DNA from: Picocystis sp. L7
Lineage: Eukaryota > Chlorophyta > Picocystophyceae > Picocystales > Picocystaceae
Assembly (NCBI GenBank): GCA_020975725.1
Contig: QXJR01000017.1
Location: 497,001 to 561,000, forward strand
DNA length: 64,000 nucleotides
Direction: 5' to 3'
Below the pieces are notes generated by a model. It saw nothing but the letters and a program-made list of their open reading frames with translations, ran no database searches and was not told where the DNA came from. The stretch's first letter is position 1, and every line of letters starts with the position of its first letter. Below, piece after piece: positions 1 through 64,000 of this stretch. Both the position numbers and the translations under genes were made by a program.

Positions 1-3000
1 CCAAGCGCCGGCAATGGTGCCAGCGTCCGGTGGTTTGCTTTCCTCCGGCTGGTGCTTAGCCAGTGGTTGGGGGAGACGCCCCTCAGTTTGCGAGGGCCGC
101 ATCTTGGTTGTGGGGGACCATACGGAAGCAGGGTGTCTGGTGCACCCTGCTGTGCTTGATTGTACCTTGCAGAGTGCAGCCGTTGGCAGTGTTGCACGTT
201 CCGCTTCTCCTTCGCTGGAGACCCGTGTTCCTGCAGGGTTGGACGGGTATTTGGTGCATTCTAGGGTCAGCAAGGGTTGGGCGCTGGCCCGCTGTGCAGA
301 GTTGGAGAAGCATTTGGGTCCACGCGCCTCGGGCAGTGTCTGGACTGATTTTGTCTTGAGTGATCCTAGCGGTCTTCCTTTGGGCACACTTTGTGGTTTG
401 GAGGCAAAGTCCATGAGCCGGTCTGCATCCCCTGGCGAGGCGACCCAGGTGCCCCATGCATCCAAGGATATTCTGTACGAACTTTCTTGGCGGGTATCTT
501 CTCAGGCTTCAGCCTCTCCCAGTATTTGCCCGGACTTCCCCCCACGTATGGGGGCATCATTGTCCGCGTCTGCTTCTTCATCTTCTTTGGGATTGTTGGG
601 TTTGCTGCGTATGCATCCGGGTCATGTTGGACTGACTACGTTTTCGGGCATGGGCGCCTTGGATTCTTCAGGCATCTGTGGGGCTCCCACCTGTTTCTCT
701 GCCGGTGTGTTGGGATCCTCCATTTGGGGCATGTCGCGTGGTGCGAGCCAGGAGATGTCCCTGTCTGTGGATGGCTTGGGTTTAGACTGCCTTTCCAGCT
801 TTGCTGGTCCGTCGACCAGTCTTGCACGTGGTTCCAGCCTGTACGGTACCCTGGCACGTTCTGGCTCTCTGTACGAGGCTGGTCTTTTGCCTAGCACGGC
901 CCACAGTTTCCCGGACGAGTTCCGCTTGTTCCCGGTTCCTCGTGGTTCTTTGGGCAGCCTTCGTCCTCTCCCGCTGGAGGCTTCCCCGTTGGGTTCTTTG
1001 CGCGTGCGCGTGATGGCTGTCGGTTTGAACTTCCGTGACGTGTTGAACGTTTTGGGCATGTATCCTGGGGATCCGGGTCCTCCCGGTGGGGACTGTTCCT
1101 GCGTCCGTTCCTCTGGCGGCGGTTTCCACTCGGTGGGCGAGTCCGTGTTTGGTCTCTCTTCGGGTTGCCTTGGCACGCACAGCGTGGCTTGGCGCGAGAG
1201 CCTTGCTCCCATGCCCTTGGGTATGACGTTTGAGGAGGCGGCCACCATGCCCACTGTGTTTGTGACGGTGGACATGTCTCTTCGTCGCTCTTGTGGCATG
1301 TTGCCTTTGGACGGCGTGTTGGTCCATGCCGCTTCTGGTGGCGTGGGTCTTGCTGCCCTTCAGTTGGTCCCCTCGTTTGGTGCCCGTGCGTTTTCTACGG
1401 CGGGTCAGCCCACGAAGCGCGCTTTGCTTCGTGGTTTGGGTTCCGTTGGCGTTTGCAGTTCTCGCGACACTCGTTTTGTGGATTCCTTCAGCCAATTGGG
1501 TGGCGTTGGTTTGGTTTTGAACTCCCTTACGTCTACGGGCCTGGTGGGTGCTTCTCTGTCTTGCCTTGTCCCTTGCGGTCGTTTTGTGGAGATTGGCAAG
1601 CGCGACGTGTGGAGCGTGGCGGCTTGTTCGATGGAGCGTGTTGACGTGAGCTACGGTTTGGTTGCGGTTGACTTTCTTCCCCCTCGCGTGGTAGGGGACG
1701 CTCTTTGCAGCTTGTCTCGCGCTTGCTGCCTTGGTTTGGTCCAGGCCTTGACCCACATCGTCCATGGCATGGGTTCGACCAGCTCTGCCTTGCGTCAGAT
1801 GTCCCAGGCGAAGCACGTGGGCAAGGTGGTGGTTCGTTCTCCTTGCAGTTCGGTGTTGGTTCCTTGGGGTCGCACGTCCTTGACGGGCGGCACGGGCGCC
1901 TTGGGTTCTTTGGTCGCGTGTTGGTTGGTGGAGCAGGGTCAGGTTCGCGTTCAGCTTCTGGGTCGCACGGGTCGCGTCTCTTCTTCGACCTCCCTGTCTG
2001 TTCTGGGCTGGGGGGGTGCGGTGGAGTCCCTTCGCGCGGACGCTTCCAGCTCGGAGGAGTGTTTGCGTTCCCTTTGGGGTGGTTTGCTTGGTTCGACTCC
2101 CCTCTGGGGTTTGATGCACGCCGGCGGTGTGTTGATGGACTGCACGGTGTCGAACCAGACGGTTTCTACGGTCCGCGGCGTGTTTGGTCCCAAGGTGTCT
2201 TCCATGCAGTGGTTGGAGTCCTTTGGCGTTGGTTTTCCCTTGGGCAGTTCCGTTTTGTTCTCTTCTGTGGCTTCCCTTTTGGGTTCCCCGGGTCAGACGA
2301 ACTACAGCGCGGCCAACGCCGCATTGGACGCTTGGGCCCACGCCCAGCGTTTGCGCGGTGGGGTGGCGGTGAGCGTTCAGTGGGGTGCATGGGCCGGGGG
2401 CGGCATGGCCACCCAGGATTCCAGCACGGCGCTTCGCGTGGAGCGCACGGGCATGGGGGTTTTGTCTGCGGACGATGGCCTTGGTGCGCTTCGGGGTGTG
2501 TTGTTGGAGGCGGGTTCCCGCGCTTGTTCTTCTTTGGGTTGGGGCGGTCAGTTTGCTGCGGTCCCTTTTGTTTGGGATGCTTTCTTCCGTAACGTGCAGC
2601 GTTCCTCTTCCTCCATTCCGGGCATGTTTTTGGAGTTTGCGGACCAGCTTCCTTCTAGCATCTTCTTGGGCGAGGAGTCTTCCTCTCTGGGAGTTTCTGG
2701 TGCGTCTCACGCGGGTGGTAGGCTTTCCGGTCTGAGTGCAGCAGATCGCCGCGCGCAGCTTGCAAGCCAGGTTCAAGATACCGTGCGCCAGGTGATGGGC
2801 ACGGAGGTGGATGCGGATGAGCCTTTGATGGCGGCGGGTTTGGACTCTTTGGGCGCAGTGGAGGTTCGCAATGGCATTGAGCGATCAGTGGGTTTGGAGC
2901 TTCCCGGGACGCTTGTGTTTGACTACCCGTCGATTTCTGCCATCTCCGTGTACTTGGAGGAATGTTTGGGCGTTGGCGAGGATGAAGTTGGCTTGTCCTC

Positions 3001-6000
3001 CCCCGCTTCCGTTGTCCCCGGTGAGATGCAGGATTCAACGTTGGAATCCTCGGTATTTGTGGGCAGCATTTGCAGTCGTTTCCCCGGCGGCGATGTTGGG
3101 GGTGCGGTGGACGCGCGCCCCCTTGATGGGATCGGCGTGGTGTTATACGAGCGTTGGGACGTGGATTCTGTTTCTACAGAGGCCCCCGCTCGTTTTGCAG
3201 GCAACCTGAGGTGCGCGGACTTGTTTGACGGTGCCTTGTACGGTGTGTCTTCCACGGAGGCCTCTCTGATGGACGCCCAGCAGCGCTTGCTTTTGGAGTC
3301 GGCGCTTTGCAGCTTGACCTCCTGCCCTGGGCGTGTCTCTTTGTCCAGCACGGGTGCCTTTGTGGGCATCTCTGGCACGGACTACGGCAAGCTGGTGTCT
3401 CTTTCCAGGCACACGATTGGTCCTTACACGGCCACGGGGGGCACCTTGAGCGTTGCATCTGGCCGTCTCTCTTACACGTACGGCTGGAAGGGCGCTGCTT
3501 TGAGCGTGGACACGGCCTGTTCCTCCTCTTTGGTTGCCACCCACGTGTCGTTTTCTAGCATCCGTCTCGGTGCTTGCCAGGACGCCCTTGTTGCCGGTGT
3601 GAACTTGACCTTAGCCCCGGACACCACGTCCATGTTCCAGAGTGCGGGCATGTTGGCCCCGGACGGTCGCTGCAAGACTGTGGATGCAGCAGCGAGTGGC
3701 TACGTCCGTGGCGAGGCTTGCGTGTCTCTGTTGGTTTGGTCTGGTTCTTCCTCCTTGGGTGGTGCGGGTGGGTTTGCTGTGTTGCGTGCCACTTCTGTGA
3801 ACCAGGACGGTCGCAGCAGCTCTCTGACGGCCCCCAATGGCCCTTCTCAACAGGAGGCCGTGCGCAGTGCCCTTCGCCTGGCCGGTGTGCCCCCGCACGA
3901 GCTGGACATGGTTCAGATGCACGGCACGGGTACTTCCTTGGGCGATCCCATTGAGGTGGGTGCTTTGAGTGCGGTGGTTTTGGGTGCCTCCTGTACGTCT
4001 CCTCGTTGTCCCTTGGTGTTGACGGCCGGCAAGTCGGGGACTGGGCACACGGAGCCCGCGGCCGGTTTGCTTGGCGTTTCCAAGGCCTTCTTGGGTCTTT
4101 CCCAGGCCGAGTGTCTCCCTATCCTCCACTTGCGCACGGTGAATCCTCACGTGTCTTCTGCCCTTTCCATGGCGGAGAAGCACGGGGGTGGTTTGGGGAC
4201 GTCTTGTCTGATGCCTCGCGAGGGCAGCAGCCTTCCTCTGGGTCCTTCTTCCCAGCCATTGGCCAGCGGGGTGAGCGCTTTTGCCTTTCAGGGCACGAAC
4301 GCCCACGCTCTGCTTGGTCTTGGCAGCACGGTCGCTTGCTCTGGCAGCGGGTCTCCGGCTGGCGGGGTTCGAGCCTGGCACCGCGAGCGTCACTGGGTCT
4401 GGCCTCGTCCCCACGCCTTGGTGCATCGTGCACCCCTGTCCAGTGGCAGCACGCAGACCCTAGAGGTACGCCTGGACAAATCCTTGGCTTCCTCTCTGTG
4501 GGACCACCGCGTGCAAGGCCAGGCCATCTTTCCCGGTGCAGGGTACTTGGAACTTGTTTCTTCCGGAGCCTTGCTCCTGCTGTCGGGTCTTGGGCAGAGC
4601 CAGTTTGCGTTTGTAGGCGGCAGCATTCCTGCTCCTTTGGTACTGCCTTCTTGGTCAAGGGACGAGTTGGGCAGCAGGGCGTCTGCTTTGGTGTCCATTG
4701 AATCGCCGTCGGGTGTTTGTCGCATTCACTCAGCAGGGCGGTCTGCTTCCTCCATTCCCCACATGCAGGGTTCTTTTTGTGCGGTATCCCAAGCGCCGGC
4801 AATGGTGCCAGCGTCCGGTGGTTTGCTTTCCTCCGGCTGGTGCTTAGCCAGTGGTTGGGGGAGACGCCCCTCAGTTTGCGAGGGCCGCATCTTGGTTGTG
4901 GGGGACCATACGGAAGCAGGGTGTCTGGTGCACCCTGCTGTGCTTGATTGTACCTTGCAGAGTGCAGCCGTTGGCAGTGTTGCACGTTCCGCTTCTCCTT
5001 CGCTGGAGACCCGTGTTCCTGCAGGGTTGGACGGGTATTTGGTGCATTCTAGGGTCAGCAAGGGTTGGGCGCTGGCCCGCTGTGCAGAGTTGGAGAAGCA
5101 TTTGGGTCCACGCGCCTCGGGCAGTGTCTGGACTGATTTTGTCTTGAGTGATCCTAGCGGTCTTCCTTTGGGCACACTTTGTGGTTTGGAGGCAAAGTCC
5201 ATGAGCCGGTCTGCATCCCCTGGCGAGGCGACCCAGGTGCCCCATGCATCCAAGGATATTCTGTACGAACTTTCTTGGCGGGTATCTTCTCAGGCTTCAG
5301 CCTCTCCCAGTATTTGCCCGGACTTCCCCCCACGTATGGGGGCATCATTGTCCGCGTCTGCTTCTTCATCTTCTTTGGGATTGTTGGGTTTGCTGCGTAT
5401 GCATCCGGGTCATGTTGGACTGACTACGTTTTCGGGCATGGGCGCCTTGGATTCTTCAGGCATCTGTGGGGCTCCCACCTGTTTCTCTGCCGGTGTGTTG
5501 GGATCCTCCATTTGGGGCATGTCGCGTGGTGCGAGCCAGGAGATGTCCCTGTCTGTGGATGGCTTGGGTTTAGACTGCCTTTCCAGCTTTGCTGGTCCGT
5601 CGACCAGTCTTGCACGTGGTTCCAGCCTGTACGGTACCCTGGCACGTTCTGGCTCTCTGTACGAGGCTGGTCTTTTGCCTAGCACGGCCCACAGTTTCCC
5701 GGACGAGTTCCGCTTGTTCCCGGTTCCTCGTGGTTCTTTGGGCAGCCTTCGTCCTCTCCCGCTGGAGGCTTCCCCGTTGGGTTCTTTGCGCGTGCGCGTG
5801 ATGGCTGTCGGTTTGAACTTCCGTGACGTGTTGAACGTTTTGGGCATGTATCCTGGGGATCCGGGTCCTCCCGGTGGGGACTGTTCCTGCGTCCGTTCCT
5901 CTGGCGGCGGTTTCCACTCGGTGGGCGAGTCCGTGTTTGGTCTCTCTTCGGGTTGCCTTGGCACGCACAGCGTGGCTTGGCGCGAGAGCCTTGCTCCCAT

Positions 6001-9000
6001 GCCCTTGGGTATGACGTTTGAGGAGGCGGCCACCATGCCCACTGTGTTTGTGACGGTGGACATGTCTCTTCGTCGCTCTTGTGGCATGTTGCCTTTGGAC
6101 GGCGTGTTGGTCCATGCCGCTTCTGGTGGCGTGGGTCTTGCTGCCCTTCAGTTGGTCCCCTCGTTTGGTGCCCGTGCGTTTTCTACGGCGGGTCAGCCCA
6201 CGAAGCGCGCTTTGCTTCGTGGTTTGGGTTCCGTTGGCGTTTGCAGTTCTCGCGACACTCGTTTTGTGGATTCCTTCAGCCAATTGGGTGGCGTTGGTTT
6301 GGTTTTGAACTCCCTTACGTCTACGGGCCTGGTGGGTGCTTCTCTGTCTTGCCTTGTCCCTTGCGGTCGTTTTGTGGAGATTGGCAAGCGCGACGTGTGG
6401 AGCGTGGCGGCTTGTTCGATGGAGCGTGTTGACGTGAGCTACGGTTTGGTTGCGGTTGACTTTCTTCCCCCTCGCGTGGTAGGGGACGCTCTTTGCAGCT
6501 TGTCTCGCGCTTGCTGCCTTGGTTTGGTCCAGGCCTTGACCCACATCGTCCATGGCATGGGTTCGACCAGCTCTGCCTTGCGTCAGATGTCCCAGGCGAA
6601 GCACGTGGGCAAGGTGGTGGTTCGTTCTCCTTGCAGTTCGGTGTTGGTTCCTTGGGGTCGCACGTCCTTGACGGGCGGCACGGGCGCCTTGGGTTCTTTG
6701 GTCGCGTGTTGGTTGGTGGAGCAGGGTCAGGTTCGCGTTCAGCTTCTGGGTCGCACGGGTCGCGTCTCTTCTTCGACCTCCCTGTCTGTTCTGGGCTGGG
6801 GGGGTGCGGTGGAGTCCCTTCGCGCGGACGCTTCCAGCTCGGAGGAGTGTTTGCGTTCCCTTTGGGGTGGTTTGCTTGGTTCGACTCCCCTCTGGGGTTT
6901 GATGCACGCCGGCGGTGTGTTGATGGACTGCACGGTGTCGAACCAGACGGTTTCTACGGTCCGCGGCGTGTTTGGTCCCAAGGTGTCTTCCATGCAGTGG
7001 TTGGAGTCCTTTGGCGTTGGTTTTCCCTTGGGCAGTTCCGTTTTGTTCTCTTCTGTGGCTTCCCTTTTGGGTTCCCCGGGTCAGACGAACTACAGCGCGG
7101 CCAACGCCGCATTGGACGCTTGGGCCCACGCCCAGCGTTTGCGCGGTGGGGTGGCGGTGAGCGTTCAGTGGGGTGCATGGGCCGGGGGCGGCATGGCCAC
7201 CCAGGATTCCAGCACGGCGCTTCGCGTGGAGCGCACGGGCATGGGGGTTTTGTCTGCGGACGATGGCCTTGGTGCGCTTCGGGGTGTGTTGTTGGAGGCG
7301 GGTTCCCGCGCTTGTTCTTCTTTGGGTTGGGGCGGTCAGTTTGCTGCGGTCCCTTTTGTTTGGGATGCTTTCTTCCGTAACGTGCAGCGTTCCTCTTCCT
7401 CCATTCCGGGCATGTTTTTGGAGTTTGCGGACCAGCTTCCTTCTAGCATCTTCTTGGGCGAGGAGTCTTCCTCTCTGGGAGTTTCTGGTGCGTCTCACGC
7501 GGGTGGTAGGCTTTCCGGTCTGAGTGCAGCAGATCGCCGCGCGCAGCTTGCAAGCCAGGTTCAAGATACCGTGCGCCAGGTGATGGGCACGGAGGTGGAT
7601 GCGGATGAGCCTTTGATGGCGGCGGGTTTGGACTCTTTGGGCGCAGTGGAGGTTCGCAATGGCATTGAGCGATCAGTGGGTTTGGAGCTTCCCGGGACGC
7701 TTGTGTTTGACTACCCGTCGATTTCTGCCATCTCCGTGTACTTGGAGGAATGTTTGGGCGTTGGCGAGGATGAAGTTGGCTTGTCCTCCCCCGCTTCCGT
7801 TGTCCCCGGTGAGATGCAGGATTCAACGTTGGAATCCTCGGTATTTGTGGGCAGCATTTGCAGTCGTTTCCCCGGCGGCGATGTTGGGGGTGCGGTGGAC
7901 GCGCGCCCCCTTGATGGGATCGGCGTGGTGTTATACGAGCGTTGGGACGTGGATTCTGTTTCTACAGAGGCCCCCGCTCGTTTTGCAGGCAACCTGAGGT
8001 GCGCGGACTTGTTTGACGGTGCCTTGTACGGTGTGTCTTCCACGGAGGCCTCTCTGATGGACGCCCAGCAGCGCTTGCTTTTGGAGTCGGCGCTTTGCAG
8101 CTTGACCTCCTGCCCTGGGCGTGTCTCTTTGTCCAGCACGGGTGCCTTTGTGGGCATCTCTGGCACGGACTACGGCAAGCTGGTGTCTCTTTCCAGGCAC
8201 ACGATTGGTCCTTACACGGCCACGGGGGGCACCTTGAGCGTTGCATCTGGCCGTCTCTCTTACACGTACGGCTGGAAGGGCGCTGCTTTGAGCGTGGACA
8301 CGGCCTGTTCCTCCTCTTTGGTTGCCACCCACGTGTCGTTTTCTAGCATCCGTCTCGGTGCTTGCCAGGACGCCCTTGTTGCCGGTGTGAACTTGACCTT
8401 AGCCCCGGACACCACGTCCATGTTCCAGAGTGCGGGCATGTTGGCCCCGGACGGTCGCTGCAAGACTGTGGATGCAGCAGCGAGTGGCTACGTCCGTGGC
8501 GAGGCTTGCGTGTCTCTGTTGGTTTGGTCTGGTTCTTCCTCCTTGGGTGGTGCGGGTGGGTTTGCTGTGTTGCGTGCCACTTCTGTGAACCAGGACGGTC
8601 GCAGCAGCTCTCTGACGGCCCCCAATGGCCCTTCTCAACAGGAGGCCGTGCGCAGTGCCCTTCGCCTGGCCGGTGTGCCCCCGCACGAGCTGGACATGGT
8701 TCAGATGCACGGCACGGGTACTTCCTTGGGCGATCCCATTGAGGTGGGTGCTTTGAGTGCGGTGGTTTTGGGTGCCTCCTGTACGTCTCCTCGTTGTCCC
8801 TTGGTGTTGACGGCCGGCAAGTCGGGGACTGGGCACACGGAGCCCGCGGCCGGTTTGCTTGGCGTTTCCAAGGCCTTCTTGGGTCTTTCCCAGGCCGAGT
8901 GTCTCCCTATCCTCCACTTGCGCACGGTGAATCCTCACGTGTCTTCTGCCCTTTCCATGGCGGAGAAGCACGGGGGTGGTTTGGGGACGTCTTGTCTGAT

Positions 9001-12000
9001 GCCTCGCGAGGGCAGCAGCCTTCCTCTGGGTCCTTCTTCCCAGCCATTGGCCAGCGGGGTGAGCGCTTTTGCCTTTCAGGGCACGAACGCCCACGCTCTG
9101 CTTGGTCTTGGCAGCACGGTCGCTTGCTCTGGCAGCGGGTCTCCGGCTGGCGGGGTTCGAGCCTGGCACCGCGAGCGTCACTGGGTCTGGCCTCGTCCCC
9201 ACGCCTTGGTGCATCGTGCACCCCTGTCCAGTGGCAGCACGCAGACCCTAGAGGTACGCCTGGACAAATCCTTGGCTTCCTCTCTGTGGGACCACCGCGT
9301 GCAAGGCCAGGCCATCTTTCCCGGTGCAGGGTACTTGGAACTTGTTTCTTCCGGAGCCTTGCTCCTGCTGTCGGGTCTTGGGCAGAGCCAGTTTGCGTTT
9401 GTAGGCGGCAGCATTCCTGCTCCTTTGGTACTGCCTTCTTGGTCAAGGGACGAGTTGGGCAGCAGGGCGTCTGCTTTGGTGTCCATTGAATCGCCGTCGG
9501 GTGTTTGTCGCATTCACTCAGCAGGGCGGTCTGCTTCCTCCATTCCCCACATGCAGGGTTCTTTTTGTGCGGTATCCCAAGCGCCGGCAATGGTGCCAGC
9601 GTCCGGTGGTTTGCTTTCCTCCGGCTGGTGCTTGGCCAGTGGTTGGGGGAGACGCCCCTCAGTTTGCGAGGGCCGCATCTTGGTTGTGGGGGACCATACG
9701 GAAGCAGGGTGTCTGGTGCACCCTGCTGTGCTTGATTGTACCTTGCAGAGTGCAGCCGTTGGCAGTGTTGCACGTTCCGCGTCTCCTTCGCTGGAGACCC
9801 GTGTTCCTGCAGGGTTGGACGGGTATTTGGTGCATTCTAGGGTCAGCAAGGGTTGGGCGCTGGCCCGCTGTGCAGAGTTGGAGAAGCATTTGGGTCCACG
9901 CGCCTCGGGCAGTGTCTGGACTGATTTTGTCTTGAGTGATCCTAGCGGTCTTCCTTTGGGCACACTTTGTGGTTTGGAGGCAAAGTCCATGAGCCGGTCT
10001 GCATCCCCTGGCGAGGCGACCCAGGTGCCCCATGCATCCAAGGATATTCTGTACGAACTTTCTTGGCGGGTATCTTCTCAGGCTTCAGCCTCTCCCAGTA
10101 TTTGCCCGGACTTCCCCCCACGTATGGGGGCATCATTGTCCGCGTCTGCTTCTTCATCTTCTTTGGGATTGTTGGGTTTGCTGCGTATGCATCCGGGTCA
10201 TGTTGGACTGACTACGTTTTCGGGCATGGGCGCCTTGGATTCTTCAGGCATCTGTGGGGCTCCCACCTGTTTCTCTGCCGGTGTGTTGGGATCCTCCATT
10301 TGGGGCATGTCGCGTGGTGCGAGCCAGGAGATGTCCCTGTCTGTGGATGGCTTGGGTTTAGACTGCCTTTCCAGCTTTGCTGGTCCGTCGACCAGTCTTG
10401 CACGTGGTTCCAGCCTGTACGGTACCCTGGCACGTTCTGGCTCTCTGTACGAGGCTGGTCTTTTGCCTAGCACGGCCCACAGTTTCCCGGACGAGTTCCG
10501 CTTGTTCCCGGTTCCTCGTGGTTCTTTGGGCAGCCTTCGTCCTCTCCCGCTGGAGGCTTCCCCGTTGGGTTCTTTGCGCGTGCGCGTGATGGCTGTCGGT
10601 TTGAACTTCCGTGACGTGTTGAACGTTTTGGGCATGTATCCTGGGGATCCGGGTCCTCCCGGTGGGGACTGTTCCTGCGTCCGTTCCTCTGGCGGCGGTT
10701 TCCACTCGGTGGGCGAGTCCGTGTTTGGTCTCTCTTCGGGTTGCCTTGGCACGCACAGCGTGGCTTGGCGCGAGAGCCTTGCTCCCATGCCCTTGGGTAT
10801 GACGTTTGAGGAGGCGGCCACCATGCCCACTGTGTTTGTGACGGTGGACATGTCTCTTCGTCGCTCTTGTGGCATGTTGCCTTTGGACGGCGTGTTGGTC
10901 CATGCCGCTTCTGGTGGCGTGGGTCTTGCTGCCCTTCAGTTGGTCCCCTCGTTTGGTGCCCGTGCGTTTTCTACGGCGGGTCAGCCCACGAAGCGCGCTT
11001 TGCTTCGTGGTTTGGGTTCCGTTGGCGTTTGCAGTTCTCGCGACACTCGTTTTGTGGATTCCTTCAGCCAATTGGGTGGCGTTGGTTTGGTTTTGAACTC
11101 CCTTACGTCTACGGGCCTGGTGGGTGCTTCTCTGTCTTGCCTTGTCCCTTGCGGTCGTTTTGTGGAGATTGGCAAGCGCGACGTGTGGAGCGTGGCGGCT
11201 TGTTCGATGGAGCGTGTTGACGTGAGCTACGGTTTGGTTGCGGTTGACTTTCTTCCCCCTCGCGTGGTAGGGGACGCTCTTTGCAGCTTGTCTCGCGCTT
11301 GCTGCCTTGGTTTGGTCCAGGCCTTGACCCACATCGTCCATGGCATGGGTTCGACCAGCTCTGCCTTGCGTCAGATGTCCCAGGCGAAGCACGTGGGCAA
11401 GGTGGTGGTTCGTTCTCCTTGCAGTTCGGTGTTGGTTCCTTGGGGTCGCACGTCCTTGACGGGCGGCACGGGCGCCTTGGGTTCTTTGGTCGCGTGTTGG
11501 TTGGTGGAGCAGGGTCAGGTTCGCGTTCAGCTTCTGGGTCGCACGGGTCGCGTCTCTTCTTCGACCTCCCTGTCTGTTCTGGGCTGGGGGGGTGCGGTGG
11601 AGTCCCTTCGCGCGGACGCTTCCAGCTCGGAGGAGTGTTTGCGTTCCCTTTGGGGTGGTTTGCTTGGTTCGACTCCCCTCTGGGGTTTGATGCACGCCGG
11701 CGGTGTGTTGATGGACTGCACGGTGTCGAACCAGACGGTTTCTACGGTCCGCGGCGTGTTTGGTCCCAAGGTGTCTTCCATGCAGTGGTTGGAGTCCTTT
11801 GGCGTTGGTTTTCCCTTGGGCAGTTCCGTTTTGTTCTCTTCTGTGGCTTCCCTTTTGGGTTCCCCGGGTCAGACGAACTACAGCGCGGCCAACGCCGCAT
11901 TGGACGCTTGGGCCCACGCCCAGCGTTTGCGCGGTGGGGTGGCGGTGAGCGTTCAGTGGGGTGCATGGGCCGGGGGCGGCATGGCCACCCAGGATTCCAG

Positions 12001-14091
12001 CACGGCGCTTCGCGTGGAGCGCACGGGCATGGGGGTTTTGTCTGCGGACGATGGCCTTGGTGCGCTTCGGGGTGTGTTGTTGGAGGCGGGTTCCCGCGCT
12101 TGTTCTTCTTTGGGTTGGGGCGGTCAGTTTGCTGCGGTCCCTTTTGTTTGGGATGCTTTCCTCCGTAACGTGCAGCGTTCCTCTTCCTCCATTCCTGGCA
12201 TGTTTTTGGAGTTTGCGGACCAGCTTCCTTCTAGCATCTTCTTGGGCGAGGAGTCTTCCTCTCTGGGAGTTTCTGGTGCGTCTCACGCGGGTGGTAGGCT
12301 TTCCGGTCTGAGTGCAGCAGATCGCCGCGCGCAGCTTGCAAGCCAGGTTCAAGATACCGTGCGCCAGGTGATGGGCACGGAGGTGGATGCGGATGAGCCT
12401 TTGATGGCGGCGGGTTTGGACTCTTTGGGCGCAGTGGAGGTTCGCAATGGCATTGAGCGATCAGTGGGTTTGGAGCTTCCCGGGACGCTTGTGTTTGACT
12501 ACCCGTCGATTTCTGCCATCTCCGTGTACTTGGAGGAATGTTTGGGCGTTGGCGAGGATGAAGTTGGCTTGTCCTCCCCCGCTTCCGTTGTCCCCGGTGA
12601 GATGCAGGATTCAACGTTGGAATCCTCGGTATTTGTGGGCAGCATTTGCAGTCGTTTCCCCGGCGGCGATGTTGGGGGTGCGGTGGACGCGCGCCCCCTT
12701 GATGGGATCGGCGTGGTGTTATACGAGCGTTGGGACGTGGATTCTGTTTCTACAGAGGCCCCCGCTCGTTTTGCAGGCAACCTGAGGTGCGCGGACTTGT
12801 TTGACGGTGCCTTGTACGGTGTGTCTTCCACGGAGGCCTCTCTGATGGACGCCCAGCAGCGCTTGCTTTTGGAGTCGGCGCTTTGCAGCTTGACCTCCTG
12901 CCCTGGGCGTGTCTCTTTGTCCAGCACGGGTGCCTTTGTGGGCATCTCTGGCACGGACTACGGCAAGCTGGTGTCTCTTTCCAGGCACACGATTGGTCCT
13001 TACACGGCCACGGGGGGCACCTTGAGCGTTGCATCTGGCCGTCTCTCTTACACGTACGGCTGGAAGGGCGCTGCTTTGAGCGTGGACACGGCCTGTTCCT
13101 CCTCTTTGGTTGCCACCCACGTGTCGTTTTCTAGCATCCGTCTCGGTGCTTGCCAGGACGCCCTTGTTGCCGGTGTGAACTTGACCTTAGCCCCGGACAC
13201 CACGTCTATGTTCCAGAGTGCGGGCATGTTGGCCCCGGACGGTCGCTGCAAGACTGTGGATGCAGCAGCGAGTGGCTACGTCCGTGGCGAGGCTTGCGTG
13301 TCTCTGTTGGTTTGGTCTGGTTCTTCCTTCTTGGGTGGTGCGGGTGGGTTTGCTGTGTTGCGTGCCACTTCTGTGAACCAGGACGGTCGCAGCAGCTCTC
13401 TGACGGCCCCCAATGGCCCTTCTCAACAGGAGGCCGTGCGCAGTGCCCTTCGCCTGGCCGGTGTGCCCCCGCACGAGCTGGACATGGTTCAGATGCACGG
13501 CACGGGTACTTCCTTGGGCGATCCCATTGAGGTGGGTGCTTTGAGTGCGGTGGTTTTGGGTGCCTCCTGTACGTCTCCTCGTTGTCCCTTGGTGTTGACG
13601 GCCGGCAAGTCGGGGACTGGGCACACGGAGCCCGCGGCCGGTTTGCTTGGCGTTTCCAAGGCCTTCTTGGGTCTTTCCCAGGCCGAGTGTCTCCCTATCC
13701 TCCACTTGCGCATGGTGAATCCTCACGTGTCTTCTGCCCTTTCCATGGCGGAGAAGCACGGGGGTGGTTTGGGGACGTCTTGTCTGATGCCTCGTGAGGG
13801 TAGCAGCCTTCCTCTGGGTCCTTCTTCCCAGCCATTGACCAGCGGGGTGAGCGCTTTTGCCTTTCAGGGCACGAACGCCCACGCTCTGCTTGGTCTTGGC
13901 AGCACGGTCGCTTGCTCTGGCAGCGGGTCTCCGGCTGGCGGAGTTCGAGCCTGGCACCGCGAGCGTCACTGGGTCTGGCCTCGTCCCCACGCCTTGGTGC
14001 ATCGTGCACCCCTGTCCAGTGGCAGCACGCAGACCCTAGAGGTACGCCTGGACAAATCCTTGGCTTCCTCTCTGTGGGACCACCGCGTGCA
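1..14091 (+). repeat. Type A PKS module tandem array, 4788-bp period, about 2.9 copies
   Basis: The sequence at 1 recurs at 4789 and 9577 in the same frame (4788 = 1596 codons). As far as reading by eye shows, copies 1 and 2 are identical. Copy 3 has a scatter of single-base differences, for example near 9631, 9781, 12162, 13207 and 13328. Homology ends abruptly at 14091-14092, inside the DH active-site region. Each unit encodes one complete KS-DH-ER-KR-ACP module, offset so that the window begins inside a DH. Such identity over whole modules implies very recent duplication or ongoing gene conversion. An assembly copy-number error is also possible. Confidence 0.95.
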
Positions 14092-17000
14092 TGGAAGGAT
14101 TATTCTTTCTGCTGGCACTGTCCTGGACATTATGATGTCATCTTGCAGTGTTATGCCTCAGAAATCGGATTCAAGAATGGCATTTGTTGATGTTGCATTT
14201 GTGGAAGACTTTTCCCTACGTGCACCTGGTACTGTAGAAGGCGTTATTCTCATGTCTTCTGTGTGCCTGTGCTCTGGTAGAGTTTTGCTTAGTAGTGCGG
14301 GCGGAGAGAATTCTCTTGCAGAGCTGAGTTGCTGCCAGGTTGCGGAACCCCGGGTAGAGGTATGTGGCAAGTTACCACTTGGAATACTGCCTGAGGTACG
14401 AATGGCTGGTAGCAAGGCTATGATTCATGCCTGTTTGAGGAATGGGGCCCTTGCTAGCAACTGCTCGGAGAGTGATGTTTTCGCAGCTTTGAGGTGTTTG
14501 CATTCCTACGTGGTAACACCAAGTGTGGCTAGTTGTTCCTTGTTCATGCCACGGCCACCTAAAGTTCAGAATTCTAACGTACCGTTGATTCGTTTTTTGA
14601 GCTTTTGCAACTCAGTGTTGGAGGCTCAGGTCGTTGGTTTTCACGAGCTGCGTTTCCCGGCTGTACTGGAAAGCTCCTCTTCAGAGTTTTTGTACCAAAT
14701 TGCTTGGGTTGCTTCTGCGCCTAGCAGTAATTGCAAGCCTGGCCCCAGCAGTTTTGACGGCAAACCAGCAAAAGCAATGGATTGCGTTGGGGGTTCCTTT
14801 TCCCTTTCGAATTGCATATTGTCCATTGCGCAATTAGCTCAGCTGCCCCCATCGTCAAGCTTGAACGTTGCCAACCTTCCATCCTTGGGTTTTGGATGCT
14901 CGTGGCCGCTGTCTGGACATGACTTCTGTGGTAGTAGGAGCTTGGTCGCCTTTATCAAGTCTTGGGGTAACGAGGTCCCTGGTCTGCTGTCAGGGTACCT
15001 CCTTCACCATCCGTGCCATCCATGCGGATCATTGATTGTGGATGTGAAAGCACAAGGAATAGAGGTCGATGAAGCTTCTGCTGTTGTGTACGAGTCCCGC
15101 TTTCTGCGGCTGCCACCTCGCCCTTTGTCCAGCAGCCAAACCATCCAGTGGAAACGCAGCCTCCTGACTGGGGGAACAGGCGCCATTGCGACCATCGTTG
15201 CAGACTGGCTTGTTGAACAAGGGCACACATCCATTCAACTTCTAGGACGCACGGGGCATTCCCAAAAGACCCATGCTGGATTTCTGGCCTCAGCTAGCTG
15301 CCGCACCGAGTTCCTCCGTGCTGATATGTCTGCTAGTGAAGAGGCCTCCAACGCTCTTTCAAGGTGCAAACAACATCCTCATCCTCTGGAGGGTATCATG
15401 CACGCCGGCGGTGTGTTGATGGACTGCACGGTGTCGAACCAGACGGTTTCTACGGTCCGCGGCGTGTTTGGTCCCAAGGTGTCTTCCATGCAGTGGTTGG
15501 AGTCCTTTGGCGTTGGTTTTCCCTTGGGCAGTTCCGTTTTGTTCTCTTCTGTGGCTTCCCTTTTGGGTTCCCCGGGTCAGACGAACTACAGCGCGGCCAA
15601 CGCCGCATTGGACGCTTGGGCCCACGCCCAGCGTTTGCGCGGTGGGGTGGCGGTGAGCGTTCAGTGGGGTGCATGGGCCGGGGGCGGCATGGCCACCCAG
15701 GATTCCAGCACGGCGCTTCGCGTGGAGCGCACGGGCATGGGGGTTTTGTCTGCGGACGATGGCCTTGGTGCGCTTCGGGGTGTGTTGTTGGAGGCGGGTT
15801 CCCGCGCTTGTTCTTCTTTGGGTTGGGGCGGTCAGTTTGCTGCGGTCCCTTTTGTTTGGGATGCTTTCCTCCGTAACGTGCAGCGTTCCTCTTCCTCCAT
15901 TCCTGGCATGTTTTTGGAGTTTGCGGAGGAGGGTGGCCTTTTGGTGGATGGTTCTGGTCAGGTTTTGTCTTCTTCCTCTGGCGCTTCGGGTGGTGGTTTG
16001 GGGGTTTCGTCTCCGTCCCCGTCCTGGATGTTTGGCCTTTCCCGGGAGGAGCAGTTGGCCTACCTTGTGTCTCAGGTTCAGGAGTCTGTGCGTGGGGTGC
16101 TTGGTGCGGATGTGGGTGTGGAGGAGCCTCTGATGGCGGCCGGTTTGGACTCTTTGGGTGCAGTGGAGGTCCGCACGCTTCTGCAGTCCCAGTTTTCTGT
16201 AGACCTTCCTAGCACGTTGGTGTTTGACTATCCTAGCGTGGTAGCCATCAGCCAACTACTGCTGAGCATGTTGGGCGCCCCTGTTCTTAGCACGGTTTCT
16301 GATGTGATCGGAGTAGGCACTAGGTCACCATTTGGGGCTGATGGAGTAATTCTGCATGGTGTTTTGGCTGTAGCAGGCAAGCTTCCCTTTGGTGCATCCA
16401 TTGGAAGCAATTCAGACTTAGTGGGAGTGATTCCATTTGAGCGTTTTGCATTGAGCTCTTCAGATCTCCAAGGCAAAGAACTCCCATCTTTGTTTGGGGG
16501 TTATTTGGGGCATCCAGATATGTTTGATGGCTCGTGCTTTGGGATTTCTCCATCAGAAGCAGAGCTCCTGGAGCCACAGCACAGGTATTTGCTTGAATCT
16601 TCCTGTGAAAGCCTCCATTTGCTTCGCTCTGTGGTGGGTCATCAGCCCACCCTAACAGAGTTGGCCTGCCTTGTTGGTGTTGCTCCTGGCGACTACTCAT
16701 CGGTATGTGCAAGGCATGGGAGAATGAAGAATGCATTCGTGGCTTCCTCAACGGCGCTCAGCGTCACCTCAGGTAGGATCTCCTATGCGTTTGGCCTAAC
16801 GGGGGCAGCCCTGAGCATCGACACTGCTTGCTCTTCCTCACTTGTGGCGGCTCATGTGGCCGTGACGGGGATCCCTTCTGGTGGTATAGGAAGTCTTGTT
16901 GCAGGGATACAGGTCTTTAGTACCACTGCAAGCACACTGATGGTGACATACGCAGGGATGCTATCACCAAGCGGCAGGTGCAAGACTTTGGATGCTTCTG

Positions 17001-18631
17001 CAGATGGTTACGCACGTTCAGAGGCTTGCCTATCCATGGTTGTTTCTTCGGGCATGGCAGCGCAGCATTCATCCTTGGCGTGTATTGTAGGCACCGCTGT
17101 GAACCAAGATGGCCGCTCAAGCTCTTTGACCGCGCCAAACGGCCCAGCACAACAACAAGTCATCCGGAATGCCTTGAAGAATGGGTTGGTTTTGCCACAC
17201 CAAGTGCACTTTCTAGAGATGCATGGAACAGGGACCTCACTTGGGGATCCGATTGAGATTGGGGCACTTGTTGCAACGCTTGTTGAACCCGTTGACAGTC
17301 CTGCTCCTCTTACACTTGGTGCTCGTAAGTCGATTCAGGGGCATGCCGAACCTGCAGCAGGCATGGTCGGTATCCTTGGAGTATGCTTTGCACTACAAGG
17401 TTCTCATTCGAATCCGATTTTGCACTTGAGGACTTTGAACCCCCACGTGCATCTCTCCCTATCCAGAGCAGCTCGAACCAAAAATGGTTCAGGAATCATG
17501 ATTCCCCGCGAGAGAATGCCACACCTGTTGGGTGAGGGCTTGAATGGGGATGTCAGTTCTTTTGCATTCATGGGCACCAATGCTCATGCTTCGCTTACAA
17601 AGGTTCCATTTCCCCATCAGATGACCCTAGAAAATCTACGTGGATTCCAACACTATCGCAGCTGGGTCTGTCCGCGTTCCCACGTTCTGGTTTCACGCAG
17701 CATCCCCTTGGATGTTGGTCGGTTCCATGCCGTTGAGGTTTGCCTTGGGGTGGCAGGCGGTTCGTTCGTTTGGGACCACCGCGTGCAGGACAAGGCAATA
17801 TTCCCTGGTGCCGGGTACTTGGAGTTGGTCTCTTGCGTGGGACCCATGCTTTGGGATCGAGAGGATGCATCTTGCAGCCTTGCTTTCACGGATGCTTCGA
17901 TTCCTTCTCCGTTGGTCCTTCCTTCGGGTGCTTTGGAATGTCCTCCTGTGCGCGTTCGTTTGGATTTGCCTTTGGGCTTTGCGGAGGTTCAGTCTGGCTC
18001 TCGTTCCGGTTCATGGGCTTCCCACCTTTCCGGTTCCTATTCCTCGTTGTGGCGTGGAGGGTCAAGCGGCGTTGGTCCTCCCACCCCTGCCTTGCGTTCC
18101 CTTTGGTGTGTTTTGGGCAGAATGGCGTGTGATTTTGCGTTGGCCAGCGGTCGCATTGAAGTGGTTGGGGAGCATGGAGGATGGGGTTTCCGCATGCACC
18201 CCGCAGTTCTGGACTGTTCTTTGCAGACTGGACAGCTTCTCTTGGAAAGCGGGGCATCTCGGCAGTCCCTTGTCCCGACAGGCTTTGCCGGAGTTGCCTG
18301 TCACGTTGCACTAGCTCCTTTAGATGATGTTGTTGTTGCGTGTACACCAAACCCAGAGGGTAGCGCGTCTGGGGAGCTTCTGACAGACTTTGCATTGTGG
18401 AGGAGAGGAAAGGAACCGTTCGTACACGTTACTGGACTTCGGGCAAAGTCCATGGGTGCCCCTCGCGGGACTACAGCCGCTGGGGAAGTCACGGTCTGTG
18501 CAGACACCTCTTGTCTTTATGAGCTGCAAGCAACGCGGCAGGCGACTTGTGCGACTTGGGTGCTTCTTCCTCCAAGATTCAGCGTGGCCTGGAAATCTCC
18601 TCCTCTGCCACGACGGCAGGCAGTCGGCTGA
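2..18631 (+). CDS. Giant modular type I polyketide synthase, 5' portion (partial, open at left window edge)
   Basis: The reading frame is open from base 2, so the real start lies outside the window; the ATG at 14 is only the first internal Met. The frame runs about 6,200 codons without an intron. Domains in order: DH C-terminal half (motif HPAVLD near 141), structural KR half, ER (NADPH loop HAASGGVGLAALQL near 1325), KR (TGGTGALG; Ser, Tyr and Asn of SSVASLLGSPGQTNYSAAN), ACP (GLDSLG), KS (DTACSSS 3509-3529, HGTGT 3920-3934, KSGTGHTEPAAG), DH N-terminal half (HRVQGQAIFP). This order then repeats. Five KS-led or partial modules are covered. No AT domain (GHSxGE) lies between KS and DH: the KS end is followed within about 30 residues by the RERHW post-AT-like motif. 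The frame ends out of register inside module 5, and the gene almost certainly continues to 36377. The likely role is C2-by-C2 assembly of a mostly saturated acyl chain on ACP-bound pantetheine. Confidence 0.93.
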   Translation, partial: QAPAMVPASGGLLSSGWCLASGWGRRPSVCEGRILVVGDHTEAGCLVHPAVLDCTLQSAAVGSVARSASPSLETRVPAGLDGYLVHSRVSKGWALARCAELEKHLGPRASGSVWTDFVLSDPSGLPLGTLCGLEAKSMSRSASPGEATQVPHASKDILYELSWRVSSQASASPSICPDFPPRMGASLSASASSSSLGLLGLLRMHPGHVGLTTFSGMGALDSSGICGAPTCFSAGVLGSSIWGMSRGASQEMSLSVDGLGLDCLSSFAGPSTSLARGSSLYGTLARSGSLYEAGLLPSTAHSFPDEFRLFPVPRGSLGSLRPLPLEASPLGSLRVRVMAVGLNFRDVLNVLGMYPGDPGPPGGDCSCVRSSGGGFHSVGESVFGLSSGCLGTHSVAWRESLAPMPLGMTFEEAATMPTVFVTVDMSLRRSCGMLPLDGVLVHAASGGVGLAALQLVPSFGARAFSTAGQPTKRALLRGLGSVGVCSSRDTRFVDSFSQLGGVGLVLNSLTSTGLVGASLSCLVPCGRFVEIGKRDVWSVAACSMERVDVSYGLVAVDFLPPRVVGDALCSLSRACCLGLVQALTHIVHGMGSTSSALRQMSQAKHVGKVVVRSPCSSVLVPWGRTSLTGGTGALGSLVACWLVEQGQVRVQLLGRTGRVSSSTSLSVLGWGGAVESLRADASSSEECLRSLWGGLLGSTPLWGLMHAGGVLMDCTVSNQTVSTVRGVFGPKVSSMQWLESFGVGFPLGSSVLFSSVASLLGSPGQTNYSAANAALDAWAHAQRLRGGVAVSVQWGAWAGGGMATQDSSTALRVERTGMGVLSADDGLGALRGVLLEAGSRACSSLGWGGQFAAVPFVWDAFFRNVQRSSSSIPGMFLEFADQLPSSIFLGEESSSLGVSGASHAGGRLSGLSAADRRAQLASQVQDTVRQVMGTEVDADEPLMAAGLDSLGAVEVRNGIERSVGLELPGTLVFDYPSISAISVYLEECLGVGEDEVGLSSPASVVPGEMQDSTLESSVFVGSICSRFPGGDVGGAVDARPLDGIGVVLYERWDVDSVSTEAPARFAGNLRCADLFDGALYGVSSTEASLMDAQQRLLLESALCSLTSCPGRVSLSSTGAFVGISGTDYGKLVSLSRHTIGPYTATGGTLSVASGRLSYTYGWKGAALSVDTACSSSLVATHVSFSSIRLGACQDALVAGVNLTLAPDTTSMFQSAGMLAPDGRCKTVDAAASGYVRGEACVSLLVWSGSSSLGGAGGFAVLRATSVNQDGRSSSLTAPNGPSQQEAVRSALRLAGVPPHELDMVQMHGTGTSLGDPIEVGALSAVVLGASCTSPRCPLVLTAGKSGTGHTEPAAGLLGVSKAFLGLSQAECLPILHLRTVNPHVSSALSMAEKHGGGLGTSCLMPREGSSLPLGPSSQPLASGVSAFAFQGTNAHALLGLGSTVACSGSGSPAGGVRAWHRERHWVWPRPHALVHRAPLSSGSTQTLEVRLDKSLASSLWDHRVQGQAIFPGAGYLELVSSGALLLLSGLGQSQFAFVGGSIPAPLVLPSWSRDELGSRASALVSIESPSGVCRIHSAGRSASSIPHMQGSFCAVSQAPAMVPASGGLLSSGWCLASGWGRRPSVCEGRILVVGDHTEAGCLVHPAVLDCTLQSAAVGSVARSASPSLETRVPAGLDGYLVHSRVSKGWALARCAELEKHLGPRASGSVWTDFVLSDPSGLPLGTLCGLEAKSMSRSASPGEATQVPHASKDILYELSWRVSSQASASPSICPDFPPRMGASLSASASSSSLGLLGLLRMHPGHVGLTTFSGMGALDSSGICGAPTCFSAGVLGSSIWGMSRGASQEMSLSVDGLGLDCLSSFAGPSTSLARGSSLYGTLARSGSLYEAGLLPSTAHSFPDEFRLFPVPRGSLGSLRPLPLEASPLGSLRVRVMAVGLNFRDVLNVLGMYPGDPGPPGGDCSCVRSSGGGFHSVGESVFGLSSGCLGTHSVAWRESLAPMPLGMTFEEAATMPTVFVTVDMSLRRSCGMLPLDGVLVHAASGGVGLAALQLVPSFGARAFSTAGQPTKRALLRGLGSVGVCSSRDTRFVDSFSQLGGVGLVLNSLTSTGLVGASLSCLVPCGRFVEIGKRDVWSVAACSMERVDVSYGLVAVDFLPPRVVGDALCSLSRACCLGLVQALTHIVHGMGSTSSALRQMSQAKHVGKVVVRSPCSSVLVPWGRTSLTGGTGALGSLVACWLVEQGQVRVQLLGRTGRVSSSTSLSVLGWGGAVESLRADASSSEECLRSLWGGLLGSTPLWGLMHAGGVLMDCTVSNQTVSTVRGVFGPKVSSMQWLESFGVGFPLGSSVLFSSVASLLGSPGQTNYSAANAALDAWAHAQRLRGGVAVSVQWGAWAGGGMATQDSSTALRVERTGMGVLSADDGLGALRGVLLEAGSRACSSLGWGGQFAAVPFVWDAFFRNVQRSSSSIPGMFLEFADQLPSSIFLGEESSSLGVSGASHAGGRLSGLSAADRRAQLASQVQDTVRQVMGTEVDADEPLMAAGLDSLGAVEVRNGIERSVGLELPGTLVFDYPSISAISVYLEECLGVGEDEVGLSSPASVVPGEMQDSTLESSVFVGSICSRFPGGDVGGAVDARPLDGIGVVLYERWDVDSVSTEAPARFAGNLRCADLFDGALYGVSSTEASLMDAQQRLLLESALCSLTSCPGRVSLSSTGAFVGISGTDYGKLVSLSRHTIGPYTATGGTLSVASGRLSYTYGWKGAALSVDTACSSSLVATHVSFSSIRLGACQDALVAGVNLTLAPDTTSMFQSAGMLAPDGRCKTVDAAASGYVRGEACVSLLVWSGSSSLGGAGGFAVLRATSVNQDGRSSSLTAPNGPSQQEAVRSALRLAGVPPHELDMVQMHGTGTSLGDPIEVGALSAVVLGASCTSPRCPLVLTAGKSGTGHTEPAAGLLGVSKAFLGLSQAECLPILHLRTVNPHVSSALSMAEKHGGGLGTSCLMPREGSSLPLGPSSQPLASGVSAFAFQGTNAHALLGLGSTVACSGSGSPAGGVRAWHRERHWVWPRPHALVHRAPLSSGSTQTLEVRLDKSLASSLWDHRVQGQAIFPGAGYLELVSSGALLLLSGLGQSQFAFVGGSIPAPLVLPSWSRDELGSRASALVSIESPSGVCRIHSAGRSASSIPHMQGSFCAVSQAPAMVPASGGLLSSGWCLASGWGRRPSVCEGRILVVGDHTEAGCLVHPAVLDCTLQSAAVGSVARSASPSLETRVPAGLDGYLVHSRVSKGWALARCAELEKHLGPRASGSVWTDFVLSDPSGLPLGTLCGLEAKSMSRSASPGEATQVPHASKDILYELSWRVSSQASASPSICPDFPPRMGASLSASASSSSLGLLGLLRMHPGHVGLTTFSGMGALDSSGICGAPTCFSAGVLGSSIWGMSRGASQEMSLSVDGLGLDCLSSFAGPSTSLARGSSLYGTLARSGSLYEAGLLPSTAHSFPDEFRLFPVPRGSLGSLRPLPLEASPLGSLRVRVMAVGLNFRDVLNVLGMYPGDPGPPGGDCSCVRSSGGGFHSVGESVFGLSSGCLGTHSVAWRESLAPMPLGMTFEEAATMPTVFVTVDMSLRRSCGMLPLDGVLVHAASGGVGLAALQLVPSFGARAFSTAGQPTKRALLRGLGSVGVCSSRDTRFVDSFSQLGGVGLVLNSLTSTGLVGASLSCLVPCGRFVEIGKRDVWSVAACSMERVDVSYGLVAVDFLPPRVVGDALCSLSRACCLGLVQALTHIVHGMGSTSSALRQMSQAKHVGKVVVRSPCSSVLVPWGRTSLTGGTGALGSLVACWLVEQGQVRVQLLGRTGRVSSSTSLSVLGWGGAVESLRADASSSEECLRSLWGGLLGSTPLWGLMHAGGVLMDCTVSNQTVSTVRGVFGPKVSSMQWLESFGVGFPLGSSVLFSSVASLLGSPGQTNYSAANAALDAWAHAQRLRGGVAVSVQWGAWAGGGMATQDSSTALRVERTGMGVLSADDGLGALRGVLLEAGSRACSSLGWGGQFAAVPFVWDAFLRNVQRSSSSIPGMFLEFADQLPSSIFLGEESSSLGVSGASHAGGRLSGLSAADRRAQLASQVQDTVRQVMGTEVDADEPLMAAGLDSLGAVEVRNGIERSVGLELPGTLVFDYPSISAISVYLEECLGVGEDEVGLSSPASVVPGEMQDSTLESSVFVGSICSRFPGGDVGGAVDARPLDGIGVVLYERWDVDSVSTEAPARFAGNLRCADLFDGALYGVSSTEASLMDAQQRLLLESALCSLTSCPGRVSLSSTGAFVGISGTDYGKLVSLSRHTIGPYTATGGTLSVASGRLSYTYGWKGAALSVDTACSSSLVATHVSFSSIRLGACQDALVAGVNLTLAPDTTSMFQSAGMLAPDGRCKTVDAAASGYVRGEACVSLLVWSGSSFLGGAGGFAVLRATSVNQDGRSSSLTAPNGPSQQEAVRSALRLAGVPPHELDMVQMHGTGTSLGDPIEVGALSAVVLGASCTSPRCPLVLTAGKSGTGHTEPAAGLLGVSKAFLGLSQAECLPILHLRMVNPHVSSALSMAEKHGGGLGTSCLMPREGSSLPLGPSSQPLTSGVSAFAFQGTNAHALLGLGSTVACSGSGSPAGGVRAWHRERHWVWPRPHALVHRAPLSSGSTQTLEVRLDKSLASSLWDHRVHGRIILSAGTVLDIMMSSCSVMPQKSDSRMAFVDVAFVEDFSLRAPGTVEGVILMSSVCLCSGRVLLSSAGGENSLAELSCCQVAEPRVEVCGKLPLGILPEVRMAGSKAMIHACLRNGALASNCSESDVFAALRCLHSYVVTPSVASCSLFMPRPPKVQNSNVPLIRFLSFCNSVLEAQVVGFHELRFPAVLESSSSEFLYQIAWVASAPSSNCKPGPSSFDGKPAKAMDCVGGSFSLSNCILSIAQLAQLPPSSSLNVANLPSLGFGCSWPLSGHDFCGSRSLVAFIKSWGNEVPGLLSGYLLHHPCHPCGSLIVDVKAQGIEVDEASAVVYESRFLRLPPRPLSSSQTIQWKRSLLTGGTGAIATIVADWLVEQGHTSIQLLGRTGHSQKTHAGFLASASCRTEFLRADMSASEEASNALSRCKQHPHPLEGIMHAGGVLMDCTVSNQTVSTVRGVFGPKVSSMQWLESFGVGFPLGSSVLFSSVASLLGSPGQTNYSAANAALDAWAHAQRLRGGVAVSVQWGAWAGGGMATQDSSTALRVERTGMGVLSADDGLGALRGVLLEAGSRACSSLGWGGQFAAVPFVWDAFLRNVQRSSSSIPGMFLEFAEEGGLLVDGSGQVLSSSSGASGGGLGVSSPSPSWMFGLSREEQLAYLVSQVQESVRGVLGADVGVEEPLMAAGLDSLGAVEVRTLLQSQFSVDLPSTLVFDYPSVVAISQLLLSMLGAPVLSTVSDVIGVGTRSPFGADGVILHGVLAVAGKLPFGASIGSNSDLVGVIPFERFALSSSDLQGKELPSLFGGYLGHPDMFDGSCFGISPSEAELLEPQHRYLLESSCESLHLLRSVVGHQPTLTELACLVGVAPGDYSSVCARHGRMKNAFVASSTALSVTSGRISYAFGLTGAALSIDTACSSSLVAAHVAVTGIPSGGIGSLVAGIQVFSTTASTLMVTYAGMLSPSGRCKTLDASADGYARSEACLSMVVSSGMAAQHSSLACIVGTAVNQDGRSSSLTAPNGPAQQQVIRNALKNGLVLPHQVHFLEMHGTGTSLGDPIEIGALVATLVEPVDSPAPLTLGARKSIQGHAEPAAGMVGILGVCFALQGSHSNPILHLRTLNPHVHLSLSRAARTKNGSGIMIPRERMPHLLGEGLNGDVSSFAFMGTNAHASLTKVPFPHQMTLENLRGFQHYRSWVCPRSHVLVSRSIPLDVGRFHAVEVCLGVAGGSFVWDHRVQDKAIFPGAGYLELVSCVGPMLWDREDASCSLAFTDASIPSPLVLPSGALECPPVRVRLDLPLGFAEVQSGSRSGSWASHLSGSYSSLWRGGSSGVGPPTPALRSLWCVLGRMACDFALASGRIEVVGEHGGWGFRMHPAVLDCSLQTGQLLLESGASRQSLVPTGFAGVACHVALAPLDDVVVACTPNPEGSASGELLTDFALWRRGKEPFVHVTGLRAKSMGAPRGTTAAGEVTVCADTSCLYELQATRQATCATWVLLPPRFSVAWKSPPLPRRQAVG
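898..2642 (+). repeat. ER-KR cassette shared by type A and type B modules (first of nine copies)
   Basis: A block of about 1.75 kb encodes the ER from AHSFPDEF through the KR to the residues LEFA. It is almost identical in every module that has an ER. Other + copies start near 5686, 10474, 18942, 23733 and 28524; - strand copies run down from about 61561, 56770 and 52000. Outside the block, type A and type B modules (KS, DH, ACP and linkers) differ clearly. On the 3' side the switch is sharp: after LEFA, type A reads ADQLPSS and type B reads AEEGGLL. Module 4 carries only the 3' part of the cassette (15397 to about 15927). The block behaves as an exchange unit smaller than a module. Confidence 0.9.
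12640..16270 (+). other. PKS module 4: KS - degenerate DH - KR - ACP, no enoylreductase
   Basis: The KS is type A (DTACSSS and HGTGT intact). At 14092 the sequence leaves the repeat. The DH becomes divergent: the HxxxGxxxxP motif reads HRVHGRIILS, with the proline lost, and the HPAVLD motif is replaced by HSYVVTP, with no catalytic Asp. The structural KR half (EFLYQIAW, near 14680) leads directly to an intact KR nucleotide loop (LTGGTGAIA, near 15165), so no ER is encoded. At 15397 the sequence returns to the repeat, in mid-KR, and supplies the catalytic Ser, Tyr and Asn. The ACP has GLDSLG. From family knowledge this module should leave a beta-hydroxyl. The divergent block 14092-15396 is clearly AT-richer than its flanks. 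Confidence 0.82.
16176..17662 (+). other. Module 5 ketosynthase, non-homogenised island
   Basis: From the end of the module 4 ACP to the start of the module 5 DH, the sequence is unlike either repeat type. It still encodes a complete KS with DTACSSS, HGTGTSLGDPIEIG and RKSIQGHAEPAAG, so the Cys and both His residues of the condensation site are present. Codon choice is more AT-rich than in the repeats. The right edge returns abruptly to type B sequence near 17663, in the residues WVCPRSHVLV. I read this as an older KS that escaped homogenisation. Its divergence may also reflect specificity for the beta-hydroxy chain delivered by module 4; that is inference. Confidence 0.82.
18226..18525 (+). 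repeat. DH C-terminal block shared with the opposite-strand PKS (52419-52708)
   Basis: This block encodes the end of a DH and the entry to the structural KR half (GQLLLESGASRQSLVPTG to TSCLYEL). By eye it is essentially identical to the reverse complement of 52419-52708 in the - strand PKS, and it differs from the corresponding part of type A and type B modules. In the - strand gene the block continues in frame (KWLVDVPVD). Here it is joined abruptly to type B sequence, and the frame is lost at that joint. Confidence 0.85.
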
Positions 18632-20063
18632 GCATGGGTATGCTGGGTTTAGTCCGTGCCAGTCTCCAGAGCATGTGGCTTTCTACTGGGGAGGGTTCCT
18701 GGGACGGATTGGAGCGTCCGATGGGAGGCTGCGCGGACATGTCTTCTGGGGTATGGGGCCTCTTGCGCAGTGCCACCCAGGAGCTGTCTCCCTTGAGCGT
18801 TCAAGGGGCACAAACGTGTGCCATGAGTGTGCTTCCAACACGGCATTTTGTGGGTCCCTTGGCATTGGACTCCTCTGCGCCGTACGGTGGTGTTCACACG
18901 GCAAGTGTGTCCTTTTCCACACATCTGCTTCCGAGTGCCGCCCACAGTTTCCCGGACGAGTTCCGCTTGTTCCCGGTTCCTCGTGGTTCTTTGGGCAGCC
19001 TTCGTCCTCTCCCGCTGGAGGCTTCCCCGTTGGGTTCTTTGCGCGTGCGCGTGATGGCTGTCGGTTTGAACTTCCGTGACGTGTTGAACGTTTTGGGCAT
19101 GTATCCTGGGGATCCGGGTCCTCCCGGTGGGGACTGTTCCTGCGTCCGTTCCTCTGGCGGCGGTTTCCACTCGGTGGGCGAGTCCGTGTTTGGTCTCTCT
19201 TCGGGTTGCCTTGGCACGCACAGCGTGGCTTGGCGCGAGAGCCTTGCTCCCATGCCCTTGGGTATGACGTTTGAGGAGGCGGCCACCATGCCCACTGTGT
19301 TTGTGACGGTGGACATGTCTCTTCGTCGCTCTTGTGGCATGTTGCCTATGGACGGCGTGTTGGTCCATGCCGCTTCTGGTGGCGTGGGTCTTGCTGCCCT
19401 TCAGTTGGTCCCCTCGTTTGGTGCCCGTGCGTTTTCTACGGCGGGTCCAGCCCACGAAGCGCGCTTTGCTTCGTGGTTTGGGTTCCGTTGGCGTTTGCAG
19501 TTCTCGCGACACTCGTTTTGTGGATTCCTTCAGCCAATTGGGTGGCGTTGGTTTGGTTTTGAACTCCCTTACGTCTACGGGCCTGGTGGGTGCTTCTCTG
19601 TCTTGCCTTGTCCCTTGCGGTCGTTTTGTGGAGATTGGCAAGCGCGACGTGTGGAGCGTGGCGGCTTGTTCGATGGAGCGTGTTGACGTGAGCTACGGTT
19701 TGGTTGCGGTTGACTTTCTTCCCCCTCGCGTGGTAGGGGACGCTCTTTGCAGCTTGTCTCGCGCTTGCTGCCTTGGTTTGGTCCAGGCCTTGACCCACAT
19801 CGTCCATGGCATGGGTTCGACCAGCTCTGCCTTGCGTCAGATGTCCCAGGCGAAGCACGTGGGCAAGGTCGTGGTTCGTTCTCCTTGCAGTTCGGTGTTG
19901 GTTCCTTGGGGTCGCACGTCCTTGACGGGCGGCACGGGCGCCTTGGGTTCTTTGGTCGCGTGTTGGTTGGTGGAGCAGGGTCAGGTTCGCGTTCAGCTTC
20001 CTGGGTCGCACGGGTCGTGCCTCTTCTTCGACCTCCCTGTCTGTTCTGGGCTGGGGGGGTGCG
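18526..20063 (+). pseudogene. Frame-broken bridge inside PKS module 5 (ER and first half of KR)
   Basis: The coding content is that of a normal type B structural KR, ER and KR, but it is spread over different frames. At about 18526 a foreign DH end (CLYEL) is joined out of register to type B sequence (ASNAAGDL), giving a net 10-bp deficit against other copies. Near 19446 this copy has one C more than the others (gggtccagccc, elsewhere gggtcagccc). Near 20000 it again has one extra C (cttcctggg, elsewhere cttctggg). Substitutions also cluster here (for example near 19869 and 20027-20029). Either this is a genuine lesion splitting the PKS into two frames, or it is an unpolished mis-join in a long repeat. 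I favour the assembly explanation, because the coding sequence on both sides looks intact. Confidence 0.75.
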
Positions 20064-23000
20064 GTGGAGTCCCTTCGCGCGGACGCTTCCAGCTCGGAGG
20101 AGTGTTTGCGTTCCCTTTGGGGTGGTTTGCTTGGTTCGACTCCCCTCTGGGGTTTGATGCACGCCGGCGGTGTGTTGATGGACTGCACGGTGTCGAACCA
20201 GACGGTTTCTACGGTCCGCGGCGTGTTTGGTCCCAAGGTGTCTTCCATGCAGTGGTTGGAGTCCTTTGGCGTTGGTTTTCCCTTGGGCAGTTCCGTTTTG
20301 TTCTCTTCTGTGGCTTCCCTTTTGGGTTCCCCGGGTCAGTCGAACTACAGCGCGGCCAACGCCGCATTGGACGCTTGGGCCCACGCCCAGCGTTTGCGCG
20401 GTGGGGTGGCGGTGAGCGTTCAGTGGGGTGCATGGGCCGGGGGCGGCATGGCCACCCAGGATTCCAGCACGGCGCTTCGCGTGGAGCGCACGGGCATGGG
20501 GGTTTTGTCTGCGGACGATGGCCTTGGTGCGCTTCGGGGTGTGTTGTTGGAGGCGGGTTCCCGCGCTTGTTCTTCTTTGGGTTGGGGCGGTCAGTTTGCT
20601 GCGGTCCCTTTTGTTTGGGATGCTTTCCTCCGTAACGTGCAGCGTTCCTCTTCCTCCATTCCTGGCATGTTTTTGGAGTTTGCGGAGGAGGGTGGCCTTT
20701 TGGTGGATGGTTCTGGTCAGGTTTTGTCTTCTTCCTCTGGCGCTTCGGGTGGTGGTTTGGGGGTTTCGTCTCCGTCCCCGTCCTGGATGTTTGGCCTTTC
20801 CCGGGAGGAGCAGTTGGCCTACCTTGTGTCTCAGGTTCAGGAGTCTGTGCGTGGGGTGCTTGGTGCGGATGTGGGTGTGGAGGAGCCTCTGATGGCGGCC
20901 GGTTTGGACTCTTTGGGTGCAGTGGAGGTCCGCAACTCGGTGGAGCGCAAGATGGGCACCGAGCTTCCCAGTACGTTGGTGTTTGACTACCCATCCGTGC
21001 AGGCCATGGCTGGCTTTTTGCTGGAGAGTGTTGGTGGTGCCGTGGAGGCGCCGAATCCCACGGATGCTGTGTTTGATTCGGTGGACGGTACAGTGGGCGT
21101 GCTCCCGTCTCGTTCGGTGGGCGCCCTTTCTTTGTCCACCCACCTTGGCCGTGTGGGTCGGTTGGTTCATTCCAGCGGCGACCGCATCACCAGAGTGCCC
21201 CTGAGCCGGTGGGACTTGGAGGTTCCGTTGAGCGGAACTTTGGGAGGACAAGCACAGTTTGGGTCTTTTGTGCCGCGCGAGGATGTGTTTGATGGCTCGT
21301 GTTTTGGAATTTCGCCGGCTGAGGCTGTTTTGATGGACGCTCAGCAGCGACTTCTTCTGGAAGTTGTTTTGGAGGCACTTGTGGCACATTCAGTTGCAAG
21401 GCGCCACTCGGGTGTCTTTGTGGGTGTGTCATCTGTGGACTATGCCAAGGTCACATCGAAGATGGTTTCCTCTGTTTCTGGTTACAACGCAACGGGTGGA
21501 ACCCTGAGCGTTGCCTCTGGGCGGCTGTCCTACACTTTTGGCATGGGCGGGCCAGCGGTAAGCATTGACACTGCTTGTTCCTCTTCTTTGGTCGGGGCTC
21601 ACTTTGCAGCTCGCAGCATCATCTCGGGCGACTGCCTGGCTGCCTGCGCCAGTGGTGTCAACCTGACCTTGGTTCCGGAGACCACTGCCAGTTTCAACAG
21701 TGCGGGAATGCTTTCCTTGGACGGGCGTTGCAAGACCTTGGATGGCAGTGCCAGCGGTTACGTTCGGGGTGAAGCTTGTGGTTGCCTTGTTTTGGAAGGT
21801 GTGGACCTGGCCAGCGAGATTCCCGCGTTTTGTTCTCTCTTTGTTCGTGGCACGACAGTGAACCAGGACGGGCGTTCCAGTTCCTTGACGGCTCCGAATG
21901 GCCCCGCCCAACAGGATGCCCTTCGTTCTGCATTGCGTTTGGGAGGCCTTGGTCCTTTCCAGGTGAACGAGGTCCAGATGCATGGAACAGGCACTCCTTT
22001 GGGCGATCCCATTGAGGTGGGTGCGCTGAGTGCAGTGCTTCTTTCTGCATCCTCGGTGCAGCGCCCCCCCTTGCTTCTCTCTGCGGGCAAGTCCAGCATG
22101 GGTCACACGGAGCCTGCCGCTGGTGTGATGGGTCTGGCCAAGGCCTGGGCCAGTTTGTCTCACCAGGACGTCCTTCCCATCCTTCACTTGCGCCAGGTGA
22201 ACCCACACGTGTCTTCTGCCCTTGTGGGCGTGGTTGGAGCGGGTCGTGCGGGTGGTTCCACCCTGCTTGGTCGTCAGGCCGGTCCCACGGGGGGGGATTT
22301 GGAGCAGCGCATGCATGTTTGTGGGGTGAGTTCGTTTGCCTTCCAGGGCACCAACGCTCACGCCTTGCTTGCCAGCGGGGAGGGTTTCCCGTCCCGCCGC
22401 ACGGGCGAGGTTTCCCGTTTGCGTTTGTGGCAGCGAGAGAGGCACTGGGTCTGTCCGCGTTCCCACGTTCTGGTTTCACGCAGCATCCCCTTGGATGTTG
22501 GTCGGTTCCATGCCGTTGAGGTTTGCCTTGGGGTGGCAGGCGGTTCGTTCGTTTGGGACCACCGCGTGCAGGACAAGGCAATATTCCCTGGTGCCGGGTA
22601 CTTGGAGTTGGTCTCTTGCGTGGGACCCATGCTTTGGGATCGAGAGGATGCATCTTGCAGCCTTGCTTTCACGGATGCTTCGATTCCTTCTCCGTTGGTC
22701 CTTCCTTCGGGTGCTTTGGAATGTCCTCCTGTGCGCGTTCGTTTGGATTTGCCTTTGGGCTTTGCGGTGGTTCAGTCTGGCTCTCGTTCCGGTTCATGGG
22801 CTTCCCACCTCTCCGGTTCCTATTCCTCGTTGTGGCGTGGAGGGTCAAGCGGCGTTGGTCCTCCCACCCCTGCCTTGCGTTCCCTTTGGTGTGTTTTGGG
22901 CAGAATGGCGTGTGATTTTGCGTTGGCCAGCGGTCGCATTGAAGTGGTTGGGGAGCATGGAGGGTGGGGTTTCCACATGCACCCCGCAGTTCTGGACTGT

Positions 23001-26000
23001 TCTTTGCAGACGGTGGCAGCTCTCAGCATGGAAGAGGAGGGGGGGACGAAGGTCCCGTACGGCCTGCGTGCCTACGTGTGTGTTACCCCTTGCGATGTTG
23101 GGCCAGTGGACGTTGCGGCCTTCCCGGATGCAGACGGGCGGCAAGGAGGCCGTGCGGTCACAACGGACTATTGTTTGTTTGGCTCGTCGGGTACCATCAG
23201 CACGCTGCGTGGGTTGGAGGCTCGCTCCATGGGTGGCGCACGCACCTTGTCTTCTCCTGCCGTGGCCAAGGCATCATCCAACTGCCTGTACAGCGTGACG
23301 TGGCATGCCCATGCAACTGCAAGCAACGCGGCAGGCGACTTGTGCGACTTGGGTGCTTCTTCCTCCAAGATTCAGCGTGGCCTGGAAATCTCCTCCTCTG
23401 CCACGACGGCAGGCAGTCGGCTGAGCATGGGTATGCTGGGTTTAGTCCGTGCCAGTCTCCAGAGCATGTGGCTTTCTACTGGGGAGGGTTCCTGGGACGG
23501 ATTGGAGCGTCCGATGGGAGGCTGCGCGGACATGTCTTCTGGGGTATGGGGCCTCTTGCGCAGTGCCACCCAGGAGCTGTCTCCCTTGAGCGTTCAAGGG
23601 GCACAAACGTGTGCCATGAGTGTGCTTCCAACACGGCATTTTGTGGGTCCCTTGGCATTGGACTCCTCTGCGCCGTACGGTGGTGTTCACACGGCAAGTG
23701 TGTCCTTTTCCACACATCTGCTTCCGAGTGCCGCCCACAGTTTCCCGGACGAGTTCCGCTTGTTCCCGGTTCCTCGTGGTTCTTTGGGCAGCCTTCGTCC
23801 TCTCCCGCTGGAGGCTTCCCCGTTGGGTTCTTTGCGCGTGCGCGTGATGGCTGTCGGTTTGAACTTCCGTGACGTGTTGAACGTTTTGGGCATGTATCCT
23901 GGGGATCCGGGTCCTCCCGGTGGGGACTGTTCCTGCGTCCGTTCCTCTGGCGGCGGTTTCCACTCGGTGGGCGAGTCCGTGTTTGGTCTCTCTTCGGGTT
24001 GCCTTGGCACGCACAGCGTGGCTTGGCGCGAGAGCCTTGCTCCCATGCCCTTGGGTATGACGTTTGAGGAGGCGGCCACCATGCCCACTGTGTTTGTGAC
24101 GGTGGACATGTCTCTTCGTCGCTCTTGTGGCATGTTGCCTATGGACGGCGTGTTGGTCCATGCCGCTTCTGGTGGCGTGGGTCTTGCTGCCCTTCAGTTG
24201 GTCCCCTCGTTTGGTGCCCGTGCGTTTTCTACGGCGGGTCAGCCCACGAAGCGCGCTTTGCTTCGTGGTTTGGGTTCCGTTGGCGTTTGCAGTTCTCGCG
24301 ACACTCGTTTTGTGGATTCCTTCAGCCAATTGGGTGGCGTTGGTTTGGTTTTGAACTCCCTTACGTCTACGGGCCTGGTGGGTGCTTCTCTGTCTTGCCT
24401 TGTCCCTTGCGGTCGTTTTGTGGAGATTGGCAAGCGCGACGTGTGGAGCGTGGCGGCTTGTTCGATGGAGCGTGTTGACGTGAGCTACGGTTTGGTTGCG
24501 GTTGACTTTCTTCCCCCTCGCGTGGTAGGGGACGCTCTTTGCAGCTTGTCTCGCGCTTGCTGCCTTGGTTTGGTCCATGCCTTGACCCACATCGTCCATG
24601 GCATGGGTTCGACCAGCTCTGCCTTGCGTCAGATGTCCCAGGCGAAGCACGTGGGCAAGGTGGTGGTTCGTTCTCCTTGCAGTTCGGTGTTGGTTCCTTG
24701 GGGTCGCACGTCCTTGACGGGCGGCACGGGCGCCTTGGGTTCTTTGGTCGCGTGTTGGTTGGTGGAGCAGGGTCAGGTTCGCGTTCAGCTTCTGGGTCGC
24801 ACGGGTCGCGTCTCTTCTTCGACCTCCCTGTCTGTTCTGGGTTGGGGGGGTGCGGTGGAGTCCCTTCGCGCGGACGCTTCCAGCTCGGAGGAGTGTTTGC
24901 GTTCCCTTTGGGGTGGTTTGCTTGGTTCGACTCCCCTCTGGGGTTTGATGCACGCCGGCGGTGTGTTGATGGACTGCACGGTGTCGAACCAGACGGTTTC
25001 TACGGTCCGCGGCGTGTTTGGTCCCAAGGTGTCTTCCATGCAGTGGTTGGAGTCCTTTGGCGTTGGTTTTCCCTTGGGCAGTTCCGTTTTGTTCTCTTCT
25101 GTGGCTTCCCTTTTGGGTTCCCCGGGTCAGACGAACTACAGCGCGGCCAACGCCGCATTGGACGCTTGGGCCCACGCCCAGCGTTTGCGCGGTGGGGTGG
25201 CGGTGAGCGTTCAGTGGGGTGCATGGGCCGGGGGCGGCATGGCCACCCAGGATTCCAGCACGGCGCTTCGCGTGGAGCGCACGGGCATGGGGGTTTTGTC
25301 TGCGGACGATGGCCTTGGTGCGCTTCGGGGTGTGTTGTTGGAGGCGGGTTCCCGCGCTTGTTCTTCTTTGGGTTGGGGCGGTCAGTTTGCTGCGGTCCCT
25401 TTTGTTTGGGATGCTTTCCTCCGTAACGTGCAGCGTTCCTCTTCCTCCATTCCTGGCATGTTTTTGGAGTTTGCGGAGGAGGGTGGCCTTTTGGTGGATG
25501 GTTCTGGTCAGGTTTTGTCTTCTTCCTCTGGCGCTTCGGGTGGTGGTTTGGGGGTTTCGTCTCCGTCCCCGTCCTGGATGTTTGGCCTTTCCCGGGAGGA
25601 GCAGTTGGCCTACCTTGTGTCTCAGGTTCAGGAGTCTGTGCGTGGGGTGCTTGGTGCGGATGTGGGTGTGGAGGAGCCTCTGATGGCGGCCGGTTTGGAC
25701 TCTTTGGGTGCAGTGGAGGTCCGCAACTCGGTGGAGCGCAAGATGGGCACCGAGCTTCCCAGTACGTTGGTGTTTGACTACCCATCCGTGCAGGCCATGG
25801 CTGGCTTTTTGCTGGAGAGTGTTGGTGGTGCCGTGGAGGCGCCGAATCCCACGGATGCTGTGTTTGATTCGGTGGACGGTACAGTGGGCGTGCTCCCGTC
25901 TCGTTCGGTGGGCGCCCTTTCTTTGTCCACCCACCTTGGCCGTGTGGGTCGGTTGGTTCATTCCAGCGGCGACCGCATCACCAGAGTGCCCCTGAGCCGG

Positions 26001-29000
26001 TGGGACTTGGAGGTTCCGTTGAGCGGAACTTTGGGAGGACAAGCACAGTTTGGGTCTTTTGTGCCGCGCGAGGATGTGTTTGATGGCTCGTGTTTTGGAA
26101 TTTCGCCGGCTGAGGCTGTTTTGATGGACGCTCAGCAGCGACTTCTTCTGGAAGTTGTTTTGGAGGCACTTGTGGCACATTCAGTTGCAAGGCGCCACTC
26201 GGGTGTCTTTGTGGGTGTGTCATCTGTGGACTATGCCAAGGTCACATCGAAGATGGTTTCCTCTGTTTCTGGTTACAACGCAACGGGTGGAACCCTGAGC
26301 GTTGCCTCTGGGCGGCTGTCCTACACTTTTGGCATGGGCGGGCCAGCGGTAAGCATTGACACTGCTTGTTCCTCTTCTTTGGTCGGGGCTCACTTTGCAG
26401 CTCGCAGCATCATCTCGGGCGACTGCCTGGCTGCCTGCGCCAGTGGTGTCAACCTGACCTTGGTTCCGGAGACCACTGCCAGTTTCAACAGTGCGGGAAT
26501 GCTTTCCTTGGACGGGCGTTGCAAGACCTTGGATGGCAGTGCCAGCGGTTACGTTCGGGGTGAAGCTTGTGGTTGCCTTGTTTTGGAAGGTGTGGACCTG
26601 GCCAGCGAGATTCCCGCGTTTTGTTCTCTCTTTGTTCGTGGCACGACAGTGAACCAGGACGGGCGTTCCAGTTCCTTGACGGCTCCGAATGGCCCCGCCC
26701 AACAGGATGCCCTTCGTTCTGCATTGCGTTTGGGAGGCCTTGGTCCTTTCCAGGTGAACGAGGTCCAGATGCATGGAACAGGCACTCCTTTGGGCGATCC
26801 CATTGAGGTGGGTGCGCTGAGTGCAGTGCTTCTTTCTGCATCCTCGGTGCAGCGCCCCCCCTTGCTTCTCTCTGCGGGCAAGTCCAGCATGGGTCACACG
26901 GAGCCTGCCGCTGGTGTGATGGGTCTGGCCAAGGCCTGGGCCAGTTTGTCTCACCAGGACGTCCTTCCCATCCTTCACTTGCGCCAGGTGAACCCACACG
27001 TGTCTTCCGCCCTTGTGGGCGTGGTTGGAGCGGGTCGTGCGGGTGGTTCCACCCTGCTTGGTCGTCAGGCCGGTCCCACGGGGGGGGATTTGGAGCAGCG
27101 CATGCATGTTTGTGGGGTGAGTTCGTTTGCCTTCCAGGGCACCAACGCTCACGCCTTGCTTGCCAGCGGGGAGGGTTTCCCGTCCCGCCGCACGGGCGAG
27201 GTTTCCCGTTTGCGTTTGTGGCAGCGAGAGAGGCACTGGGTCTGTCCGCGTTCCCACGTTCTGGTTTCACGCAGCATCCCCTTGGATGTTGGTCGGTTCC
27301 ATGCCGTTGAGGTTTGCCTTGGGGTGGCAGGCGGTTCGTTCGTTTGGGACCACCGCGTGCAGGACAAGGCAATATTCCCTGGTGCCGGGTACTTGGAGTT
27401 GGTCTCTTGCGTGGGACCCATGCTTTGGGATCGAGAGGATGCATCTTGCAGCCTTGCTTTCACGGATGCTTCGATTCCTTCTCCGTTGGTCCTTCCTTCG
27501 GGTGCTTTGGAATGTCCTCCTGTGCGCGTTCGTTTGGATTTGCCTTTGGGCTTTGCGGTGGTTCAGTCTGGCTCTCGTTCCGGTTCATGGGCTTCCCACC
27601 TCTCCGGTTCCTATTCCTCGTTGTGGCGTGGAGGGTCAAGCGGCGTTGGTCCTCCCACCCCTGCCTTGCGTTCCCTTTGGTGTGTTTTGGGCAGAATGGC
27701 GTGTGATTTTGCGTTGGCCAGCGGTCGCATTGAAGTGGTTGGGGAGCATGGAGGGTGGGGTTTCCACATGCACCCCGCAGTTCTGGACTGTTCTTTGCAG
27801 ACGGTGGCAGCTCTCAGCATGGAAGAGGAGGGGGGGACGAAGGTCCCGTACGGCCTGCGTGCCTACGTGTGTGTTACCCCTTGCGATGTTGGGCCAGTGG
27901 ACGTTGCGGCCTTCCCGGATGCAGACGGGCGGCAAGGAGGCCGTGCGGTCACAACGGACTATTGTTTGTTTGGCTCGTCGGGTACCATCAGCACGCTGCG
28001 TGGGTTGGAGGCTCGCTCCATGGGTGGCGCACGCACCTTGTCTTCTCCTGCCGTGGCCAAGGCATCATCCAACTGCCTGTACAGCGTGACGTGGCATGCC
28101 CATGCAACTGCAAGCAACGCGGCAGGCGACTTGTGCGACTTGGGTGCTTCTTCCTCCAAGATTCAGCGTGGCCTGGAAATCTCCTCCTCTGCCACGACGG
28201 CAGGCAGTCGGCTGAGCATGGGTATGCTGGGTTTAGTCCGTGCCAGTCTCCAGAGCATGTGGCTTTCTACTGGGGAGGGTTCCTGGGACGGATTGGAGCG
28301 TCCGATGGGAGGCTGCGCGGACATGTCTTCTGGGGTATGGGGCCTCTTGCGCAGTGCCACCCAGGAGCTGTCTCCCTTGAGCGTTCAAGGGGCACAAACG
28401 TGTGCCATGAGTGTGCTTCCAACACGGCATTTTGTGGGTCCCTTGGCATTGGACTCCTCTGCGCCGTACGGTGGTGTTCACACGGCAAGTGTGTCCTTTT
28501 CCACACATCTGCTTCCGAGTGCCGCCCACAGTTTCCCGGACGAGTTCCGCTTGTTCCCGGTTCCTCGTGGTTCTTTGGGCAGCCTTCGTCCTCTCCCGCT
28601 GGAGGCTTCCCCGTTGGGTTCTTTGCGCGTGCGCGTGATGGCTGTCGGTTTGAACTTCCGTGACGTGTTGAACGTTTTGGGCATGTATCCTGGGGATCCG
28701 GGTCCTCCCGGTGGGGACTGTTCCTGCGTCCGTTCCTCTGGCGGCGGTTTCCACTCGGTGGGCGAGTCCGTGTTTGGTCTCTCTTCGGGTTGCCTTGGCA
28801 CGCACAGCGTGGCTTGGCGCGAGAGCCTTGCTCCCATGCCCTTGGGTATGACGTTTGAGGAGGCGGCCACCATGCCCACTGTGTTTGTGACGGTGGACAT
28901 GTCTCTTCGTCGCTCTTGTGGCATGTTGCCTATGGACGGCGTGTTGGTCCATGCCGCTTCTGGTGGCGTGGGTCTTGCTGCCCTTCAGTTGGTCCCCTCG

Positions 29001-30593
29001 TTTGGTGCCCGTGCGTTTTCTACGGCGGGTCAGCCCACGAAGCGCGCTTTGCTTCGTGGTTTGGGTTCCGTTGGCGTTTGCAGTTCTCGCGACACTCGTT
29101 TTGTGGATTCCTTCAGCCAATTGGGTGGCGTTGGTTTGGTTTTGAACTCCCTTACGTCTACGGGCCTGGTGGGTGCTTCTCTGTCTTGCCTTGTCCCTTG
29201 CGGTCGTTTTGTGGAGATTGGCAAGCGCGACGTGTGGAGCGTGGCGGCTTGTTCGATGGAGCGTGTTGACGTGAGCTACGGTTTGGTTGCGGTTGACTTT
29301 CTTCCCCCTCGCGTGGTAGGGGACGCTCTTTGCAGCTTGTCTCGCGCTTGCTGCCTTGGTTTGGTCCATGCCTTGACCCACATCGTCCATGGCATGGGTT
29401 CGACCAGCTCTGCCTTGCGTCAGATGTCCCAGGCGAAGCACGTGGGCAAGGTGGTGGTTCGTTCTCCTTGCAGTTCGGTGTTGGTTCCTTGGGGTCGCAC
29501 GTCCTTGACGGGCGGCACGGGCGCCTTGGGTTCTTTGGTCGCGTGTTGGTTGGTGGAGCAGGGTCAGGTTCGCGTTCAGCTTCTGGGTCGCACGGGTCGC
29601 GTCTCTTCTTCGACCTCCCTGTCTGTTCTGGGTTGGGGGGGTGCGGTGGAGTCCCTTCGCGCGGACGCTTCCAGCTCGGAGGAGTGTTTGCGTTCCCTTT
29701 GGGGTGGTTTGCTTGGTTCGACTCCCCTCTGGGGTTTGATGCACGCCGGCGGTGTGTTGATGGACTGCACGGTGTCGAACCAGACGGTTTCTACGGTCCG
29801 CGGCGTGTTTGGTCCCAAGGTGTCTTCCATGCAGTGGTTGGAGTCCTTTGGCGTTGGTTTTCCCTTGGGCAGTTCCGTTTTGTTCTCTTCTGTGGCTTCC
29901 CTTTTGGGTTCCCCGGGTCAGTCGAACTACAGCGCGGCCAACGCCGCATTGGACGCTTGGGCCCACGCCCAGCGTTTGCGCGGTGGGGTGGCGGTGAGCG
30001 TTCAGTGGGGTGCATGGGCCGGGGGCGGCATGGCCACCCAGGATTCCAGCACGGCGCTTCGCGTGGAGCGCACGGGCATGGGGGTTTTGTCTGCGGACGA
30101 TGGCCTTGGTGCGCTTCGGGGTGTGTTGTTGGAGGCGGGTTCCCGCGCTTGTTCTTCTTTGGGTTGGGGCGGTCAGTTTGCTGCGGTCCCTTTTGTTTGG
30201 GATGCTTTCCTCCGTAACGTGCAGCGTTCCTCTTCCTCCATTCCTGGCATGTTTTTGGAGTTTGCGGAGGAGGGTGGCCTTTTGGTGGATGGTTCTGGTC
30301 AGGTTTTGTCTTCTTCCTCTGGCGCTTCGGGTGGTGGTTTGGGGGTTTCGTCTCCGTCCCCGTCCTGGATGTTTGGCCTTTCCCGGGAGGAGCAGTTGGC
30401 CTACCTTGTGTCTCAGGTTCAGGAGTCTGTGCGTGGGGTGCTTGGTGCGGATGTGGGTGTGGAGGAGCCTCTGATGGCGGCCGGTTTGGACTCTTTGGGT
30501 GCAGTGGAGGTCCGCAACTCGGTGGAGCGCAAGATGGGCACCGAGCTTCCCAGTACGTTGGTGTTTGACTACCCATCCGTGCAGGCCATGGCT
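18526..30593 (+). repeat. Type B PKS module tandem array, 4791-bp period, about 2.5 copies
   Basis: Corresponding points recur 4791 bp apart (for example 20227 and 25018; 22523 and 27314). The period equals 1597 codons. The last copy breaks off at about 30593, where the ACP end diverges from the repeat. The same repeat, reverse-complemented, fills much of 51031-63590. Differences from the - strand copies are few at protein level (for example EEEGGTKVP here against EEEGGAKVP there, and FHMHPAV against FRMHPAV). Confidence 0.94.
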
Positions 30594-33500
30594 GATTTTT
30601 TGTTGTTTTCCCTTAGTCCAGATACTCCAGAGCAAAATGTTGTTTCGTTGAATTCGTCATTGGATGCTGGCCTCGAGAAGCGATGTGTTGCATTAAGGAC
30701 ATCTTCTTGCTGGGGAGACAGTCCTGTTTGCTTCCAGGACTACCGTGATCGTTGCAGGCCTGTCCCAATGTCCAGATGGGATGTTGAGAATAAGATCCTC
30801 CCCTTGAGGTTTGGAAATTTTTTGAGGAGTATCGAGTACTTCGATGCAAGTGTTTTCTCAATATCGAACAGTGAAGCAACTCTTGTTGACCCACAGCAAA
30901 GGATGCTTTTAGAGACTGGTAAGGAAGCTTTGGATTTGGCAGTATCGAAGAAGCTTTCCTCATATGTTGGTTTGTCGACAACAGACTATGCAAAGCTGAC
31001 TTCATCTCACAATATTAGGTTTGGACCATTTACTTTTTCATCATCTTCTGGAAGTGTGGCATGTGGTCGCTTATCTTTTGCATTTGGACTAACTGGACCT
31101 GCAGCAACAATTGACACAGCCTGCTCATCATCTATGGTAGGTGCAAAATTGGCATTAGATGATATTCTTTCGTCCACTTGTGATGGTGCGTTGTTATGTG
31201 GAGCAAATTTATGCATTGTTCCTCAATCCACTGCAACACTTTTCTTTGCAGGCATGCTTTCCGATGATGGGAGGAGTAAAGTCATGGATTCGGCTGCAGA
31301 TGGATACGCAAGGGGCGAAGCTTGCTGTGCTTTGCTTCTTTGCTTGTTTAAAGAGACAGATCAAGAAACTGTAGATAGTAACACCTTGTCTCTATATTCA
31401 CAAATCAATGGCCTTGCAGTGAACCAGAATGGCAGATCTAGTTCGTTGACTGCTCCAAAAGGTCCTGCCCAGCAGGAGGTTATTCGCCAGGCACTGGAGG
31501 TAGCATCCATGGAGCCAAAGACTGTAGATGGACTTCAACTTCACAGTAATGGCACACTGCTTGGTGATCCTATTGAAATCGGAGCTGCTACTACTGTTTT
31601 TGGCGCAGGCGCATCAAATGGCTTCTTCTTTAGCTCTGTCAAAGGATTCTCTGGTCATGAAGAAGCTGCTGCTGGAGCTGTCCTCCTTCTCCACTGCGCC
31701 AATGTCCTGCATCGCATGGCTCTCTGTCCCATGTTGCATCTCCGAAGCTTGAATGAACATGTTAAGGCATCTCTGGGAAGGAAGGGTACACCTTTGAGGT
31801 ACAGATTCCCAAGGGAAGCTGAAATGTTGCCTAGGACTACCAACACAGTGGCCATGAGTGTTAGTTCTTTTGCTGCGCAAGGAACAAATGCACACGCCAT
31901 TCTTTCCAAGGACTTTGCTTCTAGCTCTTCAAATCATGGCCTTGATAGTCGTCTTTGGAAACGGACAAGGTGCTGGATTGCTCCAAGAATCTCCCCCTTG
32001 TTGGGGCGCATGGCTCAGCACACCGGGGGAGTCAGTGTTGATGTCTTCTTCGGTGGATCGTCTCAGTGTGAACTGATGGACCATCAGATGTTGAATCATC
32101 CTATTGTTTCTCCCACTGTACTTCTTGGGTGTATAGCTGGGACATTTGAACTCCTTTGTGAAGTTCCGCAGGAATCAACTCATGTTGTCAGGAATGCGTC
32201 TTTCATAGCACCTATTGATCTTAGAACACATTGGACAACTCTGACTAGATTTTCATGTAGACCAGAGGGCAGGTGGGAGATTTATCTGCCATTGAAATCT
32301 GCTCCTTTTGAAGGAGCTATAGAGCATCATGTATGTGCATCAATGGATGTTGAAAAGCTGCAACTGATGCGAGCTCACAGATCGAAGGGTGACTTGGTGC
32401 TTAAATTTGGGATAGTGCATCGCCTGCTCTGCTCACGCTTTGCTGATGACAATGGTCAAGGAGTAATGGGCCGTAGCCTTATTCAAAGAGACGATACAGA
32501 CTCCAAGCAACTGATCATGATTGAGAGCATGTTGCATTTGAATGCCGAGGCCCTGAAGACCCCGTCCATTCTGAGGACAATGGAAGCTGCAACTTTACCC
32601 TTGTTGAGTACTGACGGAGGCATGGCATCTGTTTTTGCCATAGCCCAGCATGCAAGAGAACTTGACACTTCTGATTTTAGATTGTCTCTCATGCTCTCAA
32701 TGGGTTCAAAGGGATCCCTTGGTACCTTCCATGGCCTGTCTATGTCGATGGTGTCCTGCAACCCACCGGTGGACCAAATCGATACTACAGATGCTTCGTA
32801 TGCTGAAGAGACTTCTTGGGCACTCGAAGACGCTACGTTAAGCTCAACATTGGTAGCTGAGCTATCGGGCTTGGCCGAAGAAGATAGAATCATTTGGCTG
32901 CGGAACAAAGTAACTAGTGAGGTTGTGAATGTACTTGGTCGGAGTATCGACCCTGATGAGCCATTAATGGAAGCTGGCATCGACTCAAGGACAGGTATGG
33001 AGATGCGACAAACTCTAAGCAACGTGCTTGGAGTAAACCTTCCGGTGACCTTGTTGTATGATTATCAATCAATCGGAGCTATTGCTGAATATGTTGAAGG
33101 GGAAGTCCAAGAGCTGATAGAGGCGGCTGAAAGGTCCGCACTTGATGATTTACGGAGGGGCTCTGTGATGTATGGGGACATTGATGATCTCGTAGCAGAA
33201 GATGGGAAGCCCTCTAAGCTGTTAAAGACCTTGAGGGGATCTTATCCAGTACGACCGCTGTTTCTCGCAGCTCCTGGGGTAGCGAACGCCCAATCAGCAT
33301 ACTTCATTTTTAAAAGTTTCCTTAACTGGAGCGATCAACCCATATTTGTTATGGAGAAGGATAATGACCTTACAATTGAAGAGCTTGCAACTCAGAATGC
33401 GATGGACATCATTGGAGTGCAACCCGAAGGACCTTATCTGGTAGGTGGGCACAGCTATGGAGGTGTGGTTGCTGTTCAAATCGCAATCCAGTTGCAAGAA

Positions 33501-36377
33501 TGGGGTCACGAGGTTGGGCTTGTGGTCCTCTTTGATGCACCATACCCCCTACAGTGCCGTGCTCCTGTTCCTGATTCCGATTTTGTGAGTGTCGAAGATG
33601 CAAATGAACTTATGGAGATGATATTGAATGCTCTGGGTGAAGAAGCAGTTGGCTTTTCAACCAAAAGCAATGAGTGGCTATCTATGAGTACTGAAGAGAG
33701 GTTTGCATTCTTCGCACCGATTTGGCGTGTCATGCGAGACAATAATATGACCGTGGAGGAAGTGACGGATCAAATTTTGTATGTAGCTGGTGCTGTTAAA
33801 CGTGGAGACCAAGTCTCTGACCTTCGACACCATGTCTATACAAAACGGCTGCACTGCTGTCCAGTAGTGTACTTCCGTGCACAGGAAAGGGGAGCATGTG
33901 ACTATGTGGATGACAGCGACACCGGAGTATTCCCACATGGTTCATGCTGGTCAGAAGTCATTGATAACATAGAGGTAGTTGATGTCCCTGGAGACCACTT
34001 TTCACTGTTAAGGAGGCCCGATCCAGACATGAGCGTGCTTACCTCTGCCTTGAGAGCCTATTTAGAGCCTTTTGGTTGGGTTGATTCTGCTAGTCCAGAG
34101 GAGACCAAGAACTCGACAATGGAGGGAGAATTGCCCACTGCAGATGATACACAAGAAATGAGCTCATACCTGTCTAAAATGGGGATCAATGCAGGGCATG
34201 TTTCAGCCATGGATACCGTGATGCCATGGATGAGTCCTATAAATGCAGAGACGTGTGACGAGGAGAATCATACTCTTATCCCTCTGAATGATCTCCCAAT
34301 ATTTGACGAGCCACCTCTGATCATTGTGCATGATATCACAGGTGGTGTTGCTCAAGTAAAGCTGCTGGCCAAAGCACTTGAACATCCCTGTGTTGGACTC
34401 CAAATATGTGACTTCAAGGACGTGGAGTCTTTTGAGACAGTGGAGGAGTTGGCATCTTCATACATTGACTTGGTCAAGGCGTCCTACCCCAATCTACAGT
34501 ATTTTGCACTTGGTGGAGCTGGCTTTGGCGCTCTTGTTGCGTATGAGATGGCATTGCAACTGCAAGAGGAGGGTACAGATGTTGCTGCACTGCTCCTTAT
34601 GGATGATCCAGTACAGATTGCTTTCTCTGCAGCATGTCGATCAACTTGCTGCAACCTGTACAAGCTTCTTGCTGGTCAAGTGGAAGTTGGTGAATTCTTG
34701 CAGGTAATGAAGACCCTTGGTAGCACAGAGGATTATGTGAAGTATTTGCACCAACACCGTCCAGAAGAGACCCCTGTCCAGCAGTGGGATGAAGCCATTG
34801 CTGCGCAATGCTCCATACTTCAAGACGTGGATCCCGTTTGGTTTGCTCTCTACCCTCTTGTATCTGGTCACCTGAGCGTGGAAGCCTTTGTCTCACACAT
34901 GCTACGATTTGATAGCTATGATGAACAATTAGACTTTCTTGAACAGTACAAGCCAGGAAAAGTGGATCAGGAGTTTTGGGACGAGACTGTGGCAGCAGCA
35001 ATAAGGCAAGTAACATTCTGCACAGGACTGTCGGATAGCTACCGGCCTCGGTGGATTTTCCGAGGTTTTACGTCGGTATTGTACTGTCAGTCTGAGCCTA
35101 ATACGAGCTCTTCAGGCCATGTCCCTGGCTTTGTGATACCAGGACAGTCTGGCCATAGTCACCATTGGGTCAGTGGGTCCAAAAGTGGCAAACCAGAGAC
35201 AAGGATTATGGCTGAGAATGGTGCACTGGTAGAGACACGTCATTTCTCTGGACTTTCACCCGCAGATGTAGAACCAACTGCAGAGTGTGTCGCCCAAGCC
35301 TTGCAGGCAGGTATTTCAAGGTGGCAGTGGGTCAAAAAGCACCGTAGCTATCACCATTCGGTTGCGGAAACTCGTGGAAACGATGAACCAATAGACGCTG
35401 ACGTAGTTCCTCTAGGCTTAGATGAGAGGGGGTCAGAGGAAGGTATTCTCGACGGACCACCACAACAAAGCCCTGTGCGGTCTCCTCCCCGTGGGGTACC
35501 AAAACATCTGCGTCGCACTACCTTGGGGGACCGTGCACTGCCTGCAGAGATCATACCGCTGAATAACCAGTGTTTTAAGCTACACCCAGCAACGCCCTTG
35601 TGGATGGTCCACGATGAGAGGGGAAGCCTGGGGGCCCTTACTCGCTTAGGACCACTGCTCAACACTCCATGCTATGGTATTCAGTTGACTCCACGCTCAC
35701 TTACCATGGAATCAGTCGAGAGGTTGGCAGAGGGCTATATTAAATCCATACAGCAGGTCCAGCATGTGGGTCCTTATCTTCTGGGTGGACACTCCTTTGG
35801 TTGTGTGGTTGCCTTTGAAATGGGATTGCAATTGAGCCGAGCTGGTGAGAAGGTCGCACTTGTGCTGATGGATGGAGTAGTTCAGCGTCCCATGACCTAC
35901 CTTCTTCACGAGCCGCACTGGTATGCCCTTTATAGTGTCATCAGGCATGCTACCCGTGCTAAGATGCAGTTGGATGAGTTTGTAGAGAGAATGGGTGCTG
36001 GCCGGACATCAGCAGAGCAGATGAAGCTTGCTTTGGCGTTCAAGCCTGACAGTATGCCTAATGCAACTTGGGATGAAGCTGTCTACTCTGTACTTGTGAA
36101 GAGCCAGTTCGTTGAAACCCTGGCTGCGCGGTACCAACCCTCAGGTGAGTTTCATGGCCCAACCACTCTACTTTGCAGTAGCGATGAGGTGGGATATCAT
36201 TTCCAAGAAACCAATCGCCAGTGGTGCCAAGGGTCAGTGTATACTCGGTACCTTCCATGCAAACATACATGGATGTTGGAAAGGGGCCACCTCAAGTCCA
36301 CTTCTAGCACTCTTACAAAGTATTTGCAAGTGATGCTGGAAAGCTTAGTGACACAGGTTTCAGATGATCGATGCTAG
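20064..36377 (+). CDS. Giant modular type I polyketide synthase, 3' portion with terminal module and three thioesterase-like domains
   Basis: The frame reopens in the KR of module 5 and runs about 5,437 codons to a TAG at 36375-36377; 20064 is a frame entry point, not a start codon. Order: rest of KR5, ACP5; module 6 (KS about 21080-22385, DH 22450-23240, ER 23730-24690, KR 24710-25250, ACP 25600-25810); module 7, almost the same as module 6, 4791 bp downstream; a divergent terminal KS, a degenerate DH-like region and an ACP; then three alpha/beta-hydrolase thioesterase-like domains. Again no AT is found. Module 6 and 7 KS keep DTACSSS, HGTGTPLGDP and KSSMGHTEPAAG. The last 5.8 kb has more AT-rich codon use than the repeats. 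This part should finish chain elongation and release the product. Apart from the 18526-20000 lesion it would be one protein with 2-18631. Confidence 0.92.
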   Translation: MESLRADASSSEECLRSLWGGLLGSTPLWGLMHAGGVLMDCTVSNQTVSTVRGVFGPKVSSMQWLESFGVGFPLGSSVLFSSVASLLGSPGQSNYSAANAALDAWAHAQRLRGGVAVSVQWGAWAGGGMATQDSSTALRVERTGMGVLSADDGLGALRGVLLEAGSRACSSLGWGGQFAAVPFVWDAFLRNVQRSSSSIPGMFLEFAEEGGLLVDGSGQVLSSSSGASGGGLGVSSPSPSWMFGLSREEQLAYLVSQVQESVRGVLGADVGVEEPLMAAGLDSLGAVEVRNSVERKMGTELPSTLVFDYPSVQAMAGFLLESVGGAVEAPNPTDAVFDSVDGTVGVLPSRSVGALSLSTHLGRVGRLVHSSGDRITRVPLSRWDLEVPLSGTLGGQAQFGSFVPREDVFDGSCFGISPAEAVLMDAQQRLLLEVVLEALVAHSVARRHSGVFVGVSSVDYAKVTSKMVSSVSGYNATGGTLSVASGRLSYTFGMGGPAVSIDTACSSSLVGAHFAARSIISGDCLAACASGVNLTLVPETTASFNSAGMLSLDGRCKTLDGSASGYVRGEACGCLVLEGVDLASEIPAFCSLFVRGTTVNQDGRSSSLTAPNGPAQQDALRSALRLGGLGPFQVNEVQMHGTGTPLGDPIEVGALSAVLLSASSVQRPPLLLSAGKSSMGHTEPAAGVMGLAKAWASLSHQDVLPILHLRQVNPHVSSALVGVVGAGRAGGSTLLGRQAGPTGGDLEQRMHVCGVSSFAFQGTNAHALLASGEGFPSRRTGEVSRLRLWQRERHWVCPRSHVLVSRSIPLDVGRFHAVEVCLGVAGGSFVWDHRVQDKAIFPGAGYLELVSCVGPMLWDREDASCSLAFTDASIPSPLVLPSGALECPPVRVRLDLPLGFAVVQSGSRSGSWASHLSGSYSSLWRGGSSGVGPPTPALRSLWCVLGRMACDFALASGRIEVVGEHGGWGFHMHPAVLDCSLQTVAALSMEEEGGTKVPYGLRAYVCVTPCDVGPVDVAAFPDADGRQGGRAVTTDYCLFGSSGTISTLRGLEARSMGGARTLSSPAVAKASSNCLYSVTWHAHATASNAAGDLCDLGASSSKIQRGLEISSSATTAGSRLSMGMLGLVRASLQSMWLSTGEGSWDGLERPMGGCADMSSGVWGLLRSATQELSPLSVQGAQTCAMSVLPTRHFVGPLALDSSAPYGGVHTASVSFSTHLLPSAAHSFPDEFRLFPVPRGSLGSLRPLPLEASPLGSLRVRVMAVGLNFRDVLNVLGMYPGDPGPPGGDCSCVRSSGGGFHSVGESVFGLSSGCLGTHSVAWRESLAPMPLGMTFEEAATMPTVFVTVDMSLRRSCGMLPMDGVLVHAASGGVGLAALQLVPSFGARAFSTAGQPTKRALLRGLGSVGVCSSRDTRFVDSFSQLGGVGLVLNSLTSTGLVGASLSCLVPCGRFVEIGKRDVWSVAACSMERVDVSYGLVAVDFLPPRVVGDALCSLSRACCLGLVHALTHIVHGMGSTSSALRQMSQAKHVGKVVVRSPCSSVLVPWGRTSLTGGTGALGSLVACWLVEQGQVRVQLLGRTGRVSSSTSLSVLGWGGAVESLRADASSSEECLRSLWGGLLGSTPLWGLMHAGGVLMDCTVSNQTVSTVRGVFGPKVSSMQWLESFGVGFPLGSSVLFSSVASLLGSPGQTNYSAANAALDAWAHAQRLRGGVAVSVQWGAWAGGGMATQDSSTALRVERTGMGVLSADDGLGALRGVLLEAGSRACSSLGWGGQFAAVPFVWDAFLRNVQRSSSSIPGMFLEFAEEGGLLVDGSGQVLSSSSGASGGGLGVSSPSPSWMFGLSREEQLAYLVSQVQESVRGVLGADVGVEEPLMAAGLDSLGAVEVRNSVERKMGTELPSTLVFDYPSVQAMAGFLLESVGGAVEAPNPTDAVFDSVDGTVGVLPSRSVGALSLSTHLGRVGRLVHSSGDRITRVPLSRWDLEVPLSGTLGGQAQFGSFVPREDVFDGSCFGISPAEAVLMDAQQRLLLEVVLEALVAHSVARRHSGVFVGVSSVDYAKVTSKMVSSVSGYNATGGTLSVASGRLSYTFGMGGPAVSIDTACSSSLVGAHFAARSIISGDCLAACASGVNLTLVPETTASFNSAGMLSLDGRCKTLDGSASGYVRGEACGCLVLEGVDLASEIPAFCSLFVRGTTVNQDGRSSSLTAPNGPAQQDALRSALRLGGLGPFQVNEVQMHGTGTPLGDPIEVGALSAVLLSASSVQRPPLLLSAGKSSMGHTEPAAGVMGLAKAWASLSHQDVLPILHLRQVNPHVSSALVGVVGAGRAGGSTLLGRQAGPTGGDLEQRMHVCGVSSFAFQGTNAHALLASGEGFPSRRTGEVSRLRLWQRERHWVCPRSHVLVSRSIPLDVGRFHAVEVCLGVAGGSFVWDHRVQDKAIFPGAGYLELVSCVGPMLWDREDASCSLAFTDASIPSPLVLPSGALECPPVRVRLDLPLGFAVVQSGSRSGSWASHLSGSYSSLWRGGSSGVGPPTPALRSLWCVLGRMACDFALASGRIEVVGEHGGWGFHMHPAVLDCSLQTVAALSMEEEGGTKVPYGLRAYVCVTPCDVGPVDVAAFPDADGRQGGRAVTTDYCLFGSSGTISTLRGLEARSMGGARTLSSPAVAKASSNCLYSVTWHAHATASNAAGDLCDLGASSSKIQRGLEISSSATTAGSRLSMGMLGLVRASLQSMWLSTGEGSWDGLERPMGGCADMSSGVWGLLRSATQELSPLSVQGAQTCAMSVLPTRHFVGPLALDSSAPYGGVHTASVSFSTHLLPSAAHSFPDEFRLFPVPRGSLGSLRPLPLEASPLGSLRVRVMAVGLNFRDVLNVLGMYPGDPGPPGGDCSCVRSSGGGFHSVGESVFGLSSGCLGTHSVAWRESLAPMPLGMTFEEAATMPTVFVTVDMSLRRSCGMLPMDGVLVHAASGGVGLAALQLVPSFGARAFSTAGQPTKRALLRGLGSVGVCSSRDTRFVDSFSQLGGVGLVLNSLTSTGLVGASLSCLVPCGRFVEIGKRDVWSVAACSMERVDVSYGLVAVDFLPPRVVGDALCSLSRACCLGLVHALTHIVHGMGSTSSALRQMSQAKHVGKVVVRSPCSSVLVPWGRTSLTGGTGALGSLVACWLVEQGQVRVQLLGRTGRVSSSTSLSVLGWGGAVESLRADASSSEECLRSLWGGLLGSTPLWGLMHAGGVLMDCTVSNQTVSTVRGVFGPKVSSMQWLESFGVGFPLGSSVLFSSVASLLGSPGQSNYSAANAALDAWAHAQRLRGGVAVSVQWGAWAGGGMATQDSSTALRVERTGMGVLSADDGLGALRGVLLEAGSRACSSLGWGGQFAAVPFVWDAFLRNVQRSSSSIPGMFLEFAEEGGLLVDGSGQVLSSSSGASGGGLGVSSPSPSWMFGLSREEQLAYLVSQVQESVRGVLGADVGVEEPLMAAGLDSLGAVEVRNSVERKMGTELPSTLVFDYPSVQAMADFLLFSLSPDTPEQNVVSLNSSLDAGLEKRCVALRTSSCWGDSPVCFQDYRDRCRPVPMSRWDVENKILPLRFGNFLRSIEYFDASVFSISNSEATLVDPQQRMLLETGKEALDLAVSKKLSSYVGLSTTDYAKLTSSHNIRFGPFTFSSSSGSVACGRLSFAFGLTGPAATIDTACSSSMVGAKLALDDILSSTCDGALLCGANLCIVPQSTATLFFAGMLSDDGRSKVMDSAADGYARGEACCALLLCLFKETDQETVDSNTLSLYSQINGLAVNQNGRSSSLTAPKGPAQQEVIRQALEVASMEPKTVDGLQLHSNGTLLGDPIEIGAATTVFGAGASNGFFFSSVKGFSGHEEAAAGAVLLLHCANVLHRMALCPMLHLRSLNEHVKASLGRKGTPLRYRFPREAEMLPRTTNTVAMSVSSFAAQGTNAHAILSKDFASSSSNHGLDSRLWKRTRCWIAPRISPLLGRMAQHTGGVSVDVFFGGSSQCELMDHQMLNHPIVSPTVLLGCIAGTFELLCEVPQESTHVVRNASFIAPIDLRTHWTTLTRFSCRPEGRWEIYLPLKSAPFEGAIEHHVCASMDVEKLQLMRAHRSKGDLVLKFGIVHRLLCSRFADDNGQGVMGRSLIQRDDTDSKQLIMIESMLHLNAEALKTPSILRTMEAATLPLLSTDGGMASVFAIAQHARELDTSDFRLSLMLSMGSKGSLGTFHGLSMSMVSCNPPVDQIDTTDASYAEETSWALEDATLSSTLVAELSGLAEEDRIIWLRNKVTSEVVNVLGRSIDPDEPLMEAGIDSRTGMEMRQTLSNVLGVNLPVTLLYDYQSIGAIAEYVEGEVQELIEAAERSALDDLRRGSVMYGDIDDLVAEDGKPSKLLKTLRGSYPVRPLFLAAPGVANAQSAYFIFKSFLNWSDQPIFVMEKDNDLTIEELATQNAMDIIGVQPEGPYLVGGHSYGGVVAVQIAIQLQEWGHEVGLVVLFDAPYPLQCRAPVPDSDFVSVEDANELMEMILNALGEEAVGFSTKSNEWLSMSTEERFAFFAPIWRVMRDNNMTVEEVTDQILYVAGAVKRGDQVSDLRHHVYTKRLHCCPVVYFRAQERGACDYVDDSDTGVFPHGSCWSEVIDNIEVVDVPGDHFSLLRRPDPDMSVLTSALRAYLEPFGWVDSASPEETKNSTMEGELPTADDTQEMSSYLSKMGINAGHVSAMDTVMPWMSPINAETCDEENHTLIPLNDLPIFDEPPLIIVHDITGGVAQVKLLAKALEHPCVGLQICDFKDVESFETVEELASSYIDLVKASYPNLQYFALGGAGFGALVAYEMALQLQEEGTDVAALLLMDDPVQIAFSAACRSTCCNLYKLLAGQVEVGEFLQVMKTLGSTEDYVKYLHQHRPEETPVQQWDEAIAAQCSILQDVDPVWFALYPLVSGHLSVEAFVSHMLRFDSYDEQLDFLEQYKPGKVDQEFWDETVAAAIRQVTFCTGLSDSYRPRWIFRGFTSVLYCQSEPNTSSSGHVPGFVIPGQSGHSHHWVSGSKSGKPETRIMAENGALVETRHFSGLSPADVEPTAECVAQALQAGISRWQWVKKHRSYHHSVAETRGNDEPIDADVVPLGLDERGSEEGILDGPPQQSPVRSPPRGVPKHLRRTTLGDRALPAEIIPLNNQCFKLHPATPLWMVHDERGSLGALTRLGPLLNTPCYGIQLTPRSLTMESVERLAEGYIKSIQQVQHVGPYLLGGHSFGCVVAFEMGLQLSRAGEKVALVLMDGVVQRPMTYLLHEPHWYALYSVIRHATRAKMQLDEFVERMGAGRTSAEQMKLALAFKPDSMPNATWDEAVYSVLVKSQFVETLAARYQPSGEFHGPTTLLCSSDEVGYHFQETNRQWCQGSVYTRYLPCKHTWMLERGHLKSTSSTLTKYLQVMLESLVTQVSDDRC
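30594..33115 (+). other. Terminal PKS module 8: atypical KS, degenerate DH-like region, ACP, no KR
   Basis: The KS keeps DTACSSS (31113-31133), but the HGTGT motif reads HSNGT (31542-31556) and the KSxxGH motif reads VKGFSGHEEAAAG, so both His residues remain. After the KS a DH-like fold can be guessed (MDHQMLNHPIVSP), but no HPxxxD motif is present. There is no ER or KR. The ACP (about 32890-33110) carries GIDSRTG instead of GLDSLG; the pantetheine Ser is kept. The same changes occur in the - strand PKS, so they are conserved features, not decay. The module may condense once without reduction, or may only hand the chain to the thioesterases. Confidence 0.78.
33220..34080 (+). other. Thioesterase domain 1 (catalytic Ser present)
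   Basis: This is an alpha/beta-hydrolase thioesterase of the type I PKS/NRPS class. The nucleophile motif is GHSYGG (33447-33464; Ser codon 33453-33455), and a likely catalytic His sits in VPGDHFSLL near 33990. The domain follows the ACP after a charged linker (EDGKPSKLLKTLRGSYPVRP) that is nearly the same in the other PKS. It is expected to accept or release the finished chain. Confidence 0.85.
34290..35320 (+). other. Thioesterase-like domain 2, nucleophile replaced by Gly
   Basis: The fold is recognisable from PPLIIVHDITGG through YEMALQLQ and resembles the fatty acid synthase type of thioesterase. The motif aligned to GHSFGC reads GAGFGA, so Ser is Gly (codon 34521-34523) and the preceding His is Ala. 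The domain keeps full length and good hydrophobic patterning, so it is not a random relic. It may serve as a structural or substrate-holding domain. Confidence 0.8.
35590..36345 (+). other. Thioesterase domain 3 (catalytic Ser present, FAS-like), C-terminal end of PKS
   Basis: WMVHDERGSLGALTRLGPLL leads into GHSFGC (Ser codon 35793-35795) and AFEMGLQL, the pattern of animal-type fatty acid synthase thioesterases. A candidate catalytic His lies in LPCKHTWMLE near 36265. The protein ends about 30 residues later. Together with domain 1 this gives two potentially active release domains on one chain. Confidence 0.83.
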
Positions 36378-37341
36378 GGTATTGTCAGTGTGAAGAAATG
36401 TTAAGGGACATGCAATATGAGCTGCTTAACATATATGTGCTCTGCTTCAGTCACGTACGTGGAGGGAGCTCATTGCTTGAAGCTACAAGGTCTTTTGTAG
36501 CCGTGGATTTTAAATGTTCAATGTAATGCAACTACCGTCCATTATCAATTCTATAAAAAAATTTTGCCCTGTATGTGGTGATTGCCCCAACAACTTTCAT
36601 GCTCCGTATAAATAACTTCACCTTCAAATTTCAAGGATTGATCAAGCTTGATTGCACTAGAGGTTGGTTGTGCGATGCTCTCTAACCTTTCCCACTTCAA
36701 CTCTCTATTTGGTAGTAGCCCTCAATTTGTTCTACTTCTACGTATAGTATGTTACGTTCATATTTACTAAAGTATAGGCCTGGTAATCTAGCACGATCGT
36801 TAGGCTAGCAGCCCCGCCAACTTGGCTTGTTAGTCGAACTAAATGCTTAGTGTTTAGCATAGTCCATGTGTCTTTATGCAATGTAAAAGCATGTAGATTA
36901 GACATGCCGGTCTTGGAAGGTAGGTAAAGCAAGACACGAGTGTCGTACAATCTGCCACTTTATTTCGTTGGAGTCCTTCGTTGAAAGGACATGGCCCGAA
37001 AAGGTCATGACTTAATAGTACGTAGCTTCAACATTTTTACATGTACTCCTCGCTGAATTTGAAATGTTCTCTCCTTGAAGTACAAGTCCAACTCGTTTTA
37101 AAATTCCTTTACTAGCACTTTGGTGCCAATTAGTCCTTGTATGGGGAGATAAAGGTGTATTGCGTGAGTATTTGTGGGGTTAGAGCCGAAGGCTAAACCT
37201 GAAAAGAGCAGACAAACACGGCACTACCACGCTCTTCACCTCTGGAGTTAGCAAAACTCGCGCGGCTCCATCCTTAAATAGCAAGTTGATTCTGATGTAT
37301 TACAAAGCGATAGAAGCATAAGTAGTCCCTCCTAACGAAGC

Positions 37342-37752
37342 ATGACGGCCGGGGGGCCAATTCTTGTGAATGCTTATCGAGTGAGAGCCTTTGAAGTGAT
37401 TAGTGCTCCCATACTTAAGTCACGGGCAAGGGGAACATGCTTCCTTGGGGCAGCCTTAGGGAACATGTCTAGGGTCTGCCCCCTCGGGTTGAGAGTTCCT
37501 TTGCGCCCCAACATGATCTTCGACCATTCTCAACACCACAATGATAAGAAGAGAGATTATTGCCTTGTCCAATCGAGGTCGATCCACGTGAGTAAGAGAG
37601 GACGATTTCCAATACCGACCAGGGAAACAATTGATGCGCATTGCAATAACTTGGGTCTAGCCTTCTCTAACACGCATCTACTCGGGATGTTTGTAATCGA
37701 TGACTTGATGGAGCTCCTTAACAACACAAGTGTAGATTATTGCATTGCATGA
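37342..37752 (+). CDS. Unrecognised 136-codon open frame
   Basis: An ATG-started frame in otherwise empty AT-rich spacer, ending about 70 bases before a hairpin. The product is basic, with no membrane segment or signal peptide that I can see, and I recognise no family. The C-terminal part (RFPIPTRETIDAHCNNLGLAF) looks protein-like. It could be an exon or an old mobile-element fragment, but a chance frame of this length is also plausible. No function is proposed. Confidence 0.2.
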   Translation: MTAGGPILVNAYRVRAFEVISAPILKSRARGTCFLGAALGNMSRVCPLGLRVPLRPNMIFDHSQHHNDKKRDYCLVQSRSIHVSKRGRFPIPTRETIDAHCNNLGLAFSNTHLLGMFVIDDLMELLNNTSVDYCIA

Positions 37753-37823
37753 TTAACTTTCTGAACTTAATTTAAGAAGACGGACCAATCGGTGGCCGTG
37801 GAGACGTTAACGGAGGAAGAGCA

Positions 37824-37887
37824 ATCCTAGACTTCCACTAACACCGATCTTGACTTTTGTCAAATCGGAGCCGTGGAAGACTAGGAT
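37824..37887. repeat. 64-nt imperfect inverted repeat (long hairpin)
   Basis: The outer arms atcctagacttccac (37824-37838) and gtggaagactaggat (37873-37887) pair at 14 of 15 positions. The inner arms ccgat (37844-37848) with atcgg (37864-37868), and ttgac (37850-37854) with gtcaa (37859-37863), close on a 4-T loop. A related direct copy of the motif (aatcggtggccgtggagac) lies just upstream, near 37787-37806. It could be a MITE-like remnant, a small-RNA precursor or a cruciform. It lies about 650 nt upstream of the repair gene ATG. Confidence 0.6.
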
Positions 37888-38534
37888 GGGATGAGAACAA
37901 GGAAGAAACGGCAAGCAACTTGGTTGCATACAAATCCATACAACTTGATATTATAATCTTCGTGTTCCTCACTAGATTTTGCACTCACTCAGGTAGAAAT
38001 TATGAGCAAGGAACATCTCCCTTCCAAGTGCAATGGACTCCTTTGTTTTCCCACGAGTGCTTTTTCCTCCAATATTCCCTTTGCACCCAACAACTGTATA
38101 TCCTTCTCCGTCCCTTCCCACTCAGCCATCACCAAGTGATTTCTTGTTTCTCTGTTCACGTTTTGAGTCTCGAATGTCTGATCTTCATGCGATTCGTCGC
38201 GTGCGTCCTTGTGTTGGTGGTTCATCTTCCACTGGATTGATCGGAGCTGGTACATCGGAGCATTTGCAGGGCTGGCAATCTCGCTTGAACCGGAGAATTC
38301 ATTCCGATGGATACGGGAATTCAGGTCGTTTCCATCGAAAGAAGCATCCGGTGTTGATTGGGGACCAAGTGGTAGGGCGATGGCCCACGAGACCGAGTTG
38401 TTCCATTCCGGTCTAGAAGGGTCATCCCTTCCCTTCGAAAGGGTGATTTCGTCCGGTTTCCAGTGGGGATCCAACCGGGCACGTTTTTCCCATCGTCTTC
38501 AAGGTGGTCGATCTACGCACCCTTCAGTTTCGCG

Positions 38535-41273
38535 ATGGAATCGCGTGGTCTTGCGCTCGTGGAGGATGGGTTTGGTTCGCCTTCGAAGGCGGAGGGGGAC
38601 ACTTTGGTGCTGGAAGAAGGAATGGTGGTGTCCAAGGACGTGTACGAGCGGCTCCTGCCACACCAGAGGGTGGGATTGCGTTGGTTGTGGTCGCTCCACG
38701 TGGCCGGTGCAGGTGGGATCTTGGGAGACGAGATGGGACTGGGCAAGACCGTACAGGTGGCCGCCCTGTACGACGCGTGGGACCGTACACAACGGTCCCC
38801 TCCAGCACCTGGAAACGGGGCAAAAGGGAAGGGCATCCAAAGAAGTCCATGGCTGGTCGTGTGCCCACCCACCCTCCTGCACCTGTGGAAGAGAGAACTC
38901 AAGACGTGGTGTGGTGATGATTTGCAGGTCAAGGCCGTGAAATACGATCGGATGGACATGGATCGCAGCCCAGACCAAGAAGAAGAAGACGGACTGGAAG
39001 GGGACGGAGACAGAGGATGGGAACATGCCCAAGTGGTGCTGGCAACCTATGAACAAGTCCGAAGGAGCTGGAGAGGAGAAGCCAGAAGCCAAGGAAAGAA
39101 AGTAGAACTCCACCACAGAACCTGGGAATATGCCGTGCTAGACGAAGGGCATCGCGTGCGAAACCCAGATGCACAGATCACACTTGCATGCAAATCGCTC
39201 AGGACCAAACATCGACTGGTGCTCACCGGCGCACCCATCCAGAATCACCTCGTGGAACTCTGGTCCGTGATGGACTTTGCCTTCCCAGGTAGGCTAGGCA
39301 CCTTGCCAGTCTTTGAGGCACACTTTGCCATTCCCATAAGAATCGGAGCCTATGCAAACGCCACGTCCGCCGCCGCCGCCGCTGCCTTCAGATGTGCTGT
39401 GGCGCTGAAGGACGCCGTGGCACCCTATCTGCTACGCAGGAGAAAGTCAGAGGTAAAAGTACAACTCCCCAAGAGAAAGGAGACCGTGCTCTTCTGCAGG
39501 CTTACCCCCAAGCAAAGAGCAATGTACCGGGCATACTTGGCCTCGGACCAGTGTGGTGCCATCCTAGAGCGTAGGGTGAATGCACTTGTTGGACTGGATG
39601 CCTTACGCAAGATATGCAACCACCCAGAGCTGTACGAGAGGAACGCCCAAGAAGATTATTTTCGTCCGTTGGATGCGGGTGATGCGAGAGAGAGGGTAGC
39701 TAGTGAGACAGATAAACGTGGAATAGATATTTGCACGCCTGAGGGACACCCATCGTTGCGTTCTCATGGGGCAATAGGGGTGGAGAATGCAGATTGCTGC
39801 TGCAGTGGCAAAGTGGAAGTCTTGATGGGACTCCTGAGGTGCTGGCTGCTGGATGGACACCGGGTGCTAGTGTTCACCCAGACCCAGCAGATGTTAAATC
39901 TTGTTCAAAGGGAGGTGAGACGACAGGGATGGAAGCATCTTCGCATGGATGGATGCACTCCTGTCAGGGAACGTCCAGGCTTGGTGGATGCATTCGAAGC
40001 ACAAAACTGTGGAGACATCTTCCTGCTCACCACACGGGTTGGAGGACTTGGACTGTCCTTGGTGGGTGCAGACCGCGTGGTGCTGGTAGACCCTGATTGG
40101 AATCCAGCTACAGATGCCCAAGCTGCTGAAAGGGCTTGGAGAATTGGACAAAAGCGTAACGTTGAGGTCGTGAGGTTGGTCACAGCTGGAACCGTGGAAG
40201 AAAAGATCTACCACAGACAAATCCACAAACGGATGCTTACTGAACGTGTACTGCGAGATCCGGCTCAAAAGCGCATCTTTGCCAATAAGGACTTACATGA
40301 CCTCTTTGTGTTGGAAGAAGAGGAGAAAGATCTATCTCCTCTCTGTCCCCCATCGACTGGTCAGATTCAACCTCTTGACACAAAAAAGTGCCGCGAGCCT
40401 GACGAAGCAGGTGCACAGAAACGTTGTCGAATAGAGACAGAAACTGAACGGATCTTCAACCTGAATGGTAGTCTATTGGCATTGCCAAGTGTGCACGAGG
40501 AATGTTCGTTCCTTAGTGCATCAGAAGAGGGCAGCAAAACGGAACAAAAAAGCCCAGGGAGTACAGGACATACTAGCAGAAAGGATGAGGCCACAGTGGT
40601 GGAGCGGCTGCTTGAAGGGGACGAGGCAGCAGCAGCAAAGATGCTACGGGCAGTTGTAGATCATGATGACGTAACTCGGGCAGCAACTGTACGTGCGCAG
40701 GGTGATGCAGATCGAGAGGCACGCAGGGTGGCCCAGCGAGCCAAGGAGGCCCTATTGCGCAGCCGCAAAGCTTGCTATACACAAAAAGTTCATGTACCGA
40801 CATGGACTGGGAGAAGTGGAGGGGCTGGAGGCTTGTGTAGCATTGCTTCTGGATTGGAGAATTCTGACGGAGCCGGGTATAGTTCAAGGATGAGAGTGAA
40901 CCCTTTTCCCCGTGAAGATGTTGATGAGCATGAAATTCGTGGTGGGTCCCTAATTGCGAAGGGAATTCCTGTACGGACAATGTTAGGACAAGGCAAGGCT
41001 GCTGCCAGCTTACTTCAACATATCCGCTTGAGAGATGGAGATGTCCCCCAGGAAGCGTCGCAGTTGCAGGGCATTGTAGAATTTCTACGCAAACAACCTG
41101 GAAAGCAGGCTAGCTCCCAGGAGCTTGTAGAAAGGTTCCAAGAAAGAAACGAAGATGTGGACCCGTCGTTGTTTAAGCAGCTTCTCAAGGAGGCTGCGAC
41201 CCTGCAGAAAACTTGCAGTTCTGGAGGCAGATTTACAAGGGCAATGTGGAAGCTCAAGCCTTGCTTTCAATGA
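38535..41273 (+). CDS. ERCC6-like: ERCC6/CSB (Rad26)-type SNF2 ATPase, transcription-coupled repair
   Basis: A 912-residue protein from the first in-frame ATG; the frame opens at 38376 but has no earlier ATG. SNF2 ATPase motifs: Walker A DEMGLGKT (about residues 65-72), DEGH box (203-206), a lobe 1 end with LRKICNHPELY (357-367), and lobe 2 with LLTTRVGGLGLSL and DPDWNPATDAQAAERAWRIG (519-538). The run TAGTVEEKIYHRQIHKR is diagnostic of the CSB subfamily, as is the C-terminal winged-helix-like end closing with WKLKP. CSB couples stalled RNA polymerase II to nucleotide excision repair in the nucleus. An insert of about 50 residues separates the two lobes. The region before the ATPase is only about 40 residues, far shorter than in known CSB proteins, so an upstream exon may be missing. 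It is intronless and AT-richer than the PKS repeats, with no functional link to polyketide synthesis. Confidence 0.93.
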   Translation: MESRGLALVEDGFGSPSKAEGDTLVLEEGMVVSKDVYERLLPHQRVGLRWLWSLHVAGAGGILGDEMGLGKTVQVAALYDAWDRTQRSPPAPGNGAKGKGIQRSPWLVVCPPTLLHLWKRELKTWCGDDLQVKAVKYDRMDMDRSPDQEEEDGLEGDGDRGWEHAQVVLATYEQVRRSWRGEARSQGKKVELHHRTWEYAVLDEGHRVRNPDAQITLACKSLRTKHRLVLTGAPIQNHLVELWSVMDFAFPGRLGTLPVFEAHFAIPIRIGAYANATSAAAAAAFRCAVALKDAVAPYLLRRRKSEVKVQLPKRKETVLFCRLTPKQRAMYRAYLASDQCGAILERRVNALVGLDALRKICNHPELYERNAQEDYFRPLDAGDARERVASETDKRGIDICTPEGHPSLRSHGAIGVENADCCCSGKVEVLMGLLRCWLLDGHRVLVFTQTQQMLNLVQREVRRQGWKHLRMDGCTPVRERPGLVDAFEAQNCGDIFLLTTRVGGLGLSLVGADRVVLVDPDWNPATDAQAAERAWRIGQKRNVEVVRLVTAGTVEEKIYHRQIHKRMLTERVLRDPAQKRIFANKDLHDLFVLEEEEKDLSPLCPPSTGQIQPLDTKKCREPDEAGAQKRCRIETETERIFNLNGSLLALPSVHEECSFLSASEEGSKTEQKSPGSTGHTSRKDEATVVERLLEGDEAAAAKMLRAVVDHDDVTRAATVRAQGDADREARRVAQRAKEALLRSRKACYTQKVHVPTWTGRSGGAGGLCSIASGLENSDGAGYSSRMRVNPFPREDVDEHEIRGGSLIAKGIPVRTMLGQGKAAASLLQHIRLRDGDVPQEASQLQGIVEFLRKQPGKQASSQELVERFQERNEDVDPSLFKQLLKEAATLQKTCSSGGRFTRAMWKLKPCFQ

Positions 41274-41339
41274 GTGGGAACTGCAGCTTCCATTCCTGGT
41301 ATACATTTCGCGCATGAGGCATTTTGATCGATTAACGAA

Positions 41340-41365
41340 GCCAATAGCTGTAGCACACTATTGGC
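41340..41365. repeat. Small perfect hairpin after the ERCC6-like stop
   Basis: gccaatag (41340-41347) and ctattggc (41358-41365) are perfect 8-bp arms with a 10-nt loop, about 67 nt downstream of the stop codon. It may be a 3' UTR element, but arms this short can occur by chance. Confidence 0.35.
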
Positions 41366-42275
41366 CCGTGAGCAAGCGACAGGAGCACCAAAATGGCTGG
41401 TCCAAAATGCTACTGTGCATCCATTCGTAAGAAACCTTGCTGTCGAAAGGTGCCAAGTTGTTTTGCTCCAGCACGTCTACTTTGAACAGTTTGGGAGACC
41501 CCTTGTCCCCTGTGATGAATCAAACTAAATGCTGCTTAGTGACAAGAGTTGTTCTTGTACTATTCTATAGCTGAAAAGTACATCGACATTTGAGACTGAT
41601 AATAACCTATGAAATTGGAACCAATGTCAGGGTATCCTCCAGCTCTAGTGCTAGATGTCCCGCGAAGCGGTTGTGGTTCTAGTATTGCTGGTGGGTATGT
41701 CTGAAGTTGTGCCTTTCCGCTACACCTTCATATTCCTTGAGGAGCCTCGTGCATATCAGCGATGTCTAGCACTTTTTCCGTAGGCAATGTTCATGATTTG
41801 CATGGCTTCTGCGCCGTGAATGCATTGACAGAGTTCAGAAAATCTGCTTCATGAGCCTCAAGATGCAGCTTGCTGCTTCTAATTGCAAATTGAGGAAAGT
41901 GGTTGGACAATTCACCCCCTTTTGCTGACGTATGCCGTTTTTACCTGAGAGGCCTCATACCTTGGTCCAGCCTGATTGCACTGCTGTGGTCTCAACGCTG
42001 TCTTGATCGGCACAAGTCTTTTTCAAAGTATGGCAATTGTGTTTGTTCCTGCATCTGCGCCAAGCTTTCCTTGAAGCCACTAGAGTCGTCTTCAATTGCC
42101 TGTAAGTTTTGGCCATGTATGCTAGTTGCAAATGTTGAATGAGAGGTCAACACAAACGTTCGTGAAACTATTTGCAGCCTGTAGAGTCCGTAGCAGTGTG
42201 TAAGGGGTCACCATTTGAAACAGCTGCAGCGGTTGCCATGGCAAGTATTTCGAGTGCTAGTCAGCCATAGAAGAC

Positions 42276-42575
42276 TTGTTCTGGCATCTGAGCAGGGTAT
42301 CTTTTGTAGACATGTTGAAGATGAAGACGAGCATACCAGATGATTGCTTAAAAGATTTAGCCAGTGTTCAGGACAGCAGGCAGTGGTTTGCAACAGGAAT
42401 GCAAATGACCGGGCAATGTGTTGCTGTAGTTTATGAAGACTGTAGTGGCACATTGCAATGCAGTGATTGCATAGTGAAAGCTTTGCCAATGCCCCCTGAG
42501 TTATGGCCTACTCTCGTTGCTAGGGTTGGCGCTCCCTACGTCACTATGGCAACATTCTCTTTGAGCCCACAATAA
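42276..42575 (+). CDS. Unrecognised 99-codon open frame
   Basis: An ATG-started frame about 1 kb past the repair gene. The product has four Cys residues, two of them in a CSDC cluster, and a hydrophobic C-terminal third (PPELWPTLVARVGAPYVTM). I do not recognise it. No neighbouring signal supports translation, and chance occurrence is quite possible. Confidence 0.15.
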   Translation: MFWHLSRVSFVDMLKMKTSIPDDCLKDLASVQDSRQWFATGMQMTGQCVAVVYEDCSGTLQCSDCIVKALPMPPELWPTLVARVGAPYVTMATFSLSPQ

Positions 42576-44241
42576 AGATAGCTTATTTTTCTATCAAAAT
42601 TTTCTAAGGGTTATACTGCACAGGTATTTTGTGGATCTGGCAAGTTGTGAGAAGCTTTCAGCAAACGGTGTAAGGAATTCTATTGTTTCTGCCGATGTTT
42701 GCCTATCATAGCCAGGAAAGTGTGGTTGCTGCTGTATCATCATCTATTTTGCTAAATGGTGCTAAATCACGGCTTTGCAGCTGGCATTGAGTGCTGTGGT
42801 ATGAATGCGCTAATTGGGCAGTCCCATTGAGTTGTCTTACACGGCTCATGCTTAATTGCATTGCTATTTGTGCGATGCTCTTCAATGTTGAATGGATGTT
42901 TTCTTGAAATGACTGTGACATCGGAAGTTCTAGGTCTACTGGAGTCAAGCAGGAGGTCGTTGCCTTTTGCGTGTCTTTGCGAAACGTAAACCAAATATTT
43001 CTGTGTACTCTCACAAACGGAGTTGTTTTTGCACTGACCAATGTTCTGCTGGCGAATATGCTCGGAGTTTCAAATAATGTTGTCAGGAAGTCCATAGCTT
43101 GGTGCAAAATTCAAACATGGAGGCTAAAATGACGGCTTAATTCTCGATGGAAGAATAATTTTCAATGGATACTTTGCACTTTCTATGCCAGTGTATTTGC
43201 ATACTTAACTTTCAGAAGGCATGACCGCATGGCTGCAGTTACTCATTTGAAAGGAAAGCAGTGTGCCATTCGCAGAAGCGCCAAAAACTGAAGCCAGTAC
43301 CCAAGCCATGCACCTCGCATGCTTGGAGATGGTATTTATTGACTTCGTTCAAAGGGCTCGAAGGTGCGTTAGTAGCTCTCTACTTGCTGCAATATTAAAG
43401 TGCTGTCAACTCGGCAACAATCTTAACCTGTAGCCAGTTCACAATAGTTTGCTTACAGCTTGCAAAATTGATGCGATTTCACGGCAAGCTGCATTGGCTT
43501 TCTGTTAGGTCAATTAAAGAAGTAAAGTGGCATGTGGCTAGTACACTGGCATAGCAAAGTTCAAGAATGATGTAAAGATTGGGAAGGCTACGTCACAAGT
43601 AAGCCTGTCTGATGTTGCTTACAAGTTCAATGAAGTAGCGTGGACAAATGAACAACCAGGTCTCACACATATTCCACACTTACCCTGCGCTGCTGGAAGT
43701 GTTTGTTGTTTCTTGCACAATGCCCTCACTTGTTCAGAGCGTGTTAAAACGCATTACATTTGACATTGAGTAAATAATTTCAAGGCATGATTCCTGAGGC
43801 CTCATGCTTACGGACTGGGTGGGAATAAGTTAGTGTCATTGCTTCCGTTGTGTTGATGCTGCTTGCTAGTCTGCACTAATCGGTTCTAATTGCTTCAAGG
43901 TAGTGCATACACATAAATTTTGAAAGATCATCGATTTCGTCATTCTTACAACTTAGACCTCTGAAAATTTTATATGGATAGTCCAAGTAGGTTATATTAA
44001 GTTGAGGTTTGGCTTCGTTGTCTGATTTTCGGTTGTGGGCCACTGATGTGTCAGCACTGCTACGTTTCAGGTAGGCTGGCGCCTGATTCCTGGGATTGCA
44101 ACCACTGCAAAATTAAAGACGTGGGGCACCATTCTTGCTCCTGTTCCACAGAAGTCCACAGGTCTTACACCTGGGAAGCCAATGCGTAAGGACAGCCACC
44201 TGTCCCTCCCAGAGTCGCAGGTTCTGACATAAGAATACAAC

Positions 44242-47200
44242 CTAAGCATTTAGCTCTGAAAGTACCTGCTTCAACATTTCTTGTGAATACAGATCAATGA
44301 TATCAGCGATTCCCTTGAGGTTCCTCTCCTCCAACATCCAAGTGTGTTTACATGGCAAATATCTTGCATACATTGGTCCTGTGCACCATATCCTATTGGT
44401 GCGCTGAAAGTGATAGCCATATTCATCATTACTGCAGAGAAGGGCAGATGGACCACTAAACTTGGTAGTTGGGCAGTACTTCAGAGCCAAATATTCGAAA
44501 TACTGACTCTTGGCAAGAACACTGTAAACAGCCTCATCCCATACATTTACTGATATTGTTTCCGGTTTGTAGGTTGCAGAAAGCCTCATCTGTTCACTAA
44601 TGTTCTTACAAGAACTCATTCTCTCAACAAAATCATCCAGTTGCAACTTAAGCCCTGACGTCTGACGAACTACACTGTATAGTGCATACCAATGCGGTTG
44701 GTTAATTAGATAAGCCTCTGGACGCTGCACTGAACCATCTACAAGTACCAAAGCTAACTTTTCTCCGGACTGCTTCAATTGCAAGGACATCTCCAGAGCA
44801 AGGGCACAACCAAAAGAATGACCCACAAGAACGTATGGTCCATACGGTTGAACTTGCCTAATGGCATCCAAGTGGAAACTGGCGAGTTCTTCCATGGTAT
44901 CTGCGCTCATGCACCTTTTACTGAGGCTCACCCCAAAACATGGTGAGCTCATGAAATTGGACAGTTGTGCAAGATTTCCCAACCCTCCTCCCTCGTCGTG
45001 GAGCATCCAAATAGGATTTTTATGGTGGACATGAGAGCACATGCTATTAAGCGCAAGAATATCAGCTGGCAGTGCCATGTCTCCAAGTGATCCTCGCTTC
45101 GTATGTATTGGAATACCTACCTGCCTTCCAACGCCATATTTCAGAGACTTTTGATTTACTTGGTGCTCGGGAAAAGCCTCTGCATACGAGAACTCATCCT
45201 GGACACCGGGTCTTCCACACGTCTCATCTTGAACCAGTGATGGAGACATTCTGCAGGATGTATAGTTGTGGAAACGTTTCCACTCAGACATGCCACATTG
45301 AAGGGCTTGAGCTACACATTCTGCTGTGGACTCGATAACGTCAGGAGAAAGGCCTGCAAACTGACGTGTCTCCACTAAAGATCGCGAGCTCACTGTAGCG
45401 TTAAAATCAGCTCTGCTACCTTGCCATCCGCTTATCCATTTTAAGCTCTGACTGGACTTGCCAGGTACAATGTAGCCGGGTATGTGTCCGGTAAAGCCTG
45501 CTGTTTGCCCTGGAAGCCAGCTGAGGACAGATGTGAAGCCTTGGAAAACCCAATGTGGCTTGTACGAATTGGAGAGCCGTTCCGTCAAAGTAACTCTCCG
45601 CACAGCCTGAGAAACAATTCCATCCCAAGCCTGCACGGACATCTTTGCTGGCTTCTGCTCTGAAAGAAAATCAAGTTGGCCCTCGAAAGATTCATTTTCT
45701 AGCATATGATACACGAAGTTTTCGATGGTGAGCTTGTTGGATACGAGAGGATAGAGAGCCATCCAAGCTGGATCAAGCTCCTTTGCTGATGCAGCGCACA
45801 AAGCCAACTCTTCTGCCCATTCATAATCAGAAAGATCGGGCGGACGAATTGAATCGAGGTAGTCCAGCTGCTCCTCGAAGTTTCGCTTTGTTTTCATGAT
45901 CTTCAAGAACTCATCAAAGGAAACTTGCCCTTCAACAAGCCTGAAGAAACTGCAATGACCCAACTCACACGCCTCAGTCATTGAAAGATGAATAGGGTCG
46001 TCAATCAGAAGCAAAGTAGCCACCTCCTTACCCTGTGCTTGGAGTTGGAGAGCCATTTCATACGCAAGTAGGGCACCAAAACCCACACCACCCAGCATCA
46101 CATATGGTAAGGAGGGGTAACTGTTGTGTATTCGGCTCAGGTAAATTTGCGCAAGCTCTTCTAAGGTTGTCAGCAGCTCCAACTCCTCTAGGGGCCCAAG
46201 GCAAATTCCAACACATGGGTGCTCAAGGGCTCTAGCAAGCAGGCGGAGCCGAGTAACATTTCCTGAAAAATCATGCACAAGGAACAGTGGCGGATCAGCA
46301 AGTACAGGGACGTCGTTCAGCATTACCAGCGGTTGCATTTCATCTCCCATGGGCTCCTCTTCTAGTGGGCATGCCCATGGCATGGCTGGGGTTACACCTG
46401 TCTCTTTTCCAAGATTGAAGCCCATTTTAGCAAGGTAAGCGGATAACTCCTCTTGCTCTTGCTCATCTGGTGCAACGTTTCCTGTAAAAACGGGGGACCC
46501 ACCTTCCCCAGCTCCTGAATCGACCCATCCAAACGGCTCAAGAAAGGCCCTGAGTGCACTTACAAGGATGCTCATGTCCGGATTTCCTTGCCTCAACAAA
46601 GTGAAGTGGTCACCAGGGACATCTATGACCTCTACAGTATCGGCTATCTCTGACCAGGCAACTCCATGGGGATACGAGCAGTCATCTGAATCATCCAGAT
46701 AGGTACAAGCCCCCTTTTCAAATGCGCGAAAGCAAACCAATGGCGCGGAATACAGCCGGGCAGTAAACTTGTGGTGCCGTAAATCCGATACTTGGTCTCC
46801 TCTTTTGACTGCCCCTGCAACATAATAAACTTGATCCCGAACCTCCTCGACAGTCATGTTGTTATCACGCATTATCCTCCAAATTGGTGCAAAAAACTCA
46901 AAACGCTGCCCCATCTCCATCGATAGCCACTCATTACCTCTGGTAGAAAAACCTACAGTCTCTTCTCCAATGGCATTCAAGACCATTTCCATCATTTCAT
47001 TCGCTTCGCTGTCAGACACCTCCTCCACGTCAGGTGTGACTGCCCTGCACTGAAGAGGGTGCGGCGTGTCGAACAAGATGACTAGACCCACCTCATGACC
47101 CCACTCTTGAAGCTGCAAGGCTATTTGAACAGCCACAACACCACCATAACTATGGCCTCCAATTAGATATGGTCCTTCTGGTTGAATGTCTAAAATGTCC

Positions 47201-50200
47201 GTTGCATTGCAAATTGCAAGCTCTTTCACTGTCAAATCATTGTCTTTCTCCAACACAAATATTGGCTGTTCACTCCAGTTGAGGAAACTTTTGAAGATGA
47301 AGTAGGCAGACTGGGCATTGGCTACTCCAGGAGCAGCAAGGAATAGAGGCCGCACAGGGTAGGAACCACGAAGCGTTTTCAACAGCTTTGAAGGCTTTCC
47401 TTCTTCTGAGGGCATAGACTCCACGTCCCCAAACACAACCGTACTGCGTGTAAGCAGTCTTTCTTCAGCATCACATAGACTTGAGACGATTTCCTGATTC
47501 AGATAATCGACAATCTGGCTAATAGACTCATAGTCATACAACAAAGTCACAGGCAAGTCTACACCCAGAGAATCGCTCATTTTTTGCCGCAGTTCCATTC
47601 CTGCACGCGAGTCTATGCCTGATTCCATCAACGGTTCATCAATATCCACATCGCGCCCAAGCATGTCACACACTTCAATGGAGACCTTTTGTTCTAGCCA
47701 GTCTGCTCTATCTTCGGAGTTCATTGTTTTGAGCTCTAACAGCAATTGTTGGAATCCGCCAGCAATTTCAGATGCACCAATCCTGCTTACAGGAGTATCT
47801 GGATGTCCCATGGTTGCGATACTGGTATCTTGAATGGTGGCAACACACGGGTGTCGAAATTCTGATCCATTGAAGCAGGAGAATCCTGCACAAAGTGGCA
47901 CAGCGTTAGCGCCCTGCTCTTGTGCTTTGGAAAAGAAGGACCAGGCTTTTGTGTCACTATTTCTTTTGAGTGGAACTTTCGCCAAGCCAACAGACCTCAA
48001 CGTGTGGCTTTTCACCTCCCAAACAAGGCACCCAATCATGCACTCTAACTGCCGCAAGCCAGAAGAGGGGCGTGGATCCGGTACGAGGTCGAATACCTGG
48101 TGCCGATAGTGCAAAGGCATGTCCTTGGACAACAAGAGAGCAACACAGGCATCTGCTTGTTTCACATCATTTGAACTACTACCATCAAAGCTTCCACCAG
48201 TGAGTAGGAACTTTCCATGCAGACAGGTTCGCTGCTCCGTTCCATCGGGCACAGTTGGACCTGGCACTGATAGCTCAACAGTTCCTGCACCGTCTAACGC
48301 TAATTTGGCAGTTGAAGATAAGTCCCTATCGAGAAGCAGCTGAGAAACAAAGGATACATCTTGCAATGCTGGCTCCAACGCAGAAAAATTGTCACTCATA
48401 CTCATTTTTCCAGCCTCGCTTAGTAATGCCAGCATGCCAGCCTGAGAGAAGATTGGACTTCCCAATATCTTTAGGTCCTTCAAAACAGCATGCTTGCAAG
48501 GACACAGTTCCAACTCAAAGCACCAGAGCCCCGCACTCACGTTGCAAATACTCTGAAGTGGTGTGAAATCTGGTGTCAGCCAGCACCTTTGCTTTTGGAG
48601 TGGAGAAGGTATAGACTGAATCCTTGTGCCTGAACTATTCAATTCTTTCCCTTCAAGAATAACATGTGCATTTGTACCCTGGGCTCCAAATGAGTTTACT
48701 CCCATTCGGAATGCGTTTTCCATGCTGAACGCTTGTGCTTCTCGTGGAAACTGCACGTTACATTTGTAGCGATTAGCTTTCAGTGCTTTGCTGACATGAG
48801 AGTTGAGAAATCTGAGATGAAGCACTGGAGCGCATGCCCTACTCTCTAACACGGTAGCACTGTGGGCAAGGAGCATAACACCAGCCGCTGCTTCTTCGTG
48901 TCCCAAAAAGCCCTTAACAGTGCAGAATGAAAAATTCCTGTCGTGATGCGCAGCAAGAAACACTGATGCCATTGCACCAATCTCAATGGGATCACCCAGC
49001 AAAGTTCCATTGCTGTGCAGCTGAATGCCTGATATATCACTTGCACCTTTCCCTGAGGCAGAAAGTGCCTTCAGAACAAGCTCTTCTTGTGCAGGCCCCC
49101 TTGGGGCGACTAGAGAACCAGACCTGCCATTTTGATTCACTACCGATGCCAACGCAGCAATTTCAAGGGTACTTCCTGCGTGGTCCATTGCAATGGCAAT
49201 TCTTCTAAACAGTAGGGCTGCACAACCTTCTCCTCTTCCGTACCCATCTGCGGATACATCCATGGACTTGCATCGACCATCGGCTGCAAGCATTCCAGCC
49301 ATGGACACCATGGCAGTGGACTCCGGTACTATGCTTAGCGAAGCCCCAGAAGTCAGCGCATCTTGCGCAGATAAGTCATGCAGACTATCCAATGCAAACT
49401 TAGCTGCGACCATTGACGATGAACATGCTGTGTCAATAGTAGCCGCAGGGCCATCCAACCCAAAAGTGAAGGAAATTCGACCTGCAGCCATACTCCCAGA
49501 TGAGCCTGTCAGAGAAAAAGGAGTCAGCTTCAACTTAAGTTGTGACGCCAAAGTAGAATAGTCTGTCGCTGACAAGCCAACAAATGACGAAACGTCGCGA
49601 GTTTGGATGGAGCCCAAAGACTTCAAACAACACTGCAGGAGAAGCCTCTGCTGTGGGTCCATTACTGATGACTCCCTGGGAGTGATACCGAAAAGGATAG
49701 TGTCAAAAGACTCAATATCTGCAAAGAAACCACCAAAGCGGGGCGTTTCATGCGATAACTCCACATCCCATCTCGCAATCGGCACTGGAGTGATACGCTC
49801 CTTGCACCAGCTGTGCACTACCAGCCTCTGTTCATGCACTGCACTGGCAACCAAGAAAAAACTAGGATGGGTGCCTACCTCGTGATGAACACTTGGAATA
49901 TCTTCTCTGTGAACAACAGATTGATCAACACAAAGCTCATCAAGAAGGTACAGCGATATTTGATGGATTGACGGATAGTCAAACACCAACGTACTGGGAA
50001 GATCCACACCCATTGTACCTTCCACCGAGTTGCGGACCTCCACTGCACCCAAAGAGTCCAAACCGGCCGCCATCAGAGGCTCCTCCACACCCACATCCGC
50101 ACCAAGCACCCCACGCACAGACTCCTGAACCTGAGACACAAGGTAGGCCAACTGCTCCTCCCGGGAAAGGCCAAACATCCAGGACGGGGACGGAGACGAA

Positions 50201-53200
50201 ACCCCCAAACCACCACCCGAAGCGCCAGAGGAAGAAGACAAAACCTGACCAGAACCATCCACCAAAAGGCCACCCTCCTCCGCAAACTCCAAAAACATGC
50301 CAGGAATGGAGGAAGAGGAACGCTGCACGTTACGGAGGAAAGCATCCCAAACAAAAGGGACCGCAGCAAACTGACCGCCCCAACCCAAAGAAGAACAAGC
50401 GCGGGAACCCGCCTCCAACAACACACCCCGAAGCGCACCAAGGCCATCGTCCGCAGACAAAACCCCCATGCCCGTGCGCTCCACGCGAAGCGCCGTGCTG
50501 GAATCCTGGGTGGCCATGCCGCCCCCGGCCCATGCACCCCACTGAATGCTCACCTCCACCCCACCGCGCAAACGCTGGGCGTGGGCCCAAGCGTCCAATG
50601 CGGCGTTGGCCGCGCTGTAGTTCGACTGACCCGGGGAACCCAAAAGGGAAGCCACAGAAGAGAACAAGACTACCTGCGCAAATGCAGAACATTCAAGTGT
50701 CTTTTCCGATTGCCTCAGGATCAAGCCTGGACCTATACCCTCTCTGCAGGCACTCAATGACTTATCTGTATAATCACCAGTAAAATCCACAACAGATAGG
50801 AAAAACAAGGAACAAACTTGACTAGCATTTTGCACTCCATGAGTATGAAGCATATTATTGAACTCCATTTCATTGACAGAAGACACTGATGTAGCGCAGG
50901 CAGAGCCAAATGCAGGCTTAGAATACTCAGGACTTCCATGAGCAAAACATAAACTGCAGCAATCATGTTCAACTAACCATGTCCCAATAAGGGACCTCAT
51001 AGCAGCAGTACCCCCAACTAAATACGTACCACCCCAAGGAACCAACACCGAACTGCAAGGAGAACGAACCACCACCTTGCCCACATGCTCTATCTGGGAC
51101 ATCTGACGCAAGGCAGAGCTGGTCGAACCCATGCCATGGACGATGTGGGTCAAGGCCTGGACCAAACCAAGGCAGCAAGCGCGAGACAAGCTGCAAAGAG
51201 CGTCCCCTACCACGCGAGGGGGAAGAAAGTCAACCGCAACCAAACCGTAGCTCACGTCAACACGCTCCATCGAACAAGCCGCCACGCTCCACACGTCGCG
51301 CTTGCCAATCTCCACAAAACGACCGCAAGGGACAAGGCAAGACAGAGAAGCACCCACCAGGCCCGTAGACGTAAGGGAGTTCAAAACCAAACCAACGCCA
51401 CCCAATTGGCTGAAGGAATCCACAAAACGAGTGTCGCGAGAACTGCAAACGCCAACGGAACCCAAACCACGAAGCAAAGCGCGCTTCGTGGGCTGGCCCG
51501 CCGTAGAAAACGCACGGGCACCAAACGAGGGGACCAACTGAAGGGCAGCAAGACCCACGCCACCAGAAGCGGCATGGACCAACACGCCGTCCATAGGCAA
51601 CATGCCACAAGAGCGACGAAGAGACATGTCCACCGTCACAAACACAGTGGGCATGGTGGCCGCCTCCTCAAACGTCATACCCAAGGGCATGGGGGCAAGG
51701 CTCTCGCGCCAAGCCACGCTGTGCGTGCCAAGGCAACCCGAAGAGAGACCAAACACGGACTCGCCCACAGAGTGGAAACCGCCGCCAGAGGAACGGACGC
51801 AGGAACAGTCCCCACCGGGAGGACCCGGATCCCCAGGATACATGCCCAAAACGTTCAACACGTCACGGAAGTTCAAACCGACAGCCATCACGCGCACGCG
51901 CAAAGAACCCAACGGGGAAGCCTCCAGCGGGAGAGGACGAAGGCTGCCCAAAGAACCACGAGGAACCGGGAACAAGCGGAACTCGTCCGGGAAACTGTGG
52001 GCGGCACTCGGATGCAATCTTGCAATGGAATGTGTAGACGCTATGTCAAGGACGCCATAAAGACCGAGACTGCTTGCTGAAGGATCTAGGGAGCCAACGT
52101 TCATAGCTGGATTGCTTGGGTGCGTTTGCAACACCTGAGCAACTGTGGATGCATTCTCTTGGGCGAACGCTCGCAGCGCTCCCAAGAGTGCTGGCCCCAC
52201 CGTCTCATATAGAGATGCCACGCAGCTACCCCAAGGGTTGGCTACATCTAATCGTGCTCTAAACCAAATAGCGTCTGGGGCTTCATGCAACACGCCAAAC
52301 AAGGCAGATAAGGCAAGGGCACGACAAGGCTGGGCTTGCCAATCATCGCCCAAGCTCTGAGTGCTTCTATTGAGATCAACCGGAACATCCACTAACCATT
52401 TGAGCTCATAAAGACAAGAGGTGTCTGCACAGACCGTGACTTCCCCAGCGGCTGTAGTCCCGCGAGGGGCACCCATGGACTTTGCCCGAAGTCCAGTAAC
52501 GTGTACGAACGGTTCCTTTCCTCTCCTCCACAATGCAAAGTCTGTCAGAAGCTCCCCAGACGCGCTACCCTCTGGGTTTGGTGTACACGCAACAACAACA
52601 TCATCTAAAGGAGCTAGTGCAACGTGACAGGCAACTCCGGCAAAGCCTGTCGGGACAAGGGACTGCCGAGATGCCCCGCTTTCCAAGAGAAGCTGTCCAG
52701 ACTGGAGAGCACAGTCCAGAACTGCGGGGTGCATGCGGAAACCCCATCCTCCATGCTCCCCAACCACTTCAATGCGACCGCTGGCCAACGCAAAATCACA
52801 CGCCATTCTGCCCAAAACACACCAAAGGGAACGCAAGGCAGGGGTGGGAGGACCAACGCCGCTTGACCCTCCACGCCACAACGAGGAATAGGAACCGGAG
52901 AGGTGGGAAGCCCATGAACCGGAACGAGAGCCAGACTGAACCACCGCAAAGCCCAAAGGCAAATCCAAACGAACGCGCACAGGAGGACATTCCAAAGCAC
53001 CCGAAGGAAGGACCAACGGAGAAGGAATCGAAGCATCCGTGAAAGCAAGGCTGCAAGATGCATCCTCTCGATCCCAAAGCATGGGTCCCACGCAAGAGAC
53101 CAACTCCAAGTACCCGGCACCAGGGAATATTGCCTTGTCCTGCACGCGGTGGTCCCAAACGAACGAACCGCCTGCCACCCCAAGGCAAACCTCAACGGCA

Positions 53201-56200
53201 TGGAACCGACCAACATCCAAGGGGATGCTGCGTGAAACCAGAACGTGGGAACGCGGACAGACCCAGTGCCTCTCTCGCTGCCACAAACGCAAACGGGAAA
53301 CCTCGCCCGTGCGGCGGGACGGGAAACCCTCCCCGCTGGCAAGCAAGGCGTGAGCGTTGGTGCCCTGGAAGGCAAACGAACTCACCCCACAAACATGCAT
53401 GCGCTGCTCCAAATCCCCCCCCGTGGGACCGGCCTGACGACCAAGCAGGGTGGAACCACCCGCACGACCCGCTCCAACCACGCCCACAAGGGCGGAAGAC
53501 ACGTGTGGGTTCACCTGGCGCAAGTGAAGGATGGGAAGGACGTCCTGGTGAGACAAACTGGCCCAGGCCTTGGCCAGACCCATCACACCAGCGGCAGGCT
53601 CCGTGTGACCCATGCTGGACTTGCCCGCAGAGAGAAGCAAGGGGGGGCGCTGCACCGAGGATGCAGAAAGAAGCACTGCACTCAGCGCACCCACCTCAAT
53701 GGGATCGCCCAAAGGAGTGCCTGTTCCATGCATCTGGACCTCGTTCACCTGGAAAGGACCAAGGCCTCCCAAACGCAATGCAGAACGAAGGGCATCCTGT
53801 TGGGCGGGGCCATTCGGAGCCGTCAAGGAACTGGAACGCCCGTCCTGGTTCACTGTCGTGCCACGAACAAAGAGAGAACAAAACGCGGGAATCTCGCTGG
53901 CCAGGTCCACACCTTCCAAAACAAGGCAACCACAAGCTTCACCCCGAACGTAACCGCTGGCACTGCCATCCAAGGTCTTGCAACGCCCGTCCAAGGAAAG
54001 CATTCCCGCACTGTTGAAACTGGCAGTGGTCTCCGGAACCAAGGTCAGGTTGACACCACTGGCGCAGGCAGCCAGGCAGTCGCCCGAGATGATGCTGCGA
54101 GCTGCAAAGTGAGCCCCGACCAAAGAAGAGGAACAAGCAGTGTCAATGCTTACCGCTGGCCCGCCCATGCCAAAAGTGTAGGACAGCCGCCCAGAGGCAA
54201 CGCTCAGGGTTCCACCCGTTGCGTTGTAACCAGAAACAGAGGAAACCATCTTCGATGTGACCTTGGCATAGTCCACAGATGACACACCCACAAAGACACC
54301 CGAGTGGCGCCTTGCAACTGAATGTGCCACAAGTGCCTCCAAAACAACTTCCAGAAGAAGTCGCTGCTGAGCGTCCATCAAAACAGCCTCAGCCGGCGAA
54401 ATTCCAAAACACGAGCCATCAAACACATCCTCGCGCGGCACAAAAGACCCAAACTGTGCTTGTCCTCCCAAAGTTCCGCTCAACGGAACCTCCAAGTCCC
54501 ACCGGCTCAGGGGCACTCTGGTGATGCGGTCGCCGCTGGAATGAACCAACCGACCCACACGGCCAAGGTGGGTGGACAAAGAAAGGGCGCCCACCGAACG
54601 AGACGGGAGCACGCCCACTGTACCGTCCACCGAATCAAACACAGCATCCGTGGGATTCGGCGCCTCCACGGCACCACCAACACTCTCCAGCAAAAAGCCA
54701 GCCATGGCCTGCACGGATGGGTAGTCAAACACCAACGTACTGGGAAGCTCGGTGCCCATCTTGCGCTCCACCGAGTTGCGGACCTCCACTGCACCCAAAG
54801 AGTCCAAACCGGCCGCCATCAGAGGCTCCTCCACACCCACATCCGCACCAAGCACCCCACGCACAGACTCCTGAACCTGAGACACAAGGTAGGCCAACTG
54901 CTCCTCCCGGGAAAGGCCAAACATCCAGGACGGGGACGGAGACGAAACCCCCAAACCACCACCCGAAGCGCCAGAGGAAGAAGACAAAACCTGACCAGAA
55001 CCATCCACCAAAAGGCCACCCTCCTCCGCAAACTCCAAAAACATGCCAGGAATGGAGGAAGAGGAACGCTGCACGTTACGGAGGAAAGCATCCCAAACAA
55101 AAGGGACCGCAGCAAACTGACCGCCCCAACCCAAAGAAGAACAAGCGCGGGAACCCGCCTCCAACAACACACCCCGAAGCGCACCAAGGCCATCGTCCGC
55201 AGACAAAACCCCCATGCCCGTGCGCTCCACGCGAAGCGCCGTGCTGGAATCCTGGGTGGCCATGCCGCCCCCGGCCCATGCACCCCACTGAACGCTCACC
55301 GCCACCCCACCGCGCAAACGCTGGGCGTGGGCCCAAGCGTCCAATGCGGCGTTGGCCGCGCTGTAGTTCGACTGACCCGGGGAACCCAAAAGGGAAGCCA
55401 CAGAAGAGAACAAAACGGAACTGCCCAAGGGAAAACCAACGCCAAAGGACTCCAACCACTGCATGGAAGACACCTTGGGACCAAACACGCCGCGGACCGT
55501 AGAAACCGTCTGGTTCGACACCGTGCAGTCCATCAACACACCGCCGGCGTGCATCAAACCCCAGAGGGGAGTCGAACCAAGCAAACCACCCCAAAGGGAA
55601 CGCAAACACTCCTCCGAGCTGGAAGCGTCCGCGCGAAGGGACTCCACCGCACCCCCCCAGCCCAGAACAGACAGGGAGGTCGAAGAAGAGACGCGACCCG
55701 TGCGACCCAGGAGCTGAACGCGAACCTGACCCTGCTCCACCAACCAACACGCGACCAAAGAACCCAAGGCGCCCGTGCCGCCCGTCAAGGACGTGCGACC
55801 CCAAGGAACCAACACCGAACTGCAAGGAGAACGAACCACCACCTTGCCCACGTGCTTCGCCTGGGACATCTGACGCAAGGCAGAGCTGGTCGAACCCATG
55901 CCATGGACGATGTGGGTCAAGGCCTGGACCAAACCAAGGCAGCAAGCGCGAGACAAGCTGCAAAGAGCGTCCCCTACCACGCGAGGGGGAAGAAAGTCAA
56001 CCGCAACCAAACCGTAGCTCACGTCAACACGCTCCATCGAACAAGCCGCCACGCTCCACACGTCGCGCTTGCCAATCTCCACAAAACGACCGCAAGGGAC
56101 AAGGCAAGACAGAGAAGCACCCACCAGGCCCGTAGACGTAAGGGAGTTCAAAACCAAACCAACGCCACCCAATTGGCTGAAGGAATCCACAAAACGAGTG

Positions 56201-59200
56201 TCGCGAGAACTGCAAACGCCAACGGAACCCAAACCACGAAGCAAAGCGCGCTTCGTGGGCTGGCCCGCCGTAGAAAACGCACGGGCACCAAACGAGGGGA
56301 CCAACTGAAGGGCAGCAAGACCCACGCCACCAGAAGCGGCATGGACCAACACGCCGTCCATAGGCAACATGCCACAAGAGCGACGAAGAGACATGTCCAC
56401 CGTCACAAAAACAGTGGGCATGGTGGCCGCCTCCTCAAACGTCATACCCAAGGGCATGGGAGCAAGGCTCTCGCGCCAAGCCACGCTGTGCGTGCCAAGG
56501 CAACCCGAAGAGAGACCAAACACGGACTCGCCCACCGAGTGGAAACCGCCGCCAGAGGAACGGACGCAGGAACAGTCCCCACCGGGAGGACCCGGATCCC
56601 CAGGATACATGCCCAAAACGTTCAACACGTCACGGAAGTTCAAACCGACTGCCATCACGCGCACGCGCAAAGAACCCAACGGGGAAGCCTCCAGCGGGAG
56701 AGGACGAAGGCTGCCCAAAGAACCACGAGGAACCGGGAACAAGCGGAACTCGTCCGGGAAACTGTGGGCGGCACTCGGAAGCAGATGTGTGGAAAAGGAC
56801 ACACTTGCCGTGTGAACACCACCGTACGGCGCAGAGGAGTCCAATGCCAAGGGACCCACAAAATGCCGTGTTGGAAGCACATTCATGGCACACGTTTGTG
56901 CCCCCTGAACGCTCAAGGGAGACAGCTCCTGGGTGGCACTGCGCAAGAGGCCCCATACCCCAGAAGACATGTCCGCGCAGCCTCCCATCGGACGCTCCAA
57001 TCCGTCCCAGGAACCCTCCCCAGTAGAAAGCCACATGCTCTGGAGACTGGCACGGACTAAACCCAGCATACCCATGCTCAGCCGACTGCCTGCCGTCGTG
57101 GCAGAGGAGGAGATTTCCAGGCCACGCTGAATCTTGGAGGAAGAAGCACCCAAGTCGCACAAGTCGCCTGCCGCGTTGCTTGCAGTTGCATGGGCATGCC
57201 ACGTCACGCTGTACAGGCAGTTGGATGATGCCTTGGCCACGGCAGGAGAAGACAAGGTGCGTGCGCCACCCATGGAGCGAGCCTCCAACCCACGCAGTGT
57301 GCTGATGGTACCCGACGAGCCAAACAAACAATAGTCCGTTGTGACCGCACGGCCTCCTTGCCCCCCGTCTGCATCCGGGAAGGCCGCAACGTCCACTGGC
57401 CCAACATCGCAAGGGGTAACACACACGTAGGCACGCAGGCCGTACGGGACCTTCGCCCCCCCCTCCTCTTCCATGCTGAGAGCTGCCACCGTCTGCAAAG
57501 AACAGTCCAGAACTGCGGGGTGCATGCGGAAACCCCATCCTCCATGCTCCCCAACCACTTCAATGCGACCGCTGGCCAACGCAAAATCACACGCCATTCT
57601 GCCCAAAACACACCAAAGGGAACGCAAGGCAGGGGTGGGAGGACCAACGCCGCTTGACCCTCCACGCCACAACGAGGAATAGGAACCGGAGAGGTGGGAA
57701 GCCCATGAACCGGAACGAGAGCCAGACTGAACCACCGCAAAGCCCAAAGGCAAATCCAAACGAACGCGCACAGGAGGACATTCCAAAGCACCCGAAGGAA
57801 GGACCAACGGAGAAGGAATCGAAGCATCCGTGAAAGCAAGGCTGCAAGATGCATCCTCTCGATCCCAAAGCATGGGTCCCACGCAAGAGACCAACTCCAA
57901 GTACCCGGCACCAGGGAATATTGCCTTGTCCTGCACGCGGTGGTCCCAAACGAACGAACCGCCTGCCACCCCAAGGCAAACCTCAACGGCATGGAACCGA
58001 CCAACATCCAAGGGGATGCTGCGTGAAACCAGAACGTGGGAACGCGGACAGACCCAGTGCCTCTCTCGCTGCCACAAACGCAAACGGGAAACCTCGCCCG
58101 TGCGGCGGGACGGGAAACCCTCCCCGCTGGCAAGCAAGGCGTGAGCGTTGGTGCCCTGGAAGGCAAACGAACTCACCCCACAAACATGCAAGCGCTGCTC
58201 CAAATCCCCCCCCGTGGGACCGGCCTGACGACCAAGCAGGGTGGAACCACCCGCACGACCCGCTCCAACCACGCCCACAAGGGCGGAAGACACGTGTGGG
58301 TTCACCTGGCGCAAGTGAAGGATGGGAAGGACGTCCTGGTGAGACAAACTGGCCCAGGCCTTGGCCAGACCCATCACACCAGCGGCAGGCTCCGTGTGAC
58401 CCATGCTGGACTTGCCCGCAGAGAGAAGCAAGGGGGGGCGCTGCACCGAGGATGCAGAAAGAAGCACTGCACTCAGCGCACCCACCTCAATGGGATCGCC
58501 CAAAGGAGTGCCTGTTCCATGCATCTGGACCTCGTTCACCTGGAAAGGACCAAGGCCTCCCAAACGCAATGCAGAACGAAGGGCATCCTGTTGGGCGGGG
58601 CCATTCGGAGCCGTCAAGGAACTGGAACGCCCGTCCTGGTTCACTGTCGTGCCACGAACAAAGAGAGAACAAAACGCGGGAATCTCGCTGGCCAGGTCCA
58701 CACCTTCCAAAACAAGGCAACCACAAGCTTCACCCCGAACGTAACCGCTGGCACTGCCATCCAAGGTCTTGCAACGCCCGTCCAAGGAAAGCATTCCCGC
58801 ACTGTTGAAACTGGCAGTGGTCTCCGGAACCAAGGTCAGGTTGACACCACTGGCGCAGGCAGCCAGGCAGTCGCCCGAGATGATGCTGCGAGCTGCAAAG
58901 TGAGCCCCGACCAAAGAAGAGGAACAAGCAGTGTCAATGCTTACCGCTGGCCCGCCCATGCCAAAAGTGTAGGACAGCCGCCCAGAGGCAACGCTCAGGG
59001 TTCCACCCGTTGCGTTGTAACCAGAAACAGAGGAAACCATCTTCGATGTGACCTTGGCATAGTCCACAGATGACACACCCACAAAGACACCCGAGTGGCG
59101 CCTTGCAACTGAATGTGCCACAAGTGCCTCCAAAACAACTTCCAGAAGAAGTCGCTGCTGAGCGTCCATCAAAACAGCCTCAGCCGGCGAAATTCCAAAA

Positions 59201-62200
59201 CACGAGCCATCAAACACATCCTCGCGCGGCACAAAAGACCCAAACTGTGCTTGTCCTCCCAAAGTTCCGCTCAACGGAACCTCCAAGTCCCACCGGCTCA
59301 GGGGCACTCTGGTGATGCGGTCGCCGCTGGAATGAACCAACCGACCCACACGGCCAAGGTGGGTGGACAAAGAAAGGGCGCCCACCGAACGAGACGGGAG
59401 CACGCCCACTGTACCGTCCACCGAATCAAACACAGCATCCGTGGGATTCGGCGCCTCCACGGCACCACCAACACTCTCCAGCAAAAAGCCAGCCATGGCC
59501 TGCACGGATGGGTAGTCAAACACCAACGTACTGGGAAGCTCGGTGCCCATCTTGCGCTCCACCGAGTTGCGGACCTCCACTGCACCCAAAGAGTCCAAAC
59601 CGGCCGCCATCAGAGGCTCCTCCACACCCACATCCGCACCAAGCACCCCACGCACAGACTCCTGAACCTGAGACACAAGGTAGGCCAACTGCTCCTCCCG
59701 GGAAAGGCCAAACATCCAGGACGGGGACGGAGACGAAACCCCCAAACCACCACCCGAAGCGCCAGAGGAAGAAGACAAAACCTGACCAGAACCATCCACC
59801 AAAAGGCCACCCTCCTCCGCAAACTCCAAAAACATGCCAGGAATGGAGGAAGAGGAACGCTGCACGTTACGGAGGAAAGCATCCCAAACAAAAGGGACCG
59901 CAGCAAACTGACCGCCCCAACCCAAAGAAGAACAAGCGCGGGAACCCGCCTCCAACAACACACCCCGAAGCGCACCAAGGCCATCGTCCGCAGACAAAAC
60001 CCCCATGCCCGTGCGCTCCACGCGAAGCGCCGTGCTGGAATCCTGGGTGGCCATGCCGCCCCCGGCCCATGCACCCCACTGAACGCTCACCGCCACCCCA
60101 CCGCGCAAACGCTGGGCGTGGGCCCAAGCGTCCAATGCGGCGTTGGCCGCGCTGTAGTTCGACTGACCCGGGGAACCCAAAAGGGAAGCCACAGAAGAGA
60201 ACAAAACGGAACTGCCCAAGGGAAAACCAACGCCAAAGGACTCCAACCACTGCATGGAAGACACCTTGGGACCAAACACGCCGCGGACCGTAGAAACCGT
60301 CTGGTTCGACACCGTGCAGTCCATCAACACACCGCCGGCGTGCATCAAACCCCAGAGGGGAGTCGAACCAAGCAAACCACCCCAAAGGGAACGCAAACAC
60401 TCCTCCGAGCTGGAAGCGTCCGCGCGAAGGGACTCCACCGCACCCCCCCAGCCCAGAACAGACAGGGAGGTCGAAGAAGAGACGCGACCCGTGCGACCCA
60501 GGAGCTGAACGCGAACCTGACCCTGCTCCACCAACCAACACGCGACCAAAGAACCCAAGGCGCCCGTGCCGCCCGTCAAGGACGTGCGACCCCAAGGAAC
60601 CAACACCGAACTGCAAGGAGAACGAACCACCACCTTGCCCACGTGCTTCGCCTGGGACATCTGACGCAAGGCAGAGCTGGTCGAACCCATGCCATGGACG
60701 ATGTGGGTCAAGGCCTGGACCAAACCAAGGCAGCAAGCGCGAGACAAGCTGCAAAGAGCGTCCCCTACCACGCGAGGGGGAAGAAAGTCAACCGCAACCA
60801 AACCGTAGCTCACGTCAACACGCTCCATCGAACAAGCCGCCACGCTCCACACGTCGCGCTTGCCAATCTCCACAAAACGACCGCAAGGGACAAGGCAAGA
60901 CAGAGAAGCACCCACCAGGCCCGTAGACGTAAGGGAGTTCAAAACCAAACCAACGCCACCCAATTGGCTGAAGGAATCCACAAAACGAGTGTCGCGAGAA
61001 CTGCAAACGCCAACGGAACCCAAACCACGAAGCAAAGCGCGCTTCGTGGGCTGGCCCGCCGTAGAAAACGCACGGGCACCAAACGAGGGGACCAACTGAA
61101 GGGCAGCAAGACCCACGCCACCAGAAGCGGCATGGACCAACACGCCGTCCATAGGCAACATGCCACAAGAGCGACGAAGAGACATGTCCACCGTCACAAA
61201 CACAGTGGGCATGGTGGCCGCCTCCTCAAACGTCATACCCAAGGGCATGGGAGCAAGGCTCTCGCGCCAAGCCACGCTGTGCGTGCCAAGGCAACCCGAA
61301 GAGAGACCAAACACGGACTCGCCCACAGAGTGGAAACCGCCGCCAGAGGAACGGATGCAGGAACAGTCCCCACCGGGAGGACCCGGATCCCCAGGATACA
61401 TGCCCAAAACGTTCAACACGTCACGGAAGTTCAAACCGACAGCCATCACGCGCACGCGCAAAGAACCCAACGGGGAAGCCTCCAGCGGGAGAGGACGAAG
61501 GCTGCCCAAAGAACCACGAGGAACCGGGAACAAGCGGAACTCGTCCGGGAAACTGTGGGCGGCACTCGGAAGCAGATGTGTGGAAAAGGACACACTTGCC
61601 GTGTGAACACCAGCGTACGGCGCAGAGGAGTCCAATGCCAAGGGACCCACAAAATGCCGTGTTGGAAGCACATTCATGGCACACGTTTGTGCCCCTTGAA
61701 CGCTCAAGGGAGACAGCTCCTGGGTGGCACTGCGCAAGAGGCCCCATACCCCAGAAGACATGTCCGCGCAGCCTCCCATCGGACGCTCCAATCCGTCCCA
61801 GGAACCCTCCCCAGTAGAAAGCCACATGCTCTGGAGACTGGCACGGACTAAACCCAGCATACCCATGCTCAGCCGACTGCCTGCCGTCGTGGCAGAGGAG
61901 GAGATTTCCAGGCCACGCTGAATCTTGGAGGAAGAAGCACCCAAGTCGCACAAGTCGCCTGCCGCGTTGCTTGCAGTTGCATGGGCATGCCACGTCACGC
62001 TGTACAGGCAGTTGGATGATGCCTTGGCCACGGCAGGAGAAGACAAGGTGCGTGCGCCACCCATGGAGCGAGCCTCCAACCCACGCAGTGTGCTGATGGT
62101 ACCCGACGAGCCAAACAAACAATAGTCCGTTGTGACCGCACGGCCTCCTTGCCCCCCGTCTGCATCCGGGAAGGCCGCAACGTCCACTGGCCCAACATCG

Positions 62201-63999
62201 CAAGGGGTAACACACACGTAGGCACGCAGGCCGTACGGGACCTTCGCCCCCCCCTCCTCTTCCATGCTGAGAGCTGCCACCGTCTGCAAAGAACAGTCCA
62301 GAACTGCGGGGTGCATGCGGAAACCCCATCCTCCATGCTCCCCAACCACTTCAATGCGACCGCTGGCCAACGCAAAATCACACGCCATTCTGCCCAAAAC
62401 ACACCAAAGGGAACGCAAGGCAGGGGTGGGAGGACCAACGCCGCTTGACCCTCCACGCCACAACGAGGAATAGGAACCGGAGAGGTGGGAAGCCCATGAA
62501 CCGGAACGAGAGCCAGACTGAACCACCGCAAAGCCCAAAGGCAAATCCAAACGAACGCGCACAGGAGGACATTCCAAAGCACCCGAAGGAAGGACCAACG
62601 GAGAAGGAATCGAAGCATCCGTGAAAGCAAGGCTGCAAGATGCATCCTCTCGATCCCAAAGCATGGGTCCCACGCAAGAGACCAACTCCAAGTACCCGGC
62701 ACCAGGGAATATTGCCTTGTCCTGCACGCGGTGGTCCCAAACGAACGAACCGCCTGCCACCCCAAGGCAAACCTCAACGGCATGGAACCGACCAACATCC
62801 AAGGGGATGCTGCGTGAAACCAGAACGTGGGAACGCGGACAGACCCAGTGCCTCTCTCGCTGCCACAAACGCAAACGGGAAACCTCGCCCGTGCGGCGGG
62901 ACGGGAAACCCTCCCCGCTGGCAAGCAAGGCGTGAGCGTTGGTGCCCTGGAAGGCAAACGAACTCACCCCACAAACATGCAAGCGCTGCTCCAAATCCCC
63001 CCCCGTGGGACCGGCCTGACGACCAAGCAGGGTGGAACCACCCGCACGACCCGCTCCAACCACGCCCACAAGGGCGGAAGACACGTGTGGGTTCACCTGG
63101 CGCAAGTGAAGGATGGGAAGGACGTCCTGGTGAGACAAACTGGCCCAGGCCTTGGCCAGACCCATCACACCAGCGGCAGGCTCCGTGTGACCCATGCTGG
63201 ACTTGCCCGCAGAGAGAAGCAAGGGGGGGCGCTGCACCGAGGATGCAGAAAGAAGCACTGCACTCAGCGCACCCACCTCAATGGGATCGCCCAAAGGAGT
63301 GCCTGTTCCATGCATCTGGACCTCGTTCACCTGGAAAGGACCAAGGCCTCCCAAACGCAATGCAGAACGAAGGGCATCCTGTTGGGCGGGGCCATTCGGA
63401 GCCGTCAAGGAACTGGAACGCCCGTCCTGGTTCACTGTCGTGCCACGAACAAAGAGAGAACAAAACGCGGGAATCTCGCTGGCCAGGTCCACACCTTCCA
63501 AAACAAGGCAACCACAAGCTTCACCCCGAACGTAACCGCTGGCACTGCCATCCAAGGTCTTGCAACGCCCGTCCAAGGAAAGCATTCCTGCCACGAAGAA
63601 CATGAGCGAGCTTTTAGCTTCGTGCAGGGTCTTTGACCCACAAACCAAGCTACGATGACATTCAAACGATGTGATTGACTTGGAAGCAACATGACAAGCA
63701 ACAAGGGAAGAGGAACAAGCAGTGTCAATACTGACTGATGGTCCTCTCAAGCCAAATACATAAGAAAGCCTACCGGCGGCCACACTCAGTGCAGATCCAG
63801 TTGCCGTAAAAGGTGTGATGTTGACTTGCTTCGAAGAAAGCAGATCAGCAAAGTCTGGAGTGGAAATACCACAAAAAATGCCACCATCAGATCCACTCCA
63901 TGGATATGGGCTAGTTCCATTCAAACATGTCAGTGATGCTTCGACCAACAACCGTTGCTGAGGATCAATGAGCGATGCTTCTGACCTGCTAAAACCAAA
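44242..63999 (-). CDS. Giant modular type I polyketide synthase, second gene (partial, open at right window edge)
   Basis: An uninterrupted frame of about 6,585 codons, with the stop at 44242-44244 and the 5' end beyond the window. Modules in translation order: m1, KS (its start divergent, then type B), DH, ER, KR, ACP (64000 to about 59490); m2, a type B module (about 59430-54700); m3, a mosaic module (about 54640-49950); m4, an atypical KS, DH-like region and ACP (about 49900-47500); then three thioesterase-like domains. No AT domain occurs. KS motifs are DTACSSS, HGTGTPLGDP and KSSMGHTEPAAG. Module regions are almost the same as the + strand gene at the DNA level, whereas the terminal 5.7 kb is a clear but diverged paralogue. 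The product should be a long reduced acyl chain similar to that of the + strand enzyme but with a different terminal oxidation pattern. It converges on the repair gene, about 3 kb away. Confidence 0.94.
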   Translation of the reverse strand, partial: FGFSRSEASLIDPQQRLLVEASLTCLNGTSPYPWSGSDGGIFCGISTPDFADLLSSKQVNITPFTATGSALSVAAGRLSYVFGLRGPSVSIDTACSSSLVACHVASKSITSFECHRSLVCGSKTLHEAKSSLMFFVAGMLSLDGRCKTLDGSASGYVRGEACGCLVLEGVDLASEIPAFCSLFVRGTTVNQDGRSSSLTAPNGPAQQDALRSALRLGGLGPFQVNEVQMHGTGTPLGDPIEVGALSAVLLSASSVQRPPLLLSAGKSSMGHTEPAAGVMGLAKAWASLSHQDVLPILHLRQVNPHVSSALVGVVGAGRAGGSTLLGRQAGPTGGDLEQRLHVCGVSSFAFQGTNAHALLASGEGFPSRRTGEVSRLRLWQRERHWVCPRSHVLVSRSIPLDVGRFHAVEVCLGVAGGSFVWDHRVQDKAIFPGAGYLELVSCVGPMLWDREDASCSLAFTDASIPSPLVLPSGALECPPVRVRLDLPLGFAVVQSGSRSGSWASHLSGSYSSLWRGGSSGVGPPTPALRSLWCVLGRMACDFALASGRIEVVGEHGGWGFRMHPAVLDCSLQTVAALSMEEEGGAKVPYGLRAYVCVTPCDVGPVDVAAFPDADGGQGGRAVTTDYCLFGSSGTISTLRGLEARSMGGARTLSSPAVAKASSNCLYSVTWHAHATASNAAGDLCDLGASSSKIQRGLEISSSATTAGSRLSMGMLGLVRASLQSMWLSTGEGSWDGLERPMGGCADMSSGVWGLLRSATQELSPLSVQGAQTCAMNVLPTRHFVGPLALDSSAPYAGVHTASVSFSTHLLPSAAHSFPDEFRLFPVPRGSLGSLRPLPLEASPLGSLRVRVMAVGLNFRDVLNVLGMYPGDPGPPGGDCSCIRSSGGGFHSVGESVFGLSSGCLGTHSVAWRESLAPMPLGMTFEEAATMPTVFVTVDMSLRRSCGMLPMDGVLVHAASGGVGLAALQLVPSFGARAFSTAGQPTKRALLRGLGSVGVCSSRDTRFVDSFSQLGGVGLVLNSLTSTGLVGASLSCLVPCGRFVEIGKRDVWSVAACSMERVDVSYGLVAVDFLPPRVVGDALCSLSRACCLGLVQALTHIVHGMGSTSSALRQMSQAKHVGKVVVRSPCSSVLVPWGRTSLTGGTGALGSLVACWLVEQGQVRVQLLGRTGRVSSSTSLSVLGWGGAVESLRADASSSEECLRSLWGGLLGSTPLWGLMHAGGVLMDCTVSNQTVSTVRGVFGPKVSSMQWLESFGVGFPLGSSVLFSSVASLLGSPGQSNYSAANAALDAWAHAQRLRGGVAVSVQWGAWAGGGMATQDSSTALRVERTGMGVLSADDGLGALRGVLLEAGSRACSSLGWGGQFAAVPFVWDAFLRNVQRSSSSIPGMFLEFAEEGGLLVDGSGQVLSSSSGASGGGLGVSSPSPSWMFGLSREEQLAYLVSQVQESVRGVLGADVGVEEPLMAAGLDSLGAVEVRNSVERKMGTELPSTLVFDYPSVQAMAGFLLESVGGAVEAPNPTDAVFDSVDGTVGVLPSRSVGALSLSTHLGRVGRLVHSSGDRITRVPLSRWDLEVPLSGTLGGQAQFGSFVPREDVFDGSCFGISPAEAVLMDAQQRLLLEVVLEALVAHSVARRHSGVFVGVSSVDYAKVTSKMVSSVSGYNATGGTLSVASGRLSYTFGMGGPAVSIDTACSSSLVGAHFAARSIISGDCLAACASGVNLTLVPETTASFNSAGMLSLDGRCKTLDGSASGYVRGEACGCLVLEGVDLASEIPAFCSLFVRGTTVNQDGRSSSLTAPNGPAQQDALRSALRLGGLGPFQVNEVQMHGTGTPLGDPIEVGALSAVLLSASSVQRPPLLLSAGKSSMGHTEPAAGVMGLAKAWASLSHQDVLPILHLRQVNPHVSSALVGVVGAGRAGGSTLLGRQAGPTGGDLEQRLHVCGVSSFAFQGTNAHALLASGEGFPSRRTGEVSRLRLWQRERHWVCPRSHVLVSRSIPLDVGRFHAVEVCLGVAGGSFVWDHRVQDKAIFPGAGYLELVSCVGPMLWDREDASCSLAFTDASIPSPLVLPSGALECPPVRVRLDLPLGFAVVQSGSRSGSWASHLSGSYSSLWRGGSSGVGPPTPALRSLWCVLGRMACDFALASGRIEVVGEHGGWGFRMHPAVLDCSLQTVAALSMEEEGGAKVPYGLRAYVCVTPCDVGPVDVAAFPDADGGQGGRAVTTDYCLFGSSGTISTLRGLEARSMGGARTLSSPAVAKASSNCLYSVTWHAHATASNAAGDLCDLGASSSKIQRGLEISSSATTAGSRLSMGMLGLVRASLQSMWLSTGEGSWDGLERPMGGCADMSSGVWGLLRSATQELSPLSVQGAQTCAMNVLPTRHFVGPLALDSSAPYGGVHTASVSFSTHLLPSAAHSFPDEFRLFPVPRGSLGSLRPLPLEASPLGSLRVRVMAVGLNFRDVLNVLGMYPGDPGPPGGDCSCVRSSGGGFHSVGESVFGLSSGCLGTHSVAWRESLAPMPLGMTFEEAATMPTVFVTVDMSLRRSCGMLPMDGVLVHAASGGVGLAALQLVPSFGARAFSTAGQPTKRALLRGLGSVGVCSSRDTRFVDSFSQLGGVGLVLNSLTSTGLVGASLSCLVPCGRFVEIGKRDVWSVAACSMERVDVSYGLVAVDFLPPRVVGDALCSLSRACCLGLVQALTHIVHGMGSTSSALRQMSQAKHVGKVVVRSPCSSVLVPWGRTSLTGGTGALGSLVACWLVEQGQVRVQLLGRTGRVSSSTSLSVLGWGGAVESLRADASSSEECLRSLWGGLLGSTPLWGLMHAGGVLMDCTVSNQTVSTVRGVFGPKVSSMQWLESFGVGFPLGSSVLFSSVASLLGSPGQSNYSAANAALDAWAHAQRLRGGVAVSVQWGAWAGGGMATQDSSTALRVERTGMGVLSADDGLGALRGVLLEAGSRACSSLGWGGQFAAVPFVWDAFLRNVQRSSSSIPGMFLEFAEEGGLLVDGSGQVLSSSSGASGGGLGVSSPSPSWMFGLSREEQLAYLVSQVQESVRGVLGADVGVEEPLMAAGLDSLGAVEVRNSVERKMGTELPSTLVFDYPSVQAMAGFLLESVGGAVEAPNPTDAVFDSVDGTVGVLPSRSVGALSLSTHLGRVGRLVHSSGDRITRVPLSRWDLEVPLSGTLGGQAQFGSFVPREDVFDGSCFGISPAEAVLMDAQQRLLLEVVLEALVAHSVARRHSGVFVGVSSVDYAKVTSKMVSSVSGYNATGGTLSVASGRLSYTFGMGGPAVSIDTACSSSLVGAHFAARSIISGDCLAACASGVNLTLVPETTASFNSAGMLSLDGRCKTLDGSASGYVRGEACGCLVLEGVDLASEIPAFCSLFVRGTTVNQDGRSSSLTAPNGPAQQDALRSALRLGGLGPFQVNEVQMHGTGTPLGDPIEVGALSAVLLSASSVQRPPLLLSAGKSSMGHTEPAAGVMGLAKAWASLSHQDVLPILHLRQVNPHVSSALVGVVGAGRAGGSTLLGRQAGPTGGDLEQRMHVCGVSSFAFQGTNAHALLASGEGFPSRRTGEVSRLRLWQRERHWVCPRSHVLVSRSIPLDVGRFHAVEVCLGVAGGSFVWDHRVQDKAIFPGAGYLELVSCVGPMLWDREDASCSLAFTDASIPSPLVLPSGALECPPVRVRLDLPLGFAVVQSGSRSGSWASHLSGSYSSLWRGGSSGVGPPTPALRSLWCVLGRMACDFALASGRIEVVGEHGGWGFRMHPAVLDCALQSGQLLLESGASRQSLVPTGFAGVACHVALAPLDDVVVACTPNPEGSASGELLTDFALWRRGKEPFVHVTGLRAKSMGAPRGTTAAGEVTVCADTSCLYELKWLVDVPVDLNRSTQSLGDDWQAQPCRALALSALFGVLHEAPDAIWFRARLDVANPWGSCVASLYETVGPALLGALRAFAQENASTVAQVLQTHPSNPAMNVGSLDPSASSLGLYGVLDIASTHSIARLHPSAAHSFPDEFRLFPVPRGSLGSLRPLPLEASPLGSLRVRVMAVGLNFRDVLNVLGMYPGDPGPPGGDCSCVRSSGGGFHSVGESVFGLSSGCLGTHSVAWRESLAPMPLGMTFEEAATMPTVFVTVDMSLRRSCGMLPMDGVLVHAASGGVGLAALQLVPSFGARAFSTAGQPTKRALLRGLGSVGVCSSRDTRFVDSFSQLGGVGLVLNSLTSTGLVGASLSCLVPCGRFVEIGKRDVWSVAACSMERVDVSYGLVAVDFLPPRVVGDALCSLSRACCLGLVQALTHIVHGMGSTSSALRQMSQIEHVGKVVVRSPCSSVLVPWGGTYLVGGTAAMRSLIGTWLVEHDCCSLCFAHGSPEYSKPAFGSACATSVSSVNEMEFNNMLHTHGVQNASQVCSLFFLSVVDFTGDYTDKSLSACREGIGPGLILRQSEKTLECSAFAQVVLFSSVASLLGSPGQSNYSAANAALDAWAHAQRLRGGVEVSIQWGAWAGGGMATQDSSTALRVERTGMGVLSADDGLGALRGVLLEAGSRACSSLGWGGQFAAVPFVWDAFLRNVQRSSSSIPGMFLEFAEEGGLLVDGSGQVLSSSSGASGGGLGVSSPSPSWMFGLSREEQLAYLVSQVQESVRGVLGADVGVEEPLMAAGLDSLGAVEVRNSVEGTMGVDLPSTLVFDYPSIHQISLYLLDELCVDQSVVHREDIPSVHHEVGTHPSFFLVASAVHEQRLVVHSWCKERITPVPIARWDVELSHETPRFGGFFADIESFDTILFGITPRESSVMDPQQRLLLQCCLKSLGSIQTRDVSSFVGLSATDYSTLASQLKLKLTPFSLTGSSGSMAAGRISFTFGLDGPAATIDTACSSSMVAAKFALDSLHDLSAQDALTSGASLSIVPESTAMVSMAGMLAADGRCKSMDVSADGYGRGEGCAALLFRRIAIAMDHAGSTLEIAALASVVNQNGRSGSLVAPRGPAQEELVLKALSASGKGASDISGIQLHSNGTLLGDPIEIGAMASVFLAAHHDRNFSFCTVKGFLGHEEAAAGVMLLAHSATVLESRACAPVLHLRFLNSHVSKALKANRYKCNVQFPREAQAFSMENAFRMGVNSFGAQGTNAHVILEGKELNSSGTRIQSIPSPLQKQRCWLTPDFTPLQSICNVSAGLWCFELELCPCKHAVLKDLKILGSPIFSQAGMLALLSEAGKMSMSDNFSALEPALQDVSFVSQLLLDRDLSSTAKLALDGAGTVELSVPGPTVPDGTEQRTCLHGKFLLTGGSFDGSSSNDVKQADACVALLLSKDMPLHYRHQVFDLVPDPRPSSGLRQLECMIGCLVWEVKSHTLRSVGLAKVPLKRNSDTKAWSFFSKAQEQGANAVPLCAGFSCFNGSEFRHPCVATIQDTSIATMGHPDTPVSRIGASEIAGGFQQLLLELKTMNSEDRADWLEQKVSIEVCDMLGRDVDIDEPLMESGIDSRAGMELRQKMSDSLGVDLPVTLLYDYESISQIVDYLNQEIVSSLCDAEERLLTRSTVVFGDVESMPSEEGKPSKLLKTLRGSYPVRPLFLAAPGVANAQSAYFIFKSFLNWSEQPIFVLEKDNDLTVKELAICNATDILDIQPEGPYLIGGHSYGGVVAVQIALQLQEWGHEVGLVILFDTPHPLQCRAVTPDVEEVSDSEANEMMEMVLNAIGEETVGFSTRGNEWLSMEMGQRFEFFAPIWRIMRDNNMTVEEVRDQVYYVAGAVKRGDQVSDLRHHKFTARLYSAPLVCFRAFEKGACTYLDDSDDCSYPHGVAWSEIADTVEVIDVPGDHFTLLRQGNPDMSILVSALRAFLEPFGWVDSGAGEGGSPVFTGNVAPDEQEQEELSAYLAKMGFNLGKETGVTPAMPWACPLEEEPMGDEMQPLVMLNDVPVLADPPLFLVHDFSGNVTRLRLLARALEHPCVGICLGPLEELELLTTLEELAQIYLSRIHNSYPSLPYVMLGGVGFGALLAYEMALQLQAQGKEVATLLLIDDPIHLSMTEACELGHCSFFRLVEGQVSFDEFLKIMKTKRNFEEQLDYLDSIRPPDLSDYEWAEELALCAASAKELDPAWMALYPLVSNKLTIENFVYHMLENESFEGQLDFLSEQKPAKMSVQAWDGIVSQAVRRVTLTERLSNSYKPHWVFQGFTSVLSWLPGQTAGFTGHIPGYIVPGKSSQSLKWISGWQGSRADFNATVSSRSLVETRQFAGLSPDVIESTAECVAQALQCGMSEWKRFHNYTSCRMSPSLVQDETCGRPGVQDEFSYAEAFPEHQVNQKSLKYGVGRQVGIPIHTKRGSLGDMALPADILALNSMCSHVHHKNPIWMLHDEGGGLGNLAQLSNFMSSPCFGVSLSKRCMSADTMEELASFHLDAIRQVQPYGPYVLVGHSFGCALALEMSLQLKQSGEKLALVLVDGSVQRPEAYLINQPHWYALYSVVRQTSGLKLQLDDFVERMSSCKNISEQMRLSATYKPETISVNVWDEAVYSVLAKSQYFEYLALKYCPTTKFSGPSALLCSNDEYGYHFQRTNRIWCTGPMYARYLPCKHTWMLEERNLKGIADIIDLYSQEMLKQVLSELNA
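44290..45040 (-). other. Thioesterase domain 3 of second PKS (catalytic Ser present, FAS-like)
   Basis: IWMLHDEGGGLGNLAQLSNF leads into GHSFGC (Ser codon 44815-44817) and ALEMSLQLK, with candidate His in LPCKHTWMLE. It is the C-terminal end of the protein, as in the + strand gene. Confidence 0.83.
45310..46320 (-). other. Thioesterase-like domain 2 of second PKS, nucleophile replaced by Gly
   Basis: The motif aligned to GHSFGC reads GVGFGA, so Gly (codon 46081-46083) stands where Ser is expected and Val replaces the preceding His. The rest of the fold is well kept (LLAYEMALQLQ). The same Ser-to-Gly state occurs in the + strand gene, so the change probably predates the split of the two genes. 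Confidence 0.8.
46520..47380 (-). other. Thioesterase domain 1 of second PKS (catalytic Ser present)
   Basis: GHSYGG, with the Ser codon at 47149-47151, and VPGDHFTLL as candidate His. The entry segment (SKLLKTLRGSYPVRPLFL) is the same at protein level as in the + strand gene but uses many different codons. Confidence 0.85.
47500..49900 (-). other. Terminal PKS module m4: atypical KS, DH-like region, ACP, no KR
   Basis: The KS has DTACSSS (49414-49434), HSNGT in place of HGTGT (49003-49017) and VKGFLGHEEAAAG. A DH-like segment without clear catalytic motifs follows. The ACP has DEPLMESGIDSRAG. Architecture and non-standard motifs match module 8 of the + strand gene, although the DNA is well diverged. 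Confidence 0.78.
49950..54640 (-). other. Module m3: KS-DH-ER-KR-ACP mosaic with altered KR nucleotide loop
   Basis: KS and the first half of DH are type B. The DH end is the block shared with + 18226-18525. A unique structural KR half follows (KWLVDVPVDLNRST), then an ER of the common cassette. From 51030 to 50670 the KR is divergent: its glycine loop reads LVGGTAAMR where other copies have LTGGTGALG, and the middle is unlike the repeat. At 50669 it returns to the cassette, which supplies the catalytic Ser, Tyr and Asn. Loss of two glycines in the NADPH loop suggests weak or no ketoreduction, although DH and ER look intact. The ACP has GLDSLG. Confidence 0.8.
52419..52708 (-). repeat. DH C-terminal block shared with + 18226-18525
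   Basis: By eye it is identical or nearly so to the + strand block. It sits here in an uninterrupted frame and continues into a unique structural KR half, so this copy shows the intact context that the + strand copy has lost. Confidence 0.85.
52709..63590 (-). repeat. Type B PKS module tandem array, 4791-bp period, about 2.3 copies, inverted relative to 18526-30593
   Basis: Corresponding points fall at 62640, 57849 and 53058 (4791-bp steps). The upper edge is sharp: at about 63590, inside a KS, the repeat gives way to divergent sequence. The lower edge is at about 52709, inside a DH. Type B sequence resumes for the ER-KR cassette at about 52000-50276, with an interruption at 50670-51030. The array is the mirror image of the + strand type B array. 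Confidence 0.93.
63591..63999 (-). other. Divergent N-terminal part of ketosynthase m1 (partial)
   Basis: It encodes a KS segment from FGFSRSEASLIDPQQRLL through DTACSSSLVACHVAS to FFVAGMLSLDGRC, where type B repeat sequence begins. The active-site Cys lies in this divergent part and the two His residues lie in the homogenised part, so the KS is a mosaic. Base composition is AT-richer than in the repeat. Confidence 0.85.
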
Positions 64000-64000
64000 T

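Follow-up and report, generated by a model that had tools for sequence, protein, structure and literature searches.

Known multimodular synthases of algae and protists

Algae possess multimodular PKSs without an acyltransferase (AT), the modules of which are 89-98% alike in one example, with the KS and ACP domains reaching 98-100%, according to the available part of the source (Shelest et al. 2015, PMC4661987), and the available part of a study on the pelagophyte Chrysophaeum taylorii describes non-canonical PKSs whose largest class is modular without AT (PMC10366177). CpFAS1 of Cryptosporidium parvum has three modules encoded in an intronless 25 kb ORF (PMC2995488, PMC6568194, in the parts available). 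The original prediction for the locus described here had considered a modular line making saturated chains unusual since fatty acid synthases act iteratively; the three-module CpFAS1 is a published exception to this (PMC2995488, available part). As CpFAS1 and multimodular algal PKSs that lack an AT and carry duplicated modules have both been published, the kind of system is already known, and the unusual aspect of the gene pair is its sequence evolution, namely concerted modules and copy-linked codon use.

The locus lies in a 64,000-nt stretch of Picocystis sp. L7 DNA (hereafter, the window). As in the algal trans-AT PKSs, there are several KS modules per protein, duplicated modules and, within the window, no integrated AT; compared with what the available part of that source describes, type 2 modules of different genes (A6 and B2) differ here in just 16 of 1597 codons, and most modules are fully reducing and are followed by three thioesterase (TE)-like domains (PMC4661987). 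No fully reducing long-chain line was found described among the algal PKSs in that part of the source (PMC4661987). The C. taylorii class carries an N-terminal adenylation-like domain, in the part of the paper available (PMC10366177), while the N-termini lie here outside the window. CpFAS1 likewise combines a long ORF with modules making a saturated chain and long-chain elongation, but the available descriptions give it a complete enzyme set and a C-terminal reductase, whereas the genes studied here show no AT and thioesterase-like ends (PMC2995488, PMC6568194). Overall, with a probability of roughly two in three, the locus is a paralogous, convergent pair of AT-less PKS genes served by ATs in trans, with modules that evolve in concert and a copy-amplified selection against A-ending codons.

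Organisation of the two genes

The presence of two giant, convergent type I PKS genes was borne out by ORF systems on the forward and reverse strands, the 3' parts of which lie within the window (Table 1). Their frames are open at the window edges and modules A1 and B1 are partial, in agreement with the claim that both genes continue beyond it. Eleven KS active-site motifs and 12 ACPs were counted by motif search over the two ORF systems in the window (one of 13 ACP-like matches sits in a linker). Gene B holds four KSs within a single open frame, and gene A is divided between two frames that switch within module A5, between about 18.5 and 20.0 kb. This break would fit gene A being a decaying pseudogene, with gene B alone active; such a reading is unlikely, since outside the break gene A stays open for about 35 kb across its two frames and its codon pattern is common to gene B.

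Table 1. Features of the window and the evidence for each
Feature	Coordinates	Strand	Content	Basis
Gene A	2..36377	+	open frames 2..18631 and 19926..36377	ORF list
A1	2..3001	+	partial (DH C-part, ER, KR, ACP), type 1; extends off window	Pfam, motifs
ER-KR cassette	883..2643	+	also 5671-7431, 10459-12219, 55025-56785, 59816-61576	
A2	3002..7789	+	KS-DH-ER-KR-ACP, type 1	Pfam, motifs
A3	7790..12577	+	KS-DH-ER-KR-ACP, type 1	motifs and comparison with A2, without Pfam scan
A4	12578..16321	+	KS-(degenerate DH)-KR-ACP, without ER	Pfam, motifs
A5	16322..21080	+	single-copy KS, DH, then ER-KR-ACP DNA; frame broken as assembled	
A6	21081..25871	+	KS-DH-ER-KR-ACP, type 2	Pfam, motifs
A7	25872..30662	+	KS-DH-ER-KR-ACP, type 2	comparison, motifs
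A8, terminal	30663..33125	+	KS (HSNGT variant), degenerate DH-like region, ACP; without KR, ER	
Gene A TE-like tandem	33126..36377	+	three domains (GHSYG, GAGFG without Ser, GHSFG), then stop codon	
SNF2 helicase ORF	38376..41273	+	most like ERCC6/CSB and Rad26; between the PKS genes, not part of them	
Gene B	63999..44242	-	open frame 44242..63999	ORF list
Gene B TE-like tandem	44242..47469	-	three domains (GHSYG, GVGFG, GHSFG), then stop codon	
B4, terminal	47470..49884	-	KS (HSNGT variant), weak DH-like region, ACP; without KR, ER	
B3	49885..54630	-	KS-DH-ER-(KR without NADPH motif and Lys)-ACP	Pfam, motifs
B2	54631..59421	-	KS-DH-ER-KR-ACP, type 2	comparison, motifs
B1	59422..63999	-	partial KS (unique 5' part), then DH-ER-KR-ACP, type 2; extends off window	

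All the catalytic motifs sought inside the window are found at seven of the 12 module positions (A1, A2, A3, A6, A7, B1, and B2). The proposal that every ordinary module is KS-DH-ER-KR-ACP thus stands for these seven and fails for A4, in which both the second DH motif and the ER are absent, for B3, with its gutted KR, and for the broken A5. In both genes, the middle TE-like domain has no serine in its motif, and the third one of gene B resembles the animal FAS thioesterase. A structure prediction of the A8 KS-ACP region returned a mean pLDDT of 35.5 and was set aside.

The SNF2 ORF between the two genes has its best matches, 1e-147 to 1e-141, with ERCC6/Rad26, other SNF2 proteins following at 1e-77; spacers of 2-3 kb flank the ORF on both sides. 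The CSB-like neighbour places the PKS pair in a eukaryotic nuclear genome; together with the spacers, it departs from the bacterial context expected of a bacterial trans-AT PKS. Within the window, no tRNAs were found and no RNA families reached the gathering threshold, and NCBIfam gave no full-length name, the matches listed for PKS, SNF2, and TE pieces falling below their curated cut-offs. Module B2 has no close relative in the viral collection, and none is found among the 16 pattern matches of the gene B TE tail in that collection; out of 42 pattern matches of the KS alignment, one viral-collection contig is related at 36% identity. Bacterial KSs show 38-45% identity among the 80 matches listed of at least 590 relatives, and all 805 plasmid records remain below 60%. 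In a tree including 30 bacterial KSs and the one from the viral-collection contig, a comparison set unlabelled as cis or trans, the window KSs are separate from all 31; a branch (100/99) groups seven of the window KSs on one side, and A8 pairs with B4 (100/100).

Absence of an acyltransferase domain

The original prediction saw no AT domain and called for profile-HMM annotation, which was run on most pieces and found no cis AT within the window. Specifically, the AT family is absent from the Pfam hits at E<=1e-3 in 15 pieces of the PKS region and from those at E<=1 in A2, A4, A6, A8, B3, and B4. The stretches left out of the scans (7790-12577, that is A3; 18632-19925; 25872-29525; 55000-57999) are near-copies of scanned modules, the frame break excepted. 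The gap between the KS and DH matches spans 93 aa in A2 and 91 aa in A6, and an AT hidden within this linker was ruled out by its length and by Pfam. CpFAS1 modules contain an AT. Complete modules of that type were not found here by Pfam, and thioesterase families occupy both 3' ends where CpFAS1 has its reductase release domain.

Concerted evolution of the modules

The tandem repetition of modules was confirmed, with repeats far above chance, direct repeats spaced mostly by 4788/4791 nt, and an inverted repeat pair of 8,904 nt that is 100% identical after rounding. Repeat and codon comparisons indicate module duplication within the protein: A1 and A2 differ in none of 1000 codons, and A2 and A3 in four of 1596. 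The modules had been called nearly identical, which is accurate within each type (>99%, between genes A and B too), whereas types 1 and 2 have only about 64% of residues in common overall. The DNA of the two types is 36-73% identical upstream of the ER-KR cassette and 99-100% identical over 17 bins of 100 columns; the cassette itself maintains 99% identity across module types and genes. This mosaic exchange, in which the ER-KR cassette moves across module types and genes, is a point that the original prediction did not contain. Conversely, the gene ends have 43-58% of residues common to A and B (A8 and B4 share 43% over the KS and its flank, the ACPs 58%, and the TE tails 53%), and A4, A5, B3, and the start of B1 are unique. 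Copies that are near-identical at silent sites and common to loci with divergent ends, set against such ends, point to concerted evolution, in which the cassette and larger stretches would be copied within and between genes by gene conversion or unequal exchange. In spider aciniform silk genes, repeats are 98.7% identical on average and homogenised across loci with variable ends, as here; codon use tracking the copies is not among the features described in the available part of that work (PMC3933166).

The number and identity of the modules could be an assembly artefact, that is, the outcome of collapsed, duplicated, or over-polished repeats with a consensus error behind the A5 break. The identity above 99% of same-type modules across kilobases is what such an origin would produce, and so are a frame break and small length differences in exactly one copy. 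Nevertheless, the explanation is rather improbable: the distinct, divergent 3' ends and the unique A4, A5, B3, and B1 start imply at least two real genes, and sequencing error would not yield a codon mosaic within open frames.

Codon usage and copy number

Codon usage tracks copy number, a further point that is new with respect to the original prediction and of which no description was found among the papers listed by literature searches, judged from titles and abstract openings. When each homologous codon is counted once and only codons able to end in A are considered, A-ending codons amount to 1176/3903 (30.1%) at one copy, 33/172 at two, 59/773 (7.6%) at three, 61/586 (10.4%) at four to five, 19/248 at six to seven, and 4/474 (0.8%) at eight or more, with log-odds of -0.84 in the single-copy class and -4.65 in the highest class. 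The relation is non-monotonic (three copies fall below four to five), and the lowest value reflects one locus rather than many, as the class of eight or more consists of one segment only, namely the ER-KR cassette (899-2642, 582 codons; third-position A 0.7%). The frequency of A at codon position 3 (A3) correlates with copy number over 16 segments (Spearman -0.85) and over the nine multi-copy segments alone (Spearman -0.70, p 0.037); copy number is here a coarse count of matches (>=90 nt, 95%) within the window, gives lower bounds since copies were counted inside the window only, and depends on an unchecked assembly of near-identical repeats. A3 is 0.18-0.24 in internal single-copy segments (n=5) and 0.24 in the gene ends (n=2), and one two-copy segment, at 0.223, is similar to single copy. 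None of 866 circular shifts of the copy track, which is autocorrelated, reached the observed r=-0.24 (lowest -0.213).

Matched domains show the same contrast. At 77 invariant KS columns, A-ending codons are 7/154 in multi-copy and 73/231 in single-copy domains. In aligned KS columns, A falls from 0.22-0.24 in single-copy to 0.03-0.07 in multi-copy domains at position 3, from 0.22-0.26 to 0.17 at position 1, and from 0.20-0.24 to 0.16-0.18 at position 2; the lowering at positions 1 and 2 is not predicted by synonymous selection alone. That catalytic domains are simply more codon-biased was weakened as an explanation, given that single-copy KSs with intact motifs are not A-poor. T at position 3 remains unchanged as copies rise (33% to 33%), so plain GC-biased gene conversion does not fit and was rejected as the cause of the shift. 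The C-over-T shift varies with the preceding base, and context-dependent mutation may lie behind it.

A repeat-linked, strand-specific loss of A by mutation or conversion (e.g., through recombination or RNA-templated repair), with no codon selection, could explain why A is lowered at all three positions, and on the coding strand in both genes despite their opposite orientation, and it is in line with the dependence of the T-to-C shift on the preceding base. It is nonetheless quite improbable, since position 3 of aligned KS columns shows a much larger effect than the first two positions, and since, in the top class, Phe codons show no C-ward shift (n=24) while Asn, Asp, His, and Tyr codons together do (n=39). 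Alternatively, the many-copy modules may have inherited their codon bias from an ancestor that was highly expressed or horizontally acquired, and may simply have been amplified recently, with copy number playing no causal part. Identical copies imply a recent spread and the most-copied cassette is also the poorest in A; this origin, plausible but with the odds against it, accounts less well for the intermediate A levels at two to seven copies and for the two multi-copy KS types, only 54% identical to each other, being both A-poor, unlike three single-copy KSs of the same genes.

The A-poor multi-copy stretches are read here as the outcome of selection on codons that gene conversion amplifies, since the effect of a synonymous change is multiplied n-fold once it has been copied into n modules. 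Weak selection against A-ending codons would then be strong in many-copy stretches and weak in single-copy parts of the same genes. As a general principle, gene conversion acting as an intragenic amplifier, such that synonymous sites in n copies feel about n-fold selection and codon usage tracks the copies, is advanced tentatively.

Predicted chemistry and product

The domain content is best read as a modular line that is served by trans ATs and mostly reduces fully. Malonyl units would most likely be loaded onto each ACP by putative free-standing acyltransferases encoded elsewhere, and, judging from the KR, DH, and ER motifs, an ordinary module would perform one condensation and full reduction to give a CH2-CH2 unit. 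From the missing motifs, A4 would leave a beta-hydroxyl, and B3, A8, and B4 would leave ketones if their KSs condense. Release of the chain would fall to two thioesterase domains, which flank a third that looks inactive. The product is thereby predicted to be a long, sparsely oxygenated acyl chain; counted from the end of gene A, and only if A5 works, it would be 9-hydroxy, or 3-oxo-11-hydroxy if A8 condenses. Hence, of the long saturated chain from a non-iterative line originally proposed, the modular assembly and the mostly full reduction are retained, while the A4 hydroxyl, the B3 ketone, and the unreduced terminal modules depart from full saturation.

Both genes might instead encode a CpFAS1-like modular fatty-acid elongase that lost or displaced its ATs and makes very long-chain fatty acids, not a polyketide. 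Fully reducing modules in long unbroken frames would suit it, as would the third TE domain of gene B, closest to the animal FAS thioesterase, and CpFAS1 is itself modular and fully reducing (PMC2995488, available part). With no AT and no C-terminal reductase found, and some modules predicted to leave ketones or a hydroxyl, the elongase appears unlikely. For the preferred trans-AT line, a parallel comes from a eustigmatophyte proposal for long-chain hydroxy acids and diols, in which a single KS-KR step without DH/ER precedes full cycles and places a hydroxyl in mid-chain, the outcome also expected of A4 followed by A5-A7; in its available part, that proposal involves a small PKS plus elongases, and the hydroxyl position predicted here is not matched (PMC8511707).

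Biological significance

If the amplification of codon selection is true, giant repeat genes would serve as experiments of nature on the dosage of codon selection, and the extent to which codons have been purified could reveal the duration and breadth of module homogenisation. The codon pattern, with matched single-copy controls in the same genes, makes it possible to test directly if weak selection is multiplied when modules evolve in concert. For the long-chain hydroxylated lipids of resistant walls, routes have been proposed and, in the available parts of the sources, none is proven (PMC8511707, PMC11211512). If the reading of the gene pair is true, a eukaryote would build long, sparsely oxygenated chains on an AT-less line whose modules are kept alike by exchange, which bears on how protists make such wall lipids.

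Gene layout and module architecture

Genes A and B, the 3' parts of two convergent giant type I polyketide synthase (PKS) genes, occupy most of the window and are each open at its edge, with their N-termini beyond it, in agreement with the original prediction that both run past it; as assembled, the frame of gene A is broken and that of gene B is not. The SNF2 ORF between them is closest to ERCC6/CSB and Rad26 (1e-147 to 1e-141, with the next SNF2 proteins at 1e-77), and the source is therefore taken as a eukaryotic nuclear genome. This SNF2 gene is a single uninterrupted ORF, flanked by spacers of about 2 and 3 kb with roughly 43-44% GC.

Coordinates of the features described in the text
Feature	Position	Strand	Remark
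Gene A coding region, first piece	2..18631	+	open frame
Gene A coding region, second piece	19926..36377	+	open frame
Gene B coding region	63999..44242	-	open frame
CSB/ERCC6-like SNF2 ORF	38376..41273		stop-to-stop length 965 codons; lies between genes A and B
Part of module A5	17662-20001		mosaic
Terminal KS, A8	30720-31967		HSNGT variant
Terminal KS, B4	48580-49827		HSNGT variant
Tandem thioesterase-like domains, gene A	33126-36374
Tandem thioesterase-like domains, gene B	44245-47469

Module borders were placed by hand, each after an ACP, so that gene A comprises a partial A1 followed by A2-A8, and gene B a partial B1 followed by B2-B4. The KS Cys-His-His, both DH motifs, the ER NADPH site, the KR NADPH site plus Lys-Ser-Tyr-Asn, and the ACP Ser are present in A2, A3, A6, A7, and B2, and every such motif falling within the window is present in A1 and B1. 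The expectation that every ordinary module reads KS-DH-ER-KR-ACP thus holds for A2, A3, A6, A7, and B2 and fails for A4, A5, and B3. Specifically, A4 has an intact KR without ER and without the second DH motif, and B3 has intact KS, DH, and ER motifs and a KR that lacks the NADPH motif and the lysine and whose Pfam match covers only KR positions 128-179 of 180. A5 contains KS and DH followed by a frame break; its DH and linker match B3 up to about 18.5 kb, beyond which the sequence is that of the type 2 modules (A6, A7, B1, B2), out of frame, and this mosaic reflects either a fault of assembly or an exchange that left no functional product. The terminal modules A8 and B4 have KS and ACP without KR or ER, and in their KSs the HGTGT motif reads HSNGT, with the histidines retained. 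Pfam does not recognise the DH-like region of A8 and matches that of B4 weakly (E 0.0012).

Three thioesterase-like domains close each gene; the middle one carries Gly in place of the active Ser in each, and the last one of gene B is closest to the animal FAS thioesterase. The two tails have 53% of residues in common, and the conservation of an inactive-looking middle domain despite this divergence hints that it may have retained a structural role.

No acyltransferase (AT) was found among the Pfam matches at E<=1e-3 in 15 pieces of genes A and B, or at E<=1 in six modules (A2, A4, A6, A8, B3, B4); the broken stretch 18632-19925, A3, and portions of A7 and B2, which lay outside these scans, are near-copies of sequence that was scanned. 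Moreover, the KS and DH matches lie only 93 aa (A2) and 91 aa (A6) apart, too close for a cis AT to fit there. The scans and the gaps bear out the claim that the PKS coding sequence within the window holds no AT, and the ATs presumably act in trans.

Concerted evolution of the modules

Codon differences amount to 0/1000 between A1 and A2, 4/1596 between A2 and A3, and 16/1597 (9 of them silent) between A6 and B2, and an inverted pair of 8,904 nt, 100% identical after rounding, links the two genes. Type 1 (A1-A3) and type 2 modules have about 64% residue identity overall; their DNA identity is 36-73% before the cassette (the ER-KR stretch common to both module types and both genes), 99-100% in ER and KR (17 bins of 100 columns), and 55-77% after it. 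A8 and B4 have 43% residue identity over the KS and its flank, 26% between KS and ACP, and 58% over the ACP. A KS tree was built with 31 comparison KSs out of 81 loci fetched; the program warned of a long A5 branch and of unequal make-up among the type 1 rows. In this tree one branch (100/99) has the 7 window KSs to one side, and A8 groups with B4 (100/100). This topology suggests that the terminal module is older than the split of genes A and B, and that the internal modules were homogenised afterwards. Intragenic homogenisation is reported for spider silk genes (PMC3933166).

Codon usage and copy number

Copy number is the count of matches of the window to itself with a length of 90 nt or more and an identity of 95% or more, a lower bound that, like module identity, depends on the assembly of the repeats as given; each homologous codon was counted once (7,843/18,242 codons).

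A at codon position 3 by copy number
Copies	Position-3 A (%)	n	A-ending/A-capable codons
1	23.0	5116	1176/3903
2	16.0	206	33/172
3	6.4	924	59/773
4-5	8.6	712	61/586
6-7	6.3	303	19/248
8 or more	0.7	582	4/474

The trend is not monotonic across classes. Across the 16 segments that reach 25 codons or more, copy number and position-3 A correlate negatively (Spearman -0.85, p 3e-5), as they do in the 9 multi-copy segments alone (-0.70, p 0.037); values for the 7 single-copy segments lie between 0.18 and 0.24, and one 2-copy segment is as high (0.223). In 77 KS columns where all five KSs share a residue that an A-ending codon can encode, such codons number 7/154 in multi-copy versus 73/231 in single-copy KSs (nominal Fisher p 1e-11, columns being common to several rows). 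Position-3 T does not fall with copy number, and C rises from 37% (n=660) to 80% (n=39) in the pooled Asn, Asp, His, and Tyr codons; Ser AGY codons also shift to C, Cys hardly at all and Phe not. On the coding strands of both genes the repeated modules are strongly skewed toward T over A (AT skew as low as about -0.5 per 2 kb), whereas in the SNF2 stretch and the single-copy 3' ends the skew is close to zero.

We prefer codon selection amplified by gene conversion, with a probability of about 35%, because the single-copy domains of the same genes are matched controls: single-copy and multi-copy domains of one gene should have equal expression levels, with gene B alone unbroken as assembled. 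The class with the lowest A is one segment, the ER-KR cassette, which weakens this reading and strengthens the alternative, nearly as probable, that the many-copy modules descend from a codon-biased ancestor. Mutation may also lie behind the loss of A, since the codon shift varies with the preceding base and A is moderately lower also at positions 1 and 2 of the aligned KS columns.

Known systems and predicted chain chemistry

AT-less multimodular PKSs are reported in algae, with duplicated modules (PMC4661987), and in a pelagophyte (PMC10366177), fully reducing modular synthases in Cryptosporidium (PMC2995488, PMC6568194), and giant multi-modular FAS/PKS genes in chromerids (PMC7464705). Among the papers listed in our literature searches we met no description of the combination found in genes A and B or of codon usage tracking copy number, which does not prove absence.

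As read from the motifs, ATs in trans would charge the modules with malonyl units, and every ordinary module would add two saturated carbons. The hydroxyl left by A4 would sit at C9; should A8 condense and A5 work, the chain would be 3-oxo and the hydroxyl at C11. B3 and B4 would contribute one or two ketones close to the carboxyl end. For the long-chain hydroxy acids of eustigmatophytes, a review reports a proposal in which full cycles follow a KS-KR step (PMC8511707), and the order predicted here resembles it.
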